This document shows, piece after piece, positions 1 to 64,000 of a stretch of DNA of 64,000 bases. A program made the position numbers and the translations under genes. The notes below the pieces were generated by a model. The model was not told where the DNA came from. It did no database searches and saw nothing but the letters and a program-made list of their open reading frames with translations. Each line of letters begins with the position of its first letter. Positions within the stretch are counted from its first letter, which is position 1. Source of the DNA: Xestospongia muta (lineage: Eukaryota; Porifera; Demospongiae; Haplosclerida; Petrosiidae). The stretch lies in NCBI GenBank assembly GCA_963693285.1, contig OY848917.1:16368192-16432191 (forward strand), given 5' to 3'.

Positions 1-720
1 TCATCTGAATGTGTCCTTTCTATATAATATAATAGCCAGTAAGTATGATAAATGTCTTTTACTATTTTAAAAATTTATGGTACTTTAGTTATATGTCAAT
101 TGAATATGTCCTTTATATACAACAGATAGACTGTAAGTGTAATGTGTAATGTTCATTTTGTTTACTCCATTGTTTTTTTATTCCACAATTATGGTGCTAT
201 AATTAATTGTCATCTGAATATTTTCTTTACAATATAATAGCCAGTAAATGTGATATAAATTCTTAAATACACTGTTGCCATTTTATTTATTCCATTACTT
301 TTTGTGTCGATATTTATGGTGTTATGATCATTTCGTATGTGTCCTTTACAACAAAATAGTGGGTAAGTGTGATATAATATAGTACATGTTTTAAGGTATC
401 CAATACAATATTGTTATTTTGTGTACTCTCTTGTTTGTTTCTTTGTTTGTTTTCCCTCATTTTTTGTTGCTCTGCTGATTAGTTATCAACTGAATGTGTC
501 CCTTACAACAAAATAGTGAATAAGTGTGATATAATGTAGTACATGTTTTAAGGGGATGCAATGCAGTATTGTTATTTTGTGCACTCTCTTGTTTGTTTCC
601 TTGTTTTCCACATTTATATTGCTCTGATTATTTGTTATCTGAATGTGTCCTTTATTACTTAATAGTCAGTAAGTGTGATATAATGTAGTATAATTTATGA
701 ATTTATATTCAATGTAATGT
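1..720 (+). repeat. Tandem array, ~100-150-bp units with splice-site-like core
   Basis: About six diverged units, each with a 'tttatggtgct' block, a 'gaatgtgtccttta' block, then ATAG, three bases and a GTAAGT-like hexamer (for example near 37, 131, 364 and 669). It is the same family as the arrays at 30.5, 35.2, 23.9 and 56.0 kb and is most like the 30.5-kb array. It sits immediately 5' of a degenerate ankyrin exon, as the 30.5-kb array sits 5' of an intact one. Confidence 0.85.
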
Positions 721-997
721 TATCACATTTTGTTTATTGTAATGTTTGTTTTGACTTTAATGCTTTTTTCTTCTGATTTTAATATATTATTTTTATTAGT
801 TTTAGGATGTTTTAATTGTGTGTTTTAGATTTACCTTTTTTCTGAAATACTGATTGTTATTTGGTTAAAAGGACTTTAGTGTCATTACAAAGTTGTTGTA
901 GTACATACATGTATACAACACTACTGGTATAGATAATGTACAATTATGATGATATATTTTTTAATTCATGTCAATGTGGTTATTATAATTTATTTAG

Positions 998-1287
998 GAG
1001 GGATCTACTCCAGTTATAATAGCAGCAGACGAGGGACACAAAGATACACACAGAGCCAATCTAGACCTTGTTAACAAAGTAAGTGTTCATGTACATATGT
1101 TATATAACAAACCTTGTATAACTGAACATTATTTTATTGTGTTATTAGTCTAATTTGACAGTTGATGGTTTCTTTATTATTGCAGCAGGGAGGAAGTGGA
1201 GTTCTTCATTATGCAAGTTATGGACGATACACAGACATTTTTGAAATATTACTTAACTATAATGCTGATATCAATATTATTACAAAG
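998..1287 (+). pseudogene. Degenerate pair of ankyrin-repeat exons
   Basis: Exon 998-1078 (27 codons) follows an AG acceptor and ends at GTAAGT. It matches the 33-codon exons at 32610 and 38129 but lacks 18 bases, so the first helix pair of the ankyrin repeat is shortened by six residues in frame. Exon 1189-1287 is a full 33-codon repeat with the LHYASYG motif. Its donor reads GCAATT, where the paralogue at 32918 reads GTAATT. I see no start, no further exons and no C-terminal domains linked to it, so I call it a remnant. A GC-AG intron cannot be fully excluded. Confidence 0.7.
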
Positions 1288-3540
1288 GCAATTCAGATTA
1301 AGAAAATGAAGTTTACTATGCTGTACATAAGATAATCAACAGAATTGGAATTTTATGTACTATGACTGATAAGCCAATGACTATATTAGATTGAATAGCG
1401 AGAAAGTTACATTGTTAGTTGTATCAGTTAAGTATCATTACAACTTTTTTATTGTTGGATGTTTTGAAAGACCTCCTTATTGTCTGGAACACGTGGAACA
1501 ATTCCAAGTTCCCAGCTATTTTTCTTTATCATTTTTGTCACTAATAATAATAATAATTTATTATACAGTTATCAAAACACGTTTCATAAGAAAATGGAGT
1601 AAACAAGTAAATAAGAACATTTATAGAAACAAAGTAATGTAGAGTGGTTAAATCAGTCCAATACAAAGATTGCAACCATGACAGTAAGGATGGATATTGC
1701 ATCATCTTTACATAATAACACAGGCATATAATGCAACAATGTGTCTTGTTTAATTGACATAAATGTTGGCAAATTTTCTTAATTGTTTGTGCCCACCTAT
1801 GCTATTATGTAGAATGATGCAATTACCATCTCTACTATCTTGTATGTATTATTTGTGATAGTAGCCATTTCTACGTTAATTTGGATTCATTTTTAGAAAA
1901 TATTTTTAGTTACTAGTAAATTAATAAAACTTAATTACAACTTTAACATAGGCCATATTAATTTGTTTCTTTTCAGTATTAAATGTCATGGAATTTCTAC
2001 TTCACCTTGCTATAAATTTAATGAATATTTCATACAACCTGCATGTTACTTGGATCCGTACCATGCCCCTCTTGTAAATAATGAGAACACATGAGACAGC
2101 TTTCTCACTAAGTGTCCAACAATAGTACAATTTTCATGCTACTACAGTGTATCTATCAAGCAGGGTTCTTGGTTTTGCTTGATAATTTAGGGTCTTTCTG
2201 ATGGCAATAGTCTAAATTTTGTTGTTGACAAGGTAGACGCAAATACCAGATTTTCTTTCTATCTTGTCTTCTATACCTGCCATGATTCAAGTATTGTCTA
2301 TAGCTCTTTATTATTAGACATGTGCCAGGTAAATTTCCATAAAGATTGAAATTTTGTACTTTACTCATCATTTATAAAAATATGATGCAAATATTTTTTT
2401 ACCAGTGGTTGTCTCAAATTTGACAAGATTTTTCCTTGTCAAATGTAACCAATTATATGGTATTAGAGAAAGCATAGTATAGACATTATAATAATCAAGA
2501 CTACTATACCTGACTTTAACAAGTTTATGTACTACAATTGTACTGTAAGTACTGCCATACAGCTTGAAGTTATGGTCAAAAGAATTTATAATAGGAGACA
2601 TATGAATGCAACTGACATCTCTTGAAAATTCAGAGGAATTTATAAGACGAGACATAGGAATGCCACTAAAAATAGTAAGCTCTGTACCAGCCATTTTATA
2701 AGAATAAAAATACATAAGCACATGTTATTAATGGAAATTTGAAATAAGAAATGTCTAATAAAAATTAGAAATGGGCCACGAGTCAAGAATGGAATAGGAA
2801 ATATAGGAATTAGAACTCACCAACTTGGTCGTTAATTGGAATTTTCAAATATGCGAAGGTGCACGGAAGAATTTGGAAATAGGAATTGGAATGTCATACT
2901 GCGGCTTCCTTAAATTTTGAGTTGCCACGTGACAAACGGCTGACTTCTCAGGGCGAAAGATGTTATTCGCGAAGGTGCAAAATTTGAAGAATATCGAAGG
3001 TATACATTGAAATGTATAGAGTTTTATAATTTGCTACTTTCTTGTAGCACTAGACTTGTAACACTGTAACCAAACTTTATACATAAAATGTGCGTTTGCA
3101 AGCTGAATTGATTGGTGCAAGTCCCATGTGGATAGCACATAAAACCACAAACTTGTTTACATGTCTAGATGGCTCTTCTTAACTATGACAAACTATAGGA
3201 ACAACCTTATTGCCATTTATTTATTGTTACTACTAAATTCAAATAAATGCATTAAAATGAATAAGTGACTTGATCTGCGAGAAAACAAGCCTATACGATG
3301 GCATTTCTGTACAAAAATGTGATACCAGGTTATAAACTTCATCTTAACAAGCTTTCTGCAACCTCTTTCAGAATTACCTATTCAGATTAGCAACAACCTA
3401 AAAATAGTGAAAATGGAGAGAGTAATTCAATCCGAGTAGCCACAACTTGATTTAAAATTACAAACAATAGCAAATTTTTGTCAATAAATTACACCAAGTA
3501 GAGATAGTTTCGTTAGGTAATAGTCCCTGCATAAGCAAAC
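1288..3540. other. Non-coding; no gene seen
   Basis: The first part is the tail of the segmental duplicate. The rest is A+T-rich with only short chance ORFs (for example 2156-2721 on the minus strand), which have no recognisable motif and no consistent splice pattern. Confidence 0.6.
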
Positions 3541-5230
3541 TGTTGTATACTATATAGTAAACCTAATAAAGCTAATGTATTTGCCAACTCCCTAATTGTA
3601 TATGTCTGATGTCTAAATTAAGTAATGAAATTGTATATATTTCATATTGTCCCTATAAAATTATGCACAATTATATTATCCATACATTACATTCACTGTA
3701 TAAACAAAGTAGTGCACCAATAATTGTTCGTTTCTTACTTGTTATTGTTATAATTTTCAAATGTTAGTTTTGGCATTGCAGCAATAAAAAACAACAAATT
3801 AAATTTGCAGTGTAATATACTAAAACTACTAACATAGATTATTTATTGTTGAATAAAGACTAACAGATATATTTCTCTAATTAGATTGTAGATATATCGT
3901 AGATATAATATATGTTATCATGAGTGAATAGCTGTGAATGTATCTAAAGGTTGCTAGATTTTAAAGATTTTAAAAATTATTGGAATTATTTTTTATAAGT
4001 AACCAAACAGTTACTTCTCTAGTAACTTAGTTGTACATGAGCTAACTCTGAAGTATTGAGCTACCAAAAAATGTACCGCCTGTAAACATGAGGAGCAGTA
4101 TGTAATTATTAAAAGTTAAAGCAGGACCACACATTTCAACAATCTAGCAAAATTAGCACCCATATTTCAACAATGTTAGTATAGTTACTTTTATGAAAAA
4201 CCAACAGTACATAATACCCACCTAAAAATGATAGTTTCTGCAAGAACGTAACAAGTTGTCACATGTGTGAGCGTTGTCATTATGAGAGTTTGATTGAATT
4301 ATTGTAGGTATAGAGAAGATCTTTTGATTTTAACTTGATTACAAATCAATTATGTAATGAGTAAGCAACCAATATTCGGCAATCATGATATTCAGACACG
4401 TACGTAGTACATATAGCATTAAATAAACTGATGCATACAATGTAGTTCATCAATTGGTAAAACACTTCATTGCCTGAACCAACAATTTCATTGTTCTGAT
4501 TCGTCACATGAATCATAAAGATGTGAAGTTTGGACATGTTTATGAGGAGTCAAAAATATATTGTTGTGTACCTAAACATTTTAACCATTGATGTATTGCT
4601 TAATCATCGCTCAAATAAAATTCCTATGGAAAGTAACTGTTGTACATTATAATAACAAACAATTTATTACATTTCCCAATTTATATATCTGATGTCTATG
4701 TTAAAAATGAACATGCTTACATTTCATATTGTTCTTATAAAATTATGCACATTTATATTATCCATACATTACATTCACTGTATAAACAAAATAGTGCACC
4801 AATAATTGTTCGTTTCTTACTTGTTATTGTAATATTTCTCAGTCGTGTATATAAACATACATCTCTATTCAAAATGTTAGTTTTGGCATACAGCAATAAC
4901 ACTGCTCATTAAAACAACAAATCAGGTTTTAATGTGTATAATTCATTAAAACTAATAACAGCTTATTTACAGTTAAGTAAAGACTAACATATATATTTCT
5001 CTAACTAGATTATAGATATAATATATGTTATCATGAACACAGTCCTTAGTTGTGTATTCATCTCAAGGTTGATAGATTTAATAGATTTTAAAAAATATTG
5101 GTATCATTTTTAGCAAGAAACCTAACAGTTACTTCTGTAGTAACTTACCTGTCTATGAACTATATCAGTGGTATTGAGCTATCAAAGCACCTGCAGTAAA
5201 TAAGAGGAGTATGATGTAATTATTTAAAGG
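3540..5230 (+). repeat. Direct duplication, ~0.6 kb units ~1.1 kb apart
   Basis: About 3595-4120 is repeated at about 4675-5225. Shared landmarks are the TTATGCACA...TTATATTATCC block (3661 and 4741), the 'caataattgttcgtttctta' block (3719 and 4800) and the 'agatataatatatgttatcatg' stretch (3900 and 5014). No coding capacity is evident in either copy. Confidence 0.75.
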
Positions 5231-5480
5231 CCAAAGCAGCATTGGACGATCTTGATTTCAGGAAATATAGAGGCTTCTTTGTTGGAAGATGTGTCAAGTT
5301 TATAGCAGTTGTCAAGAAGTGCATTTACAAGGTTCTCTTTTAGGTACAGATTTAAGTGTGTGTGAAAATTTTACTGCCAAATTAAAATGTTATAGCGTGT
5401 TTCATAGATTAACTGATGACATTGTGATTCAATGAAACTTCATTTAACACAAATATGTTTCATTTAGGTGAGTGTAATCA
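5225..5480 (+). repeat. Dispersed repeat, copy 1
   Basis: This roughly 250-bp stretch is clearly similar to 9070-9315. Both hold a 'ttcagg' start, 'gaggcttctttgtt'-like text, 'agtttatagcagttgt' and 'catagattaactgatga'. The two copies flank the lipase gene in the same orientation. Confidence 0.65.
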
Positions 5481-5872
5481 GCACTATTGAGCTTTTCGAC
5501 AAGATCCTTATCTCACATCCAACAACCTAATCTCATACTTCTGGTGTTGTGATTAATTTATTATTAAATAATGGAGAAACAGCACTCTTTAACTGTATGT
5601 AGTGAAAACATGGAAGTGTACTTCTTAATCATAGGTATCATTTAAAAGCATATAATAATCTCTAATATATACATTGATTTCTTCACTCTGTAGCTAACTC
5701 GTTTAAAGTATGACCCTCTTGTTCTTGCCAATAATGAATATATAATATTTTGAATGAATGTTATTTTTGTTAAAATAGGTACAAAATGACTAACTATAAC
5801 TAAAATGAAAATATAGACTACACTACAGTCTACATGCTACAATGTTAAACACAGCTGCATTGCTATTGGCCA

Positions 5873-8008
5873 TCATTGCAATTTTTTTAACTGGTCAATG
5901 TAGTATTTTATACTATGACCAGCAGCACTTTGAAGAAAATACACTTTTAATGGTTTATATAGATCAACCCATGAACCTAGTGTTGTAGCATAACCACCGG
6001 AAATGTTATCTCCATCAATAGTGATAACATATGAAGAGATCACATTAAAATAGTCTGAAAATTTCTTGTCACACGTTGGTGGGCATCCATAAACATACAT
6101 AATTGGGTGTAATTGTTGATATTTTTTAGAGAGACGATAGGTTATTATAGATGCCAAAGCACCTCCAAGACTATGTCCTGTTATAAAGAGCTTCCTTTTG
6201 CCAACATGTCGTTTAACATAATTTTCAATAGAAGTATAAACAGCATTGGATGCATCAACAAAACCTCCATGACAATATACTTGACTGTTGGCAACTGCTT
6301 TTTTTAAAAAGTGGGCATCAGTCAAAATATTTTTAGCAGAATAAATATTTGTACCTCTAAATGCAACAACCAGTGTAGTATCATTAGAGGCTATAAAACC
6401 ATTTGTGTCAGTCTGACGATCATAAATCTGTAGCTTAGCTTCCAAATTATATTTCTTCACGTCTTGCATGACTTTGCTGTATGGCTTGTAAGCTAACTCA
6501 GACAGATATGAAAATGTAAGAGCATCTTGTATGTTATATCCTGGAATAAATTTTGGAATAGGTTTAGCAGGAGTGGCAGATACTGTTGCTTGAATAACAC
6601 TAGAAGCGAATCCTATTTGTTGATAAGCCATATTTATCCAGTCAAAAATGGGTCCCACATAGCTCACTATTGTTGTACCTGCCTTCTCTTCTTTAATATA
6701 ACTGAATTTTGTTTCTTTGACATAACCCGGACCAACCCATTGCCTTCTCAGATAACCTTTTGGACCATAAGAGAGATCAGACCTAAAAATATAAATGTTA
6801 TATCAATTAATTTTGTTCAGAGTCTAAATTTTGTCATTACTTTATTTTATTCAATATAACTTTAATATAATATTAACCTACATTTTTGGATAATACAATC
6901 CCAGCCAAGCCCACCTCCCAGAAAGAGCTGACTTAGTATTAACAACTGGGTACACATATGTGTAACTATAATCAAGTGTGATTGTAAGAGTGATTTTGCT
7001 TGGCTCTCTAGCACTTATAGCCTGTGTTAATGTTGGTTTGCTCCCAAGATGAGGATACAGAAGTTTTGGCTCAAGTTGATCATCTAATTGTAGACCTGGT
7101 TTCTTTATATAATTAGGAAGATTATCTTGTTCCAATATGGGAAGAAGCAGCTGTTGCTCTTGCCAATCAAACTGGAACCACAGCTTGTTCAGGTCTTCTT
7201 GAGAATACTGAACTGATTCGAATGGGTTCTTGTTAGTATTCGAGGTTTCCACTGCAGTTTCCAGAGACAAAAGAAAGGCCTGCAGTTTAGGCTCAAGTGT
7301 AGACGTATACTCGGTCTCTTCAGCTGTTTTTGCTGAAGATTCGTCATTTTCATATATTTCAACTGCAGGGGAATGAACTACACCATGGAGTATGTTGGTG
7401 ACTGTATCCACACGCTTATAACTGCCTTTGAAAATACGTAATTCAAACTTTTCAAAGCGCTTACGAGATTTCATTCCAGCTGTGGTGCTAAGTTTTCCAA
7501 CTTTATATGAACCCTGAGCTGTTTTTCGAAGCCATTGGTAGGCCAAGTAATTTTTGTCATTGTCACCAACTCTGTATATTCCCACCCAGTAATCATTTGT
7601 ATCAGGAGTCTTGTCAAGATGCCAATGCATAGTGGGGTAATAATACAGGTAACTGTAATATGAATAGAGCTCAATGTTGTCATAGACTTTTGTGCTATAG
7701 GTTCTTGCAGTTTCAAAGTCATCTGTCTCCTCATCAGCTTCAGATTCCAGCCTATTCATTGCTTCATTCAGGCTTTCAAAGAATTCAAGCCTGTCCTTGT
7801 GATTTAGTTGTCTCCAACCAGAGATAAGTGTTTGAATCTTGTCTGCAACAGACATCAGGTCAAAACTAGCTTCTGGTGATGGCACAGATAGAAAATAATC
7901 ATCTTCAGATAATTTTTCAAAGGAAGGATGGCGTACAAACTTGGCACTGTTACATCTTGTGCAGAAGATTGCTACAACAATCAATGGTAGTTGCCAGAAA
8001 TGTAACAT
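5873..8008 (-). CDS. Secreted class-3 (alpha/beta-hydrolase) lipase, two exons
   Basis: Exon 1 is 8008-6882 and exon 2 is 6782-5873, with a 99-bp intron (donor GTAGGT, acceptor TTTTAG). The join completes a Met codon and gives 678 residues. Residues 1-22 form a signal peptide. Residues ~520-670 match the lipase class-3 fold. The nucleophile elbow GHSLGG puts Ser at 580, Asp 632 or 634 lies in TIDGDN, and His 665 lies in AAGHSIKYY, so a Ser-Asp-His triad is plausible. An AFRGT oxyanion-type motif precedes the elbow. The N-terminal ~400 residues are not lipase. They contain two similar blocks, DYWVGIYRVGDND...YQWL near 139-160 and WAWLGLYYPKMSD...QWV near 366-391, which resemble SKICH-type beta-sandwich text. 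The expected role is hydrolysis of acylglycerols or phospholipids outside the cell or in lysosomes. The substrate cannot be read from the sequence. Confidence 0.9.
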
Positions 8009-9689
8009 ATTGATTGACAGAGTAAGTGGTAGAATAATTGCAGCCTATTTATAGTGCTCATCTGGGGTGGGTGGAGCTACTTACAAAAAGTTGTTGTGAA
8101 ATGCATCAAACCATGCTAAGATATGCTCTATAGTGCAACTTTGACTATACGACTGTATGACTCAAATACCTAAAACTAGTACTACTTGACAAAGAGTAAA
8201 TGTTAGTGCCAATATATTGCTAGTAACATTCAATTGGACTTTATAGTTAGTAGGAACAGCTGATTACTTGTATTATTATACCTCTAAAAATTGATTGTTG
8301 ATTTTGTATGCTGTATAAGTAAACGTAACAGTTTTTATGACTAATGTACTTCTAGCTACATAATCAGTAGTACATTAGTAGTCAAACAGTGTTATGTTTA
8401 CTTTTAATTTCATTTTAAGTTTGTTACATGCAACCTGTATAACAACAATATATTGGTTACATCAACAAATCGATTTTTACAGTGACTGTTGTGTGTACTC
8501 ACAAACTACTTACTGCAATAAAGTAAACATCATGTACAGTTTTCATTGTTAATATAATAAATGTACTATGGAATTGACTATTCATGTAGATAAGTTTAAG
8601 AACTGCATTCATGAGATATTGAACCAGGGCTGCTACTATGAAATTCTTATATACACTATATATTTTGTAGGGATGCTTACAACTAAAACTTACACGAATT
8701 GGTTAATTGGTTTTATTTTAGCAGTTATGTTTATCTTTCACACAAAAGTCTTAACAAATAGTTGGGAAAATTAAATAAATATCAGGATTTAGAATGTCAC
8801 ATTTATGATGTGTTTCATGTATAATGGCTAAATCTGATAGTCTTGGTTTTTTACAATTTAAAGGAAGACATTTTCTAAGTACACAATTGAACATTCGTAT
8901 GTCTTTCTAGCAGTTTTAAGTTGGCTCATTATTTCCCTTGATTGGTTTAGTTGGCAAATAACTCCTCCTGGGTGTTTTAGAATGATCAATGTGATCATGA
9001 TATGTGTTATTAGTTTTAACAGTCTATTAATATTAACAATAGCCCATTTAACACAAGCTTTAGAATATCAATAAACCATTTGATGTTCTTTATTTCAGGT
9101 ATTACAGAGGCTTTTTTATTTGAGAAGTATCGAGTGTATAGCAATTGTTAAGTAGTCCATAACTAATCATCTCTTTTAGATATAGATTTACGTGTGTGAG
9201 AGAACTTAAATGCAAAATTAAAATGGTATAACATGTTTCATAGATTAACTGATGATATTGTAATTTCAATGAAACGTCATTTAATACAGATATGCTCATT
9301 TATGTGTAATCAACAATACTGGACATTTTAACAAAATTCTTATTACAATCTCGCTATCTCACCAATGCTCCTGCATAATGTATCTGCAGATCTTTGTCTT
9401 ATTCGATGTTTTTGAGCCACTACCACAGGATGTTGTGCTTCCTCGTCCACCACCTCCTCCCAAGGATGTAAAGCCACTACTATCAACGACATCTTGAGAA
9501 ATCAGACGTTCCCCTTCTCGTAGTCCGCTTACTTCTTAACTGAGAGAGAATTAATCAGCTTTATCCAAGACTTACCAAATCATACAACCTTGCTCTTTAA
9601 CTCAGCCACTTATTATGGTATTAGATAAAGAGAAAAGTCCCTAGCAAGTGAAAATAAGCAAAGGATTTACTAGTGTTGTTTTTTTGTAA
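8009..9689. other. Non-coding, including dispersed repeat copy 2 (9070-9315)
   Basis: This is the 5' flank of the lipase gene. Around 8330-8490 it is similar to 33900-34080, another dispersed repeat. At 9380-9495 a short open stretch on the plus strand encodes a proline run (LPRPPPPPKD) followed by a stop. It looks like an orphan exon, but I could not link it to anything. Confidence 0.5.
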
Positions 9690-11545
9690 GTTACTTTATT
9701 CGTGAGATTTTAATTAGGTTTAGTTACTTTAGTGCTTAAACTGTTTAATTTTAGTTAGTTAACTAAAAGTCAAAACTCTTTTAGTTATTTTTAGTTGTTT
9801 GGGAAATATTTTAGTTTTAGTTGTTGCGAGCAAAGACATTTGTTCTTATAAGTATACTTTGGGTTTAATCAAACCTGATATTATACATGTATGTATTGCT
9901 TGTTCATTGTCAAAAACACTTCATGTTCTAAGTGCTTCCAACTCAGACGATTTTGCCTTCCACTAGAGCTATAGACAGCTTGTGAAAAAGTTTTTTTTGA
10001 TTGGTGTGCTAGAAGTGACCAAGATGTCTTTAGCTACTAGAGCTAATTTTTGGTATAACTTTTCTTATTCAGTCCAGAAGGTAGAATTTCTCACAGTCGA
10101 CAGTCTTTTACAGCTAAAGAACTAGTTTATTTCATCAAATCTGTGTGTTTCATTTGACTCATCATGTTTTCCTGACTATTTAAAATCAACTGACTCAGAA
10201 GATGAAATTGTTTAAAAAGAGGCTGTTCTGTCCCTTCAGATATTGTATGGTGGAATCATTTTATGGAGAACACTATAGACTATGAAATTAATGAGATAAT
10301 TAAGTTTAATTTTTGTAATTGCAATTACAATTACCTCAATAGCTTCATCTTCTATGCTTATTTTTGGGAAAGATCTTTTCACACAATTCTGTACTTCCTA
10401 TCAAGGGCTGTAGCAATAATGTAGAGAGGTATGTTGTCACTATTTTCAGAACTTAAAATTCTCCTGACTACTAGAATAGCCTTGTGCAGCTTGTGTCTTG
10501 CAAAGAAATGAGCTGTTAATCCAACAATGGATTCTGTTTGGTCTTTTTTTGACCAAATATCACAACAAAGATATATTTGTCAGGGTTCTTGTAACACCTC
10601 ACAAATGCATTTTTTCATGTCAGCTATGATTTTCAATACCTCCTTTTCAACAACAATTCTTCCAGGAAATGGCATAGTGTGGCTCTATTTCTTTAAGCAA
10701 ATCATTAAAGTCTGGACATTCTATGATATTAGGCCACATTTGCTGTACCAACAAAGACAGCTAGTTTCCTTGTAATAATTTTGTACTTTATGCTTGCTTT
10801 TGCTATAAGGAGTAGTCCACAGCATATTGTTAATAGATGCTTGACCATGGTGTTTGTCTTTTAGACTGCTGGGCAATTTTTTTCCTTTTATATTTTAGTC
10901 CTTGTTCTTTCTTTTATAATCGATTTAAGGTTCACAGAGTAGTGAGCATTTAAAAATCCTGCTTTAAGTTAGTAGGTTTTTTCCCTTGATTTTGACTCCA
11001 CACTTAACTTCAGATTTAAGAATTTCACAAATGGTCACGTTAGAGTCTTCTATATAAGTGAAGTAGTCCCAAAGTGGACTACCTTTTGGTCATCCTGGTA
11101 CAAACTTTGATATTTGTGGTAGATCTCTAACTGAACAGACTCTGGTGTAATTCAACAAAATTTAAAACACTTCAGTACAGCTGCACTAACTCTGTAATAC
11201 AATTATTGAAAATAGACTTTACGTATGCACTATGTCATTGATTTTATATATGCTGTATAAGGTTTCATGCCTGAATGGCTGTCAACATAATTAGTATATA
11301 CTTACTGATAAGATGATAACACAAGATCAAAAGTACTTTTAGTTATTTTAGTTGTTTTAATAAGTTTAGCTGAAATTGCGTTTTAATTTAGTTTTAGTTA
11401 GTCTGGAATGTTTTTAATCTATTTTTGTTAGTTTTACCACAGTAGTTGTAGGATTTAGTTAGTTTTAGTTAGTTAACTAAAAGTTAAAAACCATCAACTA
11501 AAAGGATTTGTTTTTCTTTTAGTTAACTAAAACAATATTAAAATC
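9690..11545 (-). mobile_element. Degenerate hAT-family DNA transposon
   Basis: Both ends are packed with TTAGTT/AACTAA motifs (9715-9825 and 11335-11535), including the palindrome TTAGTTAACTAA at each end. That is typical of the subterminal repeats of hAT elements. A minus-strand transposase relic lies inside. Exact termini and an 8-bp target duplication could not be assigned by eye. Confidence 0.7.
10345..11115 (-). pseudogene. hAT transposase remnant (BED finger plus RNase-H-like core)
   Basis: Reading right to left, a BED-type segment (SPLWDYF, then spaced Cys residues and TNLK..FLNAH) lies near 11090-10925. After it come an FVGTAN... segment, ECPDFNDLLKEIEPHY (near 10715-10670), and a reading frame with CDIWSKKD, SIVGLTAHF and LYIIATALDRKY. 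The frame is broken by a TGA just before the conserved DIW motif and by a frameshift after EPHY. The element is therefore dead in this copy. Confidence 0.75.
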
Positions 11546-13060
11546 TACAAACATATTCAGCTTTCATATTTCCAATCATATATAGCTCTTTATAGCTGTA
11601 CTATTGCACATACATATATAAATTAGCTGTAATATAAAATATCCTCACAAGTCACATCTTTTACGTTTCTTATCCATGGATAAGAAATAAGTGTTATATC
11701 TACCTTTAGTCCTAGAATTTACAAGTTGAAAATTAAATAGATTAACACAGTTAACTATGAAATGTTTTGGTAAATGCTTGATAAATGATATGTATGAACA
11801 AAACTTTAACCTTTATATGCTGCAATGGCAATAATCTGAGTAACGTTGGACAGTATAATCCAGTTAGCTTTCTATAAAGTACAAATAAGACAATTATTGT
11901 TTTTGTATATTTGCTGTTAAGCTTTAATGTCTTTTGCAAACAGACATCTGTGAAAATATGATAAAAGGTGGTGGAATACATTGTCTATCAGGTTCAAATC
12001 CTTTATAGGTCCACCTCAATCACCCACTTTTACTAATTACTCAACTATGCATATAATTATGCTACTATTGCCAAATTTACCACATACCCACCACTGATAA
12101 TAATATGAAAAAAAATTATAAGGTATACTTTACACTTTATAAAATGCAGTAGATGATAGTATAAAATTTGATAACACATCATATGATTTGCATGTAGATA
12201 ATACACACTGTCCAGTTAACATAATATATTAAGAAATCATAATTTTTTGGGTCTGTTACACAACGTGTTATATGTGACTATTAACTGTACACACTTTATC
12301 AAAGGGACATAACAACCTTGCTGAACAAAGAAAAATTTCTAACAAAGTCCTGTATTGTCTACTTTAGTAAATTATTCAACAATTTACACATGATAAATTA
12401 TAGGGTTTACTCAACCTAAACCTACAATCTAAAGTCAATATCATTGACCACATGGTAGGGTGTACACTTTGATTATACCATATCACACCTATCTATCAAT
12501 ATTGATATGAATCAGGTTGTCTTGTTCAGATCTTCCTCATCCTCTACTTCTAGTATTTTTAACAATGTCGCTACAACATTGATTGTACGTCTCTTTTATG
12601 TACTTAACACAAGATGTTTTATTTCAGCCTCTAGATACTCTAAAAAATTCTTAGCCTTTACTTTTCATACTGACATGTTACTAACTTTCGATTAATTAAT
12701 TTTAAATATGCATGGTTCTCTTTTAAAGCTCAATATTCTCTCCTGTTTTGTTGTTATTGGACCTATAATAAACAGATTTATAAGTTTTTTGGTTTTTAAT
12801 GGTTACTTTGATATGATGAACGTCCCAACACTTTTATATTCTTATTTATCATCTGTGGAATCACTTTAACTTGCCCAAAACTTTTGTAATCTTTTCATTT
12901 TCTCATTGTTCAATGAATTATCGTCTATTTTTACAACCATTTGGATTCTCTTTTTTGAGATGATAATATTAATTGTTATAGTAAAGGAGTAGTGTGTCAC
13001 CTTCACCTTAAAGCATGGATTGTAAGTCTAATTTGACAGTTAATATTTTGTTTGTTATTA
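11546..13060. other. Non-coding; no gene seen
   Basis: A+T-rich sequence with short chance ORFs only. The last ~40 bases before 13067 act as a possible intron 3' end for the ankyrin exon that follows. Confidence 0.5.
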
Positions 13061-13066
13061 CAATAG

Positions 13067-13165
13067 TTTGGATGGGTAACCTTTCATTATGCAAGTTTTG
13101 AAGGACATACAAACATTGTTGAAGTATTAGTCAACCATAATACTGACATAATTATTGTTACTAAG
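13067..13165 (+). pseudogene. Isolated ankyrin-repeat exon
   Basis: It is preceded by TACAATAG and followed by GTAATTC. The 33 codons include FHYASFEGHTNIVEVLV and align with the exon at 23722-23820. Conserved positions are altered (Asn for Gly in the loop, and TDIIIV for A.INVV). The 23722 exon is followed by a repeat array and so is this one. No partner exon was found upstream, so it is probably the relic of a duplicated gene block. Confidence 0.6.
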
Positions 13166-13499
13166 GTAATTCAGATGACAAGAATGATGTGTTTCACTGT
13201 AGTGTTTTAATCTGTGTCAATAAATAGATATTAACTATTAAAGAAATTATAGCTTAGACATTATGATATAACAAATTAAAAAAAAGCAGACAAGAGAAAA
13301 GCTCAAAGTAGTAATGACAGTATGAATATTTCTACATAGTTGACTAGCTTAAGAAAAAGTTCTGGCTATTGTAAATAAAGTCTCCCCTTAGTTGTTTAGT
13401 ATGTTTACAATGACTAAAATATTGCATCTTTATACACATTAACAGCAATTATATGTAACTTAACAAAGACAGGCATTGTAAATATTAAAGTAACAATAC

Positions 13500-14690
13500 T
13501 TGAAAACATGTTTTCTTCTTTTCATAATTATGATGCTGTTAATACTTGTGATCTGAATGTGTCCTTTACAATGTAATAGTCATTAAGTGTACTTTAATGT
13601 AGTATAAATTCTAAATCCATCCAATGCTTTCATTTTATTTACTCTATTCCTTTTTGTTCATATTTATAATGCTGTGATATCTTGTGATTTGAATGCGTCA
13701 TTTACAATATAATAAAAGGTAAGTGTAATTTAATATAGTATAAATTCTAAGTGTATTTCAATCCAATGTTTTTTATTTACTTTATTGCTTTTCTTTTCAT
13801 ATTTATGATGCTGTGATTTCTTGTGAGTTGAATGTGTCCTTTACAATATAATAGGTGGTAGGTGTGATGAACTAGAAAAAAAATCAAAGTGTACACATGA
13901 ACAACAACTATATGTAACTTAAGAAAGACAAGTACTATATATAAATATTAAAGTAACAATACTTGAAAACATTTTTTCTTCTTTCCATAATTATGATTCT
14001 GTTAATACTTCTGATCTGAATGTGTCCTTTACAATGTAATAGGTGGTAAGTGTATTTTAATGTAGTATAAATTCTAAGTGTATTTCAATCCAATGCTTTC
14101 AATTTATTTACTCTATTGCTTTCTTTATATATTTATGATGCTGTGATTACTTGTGATCTGAATGTGTTTTTTACAATATAATAGGTGGTGAGTGTGATGA
14201 ACTAGAATAAAAATTCTATATGTATTTCAATCCAATGTTTTTCTTTTTATTTACTTTATTGCTTTTCTTTTCATATTTATGATCATGTGATTTCTTGTGA
14301 TTTGAATGTGTCCTTTACAATATAATAGTTTGTAAGTGCAACTTAATATAGTATAAATTCCAAGTGTATTTCAATCCAATGTTTTTCTTTTTATTTACTC
14401 TATTGCTTTTCTTTCCTATTTTTGATGCTGTGATTTTACTTCAATTTGAATGTGTCCTTTACAGTATAATAGTTTGTAAATGCAATTTAATATAGTACAA
14501 AATCTAAGTGTATTTCAATCCATTGTTTTTCGTTTTATTTACTCTATTGCTTTTCTTTTTATATTTATGATGCTGTGATTTCCTGTGACTTGAATTCGTC
14601 CTTTACAATATAATAGTTGTGCAATTTAATATAGTATAAATTCTAAGTGTATTTCAATCGAATGTTTTTCTTTTAATTCCATGTTCTTCA
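13500..14690 (+). repeat. Tandem array, ~140-bp units with splice-site-like core
   Basis: About eight units carry 'tttatgatgctgtgatt', 'gaatgtgtcctttacaa' and 'taatag' followed by a GTAAGT-like donor motif (13577, 13720, 14048, 14328 and 14473 are clear). The donor hexamer is eroded in several units (GTAGGT, GTGAGT, GTAAAT). Same family as the other arrays. Confidence 0.8.
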
Positions 14691-15143
14691 ACAACAGATG
14701 TCTTGGTTAGTGCAATCAATTGAATAGAACTCAATCTTGACCAAAACTTTGCACTCAAATTTCCAAGCATAAAAAATGCACTTGGGATACATTATTCTAG
14801 TTGTGTTAAAGACCACAAAGAAGTCTTTACAACTTACAAAATTTATGAATTTTTTGTCTAGACCCAAGTAGATCAAGTGGATTGTTCTAAGCAGACAGAT
14901 TGACTCTCTCGTAGACATTTGATTGGCTGTCTTCTTTGTTTGTTATTCTCTATTATAGAGTCAGACTCTCTATCATATCATGTCATATTATGTGCACACG
15001 TTTCAGGGCTGCTCTGTGAGTATATAAGCAATGTCCAGAAATTCCACCCCTAACCAAAGACTACATGGGCATATTTGGAAGTGAGTTTGTGGTTTAGCTT
15101 TAACGTAAAATATAATCTCTTGTTTCAATTAACTAGGTATAGA

Positions 15144-15990
15144 ATGTCAGATGAGCCGTTGTCAAAACTTCATCGAGCTTGTGCTGATGGTGATATCCAT
15201 CAAGTTAAAGATAGTGACATCTGAGATGCTAGAAATAAAAGTGTTTATACTGATGATTTTGCAGGTAGCTGCTATTCATCTAGTTGTTGAACACATGCAT
15301 AAGGAGGTGTGTTAGTTTTTATTTAGCAATGGAGCTAGTACAAGTGTTACCGATAGCAGAGGGTACTCACCCATTCATATTGCCTGTTTTGTTCATAATG
15401 TCGATGTTTTCAATTTCCTTCTTAATAATGGTGCTGATCCAGAATCAAAAAGTGTTTATAATGATGATTTTGCGGGTAGCTGCTATTCATCTAGCTGTTG
15501 AACACATGGATAAGGAGGTGTGTTAGTTTTTATAAAGCAATGGAGCTAGTACAAGTGTTACCGATAGCAGAGGGTACTCACCCATTCATATTGAATGTTT
15601 CATTTGTAATGCCACATGCACCTTTCTTGGCCTTCTTCAATATTAATAGAATATATTGTTATAGGTGAGTCTTTGTGAACAGTACAATTATGTAGAGACA
15701 CACTACAAGAGAGAAGAGGTGTAAAATCATCACTTAGTCTATTCCTCAAGGTGTTTTAGATTTTATTAAGCAATGGAGCTAGTACAAGTGTTACTGATAG
15801 CAGAGGGTACTCAACCATTCATATTGCCTGTTTTGTTCGTAATGTCGATGTACTTCCTTCTTGATAATGGTACTGATCCAGAATCAAAAAGTGTTTATAC
15901 CGATGATTTTGCAGGTAGCTGCTTGCTGCTATTCATCTAGCTGTTGAACACATGCACCTTTCTTGGCTTTCTTCAATTTTAAAAAAATAT
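15144..15990 (+). pseudogene. Frameshifted ankyrin-repeat gene with repeated modules
   Basis: ATG at 15144 opens a typical ankyrin start (KLHRACADGDIHQVK), which soon reaches TGA. A module follows with VAAIHLVVEHMHKEV, then SNGASTSVTDSRGY, IHIACFVHNVDV and LLNNGADPESKSVY. These are ankyrin signatures split among frames. The module, or parts of it, occurs three times (about 15240-15330, 15457-15600 and 15765-15960), each copy with stops or shifts at the same junctions. The 'AG|GTAGCTGCTATTCATCTA' junction could be a real acceptor, but no frame-keeping model was found. Confidence 0.7.
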
Positions 15991-16090
15991 ATATTGTTAT
16001 AGGTGAATCTTTGTGAAAAGGATAATTATGTAGAGACACACCACAAGAGAGAAGAGGTGTAAAATATCACTTAGTCTCTTCCTTGTGGCT
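15630..16090 (+). repeat. Local direct repeat next to ankyrin pseudogene
   Basis: The stretch at about 15640-15750 (poly-A run, ATATTGTTATAGGTGA, 'tagagacaca', 'gagagaagaggtgtaaaat') recurs at about 15980-16075. It was duplicated together with the ankyrin module next to it. Confidence 0.7.
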
Positions 16091-18440
16091 AACACTGTTT
16101 TGCGTTTCTTTCTCACTAACATCACCCCCTTCCATCTTCCTCGTTACTGATATCACCTCCTCTTTTCACCTAACTACTGACATTCCCTCTTCTGTCTAAC
16201 TCAACACTAACATCATCTTTTTCTTCTACATTATTTTCTACAGAAATCTTGCAAACAAGCAACTCATTTGTCAGACGCTTGTTACAATGCTCATTACATA
16301 TGTCCAGCAACCATCTCTTAACACCTGTCTAATCGTGGCCAGGTCATTGTAGATAAGTATGAATACAAGACAACAATAGAACTGCTGAAGTAATATTTTA
16401 TTTATTGCTATTTGTAGTAAATTTTTAATATAATTCTAATTGTACATGTATTCACAACAAAAAAATTGTTTTATATATTGACACATGCAGAGCTCATGGA
16501 AATATTTCATTTATAATTGAACTCAAAATCAGACCTGGGGCCAGTCAGTTCTATGAATGAGGACCAGCCTACCCCTTCAAAAGGTGAAACGTTATTAGTC
16601 AAGAGAAGCATGCATATCCTTCAATTTCACCTTTATCTTAAGATCAAGAATCTTTTACTCGGAAGCAGAAGCTTCTGATGGATGAAATTGCAAAGCCAAA
16701 GCAAATTTGCAAATATTGAAAATACTACTGACACAGACATTTGGCTGACCAACTTTACAAACTCAGTACAAATCTGATACACAGTGAGAGAATACAAGAT
16801 CAAATATACAACAGTCTTACATATTCTCCATTATCCAGGAGTTAGGATATAAACCTGACTATTTGTTCTACTCCATTAATACCTGTGAACTAAAAATATA
16901 TCAATCTTGTAAGGTAGAATGAGAGACCTTCAATCCTTCTTTGATTCTTGCAGCAGCGATGTCAGTAGTTTAACATTATGGCGGCAATATATTATATATG
17001 TACATTAGCTTCATTGTAATATACTTCTTGATATATTAATGTAAAGTTGACATTACATTTCTTAGATTTCTACTGCTAGCATATTTTTGGTGTTTGCTAT
17101 AACACTATCTATATTTCCTGACGTTATATAAGTAATATTAAATGATTGCTGAAGATCTATCAAAATCAATATGGACAGGTAACTCCTTAATAATATATTA
17201 TATTATTTTATTATTAATTAGAAATGCTACTTGATGATCTTATTTGTTTCTAATGTTTAATGTCACTGATTTTGTTGGACTTTATTTATCTGCTTGGTTT
17301 AAAATGAACCTGCTATAAATACACATGTACTATTAATATTATAGTTTGGCAGATTGAAATATTTGCTGTGAAATCTAGATACATCTTGTCTCTTGTTTAT
17401 TTTATTATTTCTGATGTGTAATATTGAATCAAATAGTCATCAATTGTTCTGGGTGATCACCATGTTCTATTAATACCTATTTTCACTAAATATAGTGAGC
17501 AACTGTTATGTTTTATTAATAGACGTTCTTAATATATGGAGTGAGAAACTACTGTGACTATATATAGTGGGCAACTGTTATGTTTTATTAATATCTGTTG
17601 TGACTATATGTATTGGGAAACCGTCATATTCTACGACTATATATATTAATTGTAGTGTTCGTACCGACTATTGTTTAAATAGGTTTTGTTTATATACGGT
17701 ATATAGAAAATTTCAACAGTCTCTATTGATGCTCCATCACTGAGTGCACATTTCAAAAATCCAACTGTAAGATGGAATAACATGGACATCATGTTGACAT
17801 TGAGCTGGACAATGTTTTAAGGACTTCTAGAAGGACTATAATATGACATGTAATTATACAGCATACATGTACATGTTATTGTCAACTGACCTCAAATAAA
17901 AGAACTTCATAACTGGTCCAGTTTTTGATCAGGCTCAGGAACATTGGTCAAATACAGAGTGAAAACCACACCATTTATCATGAAATAAACATTATTAATA
18001 AGAGTAACATCTTTTCATGACATTTCCAAGTCTCTTACATTCAATGGGGTGATTTCTTCTGACATGTTGCCACAGGTTGCTACTTTTAATGCAAGACTAT
18101 AATAGAAAATGTCGGACCAGTTCCATTGGACAATTTGTAACCATTAACCATTTGACCACGCGTTTCTGTGGCTGTATGTATTTATTGCATTATTAAGGTC
18201 TGTATTCAAGAAGTATGCTTTCAATAGACAGCAGTTTACACCTTCTATCTAGTGAAATGAGGGAGAGGGTAAGTTGCATCATAATTATGAGTAGACTATA
18301 GTTGTTTTATAAATGGTTGTCCAAGCTTAGCTTTATAAAATATATGACATTACAATATGTTTGCATACTTTTAGAAATATCACAAGTATCTTGTTGGATC
18401 TACATAAGTATGATATAATTTAAAGCATGGCATGACACAT
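16091..18440. other. Non-coding; no gene seen
   Basis: Around 17480-17640 there are short internal repeats of the type 'gcaactgttatgttttatta'. No coding features were recognised. Confidence 0.5.
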
Positions 18441-18444
18441 AACG

Positions 18445-20281
18445 CTACTTTTCTTTGTTTATAATGGTATGTTGTGGTCTTTCTACCATTTTGTTTCTTA
18501 TGACTACAGACATTACATTCATGCTGTGATGGCTTTCCACTTGAACGAGGTGGTATTTGCCAAGGAAACGATGCTCATGGAGGAATGCATCTGGAGGGAG
18601 TCGTGGAGAAGATGCAGATGAAGCAAGATCAATACTGGCTCTGGTGACCATTTGTGTTGCTAGCTTTATTTGAAAGTGGATATGGCTCATATCCTTTTCT
18701 GTTTGAGTAGACATTTGATACAGGATGTTGGCATTCACAATAGTTAAGCCTATCAGGAGGAAGGTTGCTCGTTTATACCATTTCACTGTCCTGTGGTTGA
18801 AGCTGTAGTATGAAAGTAGATCACGTTTATCTACTCCACCCATAAAGGTGTTGTACCTATCAACCATTAGTGGCTTCTCTACATTTTCTCTTCCTGTAGA
18901 TGATAATCATGTTCTGCGAGTTTTCTTTACCATACTGCTATCATGGACTCTGCTAAGAATGGTTATGAGCCATTTATCTTTCCATTGCAAGCCAAGTACG
19001 CCATTCTCTAGGTTCTTTGTTCTTACTTCTCCTTTCTTCAATCCCTTTCTTTTCTCTCCAGTTTGTCCTTTACCTTTTGCTTTTGATTTCCATTCTAGAG
19101 GTATACGTTTTCTATCTACATGGGTTGTACCACATGCTCCCAAACCTTTCAGCTTCATATCTACAAACAGCAACAGGCTGATATAATAATTGTCCATGTA
19201 TATATGGTGTCCTGCTTTCTTTAGTGACTCAAGTAGTGTCATTACAATACCATGTGTACAGTTTTGTTCTCTCCAACATCTAACATATCATCCTTTCCTA
19301 CAAAGTAAGTAAACATTATACATGTACAATAGTCAACCCAATATTACTTGATATGTACCTACCTGCATACAGAGTCCAATTGTAAGTATAACCTTTTTTG
19401 AGTCAGCTAAAGAAAATGCTTTTAGTCCTTGTTTGTTTGATCTTTTAGGCATGTATTGAAGAAACCAAATTCTGCCCTTGAAGCTAACAATGGTCTTATC
19501 AATGTAGAGATCATGTCCAGAATTATAACTAGTTTGAAAGTTACTAATCAGTGATGTAAGAAGGGGACGTATATTATATAATGGATCATATCCTTGTTCA
19601 CCTTTTTGTTTTTGGCCTTTCTTGTCATTTATGTGTAGAAACTTCAAAATTAGGCTGAAACGATCCCTTGACATTACACAAGAGAAGGTGACTGTACTAA
19701 AAGGCCAGTACTGTGCCCAGTAATCTTCTAATTTGAGGTAGTGGATTATTCCTATTATTATTACCAGTCAGAGCAAAAATTGTAGCATTTCTGTTGCTGT
19801 ATGCATCTTCTATTTCCAATAGTTTAAGTGAGATCTGTGTGAAACCTCTGTGTGCTCTTCAAAGTTTTGCTGGGCATACAAATTTGTTTGGTCAACCATT
19901 TCTTCTATTATCTCTGCTGTAACAAGAGTTTGTCAAAAAATCAATTGGTGTTTTATCTGTGATATCTTCTGTTCCTTCACATTCAACAACAAAGTCTGGG
20001 ATATCATCTGCTGCTGATGCACTACTCAGAGAGATGTGTTTTGTTGCACTGATTTTAATTTCATCACCATACACTATTTCCATTTATTATTTCAGTTTCT
20101 ACATCAAAATCATTGCTATCATAATATTCATCATCAATTTCAGTCACTTCCATTACATCAATCATTACCCACTTCATCACCATCACTATTGTATAAATCA
20201 TCATCAGCTCTGTTGTGCAATCCCATTACTTGCATGACTTCATCATCACTGATATAGCCATCAAACATGTAGTAACTGTTT
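18445..20281 (-). pseudogene. piggyBac-type transposase, degenerate
   Basis: Reading right to left, an acidic N-terminal region with ISDDEVMQVMG lies at about 20270-19900. A segment MSRDRFSLILKFLHINDKK...LYIDKTIVSFKGR...YMPKRSNKQG follows (19674-19333), then GHHIYMDNYYIS...GACGTTHVDRKRIP (19242-18907) and DRYNTFMGGVDKRD...KWYKRATF (18867-18445). These are the ordered landmarks of the piggyBac DDD core, and the aspartates of YIDK and YMDN are kept. The three parts lie in different frames with stops between them, so the gene is inactive as it stands. Terminal repeats and TTAA target sites were not resolved. Confidence 0.9.
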
Positions 20282-20736
20282 TCCTATAAGTTTGCTTCCA
20301 TATAATAATTGTCAAAGTTAGAATAAATTCGTTAGCCTTATCACTTGCATTATCATGAATAGTGTATATACTTATGTTCTCAAGTTGGCTGAACAGAGAT
20401 AGATAAATTCAGGAATATTGTACATGTGTTTTAGTTATTAGCAATTTGTTCATTTTAAGTACAGTCCTTCCTGTTCATTTTAATATGTCAACTAAACCAA
20501 TGAAATGTTCTATCTTACACACAATGATATTATAAGTATATTGCAACATTGCAAAGATGTAAATCTACTAAAAAGTCAACTCCAGCTCCACCTTATCAAA
20601 GTAGTTGAAACCACAAATATTTAACAAGGCGCGTTCATGGTGTATTTGCTGTCAACAAAGCAGAGTTTTCCTTTTCGTAGTCGGGCGACTCTGAACGTTT
20701 ACTTTCCTTGTTAGATTACGCTTGTGATCTGTTATC
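20282..20736 (+). other. 5' flank of the ankyrin/vinculin-tail gene
   Basis: No coding sequence. It includes a locally G+C-richer patch (20630-20730) just before the proposed start codon, in keeping with a promoter or 5' UTR. No specific element can be named. Confidence 0.35.
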
Positions 20737-20754
20737 ATGAACCAGCAGGAAATG
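20737..20754 (+). other. Proposed first coding exon (MNQQEM)
   Basis: ATG at 20737 opens six codons that end at a perfect donor GTAAGT. Phase 0 matches the acceptor at 23360, giving MNQQEM followed by NDILIKCVEKGD, a normal ankyrin N-cap. It was chosen because no in-frame ATG precedes the motif in exon 2 and the donor is ideal. A different upstream exon cannot be excluded. Confidence 0.5.
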
Positions 20755-23700
20755 GTAAGTAAATTATAGTCCTATTGTTTTATATTATCCTGTCAAAAAT
20801 AAAAGTATCAAATCCACCATGGATGGTTAGAAATCACTATCTTAGATAGTGGGTAGATCGCCCTATGGACATCAGAGTAGTCCCCAATATATAACCAATC
20901 ATGTTATAGCTGTTGTTGTTTTACTATTTGTATTAGTAGTTGTGTCTAACTGTGTAATTCATTACATCCTAAGTAATGTTCAACCTAACTATTCCCGTAA
21001 GAGCCTTTGTTATGTATATGTAACATTGCTAAAGTTTGACGTGATAAAACAGGTTTACTGCAAGTGCTACTTTTCTTCAGAACTTTATTTATAGCTTCAG
21101 CTATTGTACTAGTTTAAGTAGACTACCTTGCCATATCAGAGTTCATACATTATATTTGTCCAGATGTATGTGGTATAGATTAGATCTAAGACCAGCCTAG
21201 TTTACATAGCATTAACCTTTCCACCAACTATCAATGCCCTGTCAGGCTAGTTATGCTTATACCTAGATAAACTTATTAGAAGATGGTCAAAATAGTAATA
21301 TAATATTATGCTAAAGTCCAGCAAAATGTAACAATTAAGTTATAAGTGGATGTTGTCAACTAAATAATCAAAGACGAAATGTACAATTTGAGGCCTATCA
21401 ATATGTTGTTCACGAAATGTTTGTGATTGCCAGACATATGTAATATCTCAAGCAGTTTTGGATGGATTTTATGTACAAGTTGTTGTGTGTCTACTTGCCT
21501 TGTTTTATTATATTGTTGTATGGGACTTTTAAAGTCAATGAATAAATTTAGTCTTCATAGAGTAACCACTGATATACAGGTTCTGCTTCTACAAATCTCT
21601 TCAAATTAGGTGCGAGTGGTCAATGCTTGGAGCTTTTGTAAAACATCTTTGAGCAATATCATAGCTTTTCTAATTCTATAGTATTCATACTTGCCAAAAT
21701 ACAGTCCCTTACAACAACAACAGTACCATCAAAATAACCTTAAGGTTTTTTGCAATTGTTATCTGTTTCTACCATCACTGCAGTTAAAATAAAAGTTAAA
21801 AATAGTGAGAAGATGTGGGTATGCCTCCACTGCATGGTCAGCCTTAAAAAGTATCTACTGGTGTAATTTCTTGCTTTCATAAAACATGACAATAGCACTA
21901 AATAGCCAAACTGCTTCTGCTCTGTTATACATTTTGAGTAATAGCCTGAAGTATCTAATTACTTTAAGTAATTGTAGTAGATATTATCAGGCATTAATGT
22001 AAACAGTGATATCATATAAAGTAGGAACTACTCATGCATATGTGATATGAGTAGGTACTACTATACAGATAGTCATGTACAATATAGTTATAAATTAATA
22101 GATATCATTAAGTGGCAAATGTATAATACAGTACAAGATGGAGAGTAGGAACTAATATAAATGTACAAGGCTCTATAGGATACTATGAGTATAAATGTTA
22201 TCATAATATAAGCAAAATAGTTGTCTTAAATCTACAAACACTAATTACCAGTATATACCAGACATGAATTCACATTATAGTTGTAGTTTATGAAAATTCA
22301 TATAAAAAAGGTGTGGTATTAATGTTAGCATGATCCCATAATAAAGACCTGTCTATACAATCTAATTGATGTAATAAATATGGCTACTTAATATGTTGTT
22401 TTACCATAAGTTTTGGAATTTTTTGGAGCACAAATTTATATAAATAAATGTTCATTTATTTCGTTTTGAGGAATATGAGTATGATAAACACAAAGAAATT
22501 ATGATTCTTTGGTTACAAGCTTTTTTGTCATCTCTAACAAACCTATTGGCAATGGAAGTTCCCAGGGAAATCAATTATACAAAATGGAAGTTCTAGTCTA
22601 ATTAGTATAATTAACTTTCCACACTTATAGCATAAAGGAAGACATCTTTTGTGAATGACCATATAAGAGAATATATAATTATATTCATAACAAGTTAACT
22701 ATATTCATAATTAATCTTTGTCTTTGAAGTTTTTCTTTAAAAATGTATCTTTGCATTGTGAGTAGTCACTTCAATAACTCAGTATTGCTATGTGGAATTA
22801 CCTTGAAAGTTGAAACATAGAATGAAGTCAAATACCATTGATATAAAGTTGTACAAAAGATATAGAGTTAAATATTAGACAAGTTATGCTATGAGTATCA
22901 TTAACAACATGGTACCTCCATCTAAAATAATAAATTATGTATGACAGTTCTTAAAACATGGATTTATGGGATTTTTGAATTAATGACTCGAAAATTTAAA
23001 ATACATACATGATAATCATGTCCATACTGTTTTTAGACATCAAGTAATTATAGAACATCATATAGAATACCAGTAAAGTTTTTGCAAGAATTTATTGATG
23101 ATGTAATGATGTAAACCTGTTTGTTTTTAGTCTAAAATATAACACTAAGTCAGAGAATGGCACAGTATCAAACATGTTCTCTTAAGACTGTATACACTAA
23201 CTTTTATCACCAAGTAATTAAGTAATTTTTATACTTTAAATATCACTGAAGTAAAGTGACTAACAAGTTGTTGGTAATAGTTTTAATGTTATTTAAGTTT
23301 GTAAAGTCAGATCATTCATTATTTACTTGTTACATTTAAAGTTTTTGTTATTATTATAGAATGACATTCTAATTAAATGTGTTGAGAAAGGAGATTTATC
23401 AGGAGTAAAAAATGCTCTGTCAAGAGGAGCCGACATAAATGCTACAAATCAAGTAAGTCTATTTCATTTATTATACAAGGGAATATATATATAATATTTT
23501 TATAAATGAAGCAACCTGTCTGATTTAGTTTGTTTGAATATAAAAAATATCATCAAATCCTTGTTTCCATATTAATATTAACTTTGGGTCCACCTCCAAT
23601 ATTGCCTAAGCAATGAGTACTTACTGGCCTCATTTATTACCAGATACTATAATATATATGTTTTTGTAATAGAATATATTAGTACATTAATTTTACAGTT

Positions 23701-26700
23701 GATACTTTGTTTTTATAATAGGGTATATGGGCAGCTCTTCATTATGCAAGTTATGAAGGACATACAGACATTGTTGAAGTATTAGTCAACTATGGTGCTA
23801 ATATCAATGTTGTTACTGAGGTAATTCAAATCATGAGAATAAGTATGTTTTACTCTTTTTTCTTATATTTTGCTCCCACATTTATGGTGATGTGAATACT
23901 TGTCATTTCTATGTGTCATTCACATTTTTGTAGCGAGTAAGTGTGATATACTGCAATACAACTTCAAGTTTAGTATATAAAATGGTTTTATTTTGTTTTT
24001 TTTCTTATATTTTGCTTTCATATTTATGATGATGTGATTACTTGTTGTCTTTTTGTGTCATTACCAATATCATAGAGAGTAAGTGTTTTATAATGTAATA
24101 TAACTTTTACGTTTAGTGTATACAATGGTGTTATTTTGTTTTCTTTCTTATATTTTGCTCCCATATTTATGATGATGTGATTACATGTTGTCTTTATGTG
24201 TCATTACTAATACCATAGCCAGTAAGTGTTATATAATGTAATATAACATCTAAGTATAGTGTGGACAATGGTGTTATTTGTTGTTTTCTTACATTTTTCC
24301 CATGTTTATGGTGATGTGATTACTTGTTGTCTTTTTATGTGTCATTACCAATATCATAGCTGGTAAGTATTATATAATGTAATACAACTTGTAAGTTTAG
24401 TCTATATAATGGTGTTATTTTGTTTTCTTTTTTATATTTTGTTCCCTTATTTATGGTGATGTGATAACATGTTATCTTTATGTGTCATTTACAATATTAT
24501 AGCTGGTAAGTCTTACATAATGTAATATAACTTCTAAGTTTAGTATATACAATGGTGTTATTTTGTATTCTTTCTTATATTATCTCCCATATTTATGGTG
24601 ATGTGATTACTTGTTGTCTTTATGTGTCATTACCAATATCATAGTCGGTAAGTGTTATATGTAATATAACTTCTAAGTTTAGTGTATACAATGGTGTTAT
24701 TTTGTATTCTTTCTTATTTTTTGCTTCCATATTTATGATGATGTGATTACATGTTGTCTTTATGTGTCATTACCAATATCATAGTCTGTAAGTGTTATAT
24801 AATGTAATATAACTTCTAAGTTTAGTGTATACAATGGTGTTATTTTGTTTTCTTTCTTATATTTTGCTTCCATATTTATGGTGATGTAATTACATGTTGT
24901 CTTTATGTGTCTTGCTGATATTATAGTCAGTAAGTGATATATAATGTAATATAACTTCTAAATTTAGTATGCACTATGATGTTATTATGTTTTCTTTGTT
25001 ATATTTTCCTCTTATATTTATGGTGATATGATTACTTGTTGTCTTTATGTGTCATTTATAATGTTATAGCAAGTAATTGCGACATAATTAAATACAATAT
25101 CTAAGTTTACTATATACAATGGTGTTATTTTTTTATATTTTCCTCTCATATTTGTGGTGATGTGATTACTTTTTGTCTCTGTGTCATTACCAATATCGAA
25201 GGCGGTAAGTGTTATATAATGTAATATAACTTCTACGTTTAGTGTATACAATGGTGTTATTTTGTTTTCTTTTTTATATTATGCTCTCATATTTATGGTG
25301 ATGTGATTACTTGTTGACTTTATGTGTCATTACCAATAACATAGCTGGTAAATGTTATATAATGTAATATAACTTCTATGTTTAGTGAATACAATGGTGT
25401 TATTTTGTTTTCTTTCTTATATTTTGCTTCCATATTTATGGTGATGTAATTACATGTTGTCTTTATGTGTCTTGCTGATATTATAGTCAGTAAGTGATAT
25501 ATAATGTAATATAACTTCTAAATTTAGTATGCACTATGATGTTATTATGTTTTCTTTGTTATATTTTCCTCTTATATTTATGGTGATATGATTACTTGTT
25601 GTCTTTATGTGTCATTTATAATGTTATAGCAAGAAATTGTGACATAATGAAATACAACTTCTAAGTTTACTATATACAATGGTGTTATTTTTTTATATTT
25701 TCCTCTCATATTTATGGTTTGTGATTACTTGTTGTCTTTATGTGTCTATACCAATATCACAGCTGGTAAGTGTTATATAATGTAATATAACTTCTATGTT
25801 TAGTGTATACAATGGTGTTATTTTGCTTTCTTTCTTATATTATGCTCTCATATTTATGGTGATGTAATTACTTGTTGTCTTTATGTGTCATTACCAATAA
25901 CATAGCTTGTAAGTGTTATATAATGTAATATAACTTCTAAGTTTAGTGAATACAATGGTGTTATTTTGTTTTCTTTCTTATATTTTGTTTCCATATTTAT
26001 GGTTATGTGATTACTTGTTGTCTTTATGTGTCATTATCTATATCATAGTCGGTAAGTATTATATAATGGAATAGAACTTCTAAGTTTCATGTATACAATG
26101 GTGTTATTTTGTTTTCTTTCTTATATTTTGTTTCCATATTTATGGTGATGTGATTACTTGTTGTCTTTATGTGTCTATGCCAATATCACAGCTGGTAAGT
26201 GTTATATAATGTAATATAACTTCTATGTTTAGTGTATACAATGGTGTTATTTTGAATTCTTTCTTATTTTTTGCTCTCATATTTGTGGTGATGTAATTAC
26301 TTCTTGTCTCTATGTGGACGTCATTACCAATATCATAGGCGGTAAGTGTTATATAATGTAATATAACTTCTACATTTAGTGTATACAATGGTGTTATTTT
26401 GTTTTCTTTCTTATATTTTGTTCCCATATTTATGGTGATGTGATTACTTGTTGTCTCTGTCTGTCTTTTACAATATCATAGGAGGTAAGTGTTATATAAT
26501 GTTATATAACCTCTAAGTTTAGTAACCTCTAAGTTTGGTGAATACAATGGTGTTATTTTGTATTCTTTATTATATTTTGTTCCCATATTTATGGTGATGT
26601 GATTACTTGTTGTCTTTATGTGTCACTTACAATATTATAGCAATAAGTGTTATATAATGTAATATAACTTCTATGTTTAGTGTATACAATGGTGTTATTT

Positions 26701-29700
26701 TGAATTCTTTCTTATTTTTTGCTCTCATATTTGTGGTGATGTAATTACTTCTTGTCTCTATGTGGACGTCATTACCAATATCATAGGCGGTAAGTGTTAT
26801 ATAATGTAATATAACTTCTACATTTAGTGTATACAATGGTGTTATTTTTTCTTTCTTATATTTTGTTCCCATATTTATGGTGATGTGATTACTTGTTGTC
26901 TCTGTCTGTCTTTTACAATATCATAGGAGGTAAGTGTTATATAATGTTATATAACCTCTAAGTTTAGTAACCTCTAAGTTTAGTGAATACAATGGTGTTA
27001 TTTTGTATTCTTTATTATATTTTGTTCCCATATTTATGGTGATGTGATTACTTGTTGTCTTTATGTGTCACTTACAATATTATAGCAATAAGTGTTATAT
27101 AATGAAATATAACTTCTAAGTTTAGTGTATACAATGGTGTTTTTTTTTCTTATATTTTGCTGCCACATTATGGTCATGGGATTGCTTATCATCTCTATGT
27201 GTCATTTACATTATCACAGTTGGTAAGTATTATATACTATTGTATAACATTTAATACTACGTTAACTTCTTAGTGGATACTGATTTTTTGGAGATTTGGG
27301 CAAAAGGCAAGGGTTAAGCTTTATTGGCTATTAATATTTTTTTCTTAAGGTCTGACTGTAGAAACCATGCTGTAAGCAAAATCTATAAGCCTATGGAAGG
27401 AGTCAACCTGTTGTTTCATAACATTATGTAATATGGAATGTCTGATTTTTAAATGCCAAGTTGTAGTTTGTGAGAACTGTATCATGGAAATTATTTAGCA
27501 TTTGGTGGGTGTGTTGCAAACCCTGCTATAATAGCATAACACTGGTTACATATATGTTTAGGAGTAAGAATCATTCATAAATCCCATGGCCCTGCAGACT
27601 AAGCCAAAATGGCTCAGTTATCCCAAATGACACTCCTTTTCATCTAATGAATCATTTATAGTAATTAATATCATAACAAATAATAAGGAGAGAGCGTTGA
27701 CCACTGAGTTGTAGTTGTCTTGTCAAGAGCCTAGTTATAGTTGTAAGCTAACATGTGTCCATTCTAATTTGTCAGAAAGTCTGCTATTTTAATGGCCTAA
27801 CAATTTTTGGTAGAGGTAAGAATATCTGCTTTTGCTGTTATTGTTGCTGTTCCAGTTCTGAAGCTGCAACCAGCATTGTGGTTTGAATCTGCAAGAGGTG
27901 TTACTATGAATGCTTCTTTGTCAATGGAGTACCACTTCTAAATGACCACCCATTTGTCCTGAGATACTGAACTGTACATTAGTTTAGAAATAGCTCTGTA
28001 TTAGATAATCTAATATGGATATTCACTCCCTTTCCTAGCTAATTATATTTTCAAACTTTCAAGTAGACTTTTAAAACTCAATTATGACAAACCAGATTCA
28101 GCATTGGCCAAATAATTGAGATGTAAGAATGCTTATTCCTGGTTGAACTAAATGCAAGTGAGGGAAAGATAATATTTTCCTTAGATTAAAGAGGCTTAGT
28201 AAAATTTGGGTGTGATGGATTGTGGCCAAATATGTAAGGAGCTAGACCACTTTTGTGACCACTTTTCCCTAAATAGAGGACAATAACACAGCAATGTCAA
28301 CGACATAGGTATGGAAGATGTGATAACATAGATATCACAAAATGCTAACAACTTCCTCATAGTGCAATTTATACCAGTTAGTAGATGTGTTTCACATAGT
28401 TTAATGTAGTGATGAACAATGGGTCCAGTTTGGTGATGTCCATTCCAAGCTGGAGGGCAAGAGGAGTAGCAACAATAAATACACTATTGAGGTTGGGTTT
28501 GTGTCTGCCTGAGAGAATTGAGAAAAGAATTGGTTTTTATTTCTAACATCAGTTCAGTTAGATTAGTTTTCCTGCAATATGTGTTAACATAGAGACAATC
28601 AAAAATGGTCTCAAAGAAAAACAAACGTCTTAAAAATCCACAATGCATCAATATTATTTGGGAAGACTTGGAGTGATGGAGGCAGACTACCACTTCATTG
28701 TCACAGTTGGTAGGACTGTCTTCTCCGAAGCCATTGTTATACCCAAATGAGCACTCTCCTCTAAGGTCGTTGTCAGATCTTGTTGACAACTGCTTGATTG
28801 TGGGTGACCATCTGGAAGGTATCTCATACTATTGTGTATATTACTAATGCTGTATGTAGCCCAACGTACAGTCAATATAAGGAGGCTTCCCCTTCCATTT
28901 GACCCTTAGCAAGTGCTTGTTTTCTAATGAATAGAAGCCTGCCTATACACTGATTTGCCTTTCCCAAACTTCTGCATTGAGCTAGCAAGTCAGTCAACTA
29001 GGTATGATACAGGAAGGATTTTGATAGATCAATACCATCGTCCACACTCCAACCTTCAGTGTAGGACAAATTTGTAATGAGTCTCCATTTTCTGGTGTAT
29101 ATTTTGGGATAGCAACTTGCATGATTTATATGAGGAAACCTTCTAGGTTGAATAGTCACACAATTGTGCTTAATGTTACTTCCTATTGCAAGTATAATCC
29201 TCAATTATATGGGGTTGCTGTAGTGCTGAGATCATGTTTTTTCTGCTAATTTTATGTGCTGCTCATGATTAAAATAAGTCCTAAAACTTAGAACATAATT
29301 TTCTAGCTGTGGAGTTATAATCTGCTCATTCTCTTTCCAATAATGGAATCAGGAGTTTAACTGACTTCAGCTGCTTTGTCTAGGATAGTGTATTTACTGC
29401 AAGTTGACAAGTTGCTAATGTTTGAGAGTCAATCTATTTAATATAGACAGTTCTGACTGCACTACCTCTATATTTCAAACATAACCAATAAATAAGGTCA
29501 TCAACATACTGTCATAACATATAGTGAAGACATCAAAAATGCCTTCTTTGGTAATGAAATAGCTTTTTATAGCCATAGTAGCAACATAGTAACATATAGA
29601 AACAGTACAATAATAAATGTAAATAACAAACAGCATATTGTTACACTGAGTACCACCAACAGTTCCTTGCTGTGGACGTAAATAGTAATGAGCCCGGTAT

Positions 29701-32700
29701 ATTTGGGAGGATTGATTAGGAGAACACTGGTGTTGTTGGTGGCAAGGTAGACGCTGTGCCTAAAAACAATTAAGATGTCTAATATATCTCATGCATAGCA
29801 CAGCAATTGTTTAAATTCTAGCTTACATGAGCCTTTTGCAATTCTATGGAGTTCAGCATCTTCTAGTACCAATGAGATTAGCAGTGATTAGCAAGTATAT
29901 AAATTGAGCCTGGCAGTAGCAATTAGTGAGTATGTGCACAAAACCCTAAACCCTAAACTGTTTTTGTATGCTATGTTAACATACTGGTAATATAATAATG
30001 GAAAACCCTGACCTTACAGCCAGTGTGTTATTGAGCCGCACAATTTGGACGTCAGTGAATGGATTTGTAGCTGTGAATGTATCATCCAACATTCTTCACT
30101 AACAATATGTCCCACTCCATGTTGTTGTTAGTAAGAATACAATTTTAAGCCTACATGCCGATTCTAGTATGCTCCTTTTACTCTACCAGTATATACATTG
30201 TACTGCTACATCTGTTTAGTATGCTATGTTAATATAATTGGTAATTGGTAATACGCCACCGCGTAAGTTGGACATCGGTGAATGGATTTGTAGCTGTGAA
30301 TGTATCATCCCAACATTCTTCACTAACTGGTGAGGTCATTTGCTAGCACATGCCCACTTGATTCAGTTTTACCTTGACTAAAAGTGCAGTTGTTCTGACA
30401 TTCACAATAATATATCAGGTTGTACATAACAATAAAATCCTTCTCTAAAACCCAGTTGGTGGGCTTGTGTTCCCTCCTCATTAGCTATTTTTAACTAATT
30501 TTATTAAATAGAATTTTGTCATTTGTTCTTTATGGTCTTTTTGTTTCCACATTTATGGTACTGTGATTACTTGCCATCTGAATATTTCTTTTACAAAATA
30601 ATAGGAGGTGAGTGTGATATAATATTGTAAACGTTCTAAGTGTATCCATTGCAATTTTGTTTACCAATTTTTCCATATTTATGGTACTATGACTACTTGT
30701 TATCTGTATACTTCCTTTACAATATAATAGCTGGTAAGTGTGATATAATGCTAAAATATAAAATATAATTTTCAAGTAGATTTAATTAAATATTGTCATT
30801 TTGTTTACTCCATTCTTTTTGTTTCCACATTTATGGTTCTGTAATATCTTGTCATCTGAATATATCCTTTATAATATAATAGCCAGTAAGTATAATAAAA
30901 ATTCTATTTGTATTCAATGTGTTAATGTTATTTTCTTTATTTTACTTTTTCCCAAATTTATGGTACTTTGGTTACTTGTCATTTGAATATGTCCATTACA
31001 ATATATAGAAGGTAAGTTTGATGTAATGTAGTGTAATGTTCGTTTTATTAACTCTATTGTTTTTTTCCACATTTATGACGCTATAATTAATTTCATCTGA
31101 ATGTTTTCTTTACAATATAATAGCCAGTAAGTGTGATATAAATTCTAAATGCATTAAATATATTGTTGTATTTTATTTATTCTATTCCTTTTTGTGTCCG
31201 TATTTATGGTGTTGTGATCATTTCTTATCTGTATGTGTCCTTTACAACAATATAGTGGGTAAGTGTGATATAATGTAGTACATGTTTTATAGGTATGCAA
31301 TGCAATGTTGTTATTTTGTGTACACTCTTGTTTGTTTCTTTGTTTTTCACATTTATATTGCTCTGATTATTTATCAACTGAATATGTCCTTTACAACAAA
31401 ATAGTGGGTAAGTGTGATATAATGTAGTATATGTTTTATAGGTATGCTATGCAATATTGTTATTTTGTGTACTCTCTTGTTTGTTTCTTTGTTTTCCACA
31501 TTTATATTGCTCTGATTATTTATCAACTGAATATGTCCTTTACTACTTAATAGACAGTAAGTGTGATATGATATAGTATAATTTATGAATATATATTCAA
31601 TGTAATATTATCATTTTGTTTATTGTAATGTTTGTTTTGACTTTAATGTGTTATTTTCTTTTGTCTTTAATACATTATTTTATTAGTTTTTTTATTCTCT
31701 TCTGAAATATTTATTGTTATTTGCTTAAAAGGACTTTAGTACCATTATAAAACTGTTGTAGTACATATGCCATTAAGTAAATCATTTAATTATGTAATTG
31801 TGCATTAAACAATAGTATTGATTACATCACCAACAATAATTATATTATTAATTAAAAATGTGGATTTACAATATATTGTTTGCTGGTTATGGTTGAAAAT
31901 GTGTTATTATTTAATATTGTGCAATTAATATTGTTGTTGGTGGAACAGTTTCATTTATTCAAGTCTATATATTGTCAGTAGTTGAGTTGTGTATTCCTAG
32001 AGGGAATGTGTTGATGTTCTTATACCATGAACTTGTTAACATAATTTAGAGACTTAAAGAACCTTTTATTTTTGTTTGAAGTAAATATAGAAAGTTTTTT
32101 ACTTGTTTGTTTTTTTGTTACCAGTCTGTAAAATTATCATCAGTTGTATAGTTCTGTCTTTATGATAAAGAAGCCAATTTTTATCAGAAATAAGAATAAG
32201 CATTCGTTACCAGCTTTTTCCGAAAGATGTGAGGTCATTGTTATCATAACAGACTATAGGTCTTCCTCTATAACAATAAGAAATAAGCAATTTTATTATT
32301 GACACAGAAATGAAGTGCCAAATATACATTTATAATTTTGTCTATAATTGTGTAAAATAGGTCTATTATGATGCAAAGCTATATATATTTAGATACTTAA
32401 CAGTTCTATTTATATTGATAACATTATTGTAAGAATTGCTATGAATGATTTGTTTAGCATAAGATTAGTTGATGTGACTCACTCATACTTTGTAATGTTG
32501 TGTACTCGTGTAACACATGCATGTATATAACACTACTAGTATAGATAATGTACAGTTATTATGATATATTCTTTAGTTCACATTAATGTGGTTATTATAA
32601 TATATTTAGAATGGATCTACTCCAGTCATGTTAGCAGCAAACAAGGGACACAAAGATATTGTTTTGATTTTAGCACAGAAAGGAGCCAATCTAAACATTG

Positions 32701-35700
32701 TTAACAAAGTAAGTGTTCATGTACATATGTTATATAACAAACCTTGTATAACAAACATTATTTTATTAGTATTATTAGTCTAATTTGACAGTTGAAGGTT
32801 TCTTTATTATTACAACAGGGAGGATGTGGAGTTCTTCATTATGCAAGTTATGGAGGATATACAGACATCGTTCAAATATTACTTAATTATAATGCTGATA
32901 TCAATATTATTACAAAGGTAATTTAGATTAAAAAAATAAAGTTTGCAATACTGTACTTAAGTATCATTACAACTTTCTTATTGTTGGATATTCTGGAATA
33001 CCTCCTTATTGTCTGGAACACATGGAACAATTTCAAGTTCCCAGCTACTTTCCTGTTATCACTTTAGTCACTAACAATAATTATTAATTATTATTAATAA
33101 TTACTAATAATAATAAAAATTGAAACCACATACATTGTTGAAAATGAAACCACATACATTGCCTTCTTGTACACTACAACTTCTTCTATAGTTATCAAAA
33201 CATGTTTCATAAGAAAATGGAGTAAACAAGTAAATAAAAACATTTATAAAAATCAAGTAAATATAGAATGATTAAATCAGTCCAATACAAAGGTTGCAAA
33301 CATGATAATAAGGGTGGAAATTGCATCATCTTTACATAATAACAGGCATATAGTGCAACAATATGTTATTGGTATTGTTTGATTGATGTAAATGTTTGTG
33401 AATATCCTTAATTGTTAGTGCCACCTGTGCTATTATGTAGGATGATGCAATTACCATCTCTACTATCTTGTATGTATTCTTAGTGATACTAGCCATTTCT
33501 ACATTTGCTTCATTTTTAGAAAATATTTTTAGTTACTTGTTAATTAATAAAATTTAATTACAACATTAACATAGCCCATGTTAATTTGTTTTTTTTCAGT
33601 ATTAAATGTCATGGAATTTCTACTTCACCATCCTATAAATTTAATGAATATCTCATACAACCTGCATGTTATTTAGCACTGTACCTCTTCTTATAAATAA
33701 CGAGAACATGTGAGACAACTTTCTCAGTAAATGTTCAACAATATTACAATTTTAATGATTGTTTGTCAAGCTTGGTTCCTGAAATAGAGCACCAGGGTAG
33801 GTACCCCTTGTGTAACAGCAAGCAGACCATGGTTCCATACTGTAAAAATGATGGTTGATTCAACCATCATTTGGTTATACAGGTTGCAATTGCAAACTGT
33901 TTTTTTGTTGAAAAAGTAATCATAATTCTGTTTTCATTACTAATGTACTACTGTTTATGTAGCTATAAAATCATCAATCTCAGAGTACATCAGTAATCAA
34001 AATAGTATTATGTTTACATTTTAGATATACAACCTGTATAACCATTTATTAGTTAATTCAACCAATCAATTTTCACAGTCTTGTATATATTCTTTATGAT
34101 ACTAGGCATTTCTACATTACCTTTGCTTCATTTTTAGAAAATGTTTTTAGTTACTTGTAAATTAATAAAGTTTAATTACAACTTTAACATAGGTCATATT
34201 AATTTTTTTTCCTTTTAGTATTAAATGTCATGGAATTTCTACTTCACTTTTCTATAAATTTAATGTAACCAATTATATGGTATTAGAGAAAACATAGACT
34301 ACTATACCTGAATTTAACAAATTTATGTACTACAATTGTATTGCAAGTACTGCCATACACCTTGAAGCCATGGTATATATATATATAATATATATAATAT
34401 TTGTGTCCACTATGAATGAGATTAAATTGCCTCCTTTAACTGCTGACACATATCGTAACCATTGAATTTCTTTAACCCTAACTGTGAATGCTACAATGAA
34501 GGGTTTGTGACAATGCTAAAAGACTATCATTAGCTTTGTTCTCTTTTCTGGGATTCTATAGTTATTGTATTCCACAGACACTGCAACTAATTCTGCAGTC
34601 TTTGTAGGTCTAGGCAATCTTAATTTCTCAAGCACTCACAAAAATGGATACTCCGTTTTAATCTATATTTCCTCAAAAATGAAGAAAATGATTAACATGT
34701 TTTGGGTTTTTTTCATTATCTCATAATACAAAGAAGTAACCTTCATTATGAAAACTTCTGGTATTAAATAGACAATGTGGTAGACACCTAATGGTGCCAA
34801 ATAAGTTAATTGCTACTTCAAACTCAATAAAATATGATGTATGAAATGAAATTAGAAGGTCAAGAAAGCAGAATCTTAAAGATAAAGTTATAGTATGTCC
34901 ATTAGCCACACTTTAAATTTGCTTAATAATTATGAATATTAGAATCACATCACATTGTTGATTGCTGATTTTTAGTGTCCTCTCTCAAGACTTTAGTAGA
35001 CAAGTGCGAACTTTAAAGACAACTGTTTATCTTTGGTAGATTGCTAATTTATTCTTTTCTTGACAGTTAAACATTTTCATGTATAATTTCAGTCTCATTC
35101 TATATGAGTTAACTAGTTGTTAAATGTACAATCATTTAAATGTTGCTCCTTATTATTTTAAAGAAATATTTAACTATTTACAATGCAATGTTATTATCTA
35201 TTGTTTGTTTCTTTTTTCCACATTTATGGTGATATGAATACTTGTTATCTGAACATGTCTTTACAATATTAGTTGGTAAGTATGATATAATGTAGTAGAA
35301 TTTATAAGTCTATGGAATGAAGTTTGTCATTTTGATTACTCTGTTGTTTGTTTGTTTGTTTTCTATATTTTTACTGCTGCGATTTTTTCTCATCTGGATT
35401 TGTTCTTTGCAACGTAATAGTCTGTAAGTGTGATATAATGTTATCTAATTTCTAAGTTTTTTAATGCAACATTATCATTTTGTTTACTCTATTCCTTTTT
35501 TGTTTCCATATTTATGGTGCTGAAATTTTTTTTGCTATTAATAATGTGTCTTTTATAATATAATAGTGGGTAAGTGTGCTATAATGTGGTATATTATCTA
35601 AGTGTATGAATGCAGTGTTATCATTTGTTTACTCTATTGTTTGTTTGTTTGTTTCCACATTTATGGTGTTGTGTTTACTTGTCATCTGAATGTGTTCCTT

Positions 35701-38700
35701 ACATTATAATAGTCAGTAAGTGTGATATAATATAGTTTAATTTCTAAGTGTATTCAATGCAAAGTTATCATTTGTTTACACTATATCCTTTTTCTTTCCA
35801 CATTTATGGCACTGTGGTTACTTTTTATTAAATCCTCTTTACAATATAATAGTGGGTGAGTGTTCTATAATGTAGTATAATTTCTAAGTGTATGGAATGA
35901 AGTGTAATCATTTTATTTACTCTATTGTTTGATTGTTTGTTTTCACATTTATGGTGCTGTGTTTACTTGTCATTTGAATATGTTCCTTACATTATAATAG
36001 TGGGTAAGTGTGATATAATATAGTATAATTTCTAGGTTTGTTCAATTTAACATTGTCATTTTATATGCTATTTTGGTTTCTACTTTTATGGTACTGTGAT
36101 TACTTGTCATTTTGTTTACTCTATTGTCTTGGTTCCTACTTTTATACTGCTGCTGTGACTACTACTTACTTAATTGTGTCTCTTGCAATGTAATAGTTGG
36201 TAAGTGTGATGTAATGTACACTCTGTTTATGATGAGTCAAACAGCTAACTTATTGTTATAACTAAGACTAGGAATAATCTAGAAATAGATTGTTACACTA
36301 TTTAATAGGTCTTGCATCTGTTCAATTTTATTTTAAAACGTGAGTACTAGCATTCAGAAACATAGTGAACTAGAAATTTCATATAAAGTGAATCGTCTAA
36401 CTCACATTTCATTATGACATAAGATCACAGATAATTTGTATATTATTAATGAACACATACACACAAAGCATTCTCTAACTGCAGCTAAAAAGTATAGAAA
36501 CAATAGAAAATGACTTTTGTAGCAAAAGTAAGAATGATAAAGAGGAACGCAACAGCCAAAAGCTATAGGAAGAAGTTTTATGAGCTATGACTTGTAAACT
36601 ACACAGACATGACATACTCATTATTGAAATTACATAAGCCACCACCAACTCACCTTGAACAGAGTGTAGTAGAATTTTTAAATGTATGTGATGCAATGTT
36701 GTCATTCCATTAACTTTTGTTTCCACATTTATGTTGCTGTGATTATTTATCATTGATTGTATCCTTTACAATACAATAGCCGGTAAGTGTGATATATTAT
36801 AGTGTAATTTCTAATTGTATTTAATACAATGTTTACATTTAATTTACTCTATTGTTTGTTTTCACATTAACAGTGTTATGATTGTTTGTCATCTGAAATG
36901 TGTTCTTTACAATTGTGATATAATATAAGTTAATGTATTAGTCAATGCAATGTTGTCATTGTAAAATATTTATTTACAAATGTTAAACTAATAATTTTCA
37001 AGTTTTTATAACATTTGTTGTCATTACGTAAATGTTAATGTTCTCTAATACCTTTAATGTTTTTCACACTTTTATTGGTTTTAAGCTTTGTCATGATTTA
37101 TCATGTTTAGCCAATTTTAGAATGGGCTTATCATTCTACTCAGAATTATCATTTGTTTAAAATGATTTTAGTATTGCTATGAAATTGTTATATTGCATAC
37201 ATCATTAGTAATGGATCTTTTTTATTGGTGTACATTATAACAATGATAATGATAGCATAACTACCAACATATTATATTGCCAGGAGCCAATAACATGAAA
37301 TGAGTAAAGAGTCTGAAACTATGTGGTATATGATCGAGTAAAATCATCACGTGATCCCATCAATAATTTGACCACACCTTGTCCAATCTTAAATGTACAT
37401 TTTACATGCACTCTGCAGTATAGATTTACACTCGGCACTGCAGCGAGGTTAAGTACTTTAGTGCATTTTTATTATTTAATTTATTAAGTATTTATACTGT
37501 GAGTAATTAAGGGTACATGGCTTCTTAAAAGAGATTATGTTGCTATACTTGTGCTGTTATGTTGTTAACATAGTGTAGAGACTTGAAGAACATTTTGTAT
37601 TTATTTGAGAACTTGTAGCATTGACAATAGTTGTACATGTATTCTGCTTTTATAGTAAAGAAGCTATTTGTTGAATTTGTTTTTTTAAGAAAGATAAATA
37701 AGTACTTGTCTAAAGCCTTTTTAAAAAAAAGTGTTTGTAAACTGTCTTTGTAAGGAGTGCTAGTTCTTCCTCTATTCTACTAAGTAGATAATTTTTATTA
37801 TGATCATTGTGAAGTTGTCAAATTTATATTTATATTGTCATGTTGATATTTGTGCCAAAATATGTCTATTGTGATATAATGGCTATGTATATTTGTGTAC
37901 TTAGAGTGTATTGATAACATTGTTGTAAGAGTTATTGAGAGGAGTAGTTTGTTTAGTATAAGAGTAGTTGATTTGTCTCATACTTTGTAATGTTGTCTAT
38001 GTTTATAATGTTACTACTGTACTCATGTAATACATACATGTATATAACAATACTAGTATAGATAATTTACTGATGTTACGTATATTTTCTTAGTTTATGT
38101 TAATGTGGTTATTATAATATATATTTAGGAGGGAACTACTCCAGTCATATTAGCAGCAGAGAGGGGACACAAAGATATTGTTTTGATTTTAATCCAGAAA
38201 GGAGCTAATCTAGACCTTGTTAATGCAGTAAGTGTTCATGTATATATGTTATATAACAAAACTTGTATAACTGAAGATGAAATGTGGCTGTATTTTGAGG
38301 AAAAAGAAATATGGCAAATTAGTGATTATCACAATGGAAACAGCTTCTTTATAAAATTAGAATAAATGTTACAATTTTCATAAAATTTTCAATGATCAAT
38401 TCAATAACAAATAAATGGTTACTAGCTGATTGCTAATAACCTTGTCAGTCATAGCCTCAGAAAAGAGTGAATGACATTTTTTATACCTCAGAAGATATAT
38501 AAGGATATAATTGACCTGAAATAGAGCTATCTGATTAGTCAATTAAGGCAGAGCATTGTACAAATACATGTAAATCAGAGTTTACAAGAACATGAAAGTG
38601 CCTACAGGTTGTATATAGGTCATGTTTAACCATCCCAACAGATGTGTTATAAAATCACTGACGAGTTATAGACCACAAATGATATTAGTGATTCACCACA

Positions 38701-38912
38701 GATGAATTATAATTATTATTAATAAATAATAACAAGTAAAAACATTGTCAAACCTCACTAAGATGTAAAACCAGGGTGCCATTACTTTTGTAGTAACAAT
38801 ATTAGACGTCCATAATATGTAAGTTGTTATTATTTAGTTATGCAATCATCAATAACATCAAATTTACATTTGATGTGGCTATACTGTTTAACATATAGCT
38901 ATCATGCCCAGA

Positions 38913-38967
<55 letters not shown>

Positions 38968-41900
38968 ACACAGTGTGCATGTGTATGGATATTTATGTAT
39001 TGTGTAAATTAATGATATAATACAATTAAAGAAAATGTTGAAGTACCATATACTTAGTAACTTTGGAGGTAGAAAATATTGAGAAATTTCATGAATTGCT
39101 TTTCAATTGCCAAAATCTTATCCTCAATACTTTAATTAGTGGTATGGTAGTAGGTAGAAGATATCATTATCCTATGTTAATTTCTTCAAACTCTAGTATG
39201 TATCAATTCACTAATATTTTCTAACAACATAGTATAGTGTTTATTTTATATCATATATCATAACAATAGTAGATGTAGTATATAGTGTGAGTTAGTAATA
39301 TAATATAATTGAAGTAAATGTTGAAGTACAATATATTTAGCAATTTGGAGGGGAAAAGTATTGAGAAATTTGGTGAATTGTATTTCAATCATTAACCTTT
39401 TTTTCTTGGAATAGTTTGATTGATAGTAGACTGAATAAGTCATTTGACTAAGTTAACTTCTTCAATTTTTTTAATATCAATTCTATAATATTTTCTCCCT
39501 CCAAAGTAATCTACTATGTGGTAGTCAATGTGAAATCTAATAATTTACATTTTTAGTGTAAGGAGACAGCTATACATTGGGCCACACGTAACAGTCACAC
39601 TGAAATAGTCCAATTACTTTTACAATATAATGCTGATCCTAATATTTGTAACAAGGTTAGTGTGTGTTGTCTACAAATATTGTGTATGTACTATATAGTG
39701 TTAAACATACACCATATTTCATATTGTGAGTTAACAATATCATTGATGTTAATTTGTGCTAGTTAATGTGTAACATAATTATTATTATAATTATTCATTT
39801 CTCTAGGATCAGATTACAGCTCTACATTTGGCCTTAAATAGCAGTCACACTGAGATAGTGAGCTTACTCCTACAATACAATGGAGATCCTAATATATGTA
39901 ACAAGGTTAGTGTGTGTTGTGTTTAGATATTATAGTATGTACTACATAGTTTTAAGTCTATATCGTAGTGTATAGTGTAATTTGTCTAGGATCAGATGAC
40001 AGCTCTACATTCGGTCTCAAGTGATGGTCATACTGAGCTAGCCCAGTTACTCTTACATTATCATGCTGATCCTAATATTTGTGACAAGGTTAGTGTGTAT
40101 TATATATAGATATTGTCGTATGTACTACATATTCTTAAGTTTATATCATAGTGCACAATATAAATTTGTCTAGGATCAGATGACAGCTCTACATTGGGCC
40201 TCAAGCAATAATCACACTGAGATAGTCCAGTTACTCCTGCAGTATAATGCAGATCCTAATATTTGTGACAAGGTCAGTCTATCACTTCTTTTATTCTAAA
40301 TCTACATTAACACAGGATGATAATACTGCATTGCATATTGCCTGTAAAAAGGGTCATATAAATATTATACAATCATTGTTATCTCATGGAGCAGATATGA
40401 CTATTAAGAATAATGACAGTAACACTCCATTAGATGAATGTCAAGCCACAAGCAAGGATAAAATTGCTAGTCTTGTCTCTAAATACAATCCAAAACGAGG
40501 TGAGATATTAAACAACAACTATATAGTACTCCTACTTGTTTGATTTGTTATTATTTAGTTTTGGAAGATGTGTCTAAATGGAATATTGAATACCTCAATG
40601 AAGAGCAGGTTTTTGAGAAACATGAATATGGAATCATGTTTATCATTCCACCCTCATCACTGGAAGTAGGGCAAGAAGTCAAAACAGAAGTCAATGTAGT
40701 TGTACCAGAAGAATCAGAGATCATCCTCCCTCCCGATGTTGAGCTTGTCAGCTGTTTCTACAAGATTGAAACAAGAGGAAAATTCTCCGCACCTATTGAG
40801 CTTCATCTCCAACACAATGTTCAGCTCAGATCACAACAGGAAAGTCAACAGCTAGCTTTTATCAGAGCTAAAGGACTGCCACCTTACAGGTTTGAGCTGT
40901 TAGCAACTAAATCAGACCAAGTATTCTGGCCTTATGACAATTCTGGTGTCGTAGGAATCTCTGATTTCTCTTTTGTTGCCATTGTCATCAAAAAGATAAA
41001 GACTGCCCTTTTTCAGCCATCTCAAAGTTATATAATGACGGTCTTTTTCAAAGAGGTGATGAACTTTTGTTGGGAATTACAAGCAGTAGTCACAAAAAAT
41101 CTTGGACCTTTTCTTGAGGTATGAAGACATAACAAAAAGAGAATTACAATACTATATTACCACTATATACATGTTCTTTTGTCTATATTAGAGAGTAAAC
41201 ACAGAGAAACGTTTTGAAAATTGGAAAAGGATAGACCCAGTTACTATTTTGGATCCTGACATTAATGAAGTTACAATTGCTAATGAGTATTATGACATTA
41301 AGCCATTGATGAATCCATTTCAAGTAAAGTCCTAGTTGATGTCATGAAGTTAGATTTTGTATCGTTAAAGGTTTCTAGGAAACTCATTGATCAATGTCAA
41401 CCAGACACTGCTGTACTACCTTACTTAAAATTTAGAGTCACTCTCAAAGATGAGAGGAAACTCACTGACTTAGAGCTCACTTTTAATGGAATGAGTGAAC
41501 AAATGAGTTTGGTAATTGCTTGTTATGAATTGCAACAAATACAGGAGACAACAAGTGAGTGACATTAAAAATAGAATATACTCATGTTTTATATTAATAT
41601 CAGCATAAAATATTGCCTGAGCTTTTCCAAAATATTGAAGTAATATAAAGAAATGTTTGCTCATTTTGCTGATACAGCTCACCCTACCAGCACTCTTTCC
41701 ATTAATACTCCTACTACTGACAGCATGCCTACTTCTGCTCCTACTACTGGCAGTATGCCTACTTCCACCAGTAGTACTCCTTCTATCTATACACAGTTAT
41801 CATATCCATTAGGAATATCTGATGAATTATTATGTGAGTTATATAATATCCAAGTTAATGGATAATTTGGTCATTGAATTAATTGAATCACCTTTCACAT

Positions 41901-42872
41901 TTTCTCATTATTAGGTAAAGAGCCCAAGAAAAAACACCTGATGACACTACTTCATGAAATTAAGTACATGTGGAATACTATTGGTGAACAACTTGAAGTG
42001 CGTTATTGTGATATAAAGTCTGCTGAATATAATGTGGCATATGACCATACCACAAAACTCTCAGAAGTCCTTCAGGTGTGGATAGACAAGAGAACATGTG
42101 AAGTGTCTTGGAGAATGATCATCACTGTTGTGAAGGAGCCACCTATAGAACACAATGTAGTAGCTGAAAAGATATATAAATTTTTAGCAAGATCTGATAT
42201 CAGGAATGAATATCTCTCTTCTTATCAACCTGGTAAAGTTAGAAAATATTTATTTAACAATTTCTCTAATGTTCCTTTATAGGTCAAGTGATTACTACTT
42301 TTAATTCTCCACCTCCAGTTCAAACAAAACCTACTGAAATAAAAGGTATAACAATATAGCTATAATGTTGTATGACTCGTTTACATGTTTGTTATATTAC
42401 AGTTCACCCTATTAATCCTACTATTCCACTTCCAATTTCACCAAAACCAGCTAAAAAGAACGGTACCTACAACTAAATAGACTCTAAGATACTTACATTA
42501 TAGGTCAACCTTTATCTGGTCCCCAACCTCCAAATACACCACAACTTGGTGAGAAAGTAGATATGCAACAACTAGACAAATTTCTTTCTATAACATGAAC
42601 ATATTTGAAAGAATTTAAATATTTAATTTCTTTCCAGTCAAAGTAGTAGATGAAATGGAACAAGAAGCTCCCTTACAGTCAACCAATCCTATTGGAGTAA
42701 GTTAATTAGTTATTATGATTTATTACTATAACATTATGTGACATAATTTCATAAAACTCTTGTATATTGTAGTAACATGTACCACAAAATAGTTATGTAT
42801 AAATGCAAATATTCTCTGAAATTCAAGTGCATGCACAATAAATAAAATTTTGTGCTCATCTATCTTGATATC

Positions 42873-42941
<69 letters not shown>

Positions 42942-44344
42942 GCAAATGTGTTTATTAATATTGTGAATGCATCTCTCTATTAGTTTGCTGCTCATTGTCT
43001 TCATAAACAAACTAAACAGTGGGAGGAAAAAGATAATGATTTGATTGTAGTTGCTAAACGTATGGCCAGACTGATAATGCAAATGTCAAAGTTTGCCCAG
43101 TAAGTATTATAGAGTGAAATGTATACTTCAATTGTAGTTTATAAAAATTTTATGGAACTAAATATCACAAGTATATATAACTGTAGATAATAGTCTATAT
43201 TTAGCATTTCAACTAGTACTGTACATTGAGTGATGTATTAATGTATTAATTTCAGTTTGATAATAATTATGACAACCTCCCCTCTATAGAGATGAAGAAG
43301 GTGATGTAAATTCTATAGAAGACTTTATCCAAACAGCTAATCTTATTGTCAAAGACAGTAAGGAGGTTGTTAAAATAGCTACACAAGTTACTGAGCTATG
43401 TACAGACTCACAGCTGAAAAATGTGAGTTACAGAGTTTGATAACAAAAATATTCATACATAGAGTACCTTTAATGTGTGCATGTGTGTGTAATAAAATTA
43501 TAATTAGTTGACACTTCTTATATGAATTGATTGAAACTGTAATATTTATTCACACTTGACTTTGGTCATTTAAAAACTTCTCTTTAATTCTATTTAATAC
43601 ATTCCTTTACAGACTCTGTCACAAGCTCTTGATGGTATTCCAACTTATGCCACACAACTAAAAATAAATGTTGGTGTCCATGCAAAAAGAGATGGTAAGC
43701 TGTAAACTCTAAGTGGAGTATTTGTACTCAACCATTGATAGAATTCAGAAAACAGAAGTAAACTGATTTAACCAAGACAATTTTCCCTTTCATTAATAAT
43801 AAGATTAAGAGAGTAACAAAAGCAACTAATAGTAACACATAGTTTTGTAAGGCTTTAAATAATTAGAATTGGTCTAAAAATGTTAGTATATAAATTCATA
43901 TAGTCATCATGTTATACAAGTGATTCTACAATTGCAAGAGTAAACTATATGATGACTTATTTGATATATTGTGTCTTAAAGAGTAACTAAAGTACTATGT
44001 TCCACACAGTGGGTACCCCCATGATTAAAAGCTGTTGTCCATATTATAATAGTGTGGCTATATTATTATTGTATAATATTAACCTTTCTTCAGCCAGTTT
44101 ATACTACACATGTACATATATGTATCTTACATATAGTATTACAATGTAACTTATCCACCTTGTTTAATTCCTTGATTTTATAGACCTAGAGGGAGATACA
44201 GAAGCTACTAGTTTGTTGACAGTTAATGCTGAGAATCTCATGACTGCTGTTGGTGTAGTACTTGACACCACAGAGAGTGCTTTAATAAAAGTACCTCCAG
44301 ATGCTCGTGTACATTTGACTGGCCTAAGCTGGGTTAAAAAATAA
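20737..44344 (+). CDS. Ankyrin - ZU5-like - Death-like - vinculin-tail protein, 24 exons
   Basis: Exons: 20737-20754, 23360-23452, 23722-23820, 32610-32708, 32819-32917, 38129-38227, 39557-39655, 39807-39905, 39990-40088, 40174-40272, 40316-40499, 40559-41118, 41192-41323, 41371-41554, 41678-41833, 41915-42232, 42283-42345, 42403-42462, 42504-42548, 42638-42696, 42984-43099, 43290-43422, 43613-43694, 44184-44344. They sum to 3156 nt (1051 residues plus TAA) and every junction is GT-AG with matching phase. Ankyrin repeats span ~7-363, ZU5-like/UPA-like ~364-650, a Ser/Thr/Pro linker ~655-706, Death-like ~707-812, Pro-rich ~813-888 and vinculin tail ~889-1051. No signal peptide or membrane segment is seen, so it is presumably a cytosolic scaffold that could tie Death-fold partners to actin. 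Weak points are the 18-nt first exon and the 41324-41370 intron. The long introns could hide further ankyrin exons. Confidence 0.8.
20755..23359 (+). other. Intron 1; no gene seen
   Basis: 2.6 kb of A+T-rich sequence bounded by GTAAGT and TTATAG. Short chance ORFs (20849-21094, 21427-21609) show no known motif. Confidence 0.45.
23360..23820 (+). other. Ankyrin exons 2 and 3
   Basis: Exon 23360-23452 (31 codons) encodes the capping half-repeat with NALSRGADINA. Exon 23722-23820 (33 codons) encodes a full repeat with AALHYASYEGHTDIVEVLV. Both are phase 0 at both ends. The next exon in the model is almost 9 kb away, past the 143-bp array. Confidence 0.85.
23860..27240 (+). repeat. Tandem array, ~143-bp unit, ~23 copies, inside the ankyrin gene
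   Basis: Units have a TTATTTTGTTTTCTTTCTTA tract, 'atatttatggtgatgtgatta', 'ttgtctttatgtgtcatta', then ATCATAG, three bases, GTAAGTGTTATATAATG. Donor motifs at 24222, 24363, 24506 and 24648 give a period of 141-143. There are higher-order repeats: a variant with 'cttgctgatattatagtcag' recurs 560 bp apart (24912 and 25472), and a variant with 'ctctgtctgtcttttaca' recurs ~458 bp apart (26454 and 26912). The minus-strand ORFs here are only translations of the repeat. Confidence 0.95.
27241..28440 (+). other. Intronic non-coding
   Basis: Unique A+T-rich sequence between the array and the retroelement relic. No gene seen. Confidence 0.45.
28480..29230 (-). mobile_element. Reverse-transcriptase relic, DIRS-like
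   Basis: On the minus strand, CYPKIYTRKWRLITNLSYTE then WSVDDGIDLSKSF (29204-28998) matches the RT region of DIRS/tyrosine-recombinase retrotransposons (K-W-R-L-I-T-x-L-S-Y, then V-N-D-G-I-D). Further on, KVKWKGKP-like text (LLRVKWKGKPPYIDCTLGY, near 28900-28850) and a HLGITMASEKT stretch (near 28740) keep the same order. Stops and frameshifts interrupt it throughout. The family call rests on recognised motifs only, and no termini were found. Confidence 0.6.
29231..30490 (+). repeat. Intronic sequence with a ~220-bp direct repeat (29950-30330)
   Basis: The stretch with 'tgtatgctatgttaa' (29965) and 'gaatggatttgtagctgtga' (30056) recurs at 30217 and 30279. Otherwise non-coding. Its two copies end in the same 'acattcttcactaac' text. 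Confidence 0.65.
30500..31640 (+). repeat. Tandem array, ~110-150-bp units, intronic
   Basis: About nine units of the same family as positions 1-720. Cores such as ATAATAG-GAG-GTGAGT (30600), ATAATAG-CTG-GTAAGT (30726), ATAATAG-CCA-GTAAGT (30878 and 31122) and ATAG-TGG-GTAAGT (31255 and 31404) keep the three-base spacing. It lies about 1 kb 5' of the ankyrin exon at 32610. Confidence 0.85.
32610..32917 (+). other. Ankyrin exons 4 and 5
   Basis: Exon 32610-32708 (TPVMLAANKGHKDIVLIL, GANLNIVNK) and exon 32819-32917 (GVLHYASYGGYTDIVQILL, ADINIITK) are each exactly 33 codons, phase 0, with TTTAG/AACAG acceptors and GTAAGT/GTAATT donors. They are the intact paralogues of the damaged pair at 998-1287. 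Confidence 0.9.
32918..35199 (+). other. Intronic non-coding, with duplicated blocks
   Basis: 33240-33770 parallels 1610-2150. The block with 'attaaatgtcatggaatttc' appears twice here (33600 and 34221) as well as at 1978. A TATA-rich run lies at 34374-34400. No coding exon seen. Confidence 0.55.
35200..36960 (+). repeat. Tandem array, ~140-bp units, intronic
   Basis: About ten to twelve units with 'tttccacatttatggtgctgtg', 'catctgaatgtgtt' and ATAATAG, three bases, GTAAGTGTGATATAATG (for example 35422, 35570, 35716, 36003, 36199 and 36783). The unit region at 36240-36660 is interrupted by unique sequence. Confidence 0.85.
36961..38128 (+). other. Intronic non-coding
   Basis: No exon found. 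Near 37430-37465 there is a short segment, 'cggcactgcagcgaggttaa' followed by 'tactttagtgc', whose reverse complement is close to 63205-63235. A short dispersed element is possible. Confidence 0.45.
38129..38227 (+). other. Ankyrin exon 6
   Basis: 33 codons: TPVILAAERGHKDIVLILI, then GANLDLVNA. The acceptor is ATTTAG and the donor GTAAGT. It closely matches the exon at 32610, so the A-type exon has been duplicated within the gene. Confidence 0.9.
38228..39556 (+). repeat. Intron with (TA)n at ~38917-38962 and a ~287-bp direct repeat
   Basis: A pure TA microsatellite of about 23 units lies at 38917-38962. The block 'aaatgttgaagtac...aatattgagaaatt' at 39030-39090 recurs at 39316-39370. No coding sequence seen. 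Confidence 0.75.
39557..40499 (+). other. Ankyrin exons 7-11
   Basis: Four near-identical 99-nt exons (39557, 39807, 39990, 40174) encode repeats with AIHWATRNSHTEIVQLLLQ / ALHLALNSSHTEIVSLLLQ patterns, each ending DPNIC(N/D)K and each followed by a short intron with GTTAGT or GTCAGT. The fifth exon (40316-40499) adds ALHIACKKGHINIIQSLL and a C-terminal capping helix pair (TPLDECQATSKDKIASLV). This is a recent tandem amplification of one exon. Confidence 0.95.
40559..41323 (+). other. ZU5-like and UPA-like region
   Basis: Exon 40559-41118 opens with LEDVSKWNIEYLNEEQ. It then has EYGIMFIIPPSSLE...PPDVELVSCFYKI...GKFSAPIELHLQHNVQL, the landmarks of a ZU5 domain (buried strands, then 'P-x-x-L-x-L-x-H'). 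The second half (FWPYDNSGVVGISDFSFVAI and on) fits the beta-rich UPA-type domain that follows ZU5 in ankyrins, UNC5 and PIDD. Exon 41192-41323 continues it. ZU5-UPA pairs commonly precede a Death domain, as here. The domain call is by eye and moderately secure. Confidence 0.7.
41324..41370 (+). other. 47-base intron or frameshift site
   Basis: Read straight through, the frame hits TAG eleven bases after 41323. A GT-AG intron from GTAAAG to TTAAAG keeps phase 0 (Q|VSRKLIDQ) but has a weak acceptor. Alternatively, the stretch LVDVMKLDFVSLK in the +1 frame is true coding sequence and one base is missing near 41332. The choice affects whether the gene is intact. Confidence 0.5.
41371..42232 (+). 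other. Linker and Death-like domain exons
   Basis: 41371-41554 completes the UPA-like part (LKFRVTLKDERKL, then ELTFNGMSE). 41678-41833 is a Ser/Thr/Pro-rich linker with a repeated TPTT.SMPTS pattern. 41915-42232 encodes a helical domain (W-N-T-I-G-E-Q-L near its start, LSEVLQVWIDKR, VSWRMIITVV, VAEKIYKFLA) with the spacing of a Death-superfamily fold. The domain lies in one symmetric phase 1-1 exon. Confidence 0.7.
42283..42696 (+). other. Proline-rich linker, four mini-exons
   Basis: Exons of 63, 60, 45 and 59 nt (42283-42345, 42403-42462, 42504-42548, 42638-42696) encode SPPPVQTKP, PINPTIPLPISPKP, GPQPPNTPQ and an acidic VVDEMEQEAP. The first three begin and end in phase 1, so each can be skipped without a frame change. 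A proline-rich strap ahead of a vinculin tail mirrors the order in vinculin itself. Confidence 0.8.
42872..42936. repeat. (CA)n microsatellite in intron
   Basis: An uninterrupted CA run of about 31 units within the intron before the vinculin-tail exons. It accounts for a long Cys/Val minus-strand ORF, which is not a gene. Confidence 0.98.
42984..44344 (+). other. Vinculin/alpha-catenin tail domain exons
   Basis: Four exons (42984-43099, 43290-43422, 43613-43694, 44184-44344). The order AAHCLHKQTKQW, DNDLIVVAKRMARLIMQMS, IQTANLIVKDSKEVVKIA, TELCTDSQLKN, GIPTYATQLKI, SLLTVNAENLM, VVLDTTESALIKV and LSWVKK follows the helices of the vinculin family tail, including the AKRMA, QLKI and NAxNLM signatures. 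This five-helix bundle binds F-actin and acidic lipids in vinculin. The chain stops at WVKK, just where vinculin goes on with a short C-terminal arm. Confidence 0.9.
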
Positions 44345-45099
44345 CACTGAACTAGTAAACTCAATTGATTGCTGTACCTTTTATATGTACCTTTTAATTA
44401 CCTCAACTAGTAGTGTATTTTTAGATATATTGATATTTTGTAGTTGCTGATTTTGTTTTCCTTATAATGATTTCATTTCAATTGAGTATTCACTAAACAC
44501 TATTTAGTTTCAATTGTTATATCACGGAGTGATTGACATTTTAAGTATTGATATCTTTTGATAATATAACTTTCTATGTAAAGTCAGGTCAACTAAATCA
44601 AAACAAGTACAGTTTAGTTAAACAAGGCCATGTGGGTTTCATCTGTGTTGAAGGCATGTCTTAGAAAGACTCCTTTTTATCCATCACAATGACTTGAGCA
44701 CATAATTAGTTGCAATTAGGTGGCCTAATCAGTGATTGGTCGAACTGATTCAATACCATAGCATGTGATAGTGAAATGATTGTGAAGCTATATAGGAATT
44801 GAAAACAATATACCACACATAGTACATTGGTCACATAACTACTTACCAAGACCCTTAAATTAAGCAAAACCCCCTTTTTAATGTATCCATCTTTTCACAT
44901 TATTGTTACCTTATACAACAGCTAGTTAGTGGACTACTGTTTGTTAATGAAATATAATGATGCAAAGAATTTAACAATTCTGTAAATTATTTTTATTTAT
45001 AATATAAAATCATAAATCAGAACAAAACTGTCATGTGAACCACTACAATAAAAAAGTTAATAATAATAATAATAATAATAATAACAGTTACTCAGATAA
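44345..45099. other. Intergenic space between two convergent genes
   Basis: It holds 3' UTR sequence of both genes and an (AAT)n run at 45058-45084. An AATAAA at 45047-45052 could serve the plus-strand gene. Confidence 0.55.
44992..44997 (-). promoter_or_regulatory. Possible polyadenylation signal of the TGFBRAP1-like gene
   Basis: TTTATT on the plus strand is AATAAA on the minus strand, about 105 bases after the minus-strand stop codon at 45100. Position fits, but the hexamer is common in such A+T-rich DNA. Confidence 0.4.
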
Positions 45100-47438
45100 T
45101 TAATAATCAGAGAACCAAGTACCAGTTATGGGACATATATTTTTATTACGTCCACATTTGAGGTGAGTGATAATACCATTAGGATAACATACAAATGCAG
45201 TGGCTTCAGTGAATGGTAATTGACAAACTGGACATACTCTATAGAAGAGAGAGTATCAGGTTACATTTACTATAATATATGTAGACAATGTCTTTTGTAT
45301 AGACAACTAATAAAGATATATTGTATGTAATCTATATTAAAAGATCATTTTGACAACAAGTTGTAAACAAACTACAATTGATTACAATCTGTTGTCATAG
45401 TGATAATGATACCAACATGTACCTGGTATCAGTAATTTTCACAGGTCCCTCTTGTAATTTCATTAATTCAAATTTTGTCTAAAATAAAGGTAAAATAAAG
45501 AATAATAATTCTATCAATAATATTAGTAATGTCTCTAAAAATGAAAATCCTCATTTGAAAAAACAGTGTTAATTACTAAGATAATTGCGAGCTACCTCTG
45601 ACTCATCAAATACAATCAATATTTACAATTTTACATAAAACATTTTAATAACTTGTATTAGTAATACATTCATTATATATCTATTATTATGACATAAAAT
45701 ATAGTACAATTAATGTGTTACACATTTGAAATCCTATTACTGTAGCAGTACATAATGTTTACCTGTAAATTTTCTCCTTTAGCTAGACTGTGTTCTATTT
45801 TACTTGTACGTCCAGCATTAGTTGTACTACGAATACTACGAACAAGAAAATCTTTGACAGTACTGATTTCCCATTGAGATGATAATATCTGGAGTACCTA
45901 TAACATGACAATACATAATAACAATATGTATCTATAATATAATTATACTTTACATCAAATTAACAAAATAGTAATATTTACGGACAATCATCTAACAGAG
46001 CTGTTGATGACTACACAAAGCTAGATCAAGAACTGATACTTTGTATCAACTAACCACTGTACAGTGTGAAATTTAGTGAAAATAAAATTTTATGACTGAA
46101 ATGGTGTTTGGAAAATTGTTTGGAGAGTTAAACTTGTCAACTTAAAAAAAATCTCACTAAACTGCTATATTACAGTTACCAAGGATAGCATAAATTATCT
46201 GCACACAACACACACACACACACACACACAGTTCTTACCTTTGCAGCATCAAATTCTTCACCATGTGTGTTCAAGAGTTTTAGTGCTTGTTTAATAAGAG
46301 GAGGTTTTGAACTAAAATAATAATATGTTAGTTAATAAAGGGTTAACTAACTTACCCATCAGATGGTCTTAGGTAGACAGTTAATAATGTCTGGTATACT
46401 TGTTGTCTGCTACAACCCTATCATAATTAATGTTATATTATATCATATTCTATAACAAACTTATAACATGTATTATATTATTGAATCTTGTTTGTATATA
46501 TATTAGCTTACCTTTGTATATATAGAACAATATCGTTCAGCACCTTCATAATCCTGTAAATGATGAGCTAATATACTAAGAGCTTTTTCATGTTCATCCA
46601 TCTGTATAAATTATAAAGACACATAATAACTACACAATAACTACTTTTGTGTACATGTACAAATAAACTCTCTAATGATAACACTACAATAAATGTGTTA
46701 GTATATACATGTACATGTACATGTATAGTTTTAAGATTTTTATGATTAAAGAAATGATATGTGAGGTGTCTATAAAATTTTACCACTGATATATGCTACA
46801 ATACATTGACTTACTCTGCCATAAAGAATAGCACATTCTTTGTATAAGTCAGTGTCTTGAACTCTGTTTAATAAAAAGGAGGCATGATAACTAGATGATT
46901 CTTCAAGAAAGCTCTGTAGTTTTGTCCTGTCAAATAATAAATATGATAATTAGTAATGTTAGACTGATTTTCAAATGTTAATCTTATTAAGTGTCATGTA
47001 AAATGGATCAACAATATTTATATATGTACTGGTCTCTTTTAAGTGTTTGGTATTCTTCTCTTCTTTCAACTTTAACACTTTTTCTAAATACAACATACCA
47101 AGACGAGTATGAAAGACCTCATCCTAGACAACACAACAATAAACAGTATACCTATAATATTATTAATACATATATTATCAATATAATAGACTTATTAAAT
47201 GATATATTAGTATTAATAATACACTATTACCTTCAATTCTAGTTTATGTATTAAGTGTTCTAAGTAGAGTAGACTAGCTTGAACACACGGTGATAATTTT
47301 TCAAGTACTATAGAATGTTCTAGTTGTACACGTCCTTTGTCTTTACCAAGTCTGTCAATAAATATTTTAACTCCTTTTAGTTCATCATGATCTAGTACCC
47401 ATTTAGAATACTTCAGTAGTAAATCATTATCAATAAAC
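45100..47438 (-). CDS. TGFBRAP1/VPS39-family protein, C-terminal part (copy 1)
   Basis: Minus-strand exons: 47438-47231, 47123-47030, 46926-46815, 46601-46512, 46417-46356, 46311-46239, 45897-45763, 45478-45423, 45238-45100 (TAA). Landmarks are KYSKWVLDHDELKGVKIF and YLEHLIHKLELK, then MDEHEKALSILAHHLQDYEGAERYC (a clathrin-type repeat), WEISTVKDFLVRSIRS, and a C-terminal CPVCQLPF...AFVCYPNG zinc-binding end. This is the order of TGFBRAP1 (Vps3-like) and VPS39, tethering subunits of CORVET/HOPS on endosomes. The second exon is 94 nt against 95 in copy 2. One base is missing at its donor, so the junction goes out of frame. The N-terminal CNH half is absent. Either this copy is broken, or splicing or an assembly error compensates. 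Confidence 0.8.
46205..46230. repeat. (CA)n microsatellite, intronic
   Basis: A short CA run. The matching place in unit 2 (50513-50572) holds a much longer run interrupted by CG, showing independent growth after the duplication. Confidence 0.95.
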
Positions 47439-47499
47439 CTGGAATATAAAGATAATATAATATTATATTGTAGTAATATTGCTGACATCAGCAATATTA

Positions 47500-50388
47500 T
47501 ATAATCATTATAGACACCACTGAAGTTCTATACTATAGTACTGTCAGTTAGATAGAGATAAAACTAGAAAAGTAATTAGATCAAAGTGTAAATGAGTAGT
47601 ACTATATAAACTGTCAACTAATTATAGTATGTCCTTGGGATTACCAAAGTTCTACACTATAATATTGTCTGTTAGATATATAATATATCATATAACTACA
47701 TCTACATTAACCCTACTATTAACTAGTATAAAACTAGATAAAACTATTAAAGTAATTAGATCAAAGTGTAAATGAGTAGTACTATATAAACTGTCAACTA
47801 ATTATAGTCTGTTCTTGGGATTTCCCAAACATCTTGTGAAATTTCTTACATGACTAAGGTTGTACTTTAAGATGAACTTTATAAACTCTATCAAGAATTG
47901 TCATTCTATCGAGTCCATTGCACAGAGTTTGTCCTCAGGCAAAACATTCTGTTGTTTTTGGGTGACTTTCTTTTAAAAATGAACATGTATGTAATGGTTA
48001 TTAAAATGTTTGCTCAACCTATTTTTACCAATTTGAACTTTGAAGAATGGATACAATATAACATTTACGTAAAATTGATTTTATAAATATAGTACATCTT
48101 GGGCTAAAATCATGGAAACTAATAAATGAAATGTTGTTGTTGTTGGTATGGAACTACTACTTCATTTTCACCTACTACAGAACATAGTAATTATAAATGT
48201 TAATTGCATTTTATTTGTTTATTATCAGCTCGTAACTATATGTTTTCTATTGGATTTGTGTTCTTTTCCATTTGTATTCTCCACGAATTAGGTACCTTAT
48301 ATTAAATTTTATCCTTATTTGGTTTAACAAGTGCTATCACTTATGTCTCTGATGTTGGAATCCAGTTAAATGACATTTCTGATTTTTTGAGTGCATTGTC
48401 TAGATATAAATGTGGATAAGTTATATGTTCTTTTTTTACTCACTATGAAAGGATGATAGCTGAATTATCTACATACGATGTTGAAAGCCATTGTTGTTGA
48501 TACAAAACATTAAACTAGGGTGTGGACTTCATTTTGCACTTTGATTTTATTTCTTTAAATTTAATTTTGTCAGACACTATTCTTTGAAGACTTAACACAA
48601 AAAAGTTATTTCTACTCTATTTATGATATAGTAAAGATAATATGAACACATGAACTATAATGATTCTCTAAAGTCCTTCTATGCTCTTTTCTTAACTGTC
48701 TTGTGTCCACCATATTTGTTCCAATTGGTCTCTTTATTTGTAATAGTTACATTAACGCTCACCAAATTACTCGTGAAACTATCTACGGTATATGGAAATA
48801 TTCTCGTGACAGTCTTTCAATCTCCTATTTGTTATACTCTTATTGGACGACTATAATGTTTGCTGTCCTTGTGTTTGTGTATAAGAGGTGTTATCATAAA
48901 CTAAGGTAAGTACATAGTCTTATTGCTGTATCTTATTATGTCATAAATAACAGAAAAAGACTGAGAACATTCACCTTGTTTTGTTAGATAGCTTATTGAT
49001 CACTACATGAAAATTAGAATAGTCTCTTGTCAATGGTATTAATGTGTGCTATTGTGTACTATTAGTATCAATAACTGTATTATTTATTGCAACTTAAGTA
49101 TTAACTACAAGTTTTCAGTCTTGTACTCAGTCGCCCACTCACTAGCGGGATGAGACAAACTATTTCTGTAACCATTGTTGCAGAACCCATTAAAAAACGA
49201 CTCATTGCTAACTGACTGATTTTCTTATTGCATGGGTTATTTATTAACGTTTCTAATAGTTAATTTTATTTTTGTGCAATAGATTTATTCTTTTTTTACT
49301 GAATTAATAGTCTACTGATAAATAAAAGTATACTATATGCTTCAGTCTGCCTAAAAGCTTTTCTATATCTATGTATACCTTGTTGTTGAATGGAATATTT
49401 AACATGATTCATTAAGTTTGACAAGATCAAAAAAGTTATGTATATAATTTATATGGACATTTAAGAAGAGTTAAAAAGAGCTCTTAAAAATGTCAATCAC
49501 TTTGGTAATATGTGATAACAAACCATGAGAATTAGAAGAATTTAATAATATCTAACTTCAAAGCAGTATGCAGTTAAAAATAAATTTGCTAAGTCATATC
49601 AAACAGAATAATTATATTCGAGAATTTATCCAGTTTGAAATCATCCCAAGGATTTTAAATCATACAACTAATATAAATCATTAGCTATACAATACAATAC
49701 TTCCCATATTTCTGTGGAAGGTCATGTATACTATTAAAACTTATAGGACCATTATCTGAATTTTATATAACTCTAATGTACACTGCAAGACTGTTGTCTG
49801 TAATGTGTACAGATTGTCCTAAGTGAATGAAGTTTAAACATTCATACTGTGGTCTATGTGAAATAAAAACAATTGTCAATATACCTAATCAAGCAAACTT
49901 AGTATTTATCAAATATATTGCTAATCTCTTTCTGCCTAGCATATGAGGTGGGTCAGACAGTCCTATTCTGGACCATACTGTCTCTATATACACTTATACT
50001 ACATTGTACATAACTTTATGTATAAAGTAGTTCATACTTGTTATCATGTAACTGTTTACATTAATATCTGATAATGTTATTAATTAATTGTTTGTTATCT
50101 ATTTGCCTATTCTTGCTTTGCCTAATCCCTGTTTAACTCTGAAATGATCAGTAGTACCATTTCGCCTACTAAACATTAGTTATCATGTGTTGAAAGATAC
50201 AGTTACATGATAAAAAGTACCATTTCACCAAATAAACATTAGTTATCATGTGTTAAAAGATAGAGTTACATGATAGAAAGTATACATGTATAAAAAGCTA
50301 TACAGGATATTATCAGTGAAGGCATGTATCATAAATGAGTGAAATAGTTCTCACAAATCTACAAACACAAATTATCTATGTTCTTAAC
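47500..50388 (+). other. Region upstream of copy 1, with small membrane-like ORFs
   Basis: At 48240-48420 a plus-strand stretch reads MFSIGFVFFSICILHELG, and later ITYVSDVGIQLNDISDF. At 48650-48909 another stretch reads as hydrophobic segments ending at CTAAG|GTAAGT. They may be exons of a small membrane protein; both are also present in unit 2. No complete frame was found and I cannot name a family with confidence. Confidence 0.25.
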
Positions 50389-50512
50389 CACTGTACAGTG
50401 TGAAATTTAGAGAAAATAAAATTGTATGACTGAAACGGTGTTTGAAAAGTTAAACTTGGCAAATTAAAAAATTACTATACTACAGTTACCAAGGATAGCA
50501 TAAATTATTTGC

Positions 50513-50527
50513 ACACAACACACACAC

Positions 50528-50572
<45 letters not shown>
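50513..50572. repeat. (CA)n microsatellite, intronic
   Basis: About 28 CA units with a CG interruption, next to the donor of the exon at 50581. Confidence 0.95.
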
Positions 50573-50573
<1 letters not shown>

Positions 50574-50580
50574 TTCTTAC

Positions 50581-51789
50581 CTTTGCAGCATCAAATGCTT
50601 CACCATGTGTGTTGAAGAGTTTTAGTGCTTGTTTAATAAGAGGTGGTTTTGAACTAAAATAATGTTATGTTAGTTAATAAAGGGTAAACTAACTTACCTG
50701 TCAGATGGTCTAAAGTAGACAGTTAATAATGTCTAGTATAGTCATTGACGATCTTGTCTGCTACAACCCTATCATAATTAATGTTTTATTCTATAACAAA
50801 CTTATAACATGTATTATATTATTGAATCTTATTTGTATATATATTAGCTTACCTTTGTATATGTAGAACAATATCGTTCAGCACCTTCATAATCTTGTAA
50901 ATGATAAGCTAATATACTAAGAGCTTTTTCATGTTCATCCATCTGTATAAATTATAAAGACATATAATAACTACATAATAACTACTGTTATGTACATGTA
51001 CAGATATACTCTCTAATGATAATACTACAATAAATGTGTTAGTGTTTATATATATGTGCGTGTGTGTGTATATATATATATACATGTACATGTATAGTTT
51101 TAAGATTTTTTTGATTAAAGAAATGATATGTGAGGTGTCTATCAAGTTTTACCACTGATATATGCTACAATACATTGACTTACTCTGCCATAAAGAATAG
51201 CAGTGTCTTGAACTCTGTTTAATAAAAAGGAGGCACAATAACTAGATGATTCTTCAAGAAAAGTCTGTAGTTTTGCCCTGTCAAATAATAAATATGATAA
51301 TTAGTAATGTTAGACTGATTTTAAAATGTTAATATTATTAAGTGTCATGTAAAATGGATCAACAATATTTATATATGTACCTGGCCTCTTTTAAGTGTTT
51401 GGTATTCTTCTCTTCTTTTAACTTTAACACTTTTTCTAAATACAACATACCAAGACGAGTATGAAAGACCTCATCCTAGACAACACAACAACAAACAGTA
51501 TACCTGTAATATTATTAATACATACATTATCAATATAATAGACTTATTAAATGATATATTAGTATTAATAATACACTATTACCTTCAATTCTAGCTCATG
51601 TATTAAGTGTTCTAAGTAGAGTAGACTACTTGAACATATGGTGATAATTTTTCAAGTACTATAGAATGTTCTAGTTGTATACGTCCTTTGTCTTTACCAA
51701 GTCTGTCAATAAATATTTTAACTCCTTTTAGTTCATCATGATCTAGTACCCATTTAGAATACTTCAGTAGTAAATCATTATCAATAAAC
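50581..51789 (-). pseudogene. TGFBRAP1/VPS39-family exons, duplicate (copy 2)
   Basis: Minus-strand exons 51789-51583, 51475-51381, 51277-51184, 50942-50853, 50768-50698 and 50653-50581 match copy 1. Lesions: exon 1 is 207 nt instead of 208 (one base lost after SPYVQ), exon 3 lacks 18 bases (six residues after QDT) and exon 5 has gained nine bases and shows in-frame TGA and TAG. Its second exon, however, keeps the 95-nt length and a good AG|GTACAT donor, unlike copy 1. The terminal zinc-binding exons are not duplicated. Confidence 0.85.
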
Positions 51790-52429
51790 CTGGAATATAA
51801 AGATAATATAATATTATATTGTAGTAATATTGCTGACATCAGTAATATTAAATAATCACTATAGAAACCACTGAAGTTCTACACTATAGTACTGTCAGTT
51901 AGATAGAGATATAACTAGAAAAGTAATTAGATCAAAGTGTAAATGAGTAGTACTATATAAACTGTCAACTAATTATAGTCTGTCCTTGGGATTTCCCAAA
52001 CATCTTGTGAAATTTGTGCATTATTTTTTAAGAATGTATTTCTTACATGACTAAGGTTGTACTTTAAGATGAACCTTATAAACTTATCAAGAATTGTTAT
52101 TCTATTGAGTCCATTGCACAGAGTTTGTCCTCAGGCAAAACATTCTGTTGTTTTTGGGTGACTTTCTTTTAAAAATGAACATGTGTGTAATGCTTATTAA
52201 AATGTTTGCTCAACCTATTTTTACCAATTTGAACTTTGAAGAATGATTACAATATAACGTTTACGTTAAATTGATTTTATAAATATAGTACATCTTGGGC
52301 TAAAATCATGGAAACTAATAAATGAAATGTTGTTGTTGTTGGTATGGAACTACTACTTCATTTATGGACTACTACAGAACATAGTAATTATAAATGTTAA
52401 TTGCATTTTATTTGTTTATTATCAGCTCG

Positions 52430-53107
52430 TAACTATATGTTTTCTATCGGATTTGTGTTCTTTTCCATTTGTATTCTCCACGAATTAGGTACCTTATATT
52501 AAATTTTATCCTTATTTGGTTTAACAAGTGCTATCACTTATGTCTCTGATGTTGGAATCCAGTTAAATGACATTTCTGATTTTTTGAGTGCATTGTCTAG
52601 ATATAAATGTGGATAAGTTATATGTTCTTTTTTTACTCACTATGAAAGGATGATAGCTGATTTAGCTATATACGATGTCGGGAGCCATTGTTGTTGATAC
52701 AAAACATTAAACTAAGGTGTGGACTTCATTTTGCACTTTGATTTTATTTCTTTAAATTTAATTTTGTCAGACACTATTCTTTGAAGACTTAACACAAAAA
52801 AGTTATTTCTACTCTATTTATGATATAGTAAAGATAATATGAACACATGAACTATAATGATTCTCTAAAGTCCTTCTATGCCCTTTTCTTAACTGTCTTG
52901 TGTCCACTATATTTGTTCCAATTGGTCTCTTCATTTGTAATAGTTACATTAACGCTCACCAAATTACTCATGAAATTATCTACGGTGTATGCAAATATTC
53001 TCGTGACAGTCTTTCAATCTCCTACTTTGTTGTACTCCTATTGGACGACTATAACATTTGCTGTCCTTGTGTTTGCATGTATGAGGTATTATCATAAACT
53101 AAGGTAA
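52430..53107 (+). other. Duplicate of the small membrane-like ORF stretch
   Basis: Copy of 48230-48909 with several substitutions and indels. The frame of the hydrophobic ORF (52847-53107) is partly kept but shifts near its end relative to unit 1, which argues against strong coding constraint. Confidence 0.2.
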
Positions 53108-54399
53108 GCACATAGTCTTATTGCTGTATCTTATTATGTCATAAATAACAGAAAAGACTGAGAACATTCACCTTGTTTTGTTAGATAGCTTATTGATCAC
53201 TACATGAAAATTAGAATAGTCCCTTGACAACTGTATTAGTGTGTGCTATTGTGTACTATTAGTATCAATAACTGTCTTATTATAGCAACTTAAGTATTGA
53301 CTAAAAGTTTTCAGTCTTGTACTTAGACGCCCACTCACTAGTGGGATGAGACAAACTATTTCTGTAACCATTTTTGCAGAACCCATTGAAAAATGACTCA
53401 TTGCTAACTGACTGATTGTCTTACTGGGTTTTTTATTAACGTTTCTAATAGTTAATTTTATTTTTGTGCAATGGATTTATTCTTTTTTTACTGAATTAAT
53501 AGTCTACTGATAAATAAAAGTACACTATATGCTTCAGTCTGCCTAAAAGCTTTTCTATATGTATGTATACCTTGTTGTTGAATGGAATATTTAACATTAT
53601 CCATTAAGTTTGACAAGATCAAAAAAGTTATGTATATAATTTACATGGACATTTAAGAAGAGTTCAAAAGAGTTCTTAAAAAATGTCAATCATTTTGTTA
53701 ATATGTGATAACAAACCATGAGAATTAGAAGAATTTAATAATATCTAACTTCAAAACAATATGCAGTTAAAAATAAATTTGCTAAGTCATATCAAACAGA
53801 ATAAAGTATATTCCAGAATTTATCAAGTTTGAAATCATCCCAAGGATTTTAAATCATACAACTAATATAAATATACAACATAATACTTCTAATATTTCTG
53901 TGGAAGGTCATGTATACTCTTAAAACTTATAGGGCCATTATCTGAATTTTATATAAGTTTAATGTACACTGCAAGACTGTCGTTTGTAATGTGTACAGAT
54001 TGTCCTAAGTGAATGAAGTTTAAACATTCATACTGTGGTCTATGTGAAATTAAAAACAATTGTCAATATACCTAATCGAGCAAATTTGGGATTTAATTTT
54101 TTCTATCTGGCAAGTGCAATGTGCCAGCAGACAATCCTAAGACTATTCTGACCCATACTGTATCTATATATACTTATACTATACATGGTACATAACTTTA
54201 TGTATAGTAGTTCATACTTCTTATCATGTAACTGTACATGTTTACTTTAATATCTGATAGTTATTAATTAATTGTTTGTTAACTGTTAGCCTATCCCTGT
54301 TTGCCTACTCCCTGTACAACTCTGAAATGATCAAAGCACTGTTTCGCCTACTAAACAGCTAGTTATCATGTGTTAAAATAAACAGATAAAATGATAGAA

Positions 54400-54780
54400 A
54401 GCATATGATTGACAATTGCTTCGACCAACCACCTTTTGTCTTGCTGATGCGTATTACTCTAAGATTGTCTACAATATACTAAAAAATCTCCACATTAAGT
54501 TTTTTTACTTTTCGAGAAATGGCACCTTGATCTCTGCAGCCTGAAAATTCTTTTGCGAGTTTTAAGCTTTCCTGTTCCTTGACGATGTTCTTGATACTAC
54601 TGTTGTAAAGTCTACACGTTTTTCTATTTGTTGCTAAAGGTTGGTAGCTGGTAATGCTTTGCTTGCCAAGTTATAGCAGTTCAAAAACAATCCCTGGTAA
54701 TAGGTAGTGCAGACACACACACACACACACACTGACAGACTACAGTAGCCTCGGTATGCACCCACGCACAGCGAGGTTAA
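54400..54780. repeat. Dispersed repeat with CA tail, copy 1
   Basis: It starts near 'gcttcgaccaaccacctttt', runs through 'cttttcgagaaatggca', 'tctgcagcctgaaaattctt' and 'gacgatgttcttgatactac', and ends in (CA)n followed by 'cagcgaggttaa'. Strongly similar to 63690-64000 in the same orientation. It has no coding capacity, so a SINE- or MITE-like element is likely. Confidence 0.85.
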
Positions 54781-54784
54781 CAAT

Positions 54785-55985
54785 GTAAATTGACAATTAC
54801 TTTCTATGCAGATTTCATGATTATTGTCAATATTGTCTTCCTATATTAATTTGATATAGCTATAAACTTTGTTCAAATTAACTGTAGTATATTAAGTAAA
54901 GAGTGCTAAAATGATATATTATTATACAGAAACATAGATTTATAACCCATTCATTGTAGCTAAGATATGACAATATTAGGATGAAGTAATCCTAGAAGTA
55001 TTTATGATCATCATTATCATGATATTGCTCATCCCTAGTTAGTAATCCAGAGATATTGTGGGATAGTCTACTGTTATATCTTGTTTACTGTACACTTTAT
55101 CACTGTGAATAGGATCTTGCATAGACAAATAGATCTGTTAACTTTAGAACAGATTTATAATTAAGAGTAGGCCAGGCCCATCCAAACACTGTACCCTTAC
55201 TTCTTAGGTGTGGTAGAAGTTTCCATTAACAACTAGTGAAATGTACATGCATGGTCTAAAGGTAGTAGTGTGATTTCTGCAAATATCATGCTTAATACAT
55301 GAGTACATGTAATATAATTTCTGGCCCTCCTAAGTTTCTTTTGCTAGATCTACCCTAGCTTGAGAATATATTCCAATTAACATGATAACAATTTCAATTT
55401 AAACCGCATACTCTAGAGTGCTATCCCAGTAATCTAAGTTGTGGTTTGAATAGAGATTATAAGATTAAACAATGCAGAGAATTAATGTCATTGTGTTAAA
55501 GTTTATTTAAAACTTTCTTGTCATATAAGAATAGTGTAGTATTAATCCTATAGGATATGTGATTATAATAATCTAAGATGACAATTACTGCTATAGAAAT
55601 ATAATAATTATTGCATTAGTGTCTTTCTATATAAATTTTATACAGTTATAAGCATTGCTTAAATTAAATGTAGTACATTGAGTAAGTAATGCTAAAATGT
55701 GACATAATAATGCAGAGAACATGGATTTATGTCCGAATTGTTGTACAATGTATCACTTTTATAACCAAGACATGACAATATTAGGACAATAAGATTATTA
55801 GAAGTATTTATAATCACCACTATCACGATATTGGTCATCCCTAGTTAATAGCATACCAATGCTGTGGCAGAGTTTAGTAATTAAAGTAAACATTGATATC
55901 ATAGGTGGTAGTATTATAGTACATTTATCTCTAATAGTAAGTATAGCTTCATAATTTTGATTAACCCTGGAAAAGATGTTTACAT
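54785..55985 (+). repeat. Direct duplication, ~270-bp blocks ~790 bp apart
   Basis: 54800-55050 is similar to 55590-55860. Shared text includes 'agtaaagagtgctaaaatg'/'agtaagtaatgctaaaatg', 'gacaatattagga' and 'catccctagtta'. No gene seen here. Confidence 0.7.
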
Positions 55986-55989
55986 ATCA

Positions 55990-58900
55990 TCTTATGAAAC
56001 CAATTGTGATATAATGAAATTCATCTTCTAAGTTTGGATAATACAATCCTGTTTTTTTCATATATTTTGTTCCCACATTAATGGTGATGTGATTAATTGT
56101 CATCACTATGTGTTATTTATAATATCATAGGGAGTAAGTGTTATAATGTAAAATAACTTCTACGTTTAGTGTACACAATAGTGTTATTTTGTTTTCTTTT
56201 TTTATATTTTGTTCCCATATTTATGGTGATGTGATTACTTGTCTTCTCTATGTGTCATTTACAATATCATAGGGAGTAAGTGTTATATATTGTTATATAA
56301 TTTCTACATTTAGTGTATTCAATCGTGTTATTTTGTTTTCTTTTTTATATTTTGTTCGCATATTTATGGTGATGTGATTACTTGTCATCATTATGTGTCA
56401 TTTACAATATCATAGGAGGTAAGTGTTATATAATGTAATATAACTTCTACATTTTGTGTATATAATGGAGTTATTTGTGTTTTCTTTCTTATATTTTGTT
56501 CGCATATTTATGGTGATGTGATTACTTGTCTTCTCTATGTGTCAATTACAATATCATAGGTGGTAAGTGTTATATAATGTAATATAATTTCTACATTTAG
56601 TGTATACAATTGTGTTTTTTTTTCTTATATTTTACTCCCATATTTATGGTGATGTGGTTGCTTGTCGTCTCTATATGTCATTTACAATATCACAGCTGGT
56701 AAGTGCTATTTAATGTAATATAACTTGTAAGTTTAGTGTATACAATAGTGTTATTATGTTTTCTTTCTTATATTTTGCTCACATATTTATGGTGATGTGA
56801 TTACTTATCATCTCTTTGTGTCATTTACAATGTCATAGGTGGTAAGTGTTATTTAATGTAATATAACTTTTAGCTTCAGTTTATACAATGGAGTTATTTT
56901 GTTTATTTTTCTTATATTTTGCTTTTATATTTTTGGTGATGTGATTACTTGTCTTCTCTATGTGTCATTTACAATATAATAGGGAGTGAGTGTTATATAA
57001 TGTAATATAACTTCTATGTTTAGTGTATAAAATGGTGTTATTTGTGTTTTCTTTTTTATATTTTGTTCGCATATTTATGGTGATGTGATTACTAGTTGTC
57101 TCTGTGTCATTTACAATATCATAGTTGGTAAGTGTTATATAATGTAATATAGCTTCTACATTTACTGTATGCAATTGTGTTATGTTGTTTTTTTCATATA
57201 TTTTTCTACCATATTTATGGTGATGTTTTTACTTGTCGTCTGTATGTGTCACTTACTATATCATAGTTGGTAAGTGTTATATAATGTAATATAAATTGTA
57301 TATTTAGTGTATACAATGATGTTATTTTGTTTTCGTTCTTATTTTTTACTCCCATATTTATGGTGATGTTATTATTTATTTTCTCCTGTGTCATTTGCAA
57401 TATTATAGCCGGTAAGTGTTATATAATGTAATATAAATTCTATATTTAATGTATAGAATGGTATTATTTTGTTTTCTTTCTTATATTATACTATTATTTT
57501 TGTGGTGATCTAATTACTTGTTGTCTCTGTGTGTTTCTTTTACTATATCATAGATGGTAAGTGTTATATAATGTAATATAAATTGTATATTTAGTGTATA
57601 CAATGGTGTTATTTTGTTTTCTTTCTTATACTTTACTCCCATATTTATGGTGATTTGATTACTTGTTTTCACTATGTGTCATTTACAATATCATAGCCAG
57701 TAAGTGCTGTATAATGTAATATAACTTCTACATTTAGTATATACAATGGTGTTATTTTGTTTTCTTTCTTATATTTTGCTCCCGTATTAATGGTGATGTG
57801 ATTTCTTGTCATCTCATTGTGTCATTTACAATATCATAGCCAGTAAGTGTTATATAATGTAATATAAATTCTATATTTAGTGTATACAATGGTGTTATTT
57901 TGTTTTCTTTCTTATATTTGCTCCCATATTTATGGTGATATTCTTACTTGTCATCTCTATGTGTCATTTGCAATATCATAGCTGGTAAGTGTTATATAAT
58001 GTAATATAACTTCTAAGTTTAATGTATTCAATGGTGTTATTTTGTTTTCTTTCTTTTTTTTGCTCCCATATTTATGATGATGTGATTAATTATCATCTCT
58101 ATGTGTCATTTACAATATCATAGTCGGTAAGTGTTATATAATGTTATATAACCTCTACATTTTGTGTATATAATGGAGTTATTTGTGTTTTCTTTCTTAT
58201 ATTTTGCTCCCATATTTATATTGATGTGCTTACTTGTCATCTCTATGTGTCATTTACAATATCATAGGAAGTAAGTGTCATATAATGTAATATAACATTT
58301 AAGTTTAGTGTATACAATGGTGTTATTTTGTTTTCTTTCTTATATTTTACTCCCATATTTATGGTGATTTGATTACTTGTTTTCACTATGTGTCATTTAA
58401 ATTATCATAGCCAGTAAGTGTTGTATAATGTAATATAACTTCTACATTTAGTATATACAATGGTGTTATTATGTTTTCTTTCTTATATTTTGCTCCCATA
58501 TTAATGGTGATGTGATTTCTTGTCATCTCATTGTGTCATTTACAATATCATAGTCAGTAAGAGTTATATAATGTAATATAAATTCTATATTTAGTGTATA
58601 CAATTGTGATATTTGTTTTCTTTCTTATAACTTGCTCTCATATTTATGGTGATGTGATTACTTGTCATCTCATTGTGTCATTTACAATATCATAGCCAGT
58701 AAGTGTTATATAATGAAATATAAATTCTATATTTAGTGTATACAATGGTGTTATTTTGTTTTTTTTCTTATATTTTACTTTTATTATTATGGTGATCTGA
58801 TTACCTGTCATCTCTATGTGTCATTTACTATATCATAGCCAGTAAGTGTTATATAATGTAATATTAATTCTATATTTAGTGTATACAATGGTGTTATTTT

Positions 58901-59560
58901 GTTTTCTTTCTTATATTTTGCTCCCATATTTATGGTGATATTCTTACTTGTCGTCTCTATGTGTCATTTGCAATATCATAGCTGGTAAGTGTTATATAAT
59001 GTAATATAACTTCTAAGTTTAATGTATACAATGGTGTTATTTTGTTTTCTTTCTTTTTTTGCTCCCATATTTATGATGATGTGATTAATTATCATCTTTT
59101 TGTGTCATTTACAATATCATAGTCGGTAAGTGTTATATAATGTTATATAACCTCTACATTTTGTGTATATAATGGAGTTATTTGTGTTTTCTTTCTTATA
59201 TTTTGCTCCCATATTTATATTGATGTGCTTACTTGTCATCTCTATGTGTCATTTACAATATCATAGGAAGTAAGTGTCATATAATGTAATATAACATCTA
59301 AGTTTAGTGTAAACAATGGTGTTATTTTGTTTTCTTTCTTATATTTTACTCCCATATTTATAGTGATGCGATTACTTGTTGTCTCTATGTGTCATTTACA
59401 ATATCACAGCTGGTAAGTGCAATATAATGTAGTATAACTTCTACGTTTAGTGTATACAATAGTGTTATTATGTTTTCTTTCTTATATTTTGCTCATTATT
59501 TATGATGATGTGATTACTTGTTATCTCTATGTGTTATTTACATCATAGGTGGTAAGTGTG
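55990..59560 (+). repeat. Tandem array, ~142-bp unit, ~25 copies, outside any ankyrin gene
   Basis: Same unit as 23860-27240: TTATTTTGTTTTCTTTCTTA tract, 'catatttatggtgatgtgat', 'tgtgtcatttacaatatcatag', three bases, GTAAGTGTTATATAATG. Donor motifs at 56134, 56276, 56419, 56563 and 56699 give a period of 136-144. A block of about seven units near 57600-58330 is repeated at about 58580-59340. No ankyrin exon was found on either side. Confidence 0.95.
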
Positions 59561-60105
59561 AATAGTATAATACATAATAAAATCATATGAATCGTATAAT
59601 ACATAAAGACCTCTGAACCATTATGTATAATACAAAATAACTTTTTAATGTTCATGTACATAGTATGTTTGGTTTTCCTAAGATTGGTTTAGACTATATG
59701 TTATTTCCTTTGATCATTGAAAGACATGATCTTTTAATCATTAAAGGATTTAAGTATAATTATTATTACATATATATAATAATTGATTAATTAATTATAT
59801 GTGTAATACTATTGAGGCATATAAAGTAAGTTACTATATTGAGAGTTATCATACACAAATCAACTTGTTATATCAACATAATTTGAAAGAGAAATTAATA
59901 TTGTTGAAATAATAATTGGTATGTAGATTTATTTGAAGTGAAATGTAGGACTTTGTCCCTAAGTAGAACATGCTCCAGGAACTGTGTTTTCTAGTATTTC
60001 TTGATCCAGTTTGATGGCTTCCTGGAACAATAATGTAAGAAGTGGTACTGTTGTCTATACTGGGTGGAACCGGTGTAAAAAGTGGCCAATCTGCATTTCT
60101 GTATT
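59561..60105. other. Non-coding; no gene seen
   Basis: A+T-rich unique sequence with an inverted TTAATTAATTA-type stretch near 59780. Confidence 0.4.
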
Positions 60106-60109
60106 TTAG

Positions 60110-60480
60110 GGCATTTTTACAGACATATTTACAGAATTGAAGATTTACAGATGTACAATTTCCTGATTTGCTGACATGCAGGTTTGTAGATTTGCAGATT
60201 TACAGATTTACAGATTTACAGATTTGCAGATTTGCAGATTTGTAGATTTGCTAATTTGCAGATTTGCAGAATTGCAGGTTATAGATTTACAGATTTGCAG
60301 AAATGCTGATTTACAGATTTACAGATTTGCAGATTTGCTGAATTGCAGAATTGCAGAATTACAAATTTTCAGAAATTCAGATGTATAGACTGTTTGATTT
60401 GCAGAATTGTAGAATTTTTAAATTTATAGATTGACAGATATACAGAATTAACAAATTGATAGATTTGCAGAATTGGATGC
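60110..60480. repeat. 8-bp satellite, unit AGATTTGC / AGATTTAC
   Basis: More than 35 tandem units that mostly alternate between GATTTGCA and GATTTACA, with drift (GAATTGCA) toward the right end. Because 8 is not a multiple of 3, the plus-strand frame over it reads a 24-base, eight-residue cycle (DLQIYRFA). That ORF is a by-product. Confidence 0.97.
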
Positions 60481-60559
60481 ATATTGACAGATTAACAATT
60501 TCACCAATTGTAGTTTTGCAAGAATGTGTTCAATTGATTTATATAATGTAATTTTTTGT

Positions 60560-60800
60560 AATTGAATAATTTGTACTTTTATCACTGCAAACTTTATTTG
60601 GAGGAGGTGGATGAAAGCATGGTTAGAAAATGGAGAAAGGATGGTCATTCTTACGATATCCTAAGTCTATGTTTCCAAACATTGACAAAGGCTTTTCTAT
60701 GAGAACTGTTCATCATTACTGCAAAAAGCATAAATTAGAAAAAATGCCTGAAGATGAGGTTGATGACACTGTTTTTGAGGCAGTTAAAGAGGTTTGATAA
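60560..60800 (+). pseudogene. Helix-turn-helix transposase-like fragment
   Basis: Two overlapping frames together read MVRKWRKDGHSYDIL, then PKSMFPNIDKGFSMRTVHHY and CKKHKLEKMPEDEV...FEAVKEV before TGA. A 'W-R-x-x-G-x-S-Y' helix followed by 'GFSxRTVxxYCKKH' is the pattern of HTH domains at the N-terminus of some integrase-type transposases. One frameshift separates the two halves and no catalytic domain follows. Confidence 0.45.
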
Positions 60801-60842
60801 AATAATAGTATCTATGACATAATCTTTTTTAAATACAAATCT

Positions 60843-61703
60843 CTATATGAGTGAATTAAATATACTACCAAAAATCATGTTGTACTGAACAATGGCCATT
60901 GAGGCTGTAGAAGAAATTTCTTGTGAGAGAAGAATGCCATCAGCATAAAGAGTGAGGGTGGCTGAAGAGAGGTGGGACAATTTAGCAATGTCATTTATAT
61001 AGATGATGAATATAGGAAACGCCCGAGAATGGAGCCTTGGGCACACCAGAGGTGACTTCAGATTTAGAAGATAGAGAATCATTTATCATTACTTATTGAG
61101 TACGGCCTTGGAGATAGCTATGTAGCCAAGACAAAAAAAGAGGAGGAAGGTTGAGCGAAGATAAGGAGTCAAGTAGAAGTTTGTGAGGGGCTGAGTCGAA
61201 TGCTTTAGTGAGATCAAAGAAAACTGCACAGACTCCATTTTTGTGAGCCAGTGAAGAAAACCAACAATTGATAGTAGATAATATAGCTGTTTCAGTTGAG
61301 AATCCTGGTCGGAAACCAAACTGACAGTTAGAGAGGATGTTGTGAGCAGAACAAAGTTCATACAGGTAGTTAAATAATATGTGACGTTCCAGGATCTTAC
61401 TTGGGAGGGAAAGTAGAGAGATTGGGCAATAGTCTGAAGGGAATGAAGAAGGGGTTTCGATTTTGGGATAGGTACAATATTGGAGTTTTTCCAGTCTGAA
61501 GAAAATATACCTGTTGAGAGGGAGGAGTTGAAAATAATAGAAAGAGGAAGTGAAATACTAGGAGCTGTGTTGTGGAGAATGATAGAGGAGATACCATCAG
61601 GATCAGAAGCAGTGTCAATAGGAATATGAGAAATGAGACTGCAGATTTCATCTGGGTTACAGAGAAAATCTGGAGAGTAGTATATTTCATTCAATAATGT
61701 CAT
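60843..61703 (-). pseudogene. Non-LTR retrotransposon reverse transcriptase, degenerate
   Basis: Reading right to left: DPDGISSIILHNTAPSISLP and SDWKNSNIVPIPKS (RT motifs 0-1), QFGFRPGFSTETA-like and VFFDLTKAFDSAPHKLLL (motif A, in another frame), SGVP (motif B) and LTLYADGILLS (motif C). Motif C has Gly in place of the second catalytic Asp of YADD. There are at least two frameshifts and a stop. It is typical of CR1/L2/Jockey-like LINEs. No endonuclease region or 3' tail was recognised, so the copy is truncated. Confidence 0.88.
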
Positions 61704-61917
61704 CAGGTTGTATTGTGTTGTTATGGTAACTGACTAATTGTTTTGATGTTGTTAAATGTTATAGAAAATAAGTATTATTAATCACAAACCAATGTATTAA
61801 TATAGTATTAATGAATAATGTTCATTAAGTTCCAAAGTAATGTTACATTACTTTAGAACTTAATGAAGATTATTTATTATTATAACAATTATTACCAGAG
61901 ATATATATTAACCTTAG

Positions 61918-62110
61918 TTAGAAAATGACAGGTCCATTGATTTTCTTAATACAAGGACCACAGAAATTATGACCACAACAAGACACTAGATGAGGATCAT
62001 TTAACATAACTTGCAGATACTGGACACTCTAGTTCTAGTAACTTTGGTGGCTCTTCAACAAATGTGAGCTCATTTTTAAAATATCTGCTGTCTACTAAAT
62101 GTCCCAATGA
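61918..62110 (-). pseudogene. RING-finger exon fragment, frameshifted
   Basis: Minus-strand text runs RYFKNELTFVEEPPKLLELE, then CPV. After a 2-base loss it continues QVMLNDPHLVSCCGHNFCGP and CIKKI before a stop. The C-x-H-x-x-C-x-x-C spacing is that of a RING finger of the TRAF-like type. Missing bases between CPV and QVML break the frame. Confidence 0.65.
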
Positions 62111-62261
62111 TGATAGTAATTGAGAAAAAGAAAAAAACGGTAGCCATTATAATATTATATCACTTGCAACAAGTATACCTGCACAGCCCGTAGTCACAAG
62201 TCACACCCTTGCGTAAACGCCTATGCTAAAACGAAATCTGATTGGTCAATGAAGAATTAAC

Positions 62262-62345
62262 CTGTAGATACTGGACATTCAAGTTCAAGTGGTTCTTCAA
62301 AAAATATAAGGTCATCATTGAAGTATCCAATATTTAGGCTTACAA
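62262..62345 (-). pseudogene. Second partial copy of the RING-finger exon
   Basis: Minus-strand YFNDDLIFFEEP followed by LELECPVS and a stop. It matches the N-terminal part of the fragment at 61918-62110, about 240 bp away, but lacks the Cys/His core. Confidence 0.55.
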
Positions 62346-62632
62346 TGAACACAAGTACGAACTGTCTTTAACATATTTTTACATTCTATTGTAGGATTTA
62401 TTAATTTATTAATTTTTTATGCAATTAATAATTTATAAACTTATGAGCACAACTAACAATAAAGCAAATTTAGGAATGAGTCTCTAAACAATGAACTTCA
62501 AAGCACATATTATATATATATATTTTTTTTTTCCAATTGAAACAACACCAAAATATATTATGTCAACATAATCATAATTATGAAAACAAAATTGGAAAAA
62601 TATATATCATCAGGGGCACAACTTACAGTTTT

Positions 62633-63040
62633 CTATTGATTTACTTCTGTACAAACACACACACACACACACGCACTAACTACATCATTACAAAATATCG
62701 ATTCAGATTCACTCAAAATAATAAAAGCTGAACTGACAAATAACTTTACATTTAAAAAAATTTTCATAATAATGTAGAAAATGATGGGTAGACAAAGATA
62801 GAGTATAGTAATACATAGACAAGCAGCTATTAAACTATGCCCATAATCTTTACAAATTGAAGAACCTTTGTAATCAGAATATTTCATTTCTAATTCTTCT
62901 TGAATAATCGTAATGTATGTCTTTATCTCAGCATTCTCTTTTTTCAAGAGTTGATTTTCTCTTTTCAATTCTTTACAAGCTTTTGCAACAAAAGACAAAT
63001 GTTTTTTGAAGATTTTCAAAGCAATGTCTTGGAATTTCAT
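62633..63040 (-). CDS. Hypothetical coiled-coil protein with a membrane segment
   Basis: An uninterrupted ORF of 135 codons starts at 63040. Residues ~1-55 are charged and helical with heptad-like Leu/Ile spacing (ACKELKRENQLLKKENAEIK), so a coiled coil is likely. Residues ~70-95 are strongly hydrophobic (LIAACLCITILYLCLPIIFY), one membrane helix. The last ~15 residues are translated from a CA repeat (CVCVCVC), so the true end or a donor may lie earlier. No family was recognised. It could be the 3' or only exon of a small tail-anchored protein, or a chance ORF. Confidence 0.35.
   Translation of the reverse strand: MKFQDIALKIFKKHLSFVAKACKELKRENQLLKKENAEIKTYITIIQEELEMKYSDYKGSSICKDYGHSLIAACLCITILYLCLPIIFYIIMKIFLNVKLFVSSAFIILSESESIFCNDVVSACVCVCVCTEVNQ
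62656..62675. repeat. (CA)n microsatellite at ORF 3' end
   Basis: A short CA run that encodes the Cys/Val tail of the hypothetical minus-strand protein. Confidence 0.9.
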
Positions 63041-63689
63041 GTCTTCTCCTTTTTACTTTGCATCCAGCCCAACTAAATTCACACTCAACTAATTGGAATG
63101 GACAAAATGTATCAAGATGATCTTTTAGTTGATAACGGGGAATTTTCTCTTGTTTGCAATTATTAGGATAGGGGACTGGGTATTGATAACAACTTGAATG
63201 AAAGGCACTAAAGTGCCGAACCTCGCTGTAGTTTCTAAGTTATTTATAAATTCTATGCCAGCTTAGGCCCAGCTATGATGTTGTTATTGCAAGAAAATTT
63301 ATTAACATTCCAGAAGGTGTGGTTATAAAATGGTAATTTTTGTCATTCTGTATATGCTCATTAATTGTTGCTTGATTTCTAGCTTTGCCATGTTTGTGAA
63401 GCAGTAACTGAGTAAGCGATAGTATCATTCAATTGCCAAGCAAGATTAAGTGCTAATTTCGTGATGAAAACTTTCTCTGAGTCTTTACATGACCCTTTAA
63501 AATGTATCAATATTTCATATACAAAATTTATTGTAACTTGAAGATGAAACGTTCTTTGGAAACGTACCGTAGTACAAATATAAATCGATATATTATCTAT
63601 TAGTAGCAGTCTTTTCAGTGCTTGGAGACGTTTCCTGAATGCGTTACTTCGCTCCAAGTCTACAAAACATTTTTCAGAACTTTTCTAAC
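63041..63689. other. Non-coding, with a short element end
   Basis: The stretch 'ggcactaaagtgccgaacct' at 63207 contains a palindrome (GGCACTaaAGTGCC) and reads, on the other strand, like 37430-37465. The minus-strand ORF at 63379-63657 has no recognisable motif. Confidence 0.4.
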
Positions 63690-64000
63690 GATTACTTCGA
63701 CCAACGGCCTTCTATCTTGCTGATCCGTATTCCTCTGAGATTGTTTACAACATACTAAAAAATCTCCACGTTAAGTTTTTTACTTTTCGAGAAACGGCAT
63801 CTGACCTCTGCAGCCTGAAAATTCTTTTGCGAGTTTTAAGCTTCTGTTTTCCTTGACGATGTTCTTGATACTACTGTTGTAAAGTCCACATGTTTTTCTA
63901 TTCGTTGCTAAACGTTGGTAGCTGCTAATGCTTCGGTTGCGAAGTTATAGCAGTTCAAAAAAACAACCCTGGTAACAGACAGACACACACACACACACAA
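63690..64000. repeat. Dispersed repeat with CA tail, copy 2 (cut by window end)
   Basis: Matches 54413-54735 along its length, including 'cttttcgagaaacggcat', 'tctgcagcctgaaaattctt' and the terminal (CA)n. The sequence ends within the CA tail. Confidence 0.85.

Follow-up and report, generated by a model that had tools for sequence, protein, structure and literature searches.

A probable ankyrin-ZU5-Death gene family ending in a vinculin tail in the sponge Xestospongia muta, with intronic arrays that look like codon-sized exons

A stretch of 64,000 nucleotides of the Xestospongia muta genome (the window) contains ankyrin-repeat, ZU5-like and Death-like coding sequence followed at close range by a vinculin-type tail, which raises the question of whether this locus is one chimeric gene or two neighbours. 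On sequence evidence, the region from the ankyrin repeats to the tail is most likely a single gene. The coding model on the forward strand (20737-44344) comprises 24 exons, every intron is of the GT-AG type, and a single frame gives 1051 residues up to the stop codon at 44344, so that the 24 in-frame exons and the protein length of the earlier note are borne out. The order of the predicted protein is ankyrin repeats (about ten), one ZU5 domain, a block in the position of UPA, a linker, a Death domain, a proline strap and the vinculin tail (Table 1). No Rfam match was found within the window.

Table 1. Features of the ankyrin-to-vinculin-tail gene model (window positions)
Feature	Position	Strand	Evidence
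Exon 1, start codon (MNQQEM)	20737..20754	+	ATG, exon length and donor kept in L060 and L061
Exon 2, N-terminal ankyrin cap	23360..23452	+	Similar exons in L056, L063
Exon 3, ankyrin repeat, precedes array of putative codon-sized exons	23722..23820	+	Similar exons ahead of array units in L056, L063, L064
Array A, intron 3	23859..27236	+	Units of ~143 bp, acceptor + 3 nt + donor
Array B, intron 3	30600..31580	+	8 units, acceptor + 3 nt + donor
Exon 4, ankyrin repeat	32610..32708	+	Pfam and gene model
Exon 5, ankyrin repeat	32819..32917	+	Pfam and gene model
Array C, intron 5	35197..36800	+	8 units, acceptor + 3 nt + donor
Exon 6, ankyrin repeat	38129..38227	+	Pfam and gene model
Exons 7-11, ankyrin repeats	39557-39655, 39807-39905, 39990-40088, 40174-40272, 40316-40499	+	Pfam and gene model
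Exon 12, ZU5 and beginning of next block	40559..41118	+	ZU5 in 19/19 rows at E up to 1; paralogs
Exons 13 and 14, conserved block in UPA position	41192-41323, 41371-41554	+	Conservation in paralogs
Exon 15, Ser/Thr/Pro-rich linker	41678..41833	+	Gene model; dN/dS 0.88, highest segment
Exon 16, Death domain	41915..42232	+	Pfam Death rows; PDB profile match to FADD
Exons 17-20, proline-rich strap	42283-42345, 42403-42462, 42504-42548, 42638-42696	+	Strap end resembles vinculin-like gene at C1:28.84 Mb
Exons 21-24, vinculin tail and stop	42984-43099, 43290-43422, 43613-43694, 44184-44344	+	Pfam, PDB, paralogs

The start exon and its upstream region were found again at two nearby places, L060 (99% identical) and L061 (81%). 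The difficult stretch of the model, 41192-41554, requires an intron of 47 nt (41324-41370); the reading frames on both sides of it are conserved in paralogs, some of which carry stops inside the presumed intron. Reading exons 13 and 14 as a single exon was rejected, since no open frame exists for it.

The domains claimed in the earlier note were examined with Pfam, to which the model was submitted as pieces of 549, 47 and 481 aa, and by alignment of the corresponding exons of family members. The ankyrin array was confirmed, with matches of up to 369 bits. The ZU5 of the window copy is weak (18.8 bits, Pfam cut-off 21); the ZU5 profile was matched by all 19 rows of the family at E up to 1, the best at 3.6e-6. 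The UPA half of the proposed ZU5/UPA-like block was not confirmed: exons 13 and 14 encode a block that is conserved among paralogs and sits where UPA would, and Pfam UPA was not found in any of five members, nor did a PDB search of the block reveal a credible relative. The Death exon of the window likewise fell below the Pfam cut-off (E 0.03), and the 481-aa piece gave no Death match at E up to 1, in a query where exon 14 began unspliced and one residue was wrong at the border of exons 14 and 15. On the other hand, 11 of 17 family rows matched Pfam Death at E up to 1 (best 2.4e-5), and a profile built from these 17 rows, which omit the weak match L038, retrieved FADD in PDB at E 3e-4, supporting the claim of a Death-like domain. 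No Death match was found in the stretches examined of L034 and L037, and NACHT, the domain of NOD-like receptors, was absent among the Pfam matches of the three pieces. AlphaFold gave no usable model, either for the Death exon by itself (pLDDT 42.5) or for the ZU5 exon together with one relative (pLDDT 40.1).

Strap and tail scored 135 bits against Pfam Vinculin (positions 618-847 of the 852 in the profile; E 4e-39), in agreement with the vinculin-type tail proposed from the first reading. In PDB the tail matched vinculins at E 1e-33 to 2e-22, the best being VIN1 (6bfi, E 1e-33), against E 1e-12 or weaker for alpha-catenins, and an alpha-catenin origin was rejected on these values. No Vinculin match beyond profile 618-847 was found in the pieces scanned, in line with the earlier note, which proposed that an ankyrin/ZU5 module replaces the vinculin head. 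A vinculin-like gene of the same genome (C1:28.84 Mb) has tail exons 62-74% identical to those of the window, matched exon by exon on sequence similarity; the end of the proline strap also resembles this gene. The positions of I997 and V1001 of chicken vinculin, which we take to be F-actin contacts of the tail, are occupied by I and V in the window tail according to the PDB alignment. Binding of F-actin and acidic lipids would be predicted from this sequence correspondence, and the identity of the tail makes a coupling of Death signalling to F-actin plausible.

That the window gene is part of a large family had not been foreseen. A genome search with the ZU5 exon gave 150 matches, 83 of which were paired with a search for the tail. 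For 39 of the 83 a Pfam vinculin match lies 1.4-4.0 kb downstream on the same strand, and another six have tail matches, in one case (C8:3205149) through the last exon alone, giving at least 45 of 83. From these, sequence was read for eight near copies and five divergent ones. Six of the eight near copies were flawless from exon 12 to exon 24 in splice dinucleotides, exon length modulo 3 and frame, and stop 0-2 codons from the stop of the window gene. L020 lacks the AG before exon 17, and L010 is damaged: strap exons 18-19 are gone, as are part of exon 20 and 29 bases of exon 24. The domain order was kept in all five divergent copies, at 41-67% identity in exons 12-14; the strap was not matched in those at C4:6.78 and C8:3.19, the latter also without a match to exon 23. 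The recurrence of the same exons, order and phases in many copies is beyond chance. A protein database returned P0001 alone for the ZU5-to-tail query, 24% of which aligned at 66% identity, and nothing for the tail region.

Some family members seem to be without a tail. In a tree of the ZU5 exons, the midpoint root has tail-bearing copies on either side, and tail-less ones are scattered over several separate positions; the label changes five times, at least three of them forced, where tail-less (13 copies) means absence among the matches listed and 2 of the 13 were inspected in sequence. One of these two retains a piece of the last tail exon.

Two neighbouring genes joined in frame by accident, one with ankyrin, ZU5 and Death and the other a short, free-standing vinculin tail, could account for the members that show no tail among the matches listed and for the tail-exon matches at C1:14780313 and C3:4330719, which have no listed ZU5 exon within 6 kb. 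Such a pair would not be expected to keep its order, strand and similar spacing in at least 45 of 83 copies, and it is these downstream tail exons on the same strand that make one gene most likely. Across the junction, 7 of the 8 near copies preserve exon borders and phases, and the donor and acceptor of the junction 42696|42984, singled out in the earlier note as the critical point, are present in all eight, though L010 lacks part of the preceding exon. In addition, a stop immediately precedes the first tail exon in its own frame, and the first Met is residue 27 of that exon. The two-gene reading was rejected on the borders and frames kept in the near copies, and we consider it highly improbable; since near paralogs share the exon borders and distant ones the order, the single-gene chimera suggested at the outset is strongly supported.

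The copies could also be mostly a pseudogene array, duplicates decaying under little constraint from which no chimeric protein is made. The ratio of mean dN to mean dS among 8 sequences (28 pairs, L010 omitted) was moderate, at 0.42 for ZU5, 0.50 for Death, 0.59 for the tail and 0.74-0.88 for the strap, exons 13-14 and the linker, and the introns of near copies (85-92% similar) are almost as conserved as their exons (89-94%), so that recent duplication and gene conversion contribute. Decay is also seen in L010, in ankyrin pieces upstream in the window (998-1287 and 13073-13165) and in stops within some ZU5 matches of the genome. Against this, dN/dS is below 1 in every segment, no internal stop interrupts the 13 exons in 7 of 8 near copies, six of which are flawless, and the successive exons of the five divergent copies are stop-free in the aligned parts; we consider general decay unlikely. 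The protein may instead be a structural, ankyrin-like adaptor between membrane proteins and cortical actin, its Death domain a fold retained from ankyrin-type ancestors. Ankyrins have the order ANK-ZU5-UPA-Death and act as adaptors, and the vinculin tail is a cytoskeletal part. A large diversifying expansion would be typical of recognition or immune genes instead, and we regard the adaptor as possible, if doubtful.

We therefore lean, by a modest margin of belief, towards a family of many genes for scaffold- or receptor-like proteins, presumably cytosolic, with the order ankyrin to vinculin tail, including the following origin and mode of action. An ancestral ankyrin-ZU5-Death gene would have acquired strap-and-tail exons from a vinculin gene ahead of the family's radiation, and the tail would have been lost later from several copies. 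The ankyrin surface would bind a partner, possibly varied by codon-sized exons between two repeats, while the ZU5 block would keep the protein shut. Upon release the Death domain could assemble with other Death proteins, and at the cell cortex the vinculin tail could fix or bundle this complex on F-actin and acidic lipids.

Introns 3 and 5, in a feature outside the earlier note, carry tandem arrays whose unit consists of an acceptor, 3 nt and a donor. The units measure ~136-150 bp, number up to dozens per intron, and look like rows of codon-sized exons; 20 units of array A fit AG-NNN-GT(A/G)A(G/A)T. Within each unit, triplet positions 1 and 2 rank with the most variable columns, as determined on acceptor-anchored units only (13, 19 and 53), in which the acceptor columns are preselected. 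Genome-wide, 1296 strict units contain no stop codon, with about 71 TAG expected; the pattern search may skip very common words, and control patterns returned hundreds of matches. A mere clash with the splice sites was rejected as the cause for TAG, since AAG, CAG and GAG together account for 159 strict units. TAA and TGA remain exposed to this objection because both create shifted donor-like strings, and the expectation of 71 covers TAG alone. One TGA unit was found by a relaxed scan at the edge of array L058.

At four loci (the window, L056, L063 and L064) the units come after the same kind of ankyrin exon. L062 has two units and no ankyrin exon was seen there; array L058, in which none was found either, lies upstream of paralog L020 on the same strand. 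Judging from the genomic pattern, we give an even chance to a joint reading in which codon-sized exons, lying in a phase-0 intron that follows an early ankyrin exon, would insert or exchange single residues, a residue-by-residue diversification by splicing of the loop between two ankyrin repeats, both in the actin-tethered Death scaffold family and in its ankyrin relatives. The lack of stops in the strict units would then indicate that the triplets are read as codons; together with the conserved splice sites it lends indirect support to an inclusion of these putative exons in mRNA. A helical periodicity of the array-spelled peptides was rejected, their hydrophobic moments being no higher than those of shuffles, so contiguity of the array codons in one protein is unsupported, and the Glu/Lys/Leu richness of array L058 can follow from A/T-rich codons ending in purine.

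Neither the vinculin-tailed ankyrin-Death chimera nor arrays of codon-sized exons were found in the parts of the literature searched, which leave subscription journals mostly outside. The combination of sponge, vinculin, ankyrin and ZU5 likewise gave nothing there, and "vinculin tail" was not found among the best 8 of 181 matches for vinculin tail, death domain, ankyrin repeat and fusion. With a vinculin tail, a Death-type scaffold would directly connect the actin cortex to a module of cell death or innate immunity, a link written into the gene itself, and would offer testable material for how early animals wired cell-death signalling to the adhesion machinery. Dozens of diverging copies are as expected for recognition genes; expansions of Death-linked TRADD-N proteins are described for Amphimedon in PMC8195603. 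The codon-sized exons, if true, would represent a new splicing route to protein diversity and a hard case for models of very-short-exon recognition.

We know of no rows of codon-sized exons elsewhere. The nearest known case is the microexon, such as the 3-nt exon of mouse Ncam (cited in PMC8042270). Both share a one-codon exon between splice sites; here, in contrast, the putative exons stand in tandem, up to dozens per intron and with 1296 strict matches in the genome, and have a hypervariable codon. FIIND proteins (NLRP1, CARD8) share a ZU5-type domain ahead of a death-fold domain, and one of five members gave a faint FIIND match (E 0.013). The self-cleaving ZU5 of FIIND proteins and PIDD has a conserved F|S cleavage motif, whereas this site is unconserved here, with DFS in 6 of 13 copies, the window included, and DSC, DFC, DFT, DYS, DFF or HFC in the others. 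With ankyrins the family shares the order of ankyrin repeats, ZU5, conserved block and Death; it differs from ankyrins, UNC5 and PIDD1 in its unrecognised UPA, about ten ankyrin repeats, single ZU5 and C-terminal vinculin tail, which to our knowledge none of them has. With vinculin it shares the proline strap and the tail, aligned to the final W-V/W-x-K of the chain, whereas the head is absent and the ankyrin-ZU5-Death part stands in its place.

The 24 exons that the earlier note had placed between 20737 and 44344 (window at C1:16368192-16432191, in a 158-Mb genome of 28 contigs) were joined in frame into a protein of 1051 residues, with all introns GT-AG. Exons 2-10 are ankyrin exons; every one is in phase 0 and measures 93 or 99 nt. 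The sole difficult stretch was a frame shift at 41192-41554, which is unreadable as a single exon; a predicted 47-nt intron (41324-41370) resolves the frame change. At the equivalent place the paralogs kept both flanking frames, and some carried stops inside the presumed intron, as is allowed for an intron. The shortest other introns of the gene are 41 and 43 nt. Two nearby places in the genome repeat the start exon together with its donor and upstream region, at 81% and 99% identity.

The Pfam scan of this model, done in three pieces, gave unmistakable ankyrin repeats and a vinculin tail. The Vinculin match spans profile positions 618-847 of 852, that is strap and tail with no part of the head. 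Against solved structures the tail found vinculins at E 1e-33 to 2e-22 versus alpha-catenins at 1e-12 or weaker. I997 and V1001, F-actin contacts of chicken vinculin, correspond to I and V of the window tail in the structure-search alignment. The ZU5 and Death domains of the earlier note stood at the level of the family, with 19 of 19 rows for ZU5 (best E 3.6e-6) and 11 of 17 for Death (best 2.4e-5) at E up to 1, although both window copies were below the Pfam cut-off and the three-piece scan gave no Death match. A family Death profile found FADD among solved structures (E 3e-4). Of the UPA-like block there remained a well conserved stretch at the UPA place, from the end of exon 12 to exon 14, but its identity as UPA was not borne out by any library match.

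The ZU5 exon as genome query had at least 150 scored matches (the closest among the matches listed 91, 90 and 89% identical), and Pfam Vinculin had at least 54, many of which are the first tail exon. A Vinculin match lay 1.4-4.0 kb downstream on the same strand in 39 of 83 paired ZU5 rows, and the window tail as query added six, raising the figure to at least 45. Fifteen Vinculin matches had no ZU5 partner: six at C13:2.88 Mb and six at C1:28.84-28.86 Mb, groups that look like vinculin- or alpha-catenin-type genes, and those at C13:621261, C1:14780313 and C3:4330719. Eight near paralogs were examined from ZU5 through tail. Six were flawless: every border had AG and GT, exon lengths agreed modulo 3, and the frame stayed open up to a stop 0-2 codons from that of the window gene, which supports ZU5 to tail as one gene. 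L020 has AA instead of AG before exon 17. In L010 exons 18-19 are gone, exon 20 is partly lost and exon 24 lacks 29 bases. The introns of the near copies are also very similar, indicating young duplicates. In five divergent copies (C1, C3, C4 and two on C8) the order was unchanged, from ankyrin and ZU5 through exons 13 and 14 and Death to the tail exons; the strap was unmatched in two of the five and exon 23 in one. Ratios of mean dN to mean dS over 28 pairs were 0.42 for ZU5, 0.50 for Death, 0.59 for the tail, 0.74 for the strap, 0.85 for exons 13-14 and 0.88 for the linker.

On a midpoint-rooted ZU5 tree of 35 sequences, tail-bearing copies fell on both sides and tail-less ones, meaning those with no tail among the matches listed, in several places. 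The tail label had to change five times on this tree, and well-supported branches force at least three of these changes; the simplest history would be a single gain before the radiation, followed by several losses. The end-of-strap stretch of a vinculin-like gene at C1:28.84 Mb is 58% identical to the window gene, and the likely source of the tail is a vinculin gene of this chromosome, whose last exons would have been captured. At L052 (C1:28843500-28852500) two vinculin-like tail exon sets stand in tandem, the four exons of the first 62-74% identical to the window tail; further Vinculin matches lie nearby (C1:28858026-28859995). Among the matches listed, extra tail-exon sets were found a few kb past three family members (C1:16671844-16673652, C1:17017085-17018893 and C1:22265921-22267378), as if tail exons duplicated on their own. 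The family members L055 (C1:16350400-16353400) and L054 (C1:16815300-16818300) had no recognisable tail exons within the 3 kb examined, which include Death, except for an end piece of the last one in L054. The protein-database search with ZU5 to tail found one partial relative, P0001.

Introns 3 and 5 contain 36 units of AG-NNN-GT(A/G)A(G/A)T on the gene's strand (20, 8 and 8 in arrays A, B and C); the whole window has 69. Spacing is mostly about 143 bp in A, whereas B and C are less regular. Column variability was ranked in units anchored by the acceptor only, in two window arrays and L058, an array upstream of L020. The donor was nearly invariant, whereas the first two triplet columns ranked 1-3 of 138-140 in all three arrays and the third 7-12. 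Since tandem homogenisation should affect entire units, such a hypervariable triplet would call for diversifying selection or special mutation. An ankyrin exon of one kind, ending in NVVTE, NIVTK, DVVTE or NVVTK, precedes units in the window and at C1:7.2 Mb (both ending in phase 0), C2:1.72 Mb and C1:21.77 Mb, where widely spaced units begin 1.3 kb past it. The flanks examined at C1:7.15 and 7.2 Mb come from separate arrays, one each.

The strict pattern had 1296 matches genome-wide and the reversed control none; TAA, TAG and TGA were absent as triplets. From NAG (159), TNG (294) and NNG (660), 71 TAG would be expected under independence, in counts uncorrected for whole-block duplication; with the sample reduced tenfold, the chance of zero is 0.0006 on the same uncorrected counts. 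For TAG a splice clash is ruled out as the cause, since AAG, CAG and GAG do occur there and a second AG is evidently tolerated. The triplets are candidate codon-sized exons, against which stand one TGA unit at an array edge, some units with broken donors and the lack of helical order in the peptides that the triplets spell.

Upstream of the window gene is a partly decayed copy of its ankyrin part (remnants 998-1287 and 13073-13165) with array units nearby; the 99% identical first-exon region at L060 (C1:16356739) belongs with it. The transposase pieces are of the piggyBac type. Neither a 388-aa frame 5' of the lipase-like frame nor the duplicated piece had a Pfam match.

Repeated units and further features of the window
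Feature	Position	Strand	Remarks
Unit arrays	23859-27236, 30600-31580, 35197-36800, 56050-59542, 34-690, 13516-14678; outside the window, L058		~136-150 bp; acceptor + three variable bases + donor
Transposase pieces, separate	18448-19767	minus	Pfam DDE_Tnp_1_7; just upstream of window gene's first exon
Class 3 lipase-like reading frame	5873-6799	minus	Pfam Lipase_3, E 6e-21
TRAF-type zinc finger, short reading frame	62976-63239	minus	E 7e-14
Duplicated gene piece	47213-47527 + 51612-51878	minus	RFIDNDLLLKYSKWVLDHDELKGVKIFIDRLGKDKG common to both

The window protein would be a Death scaffold anchored on actin, with the ankyrin repeats as sensing surface. Vinculin keeps its tail covered by the head; here that role would fall to the ankyrin-ZU5 part, or the tail may be permanently open. 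No report of ankyrin-ZU5-Death-vinculin-tail proteins was found in the literature searched. The available text of PMC8195603 describes TRADD-N proteins that carry Death-type domains and are greatly expanded in Amphimedon, and TRADD-N fused to FIIND and to UPA-ZU5; the word vinculin is absent from that text. Early-animal architectures of the NACHT-ZU5 and NACHT-Ank types (PMC12909245) and one vinculin homolog in Ephydatia (PMC6820919) are described in the accessible parts of those sources. Unlike the self-cleaving PIDD and NLRP1, the family as a whole is not expected to cleave itself, because just 6 of 13 copies, the window copy included, have F-S at the self-cleavage place. The candidate array exons equal in size the 3-nt exon known from mouse Ncam (PMC8042270, as far as its available text goes).
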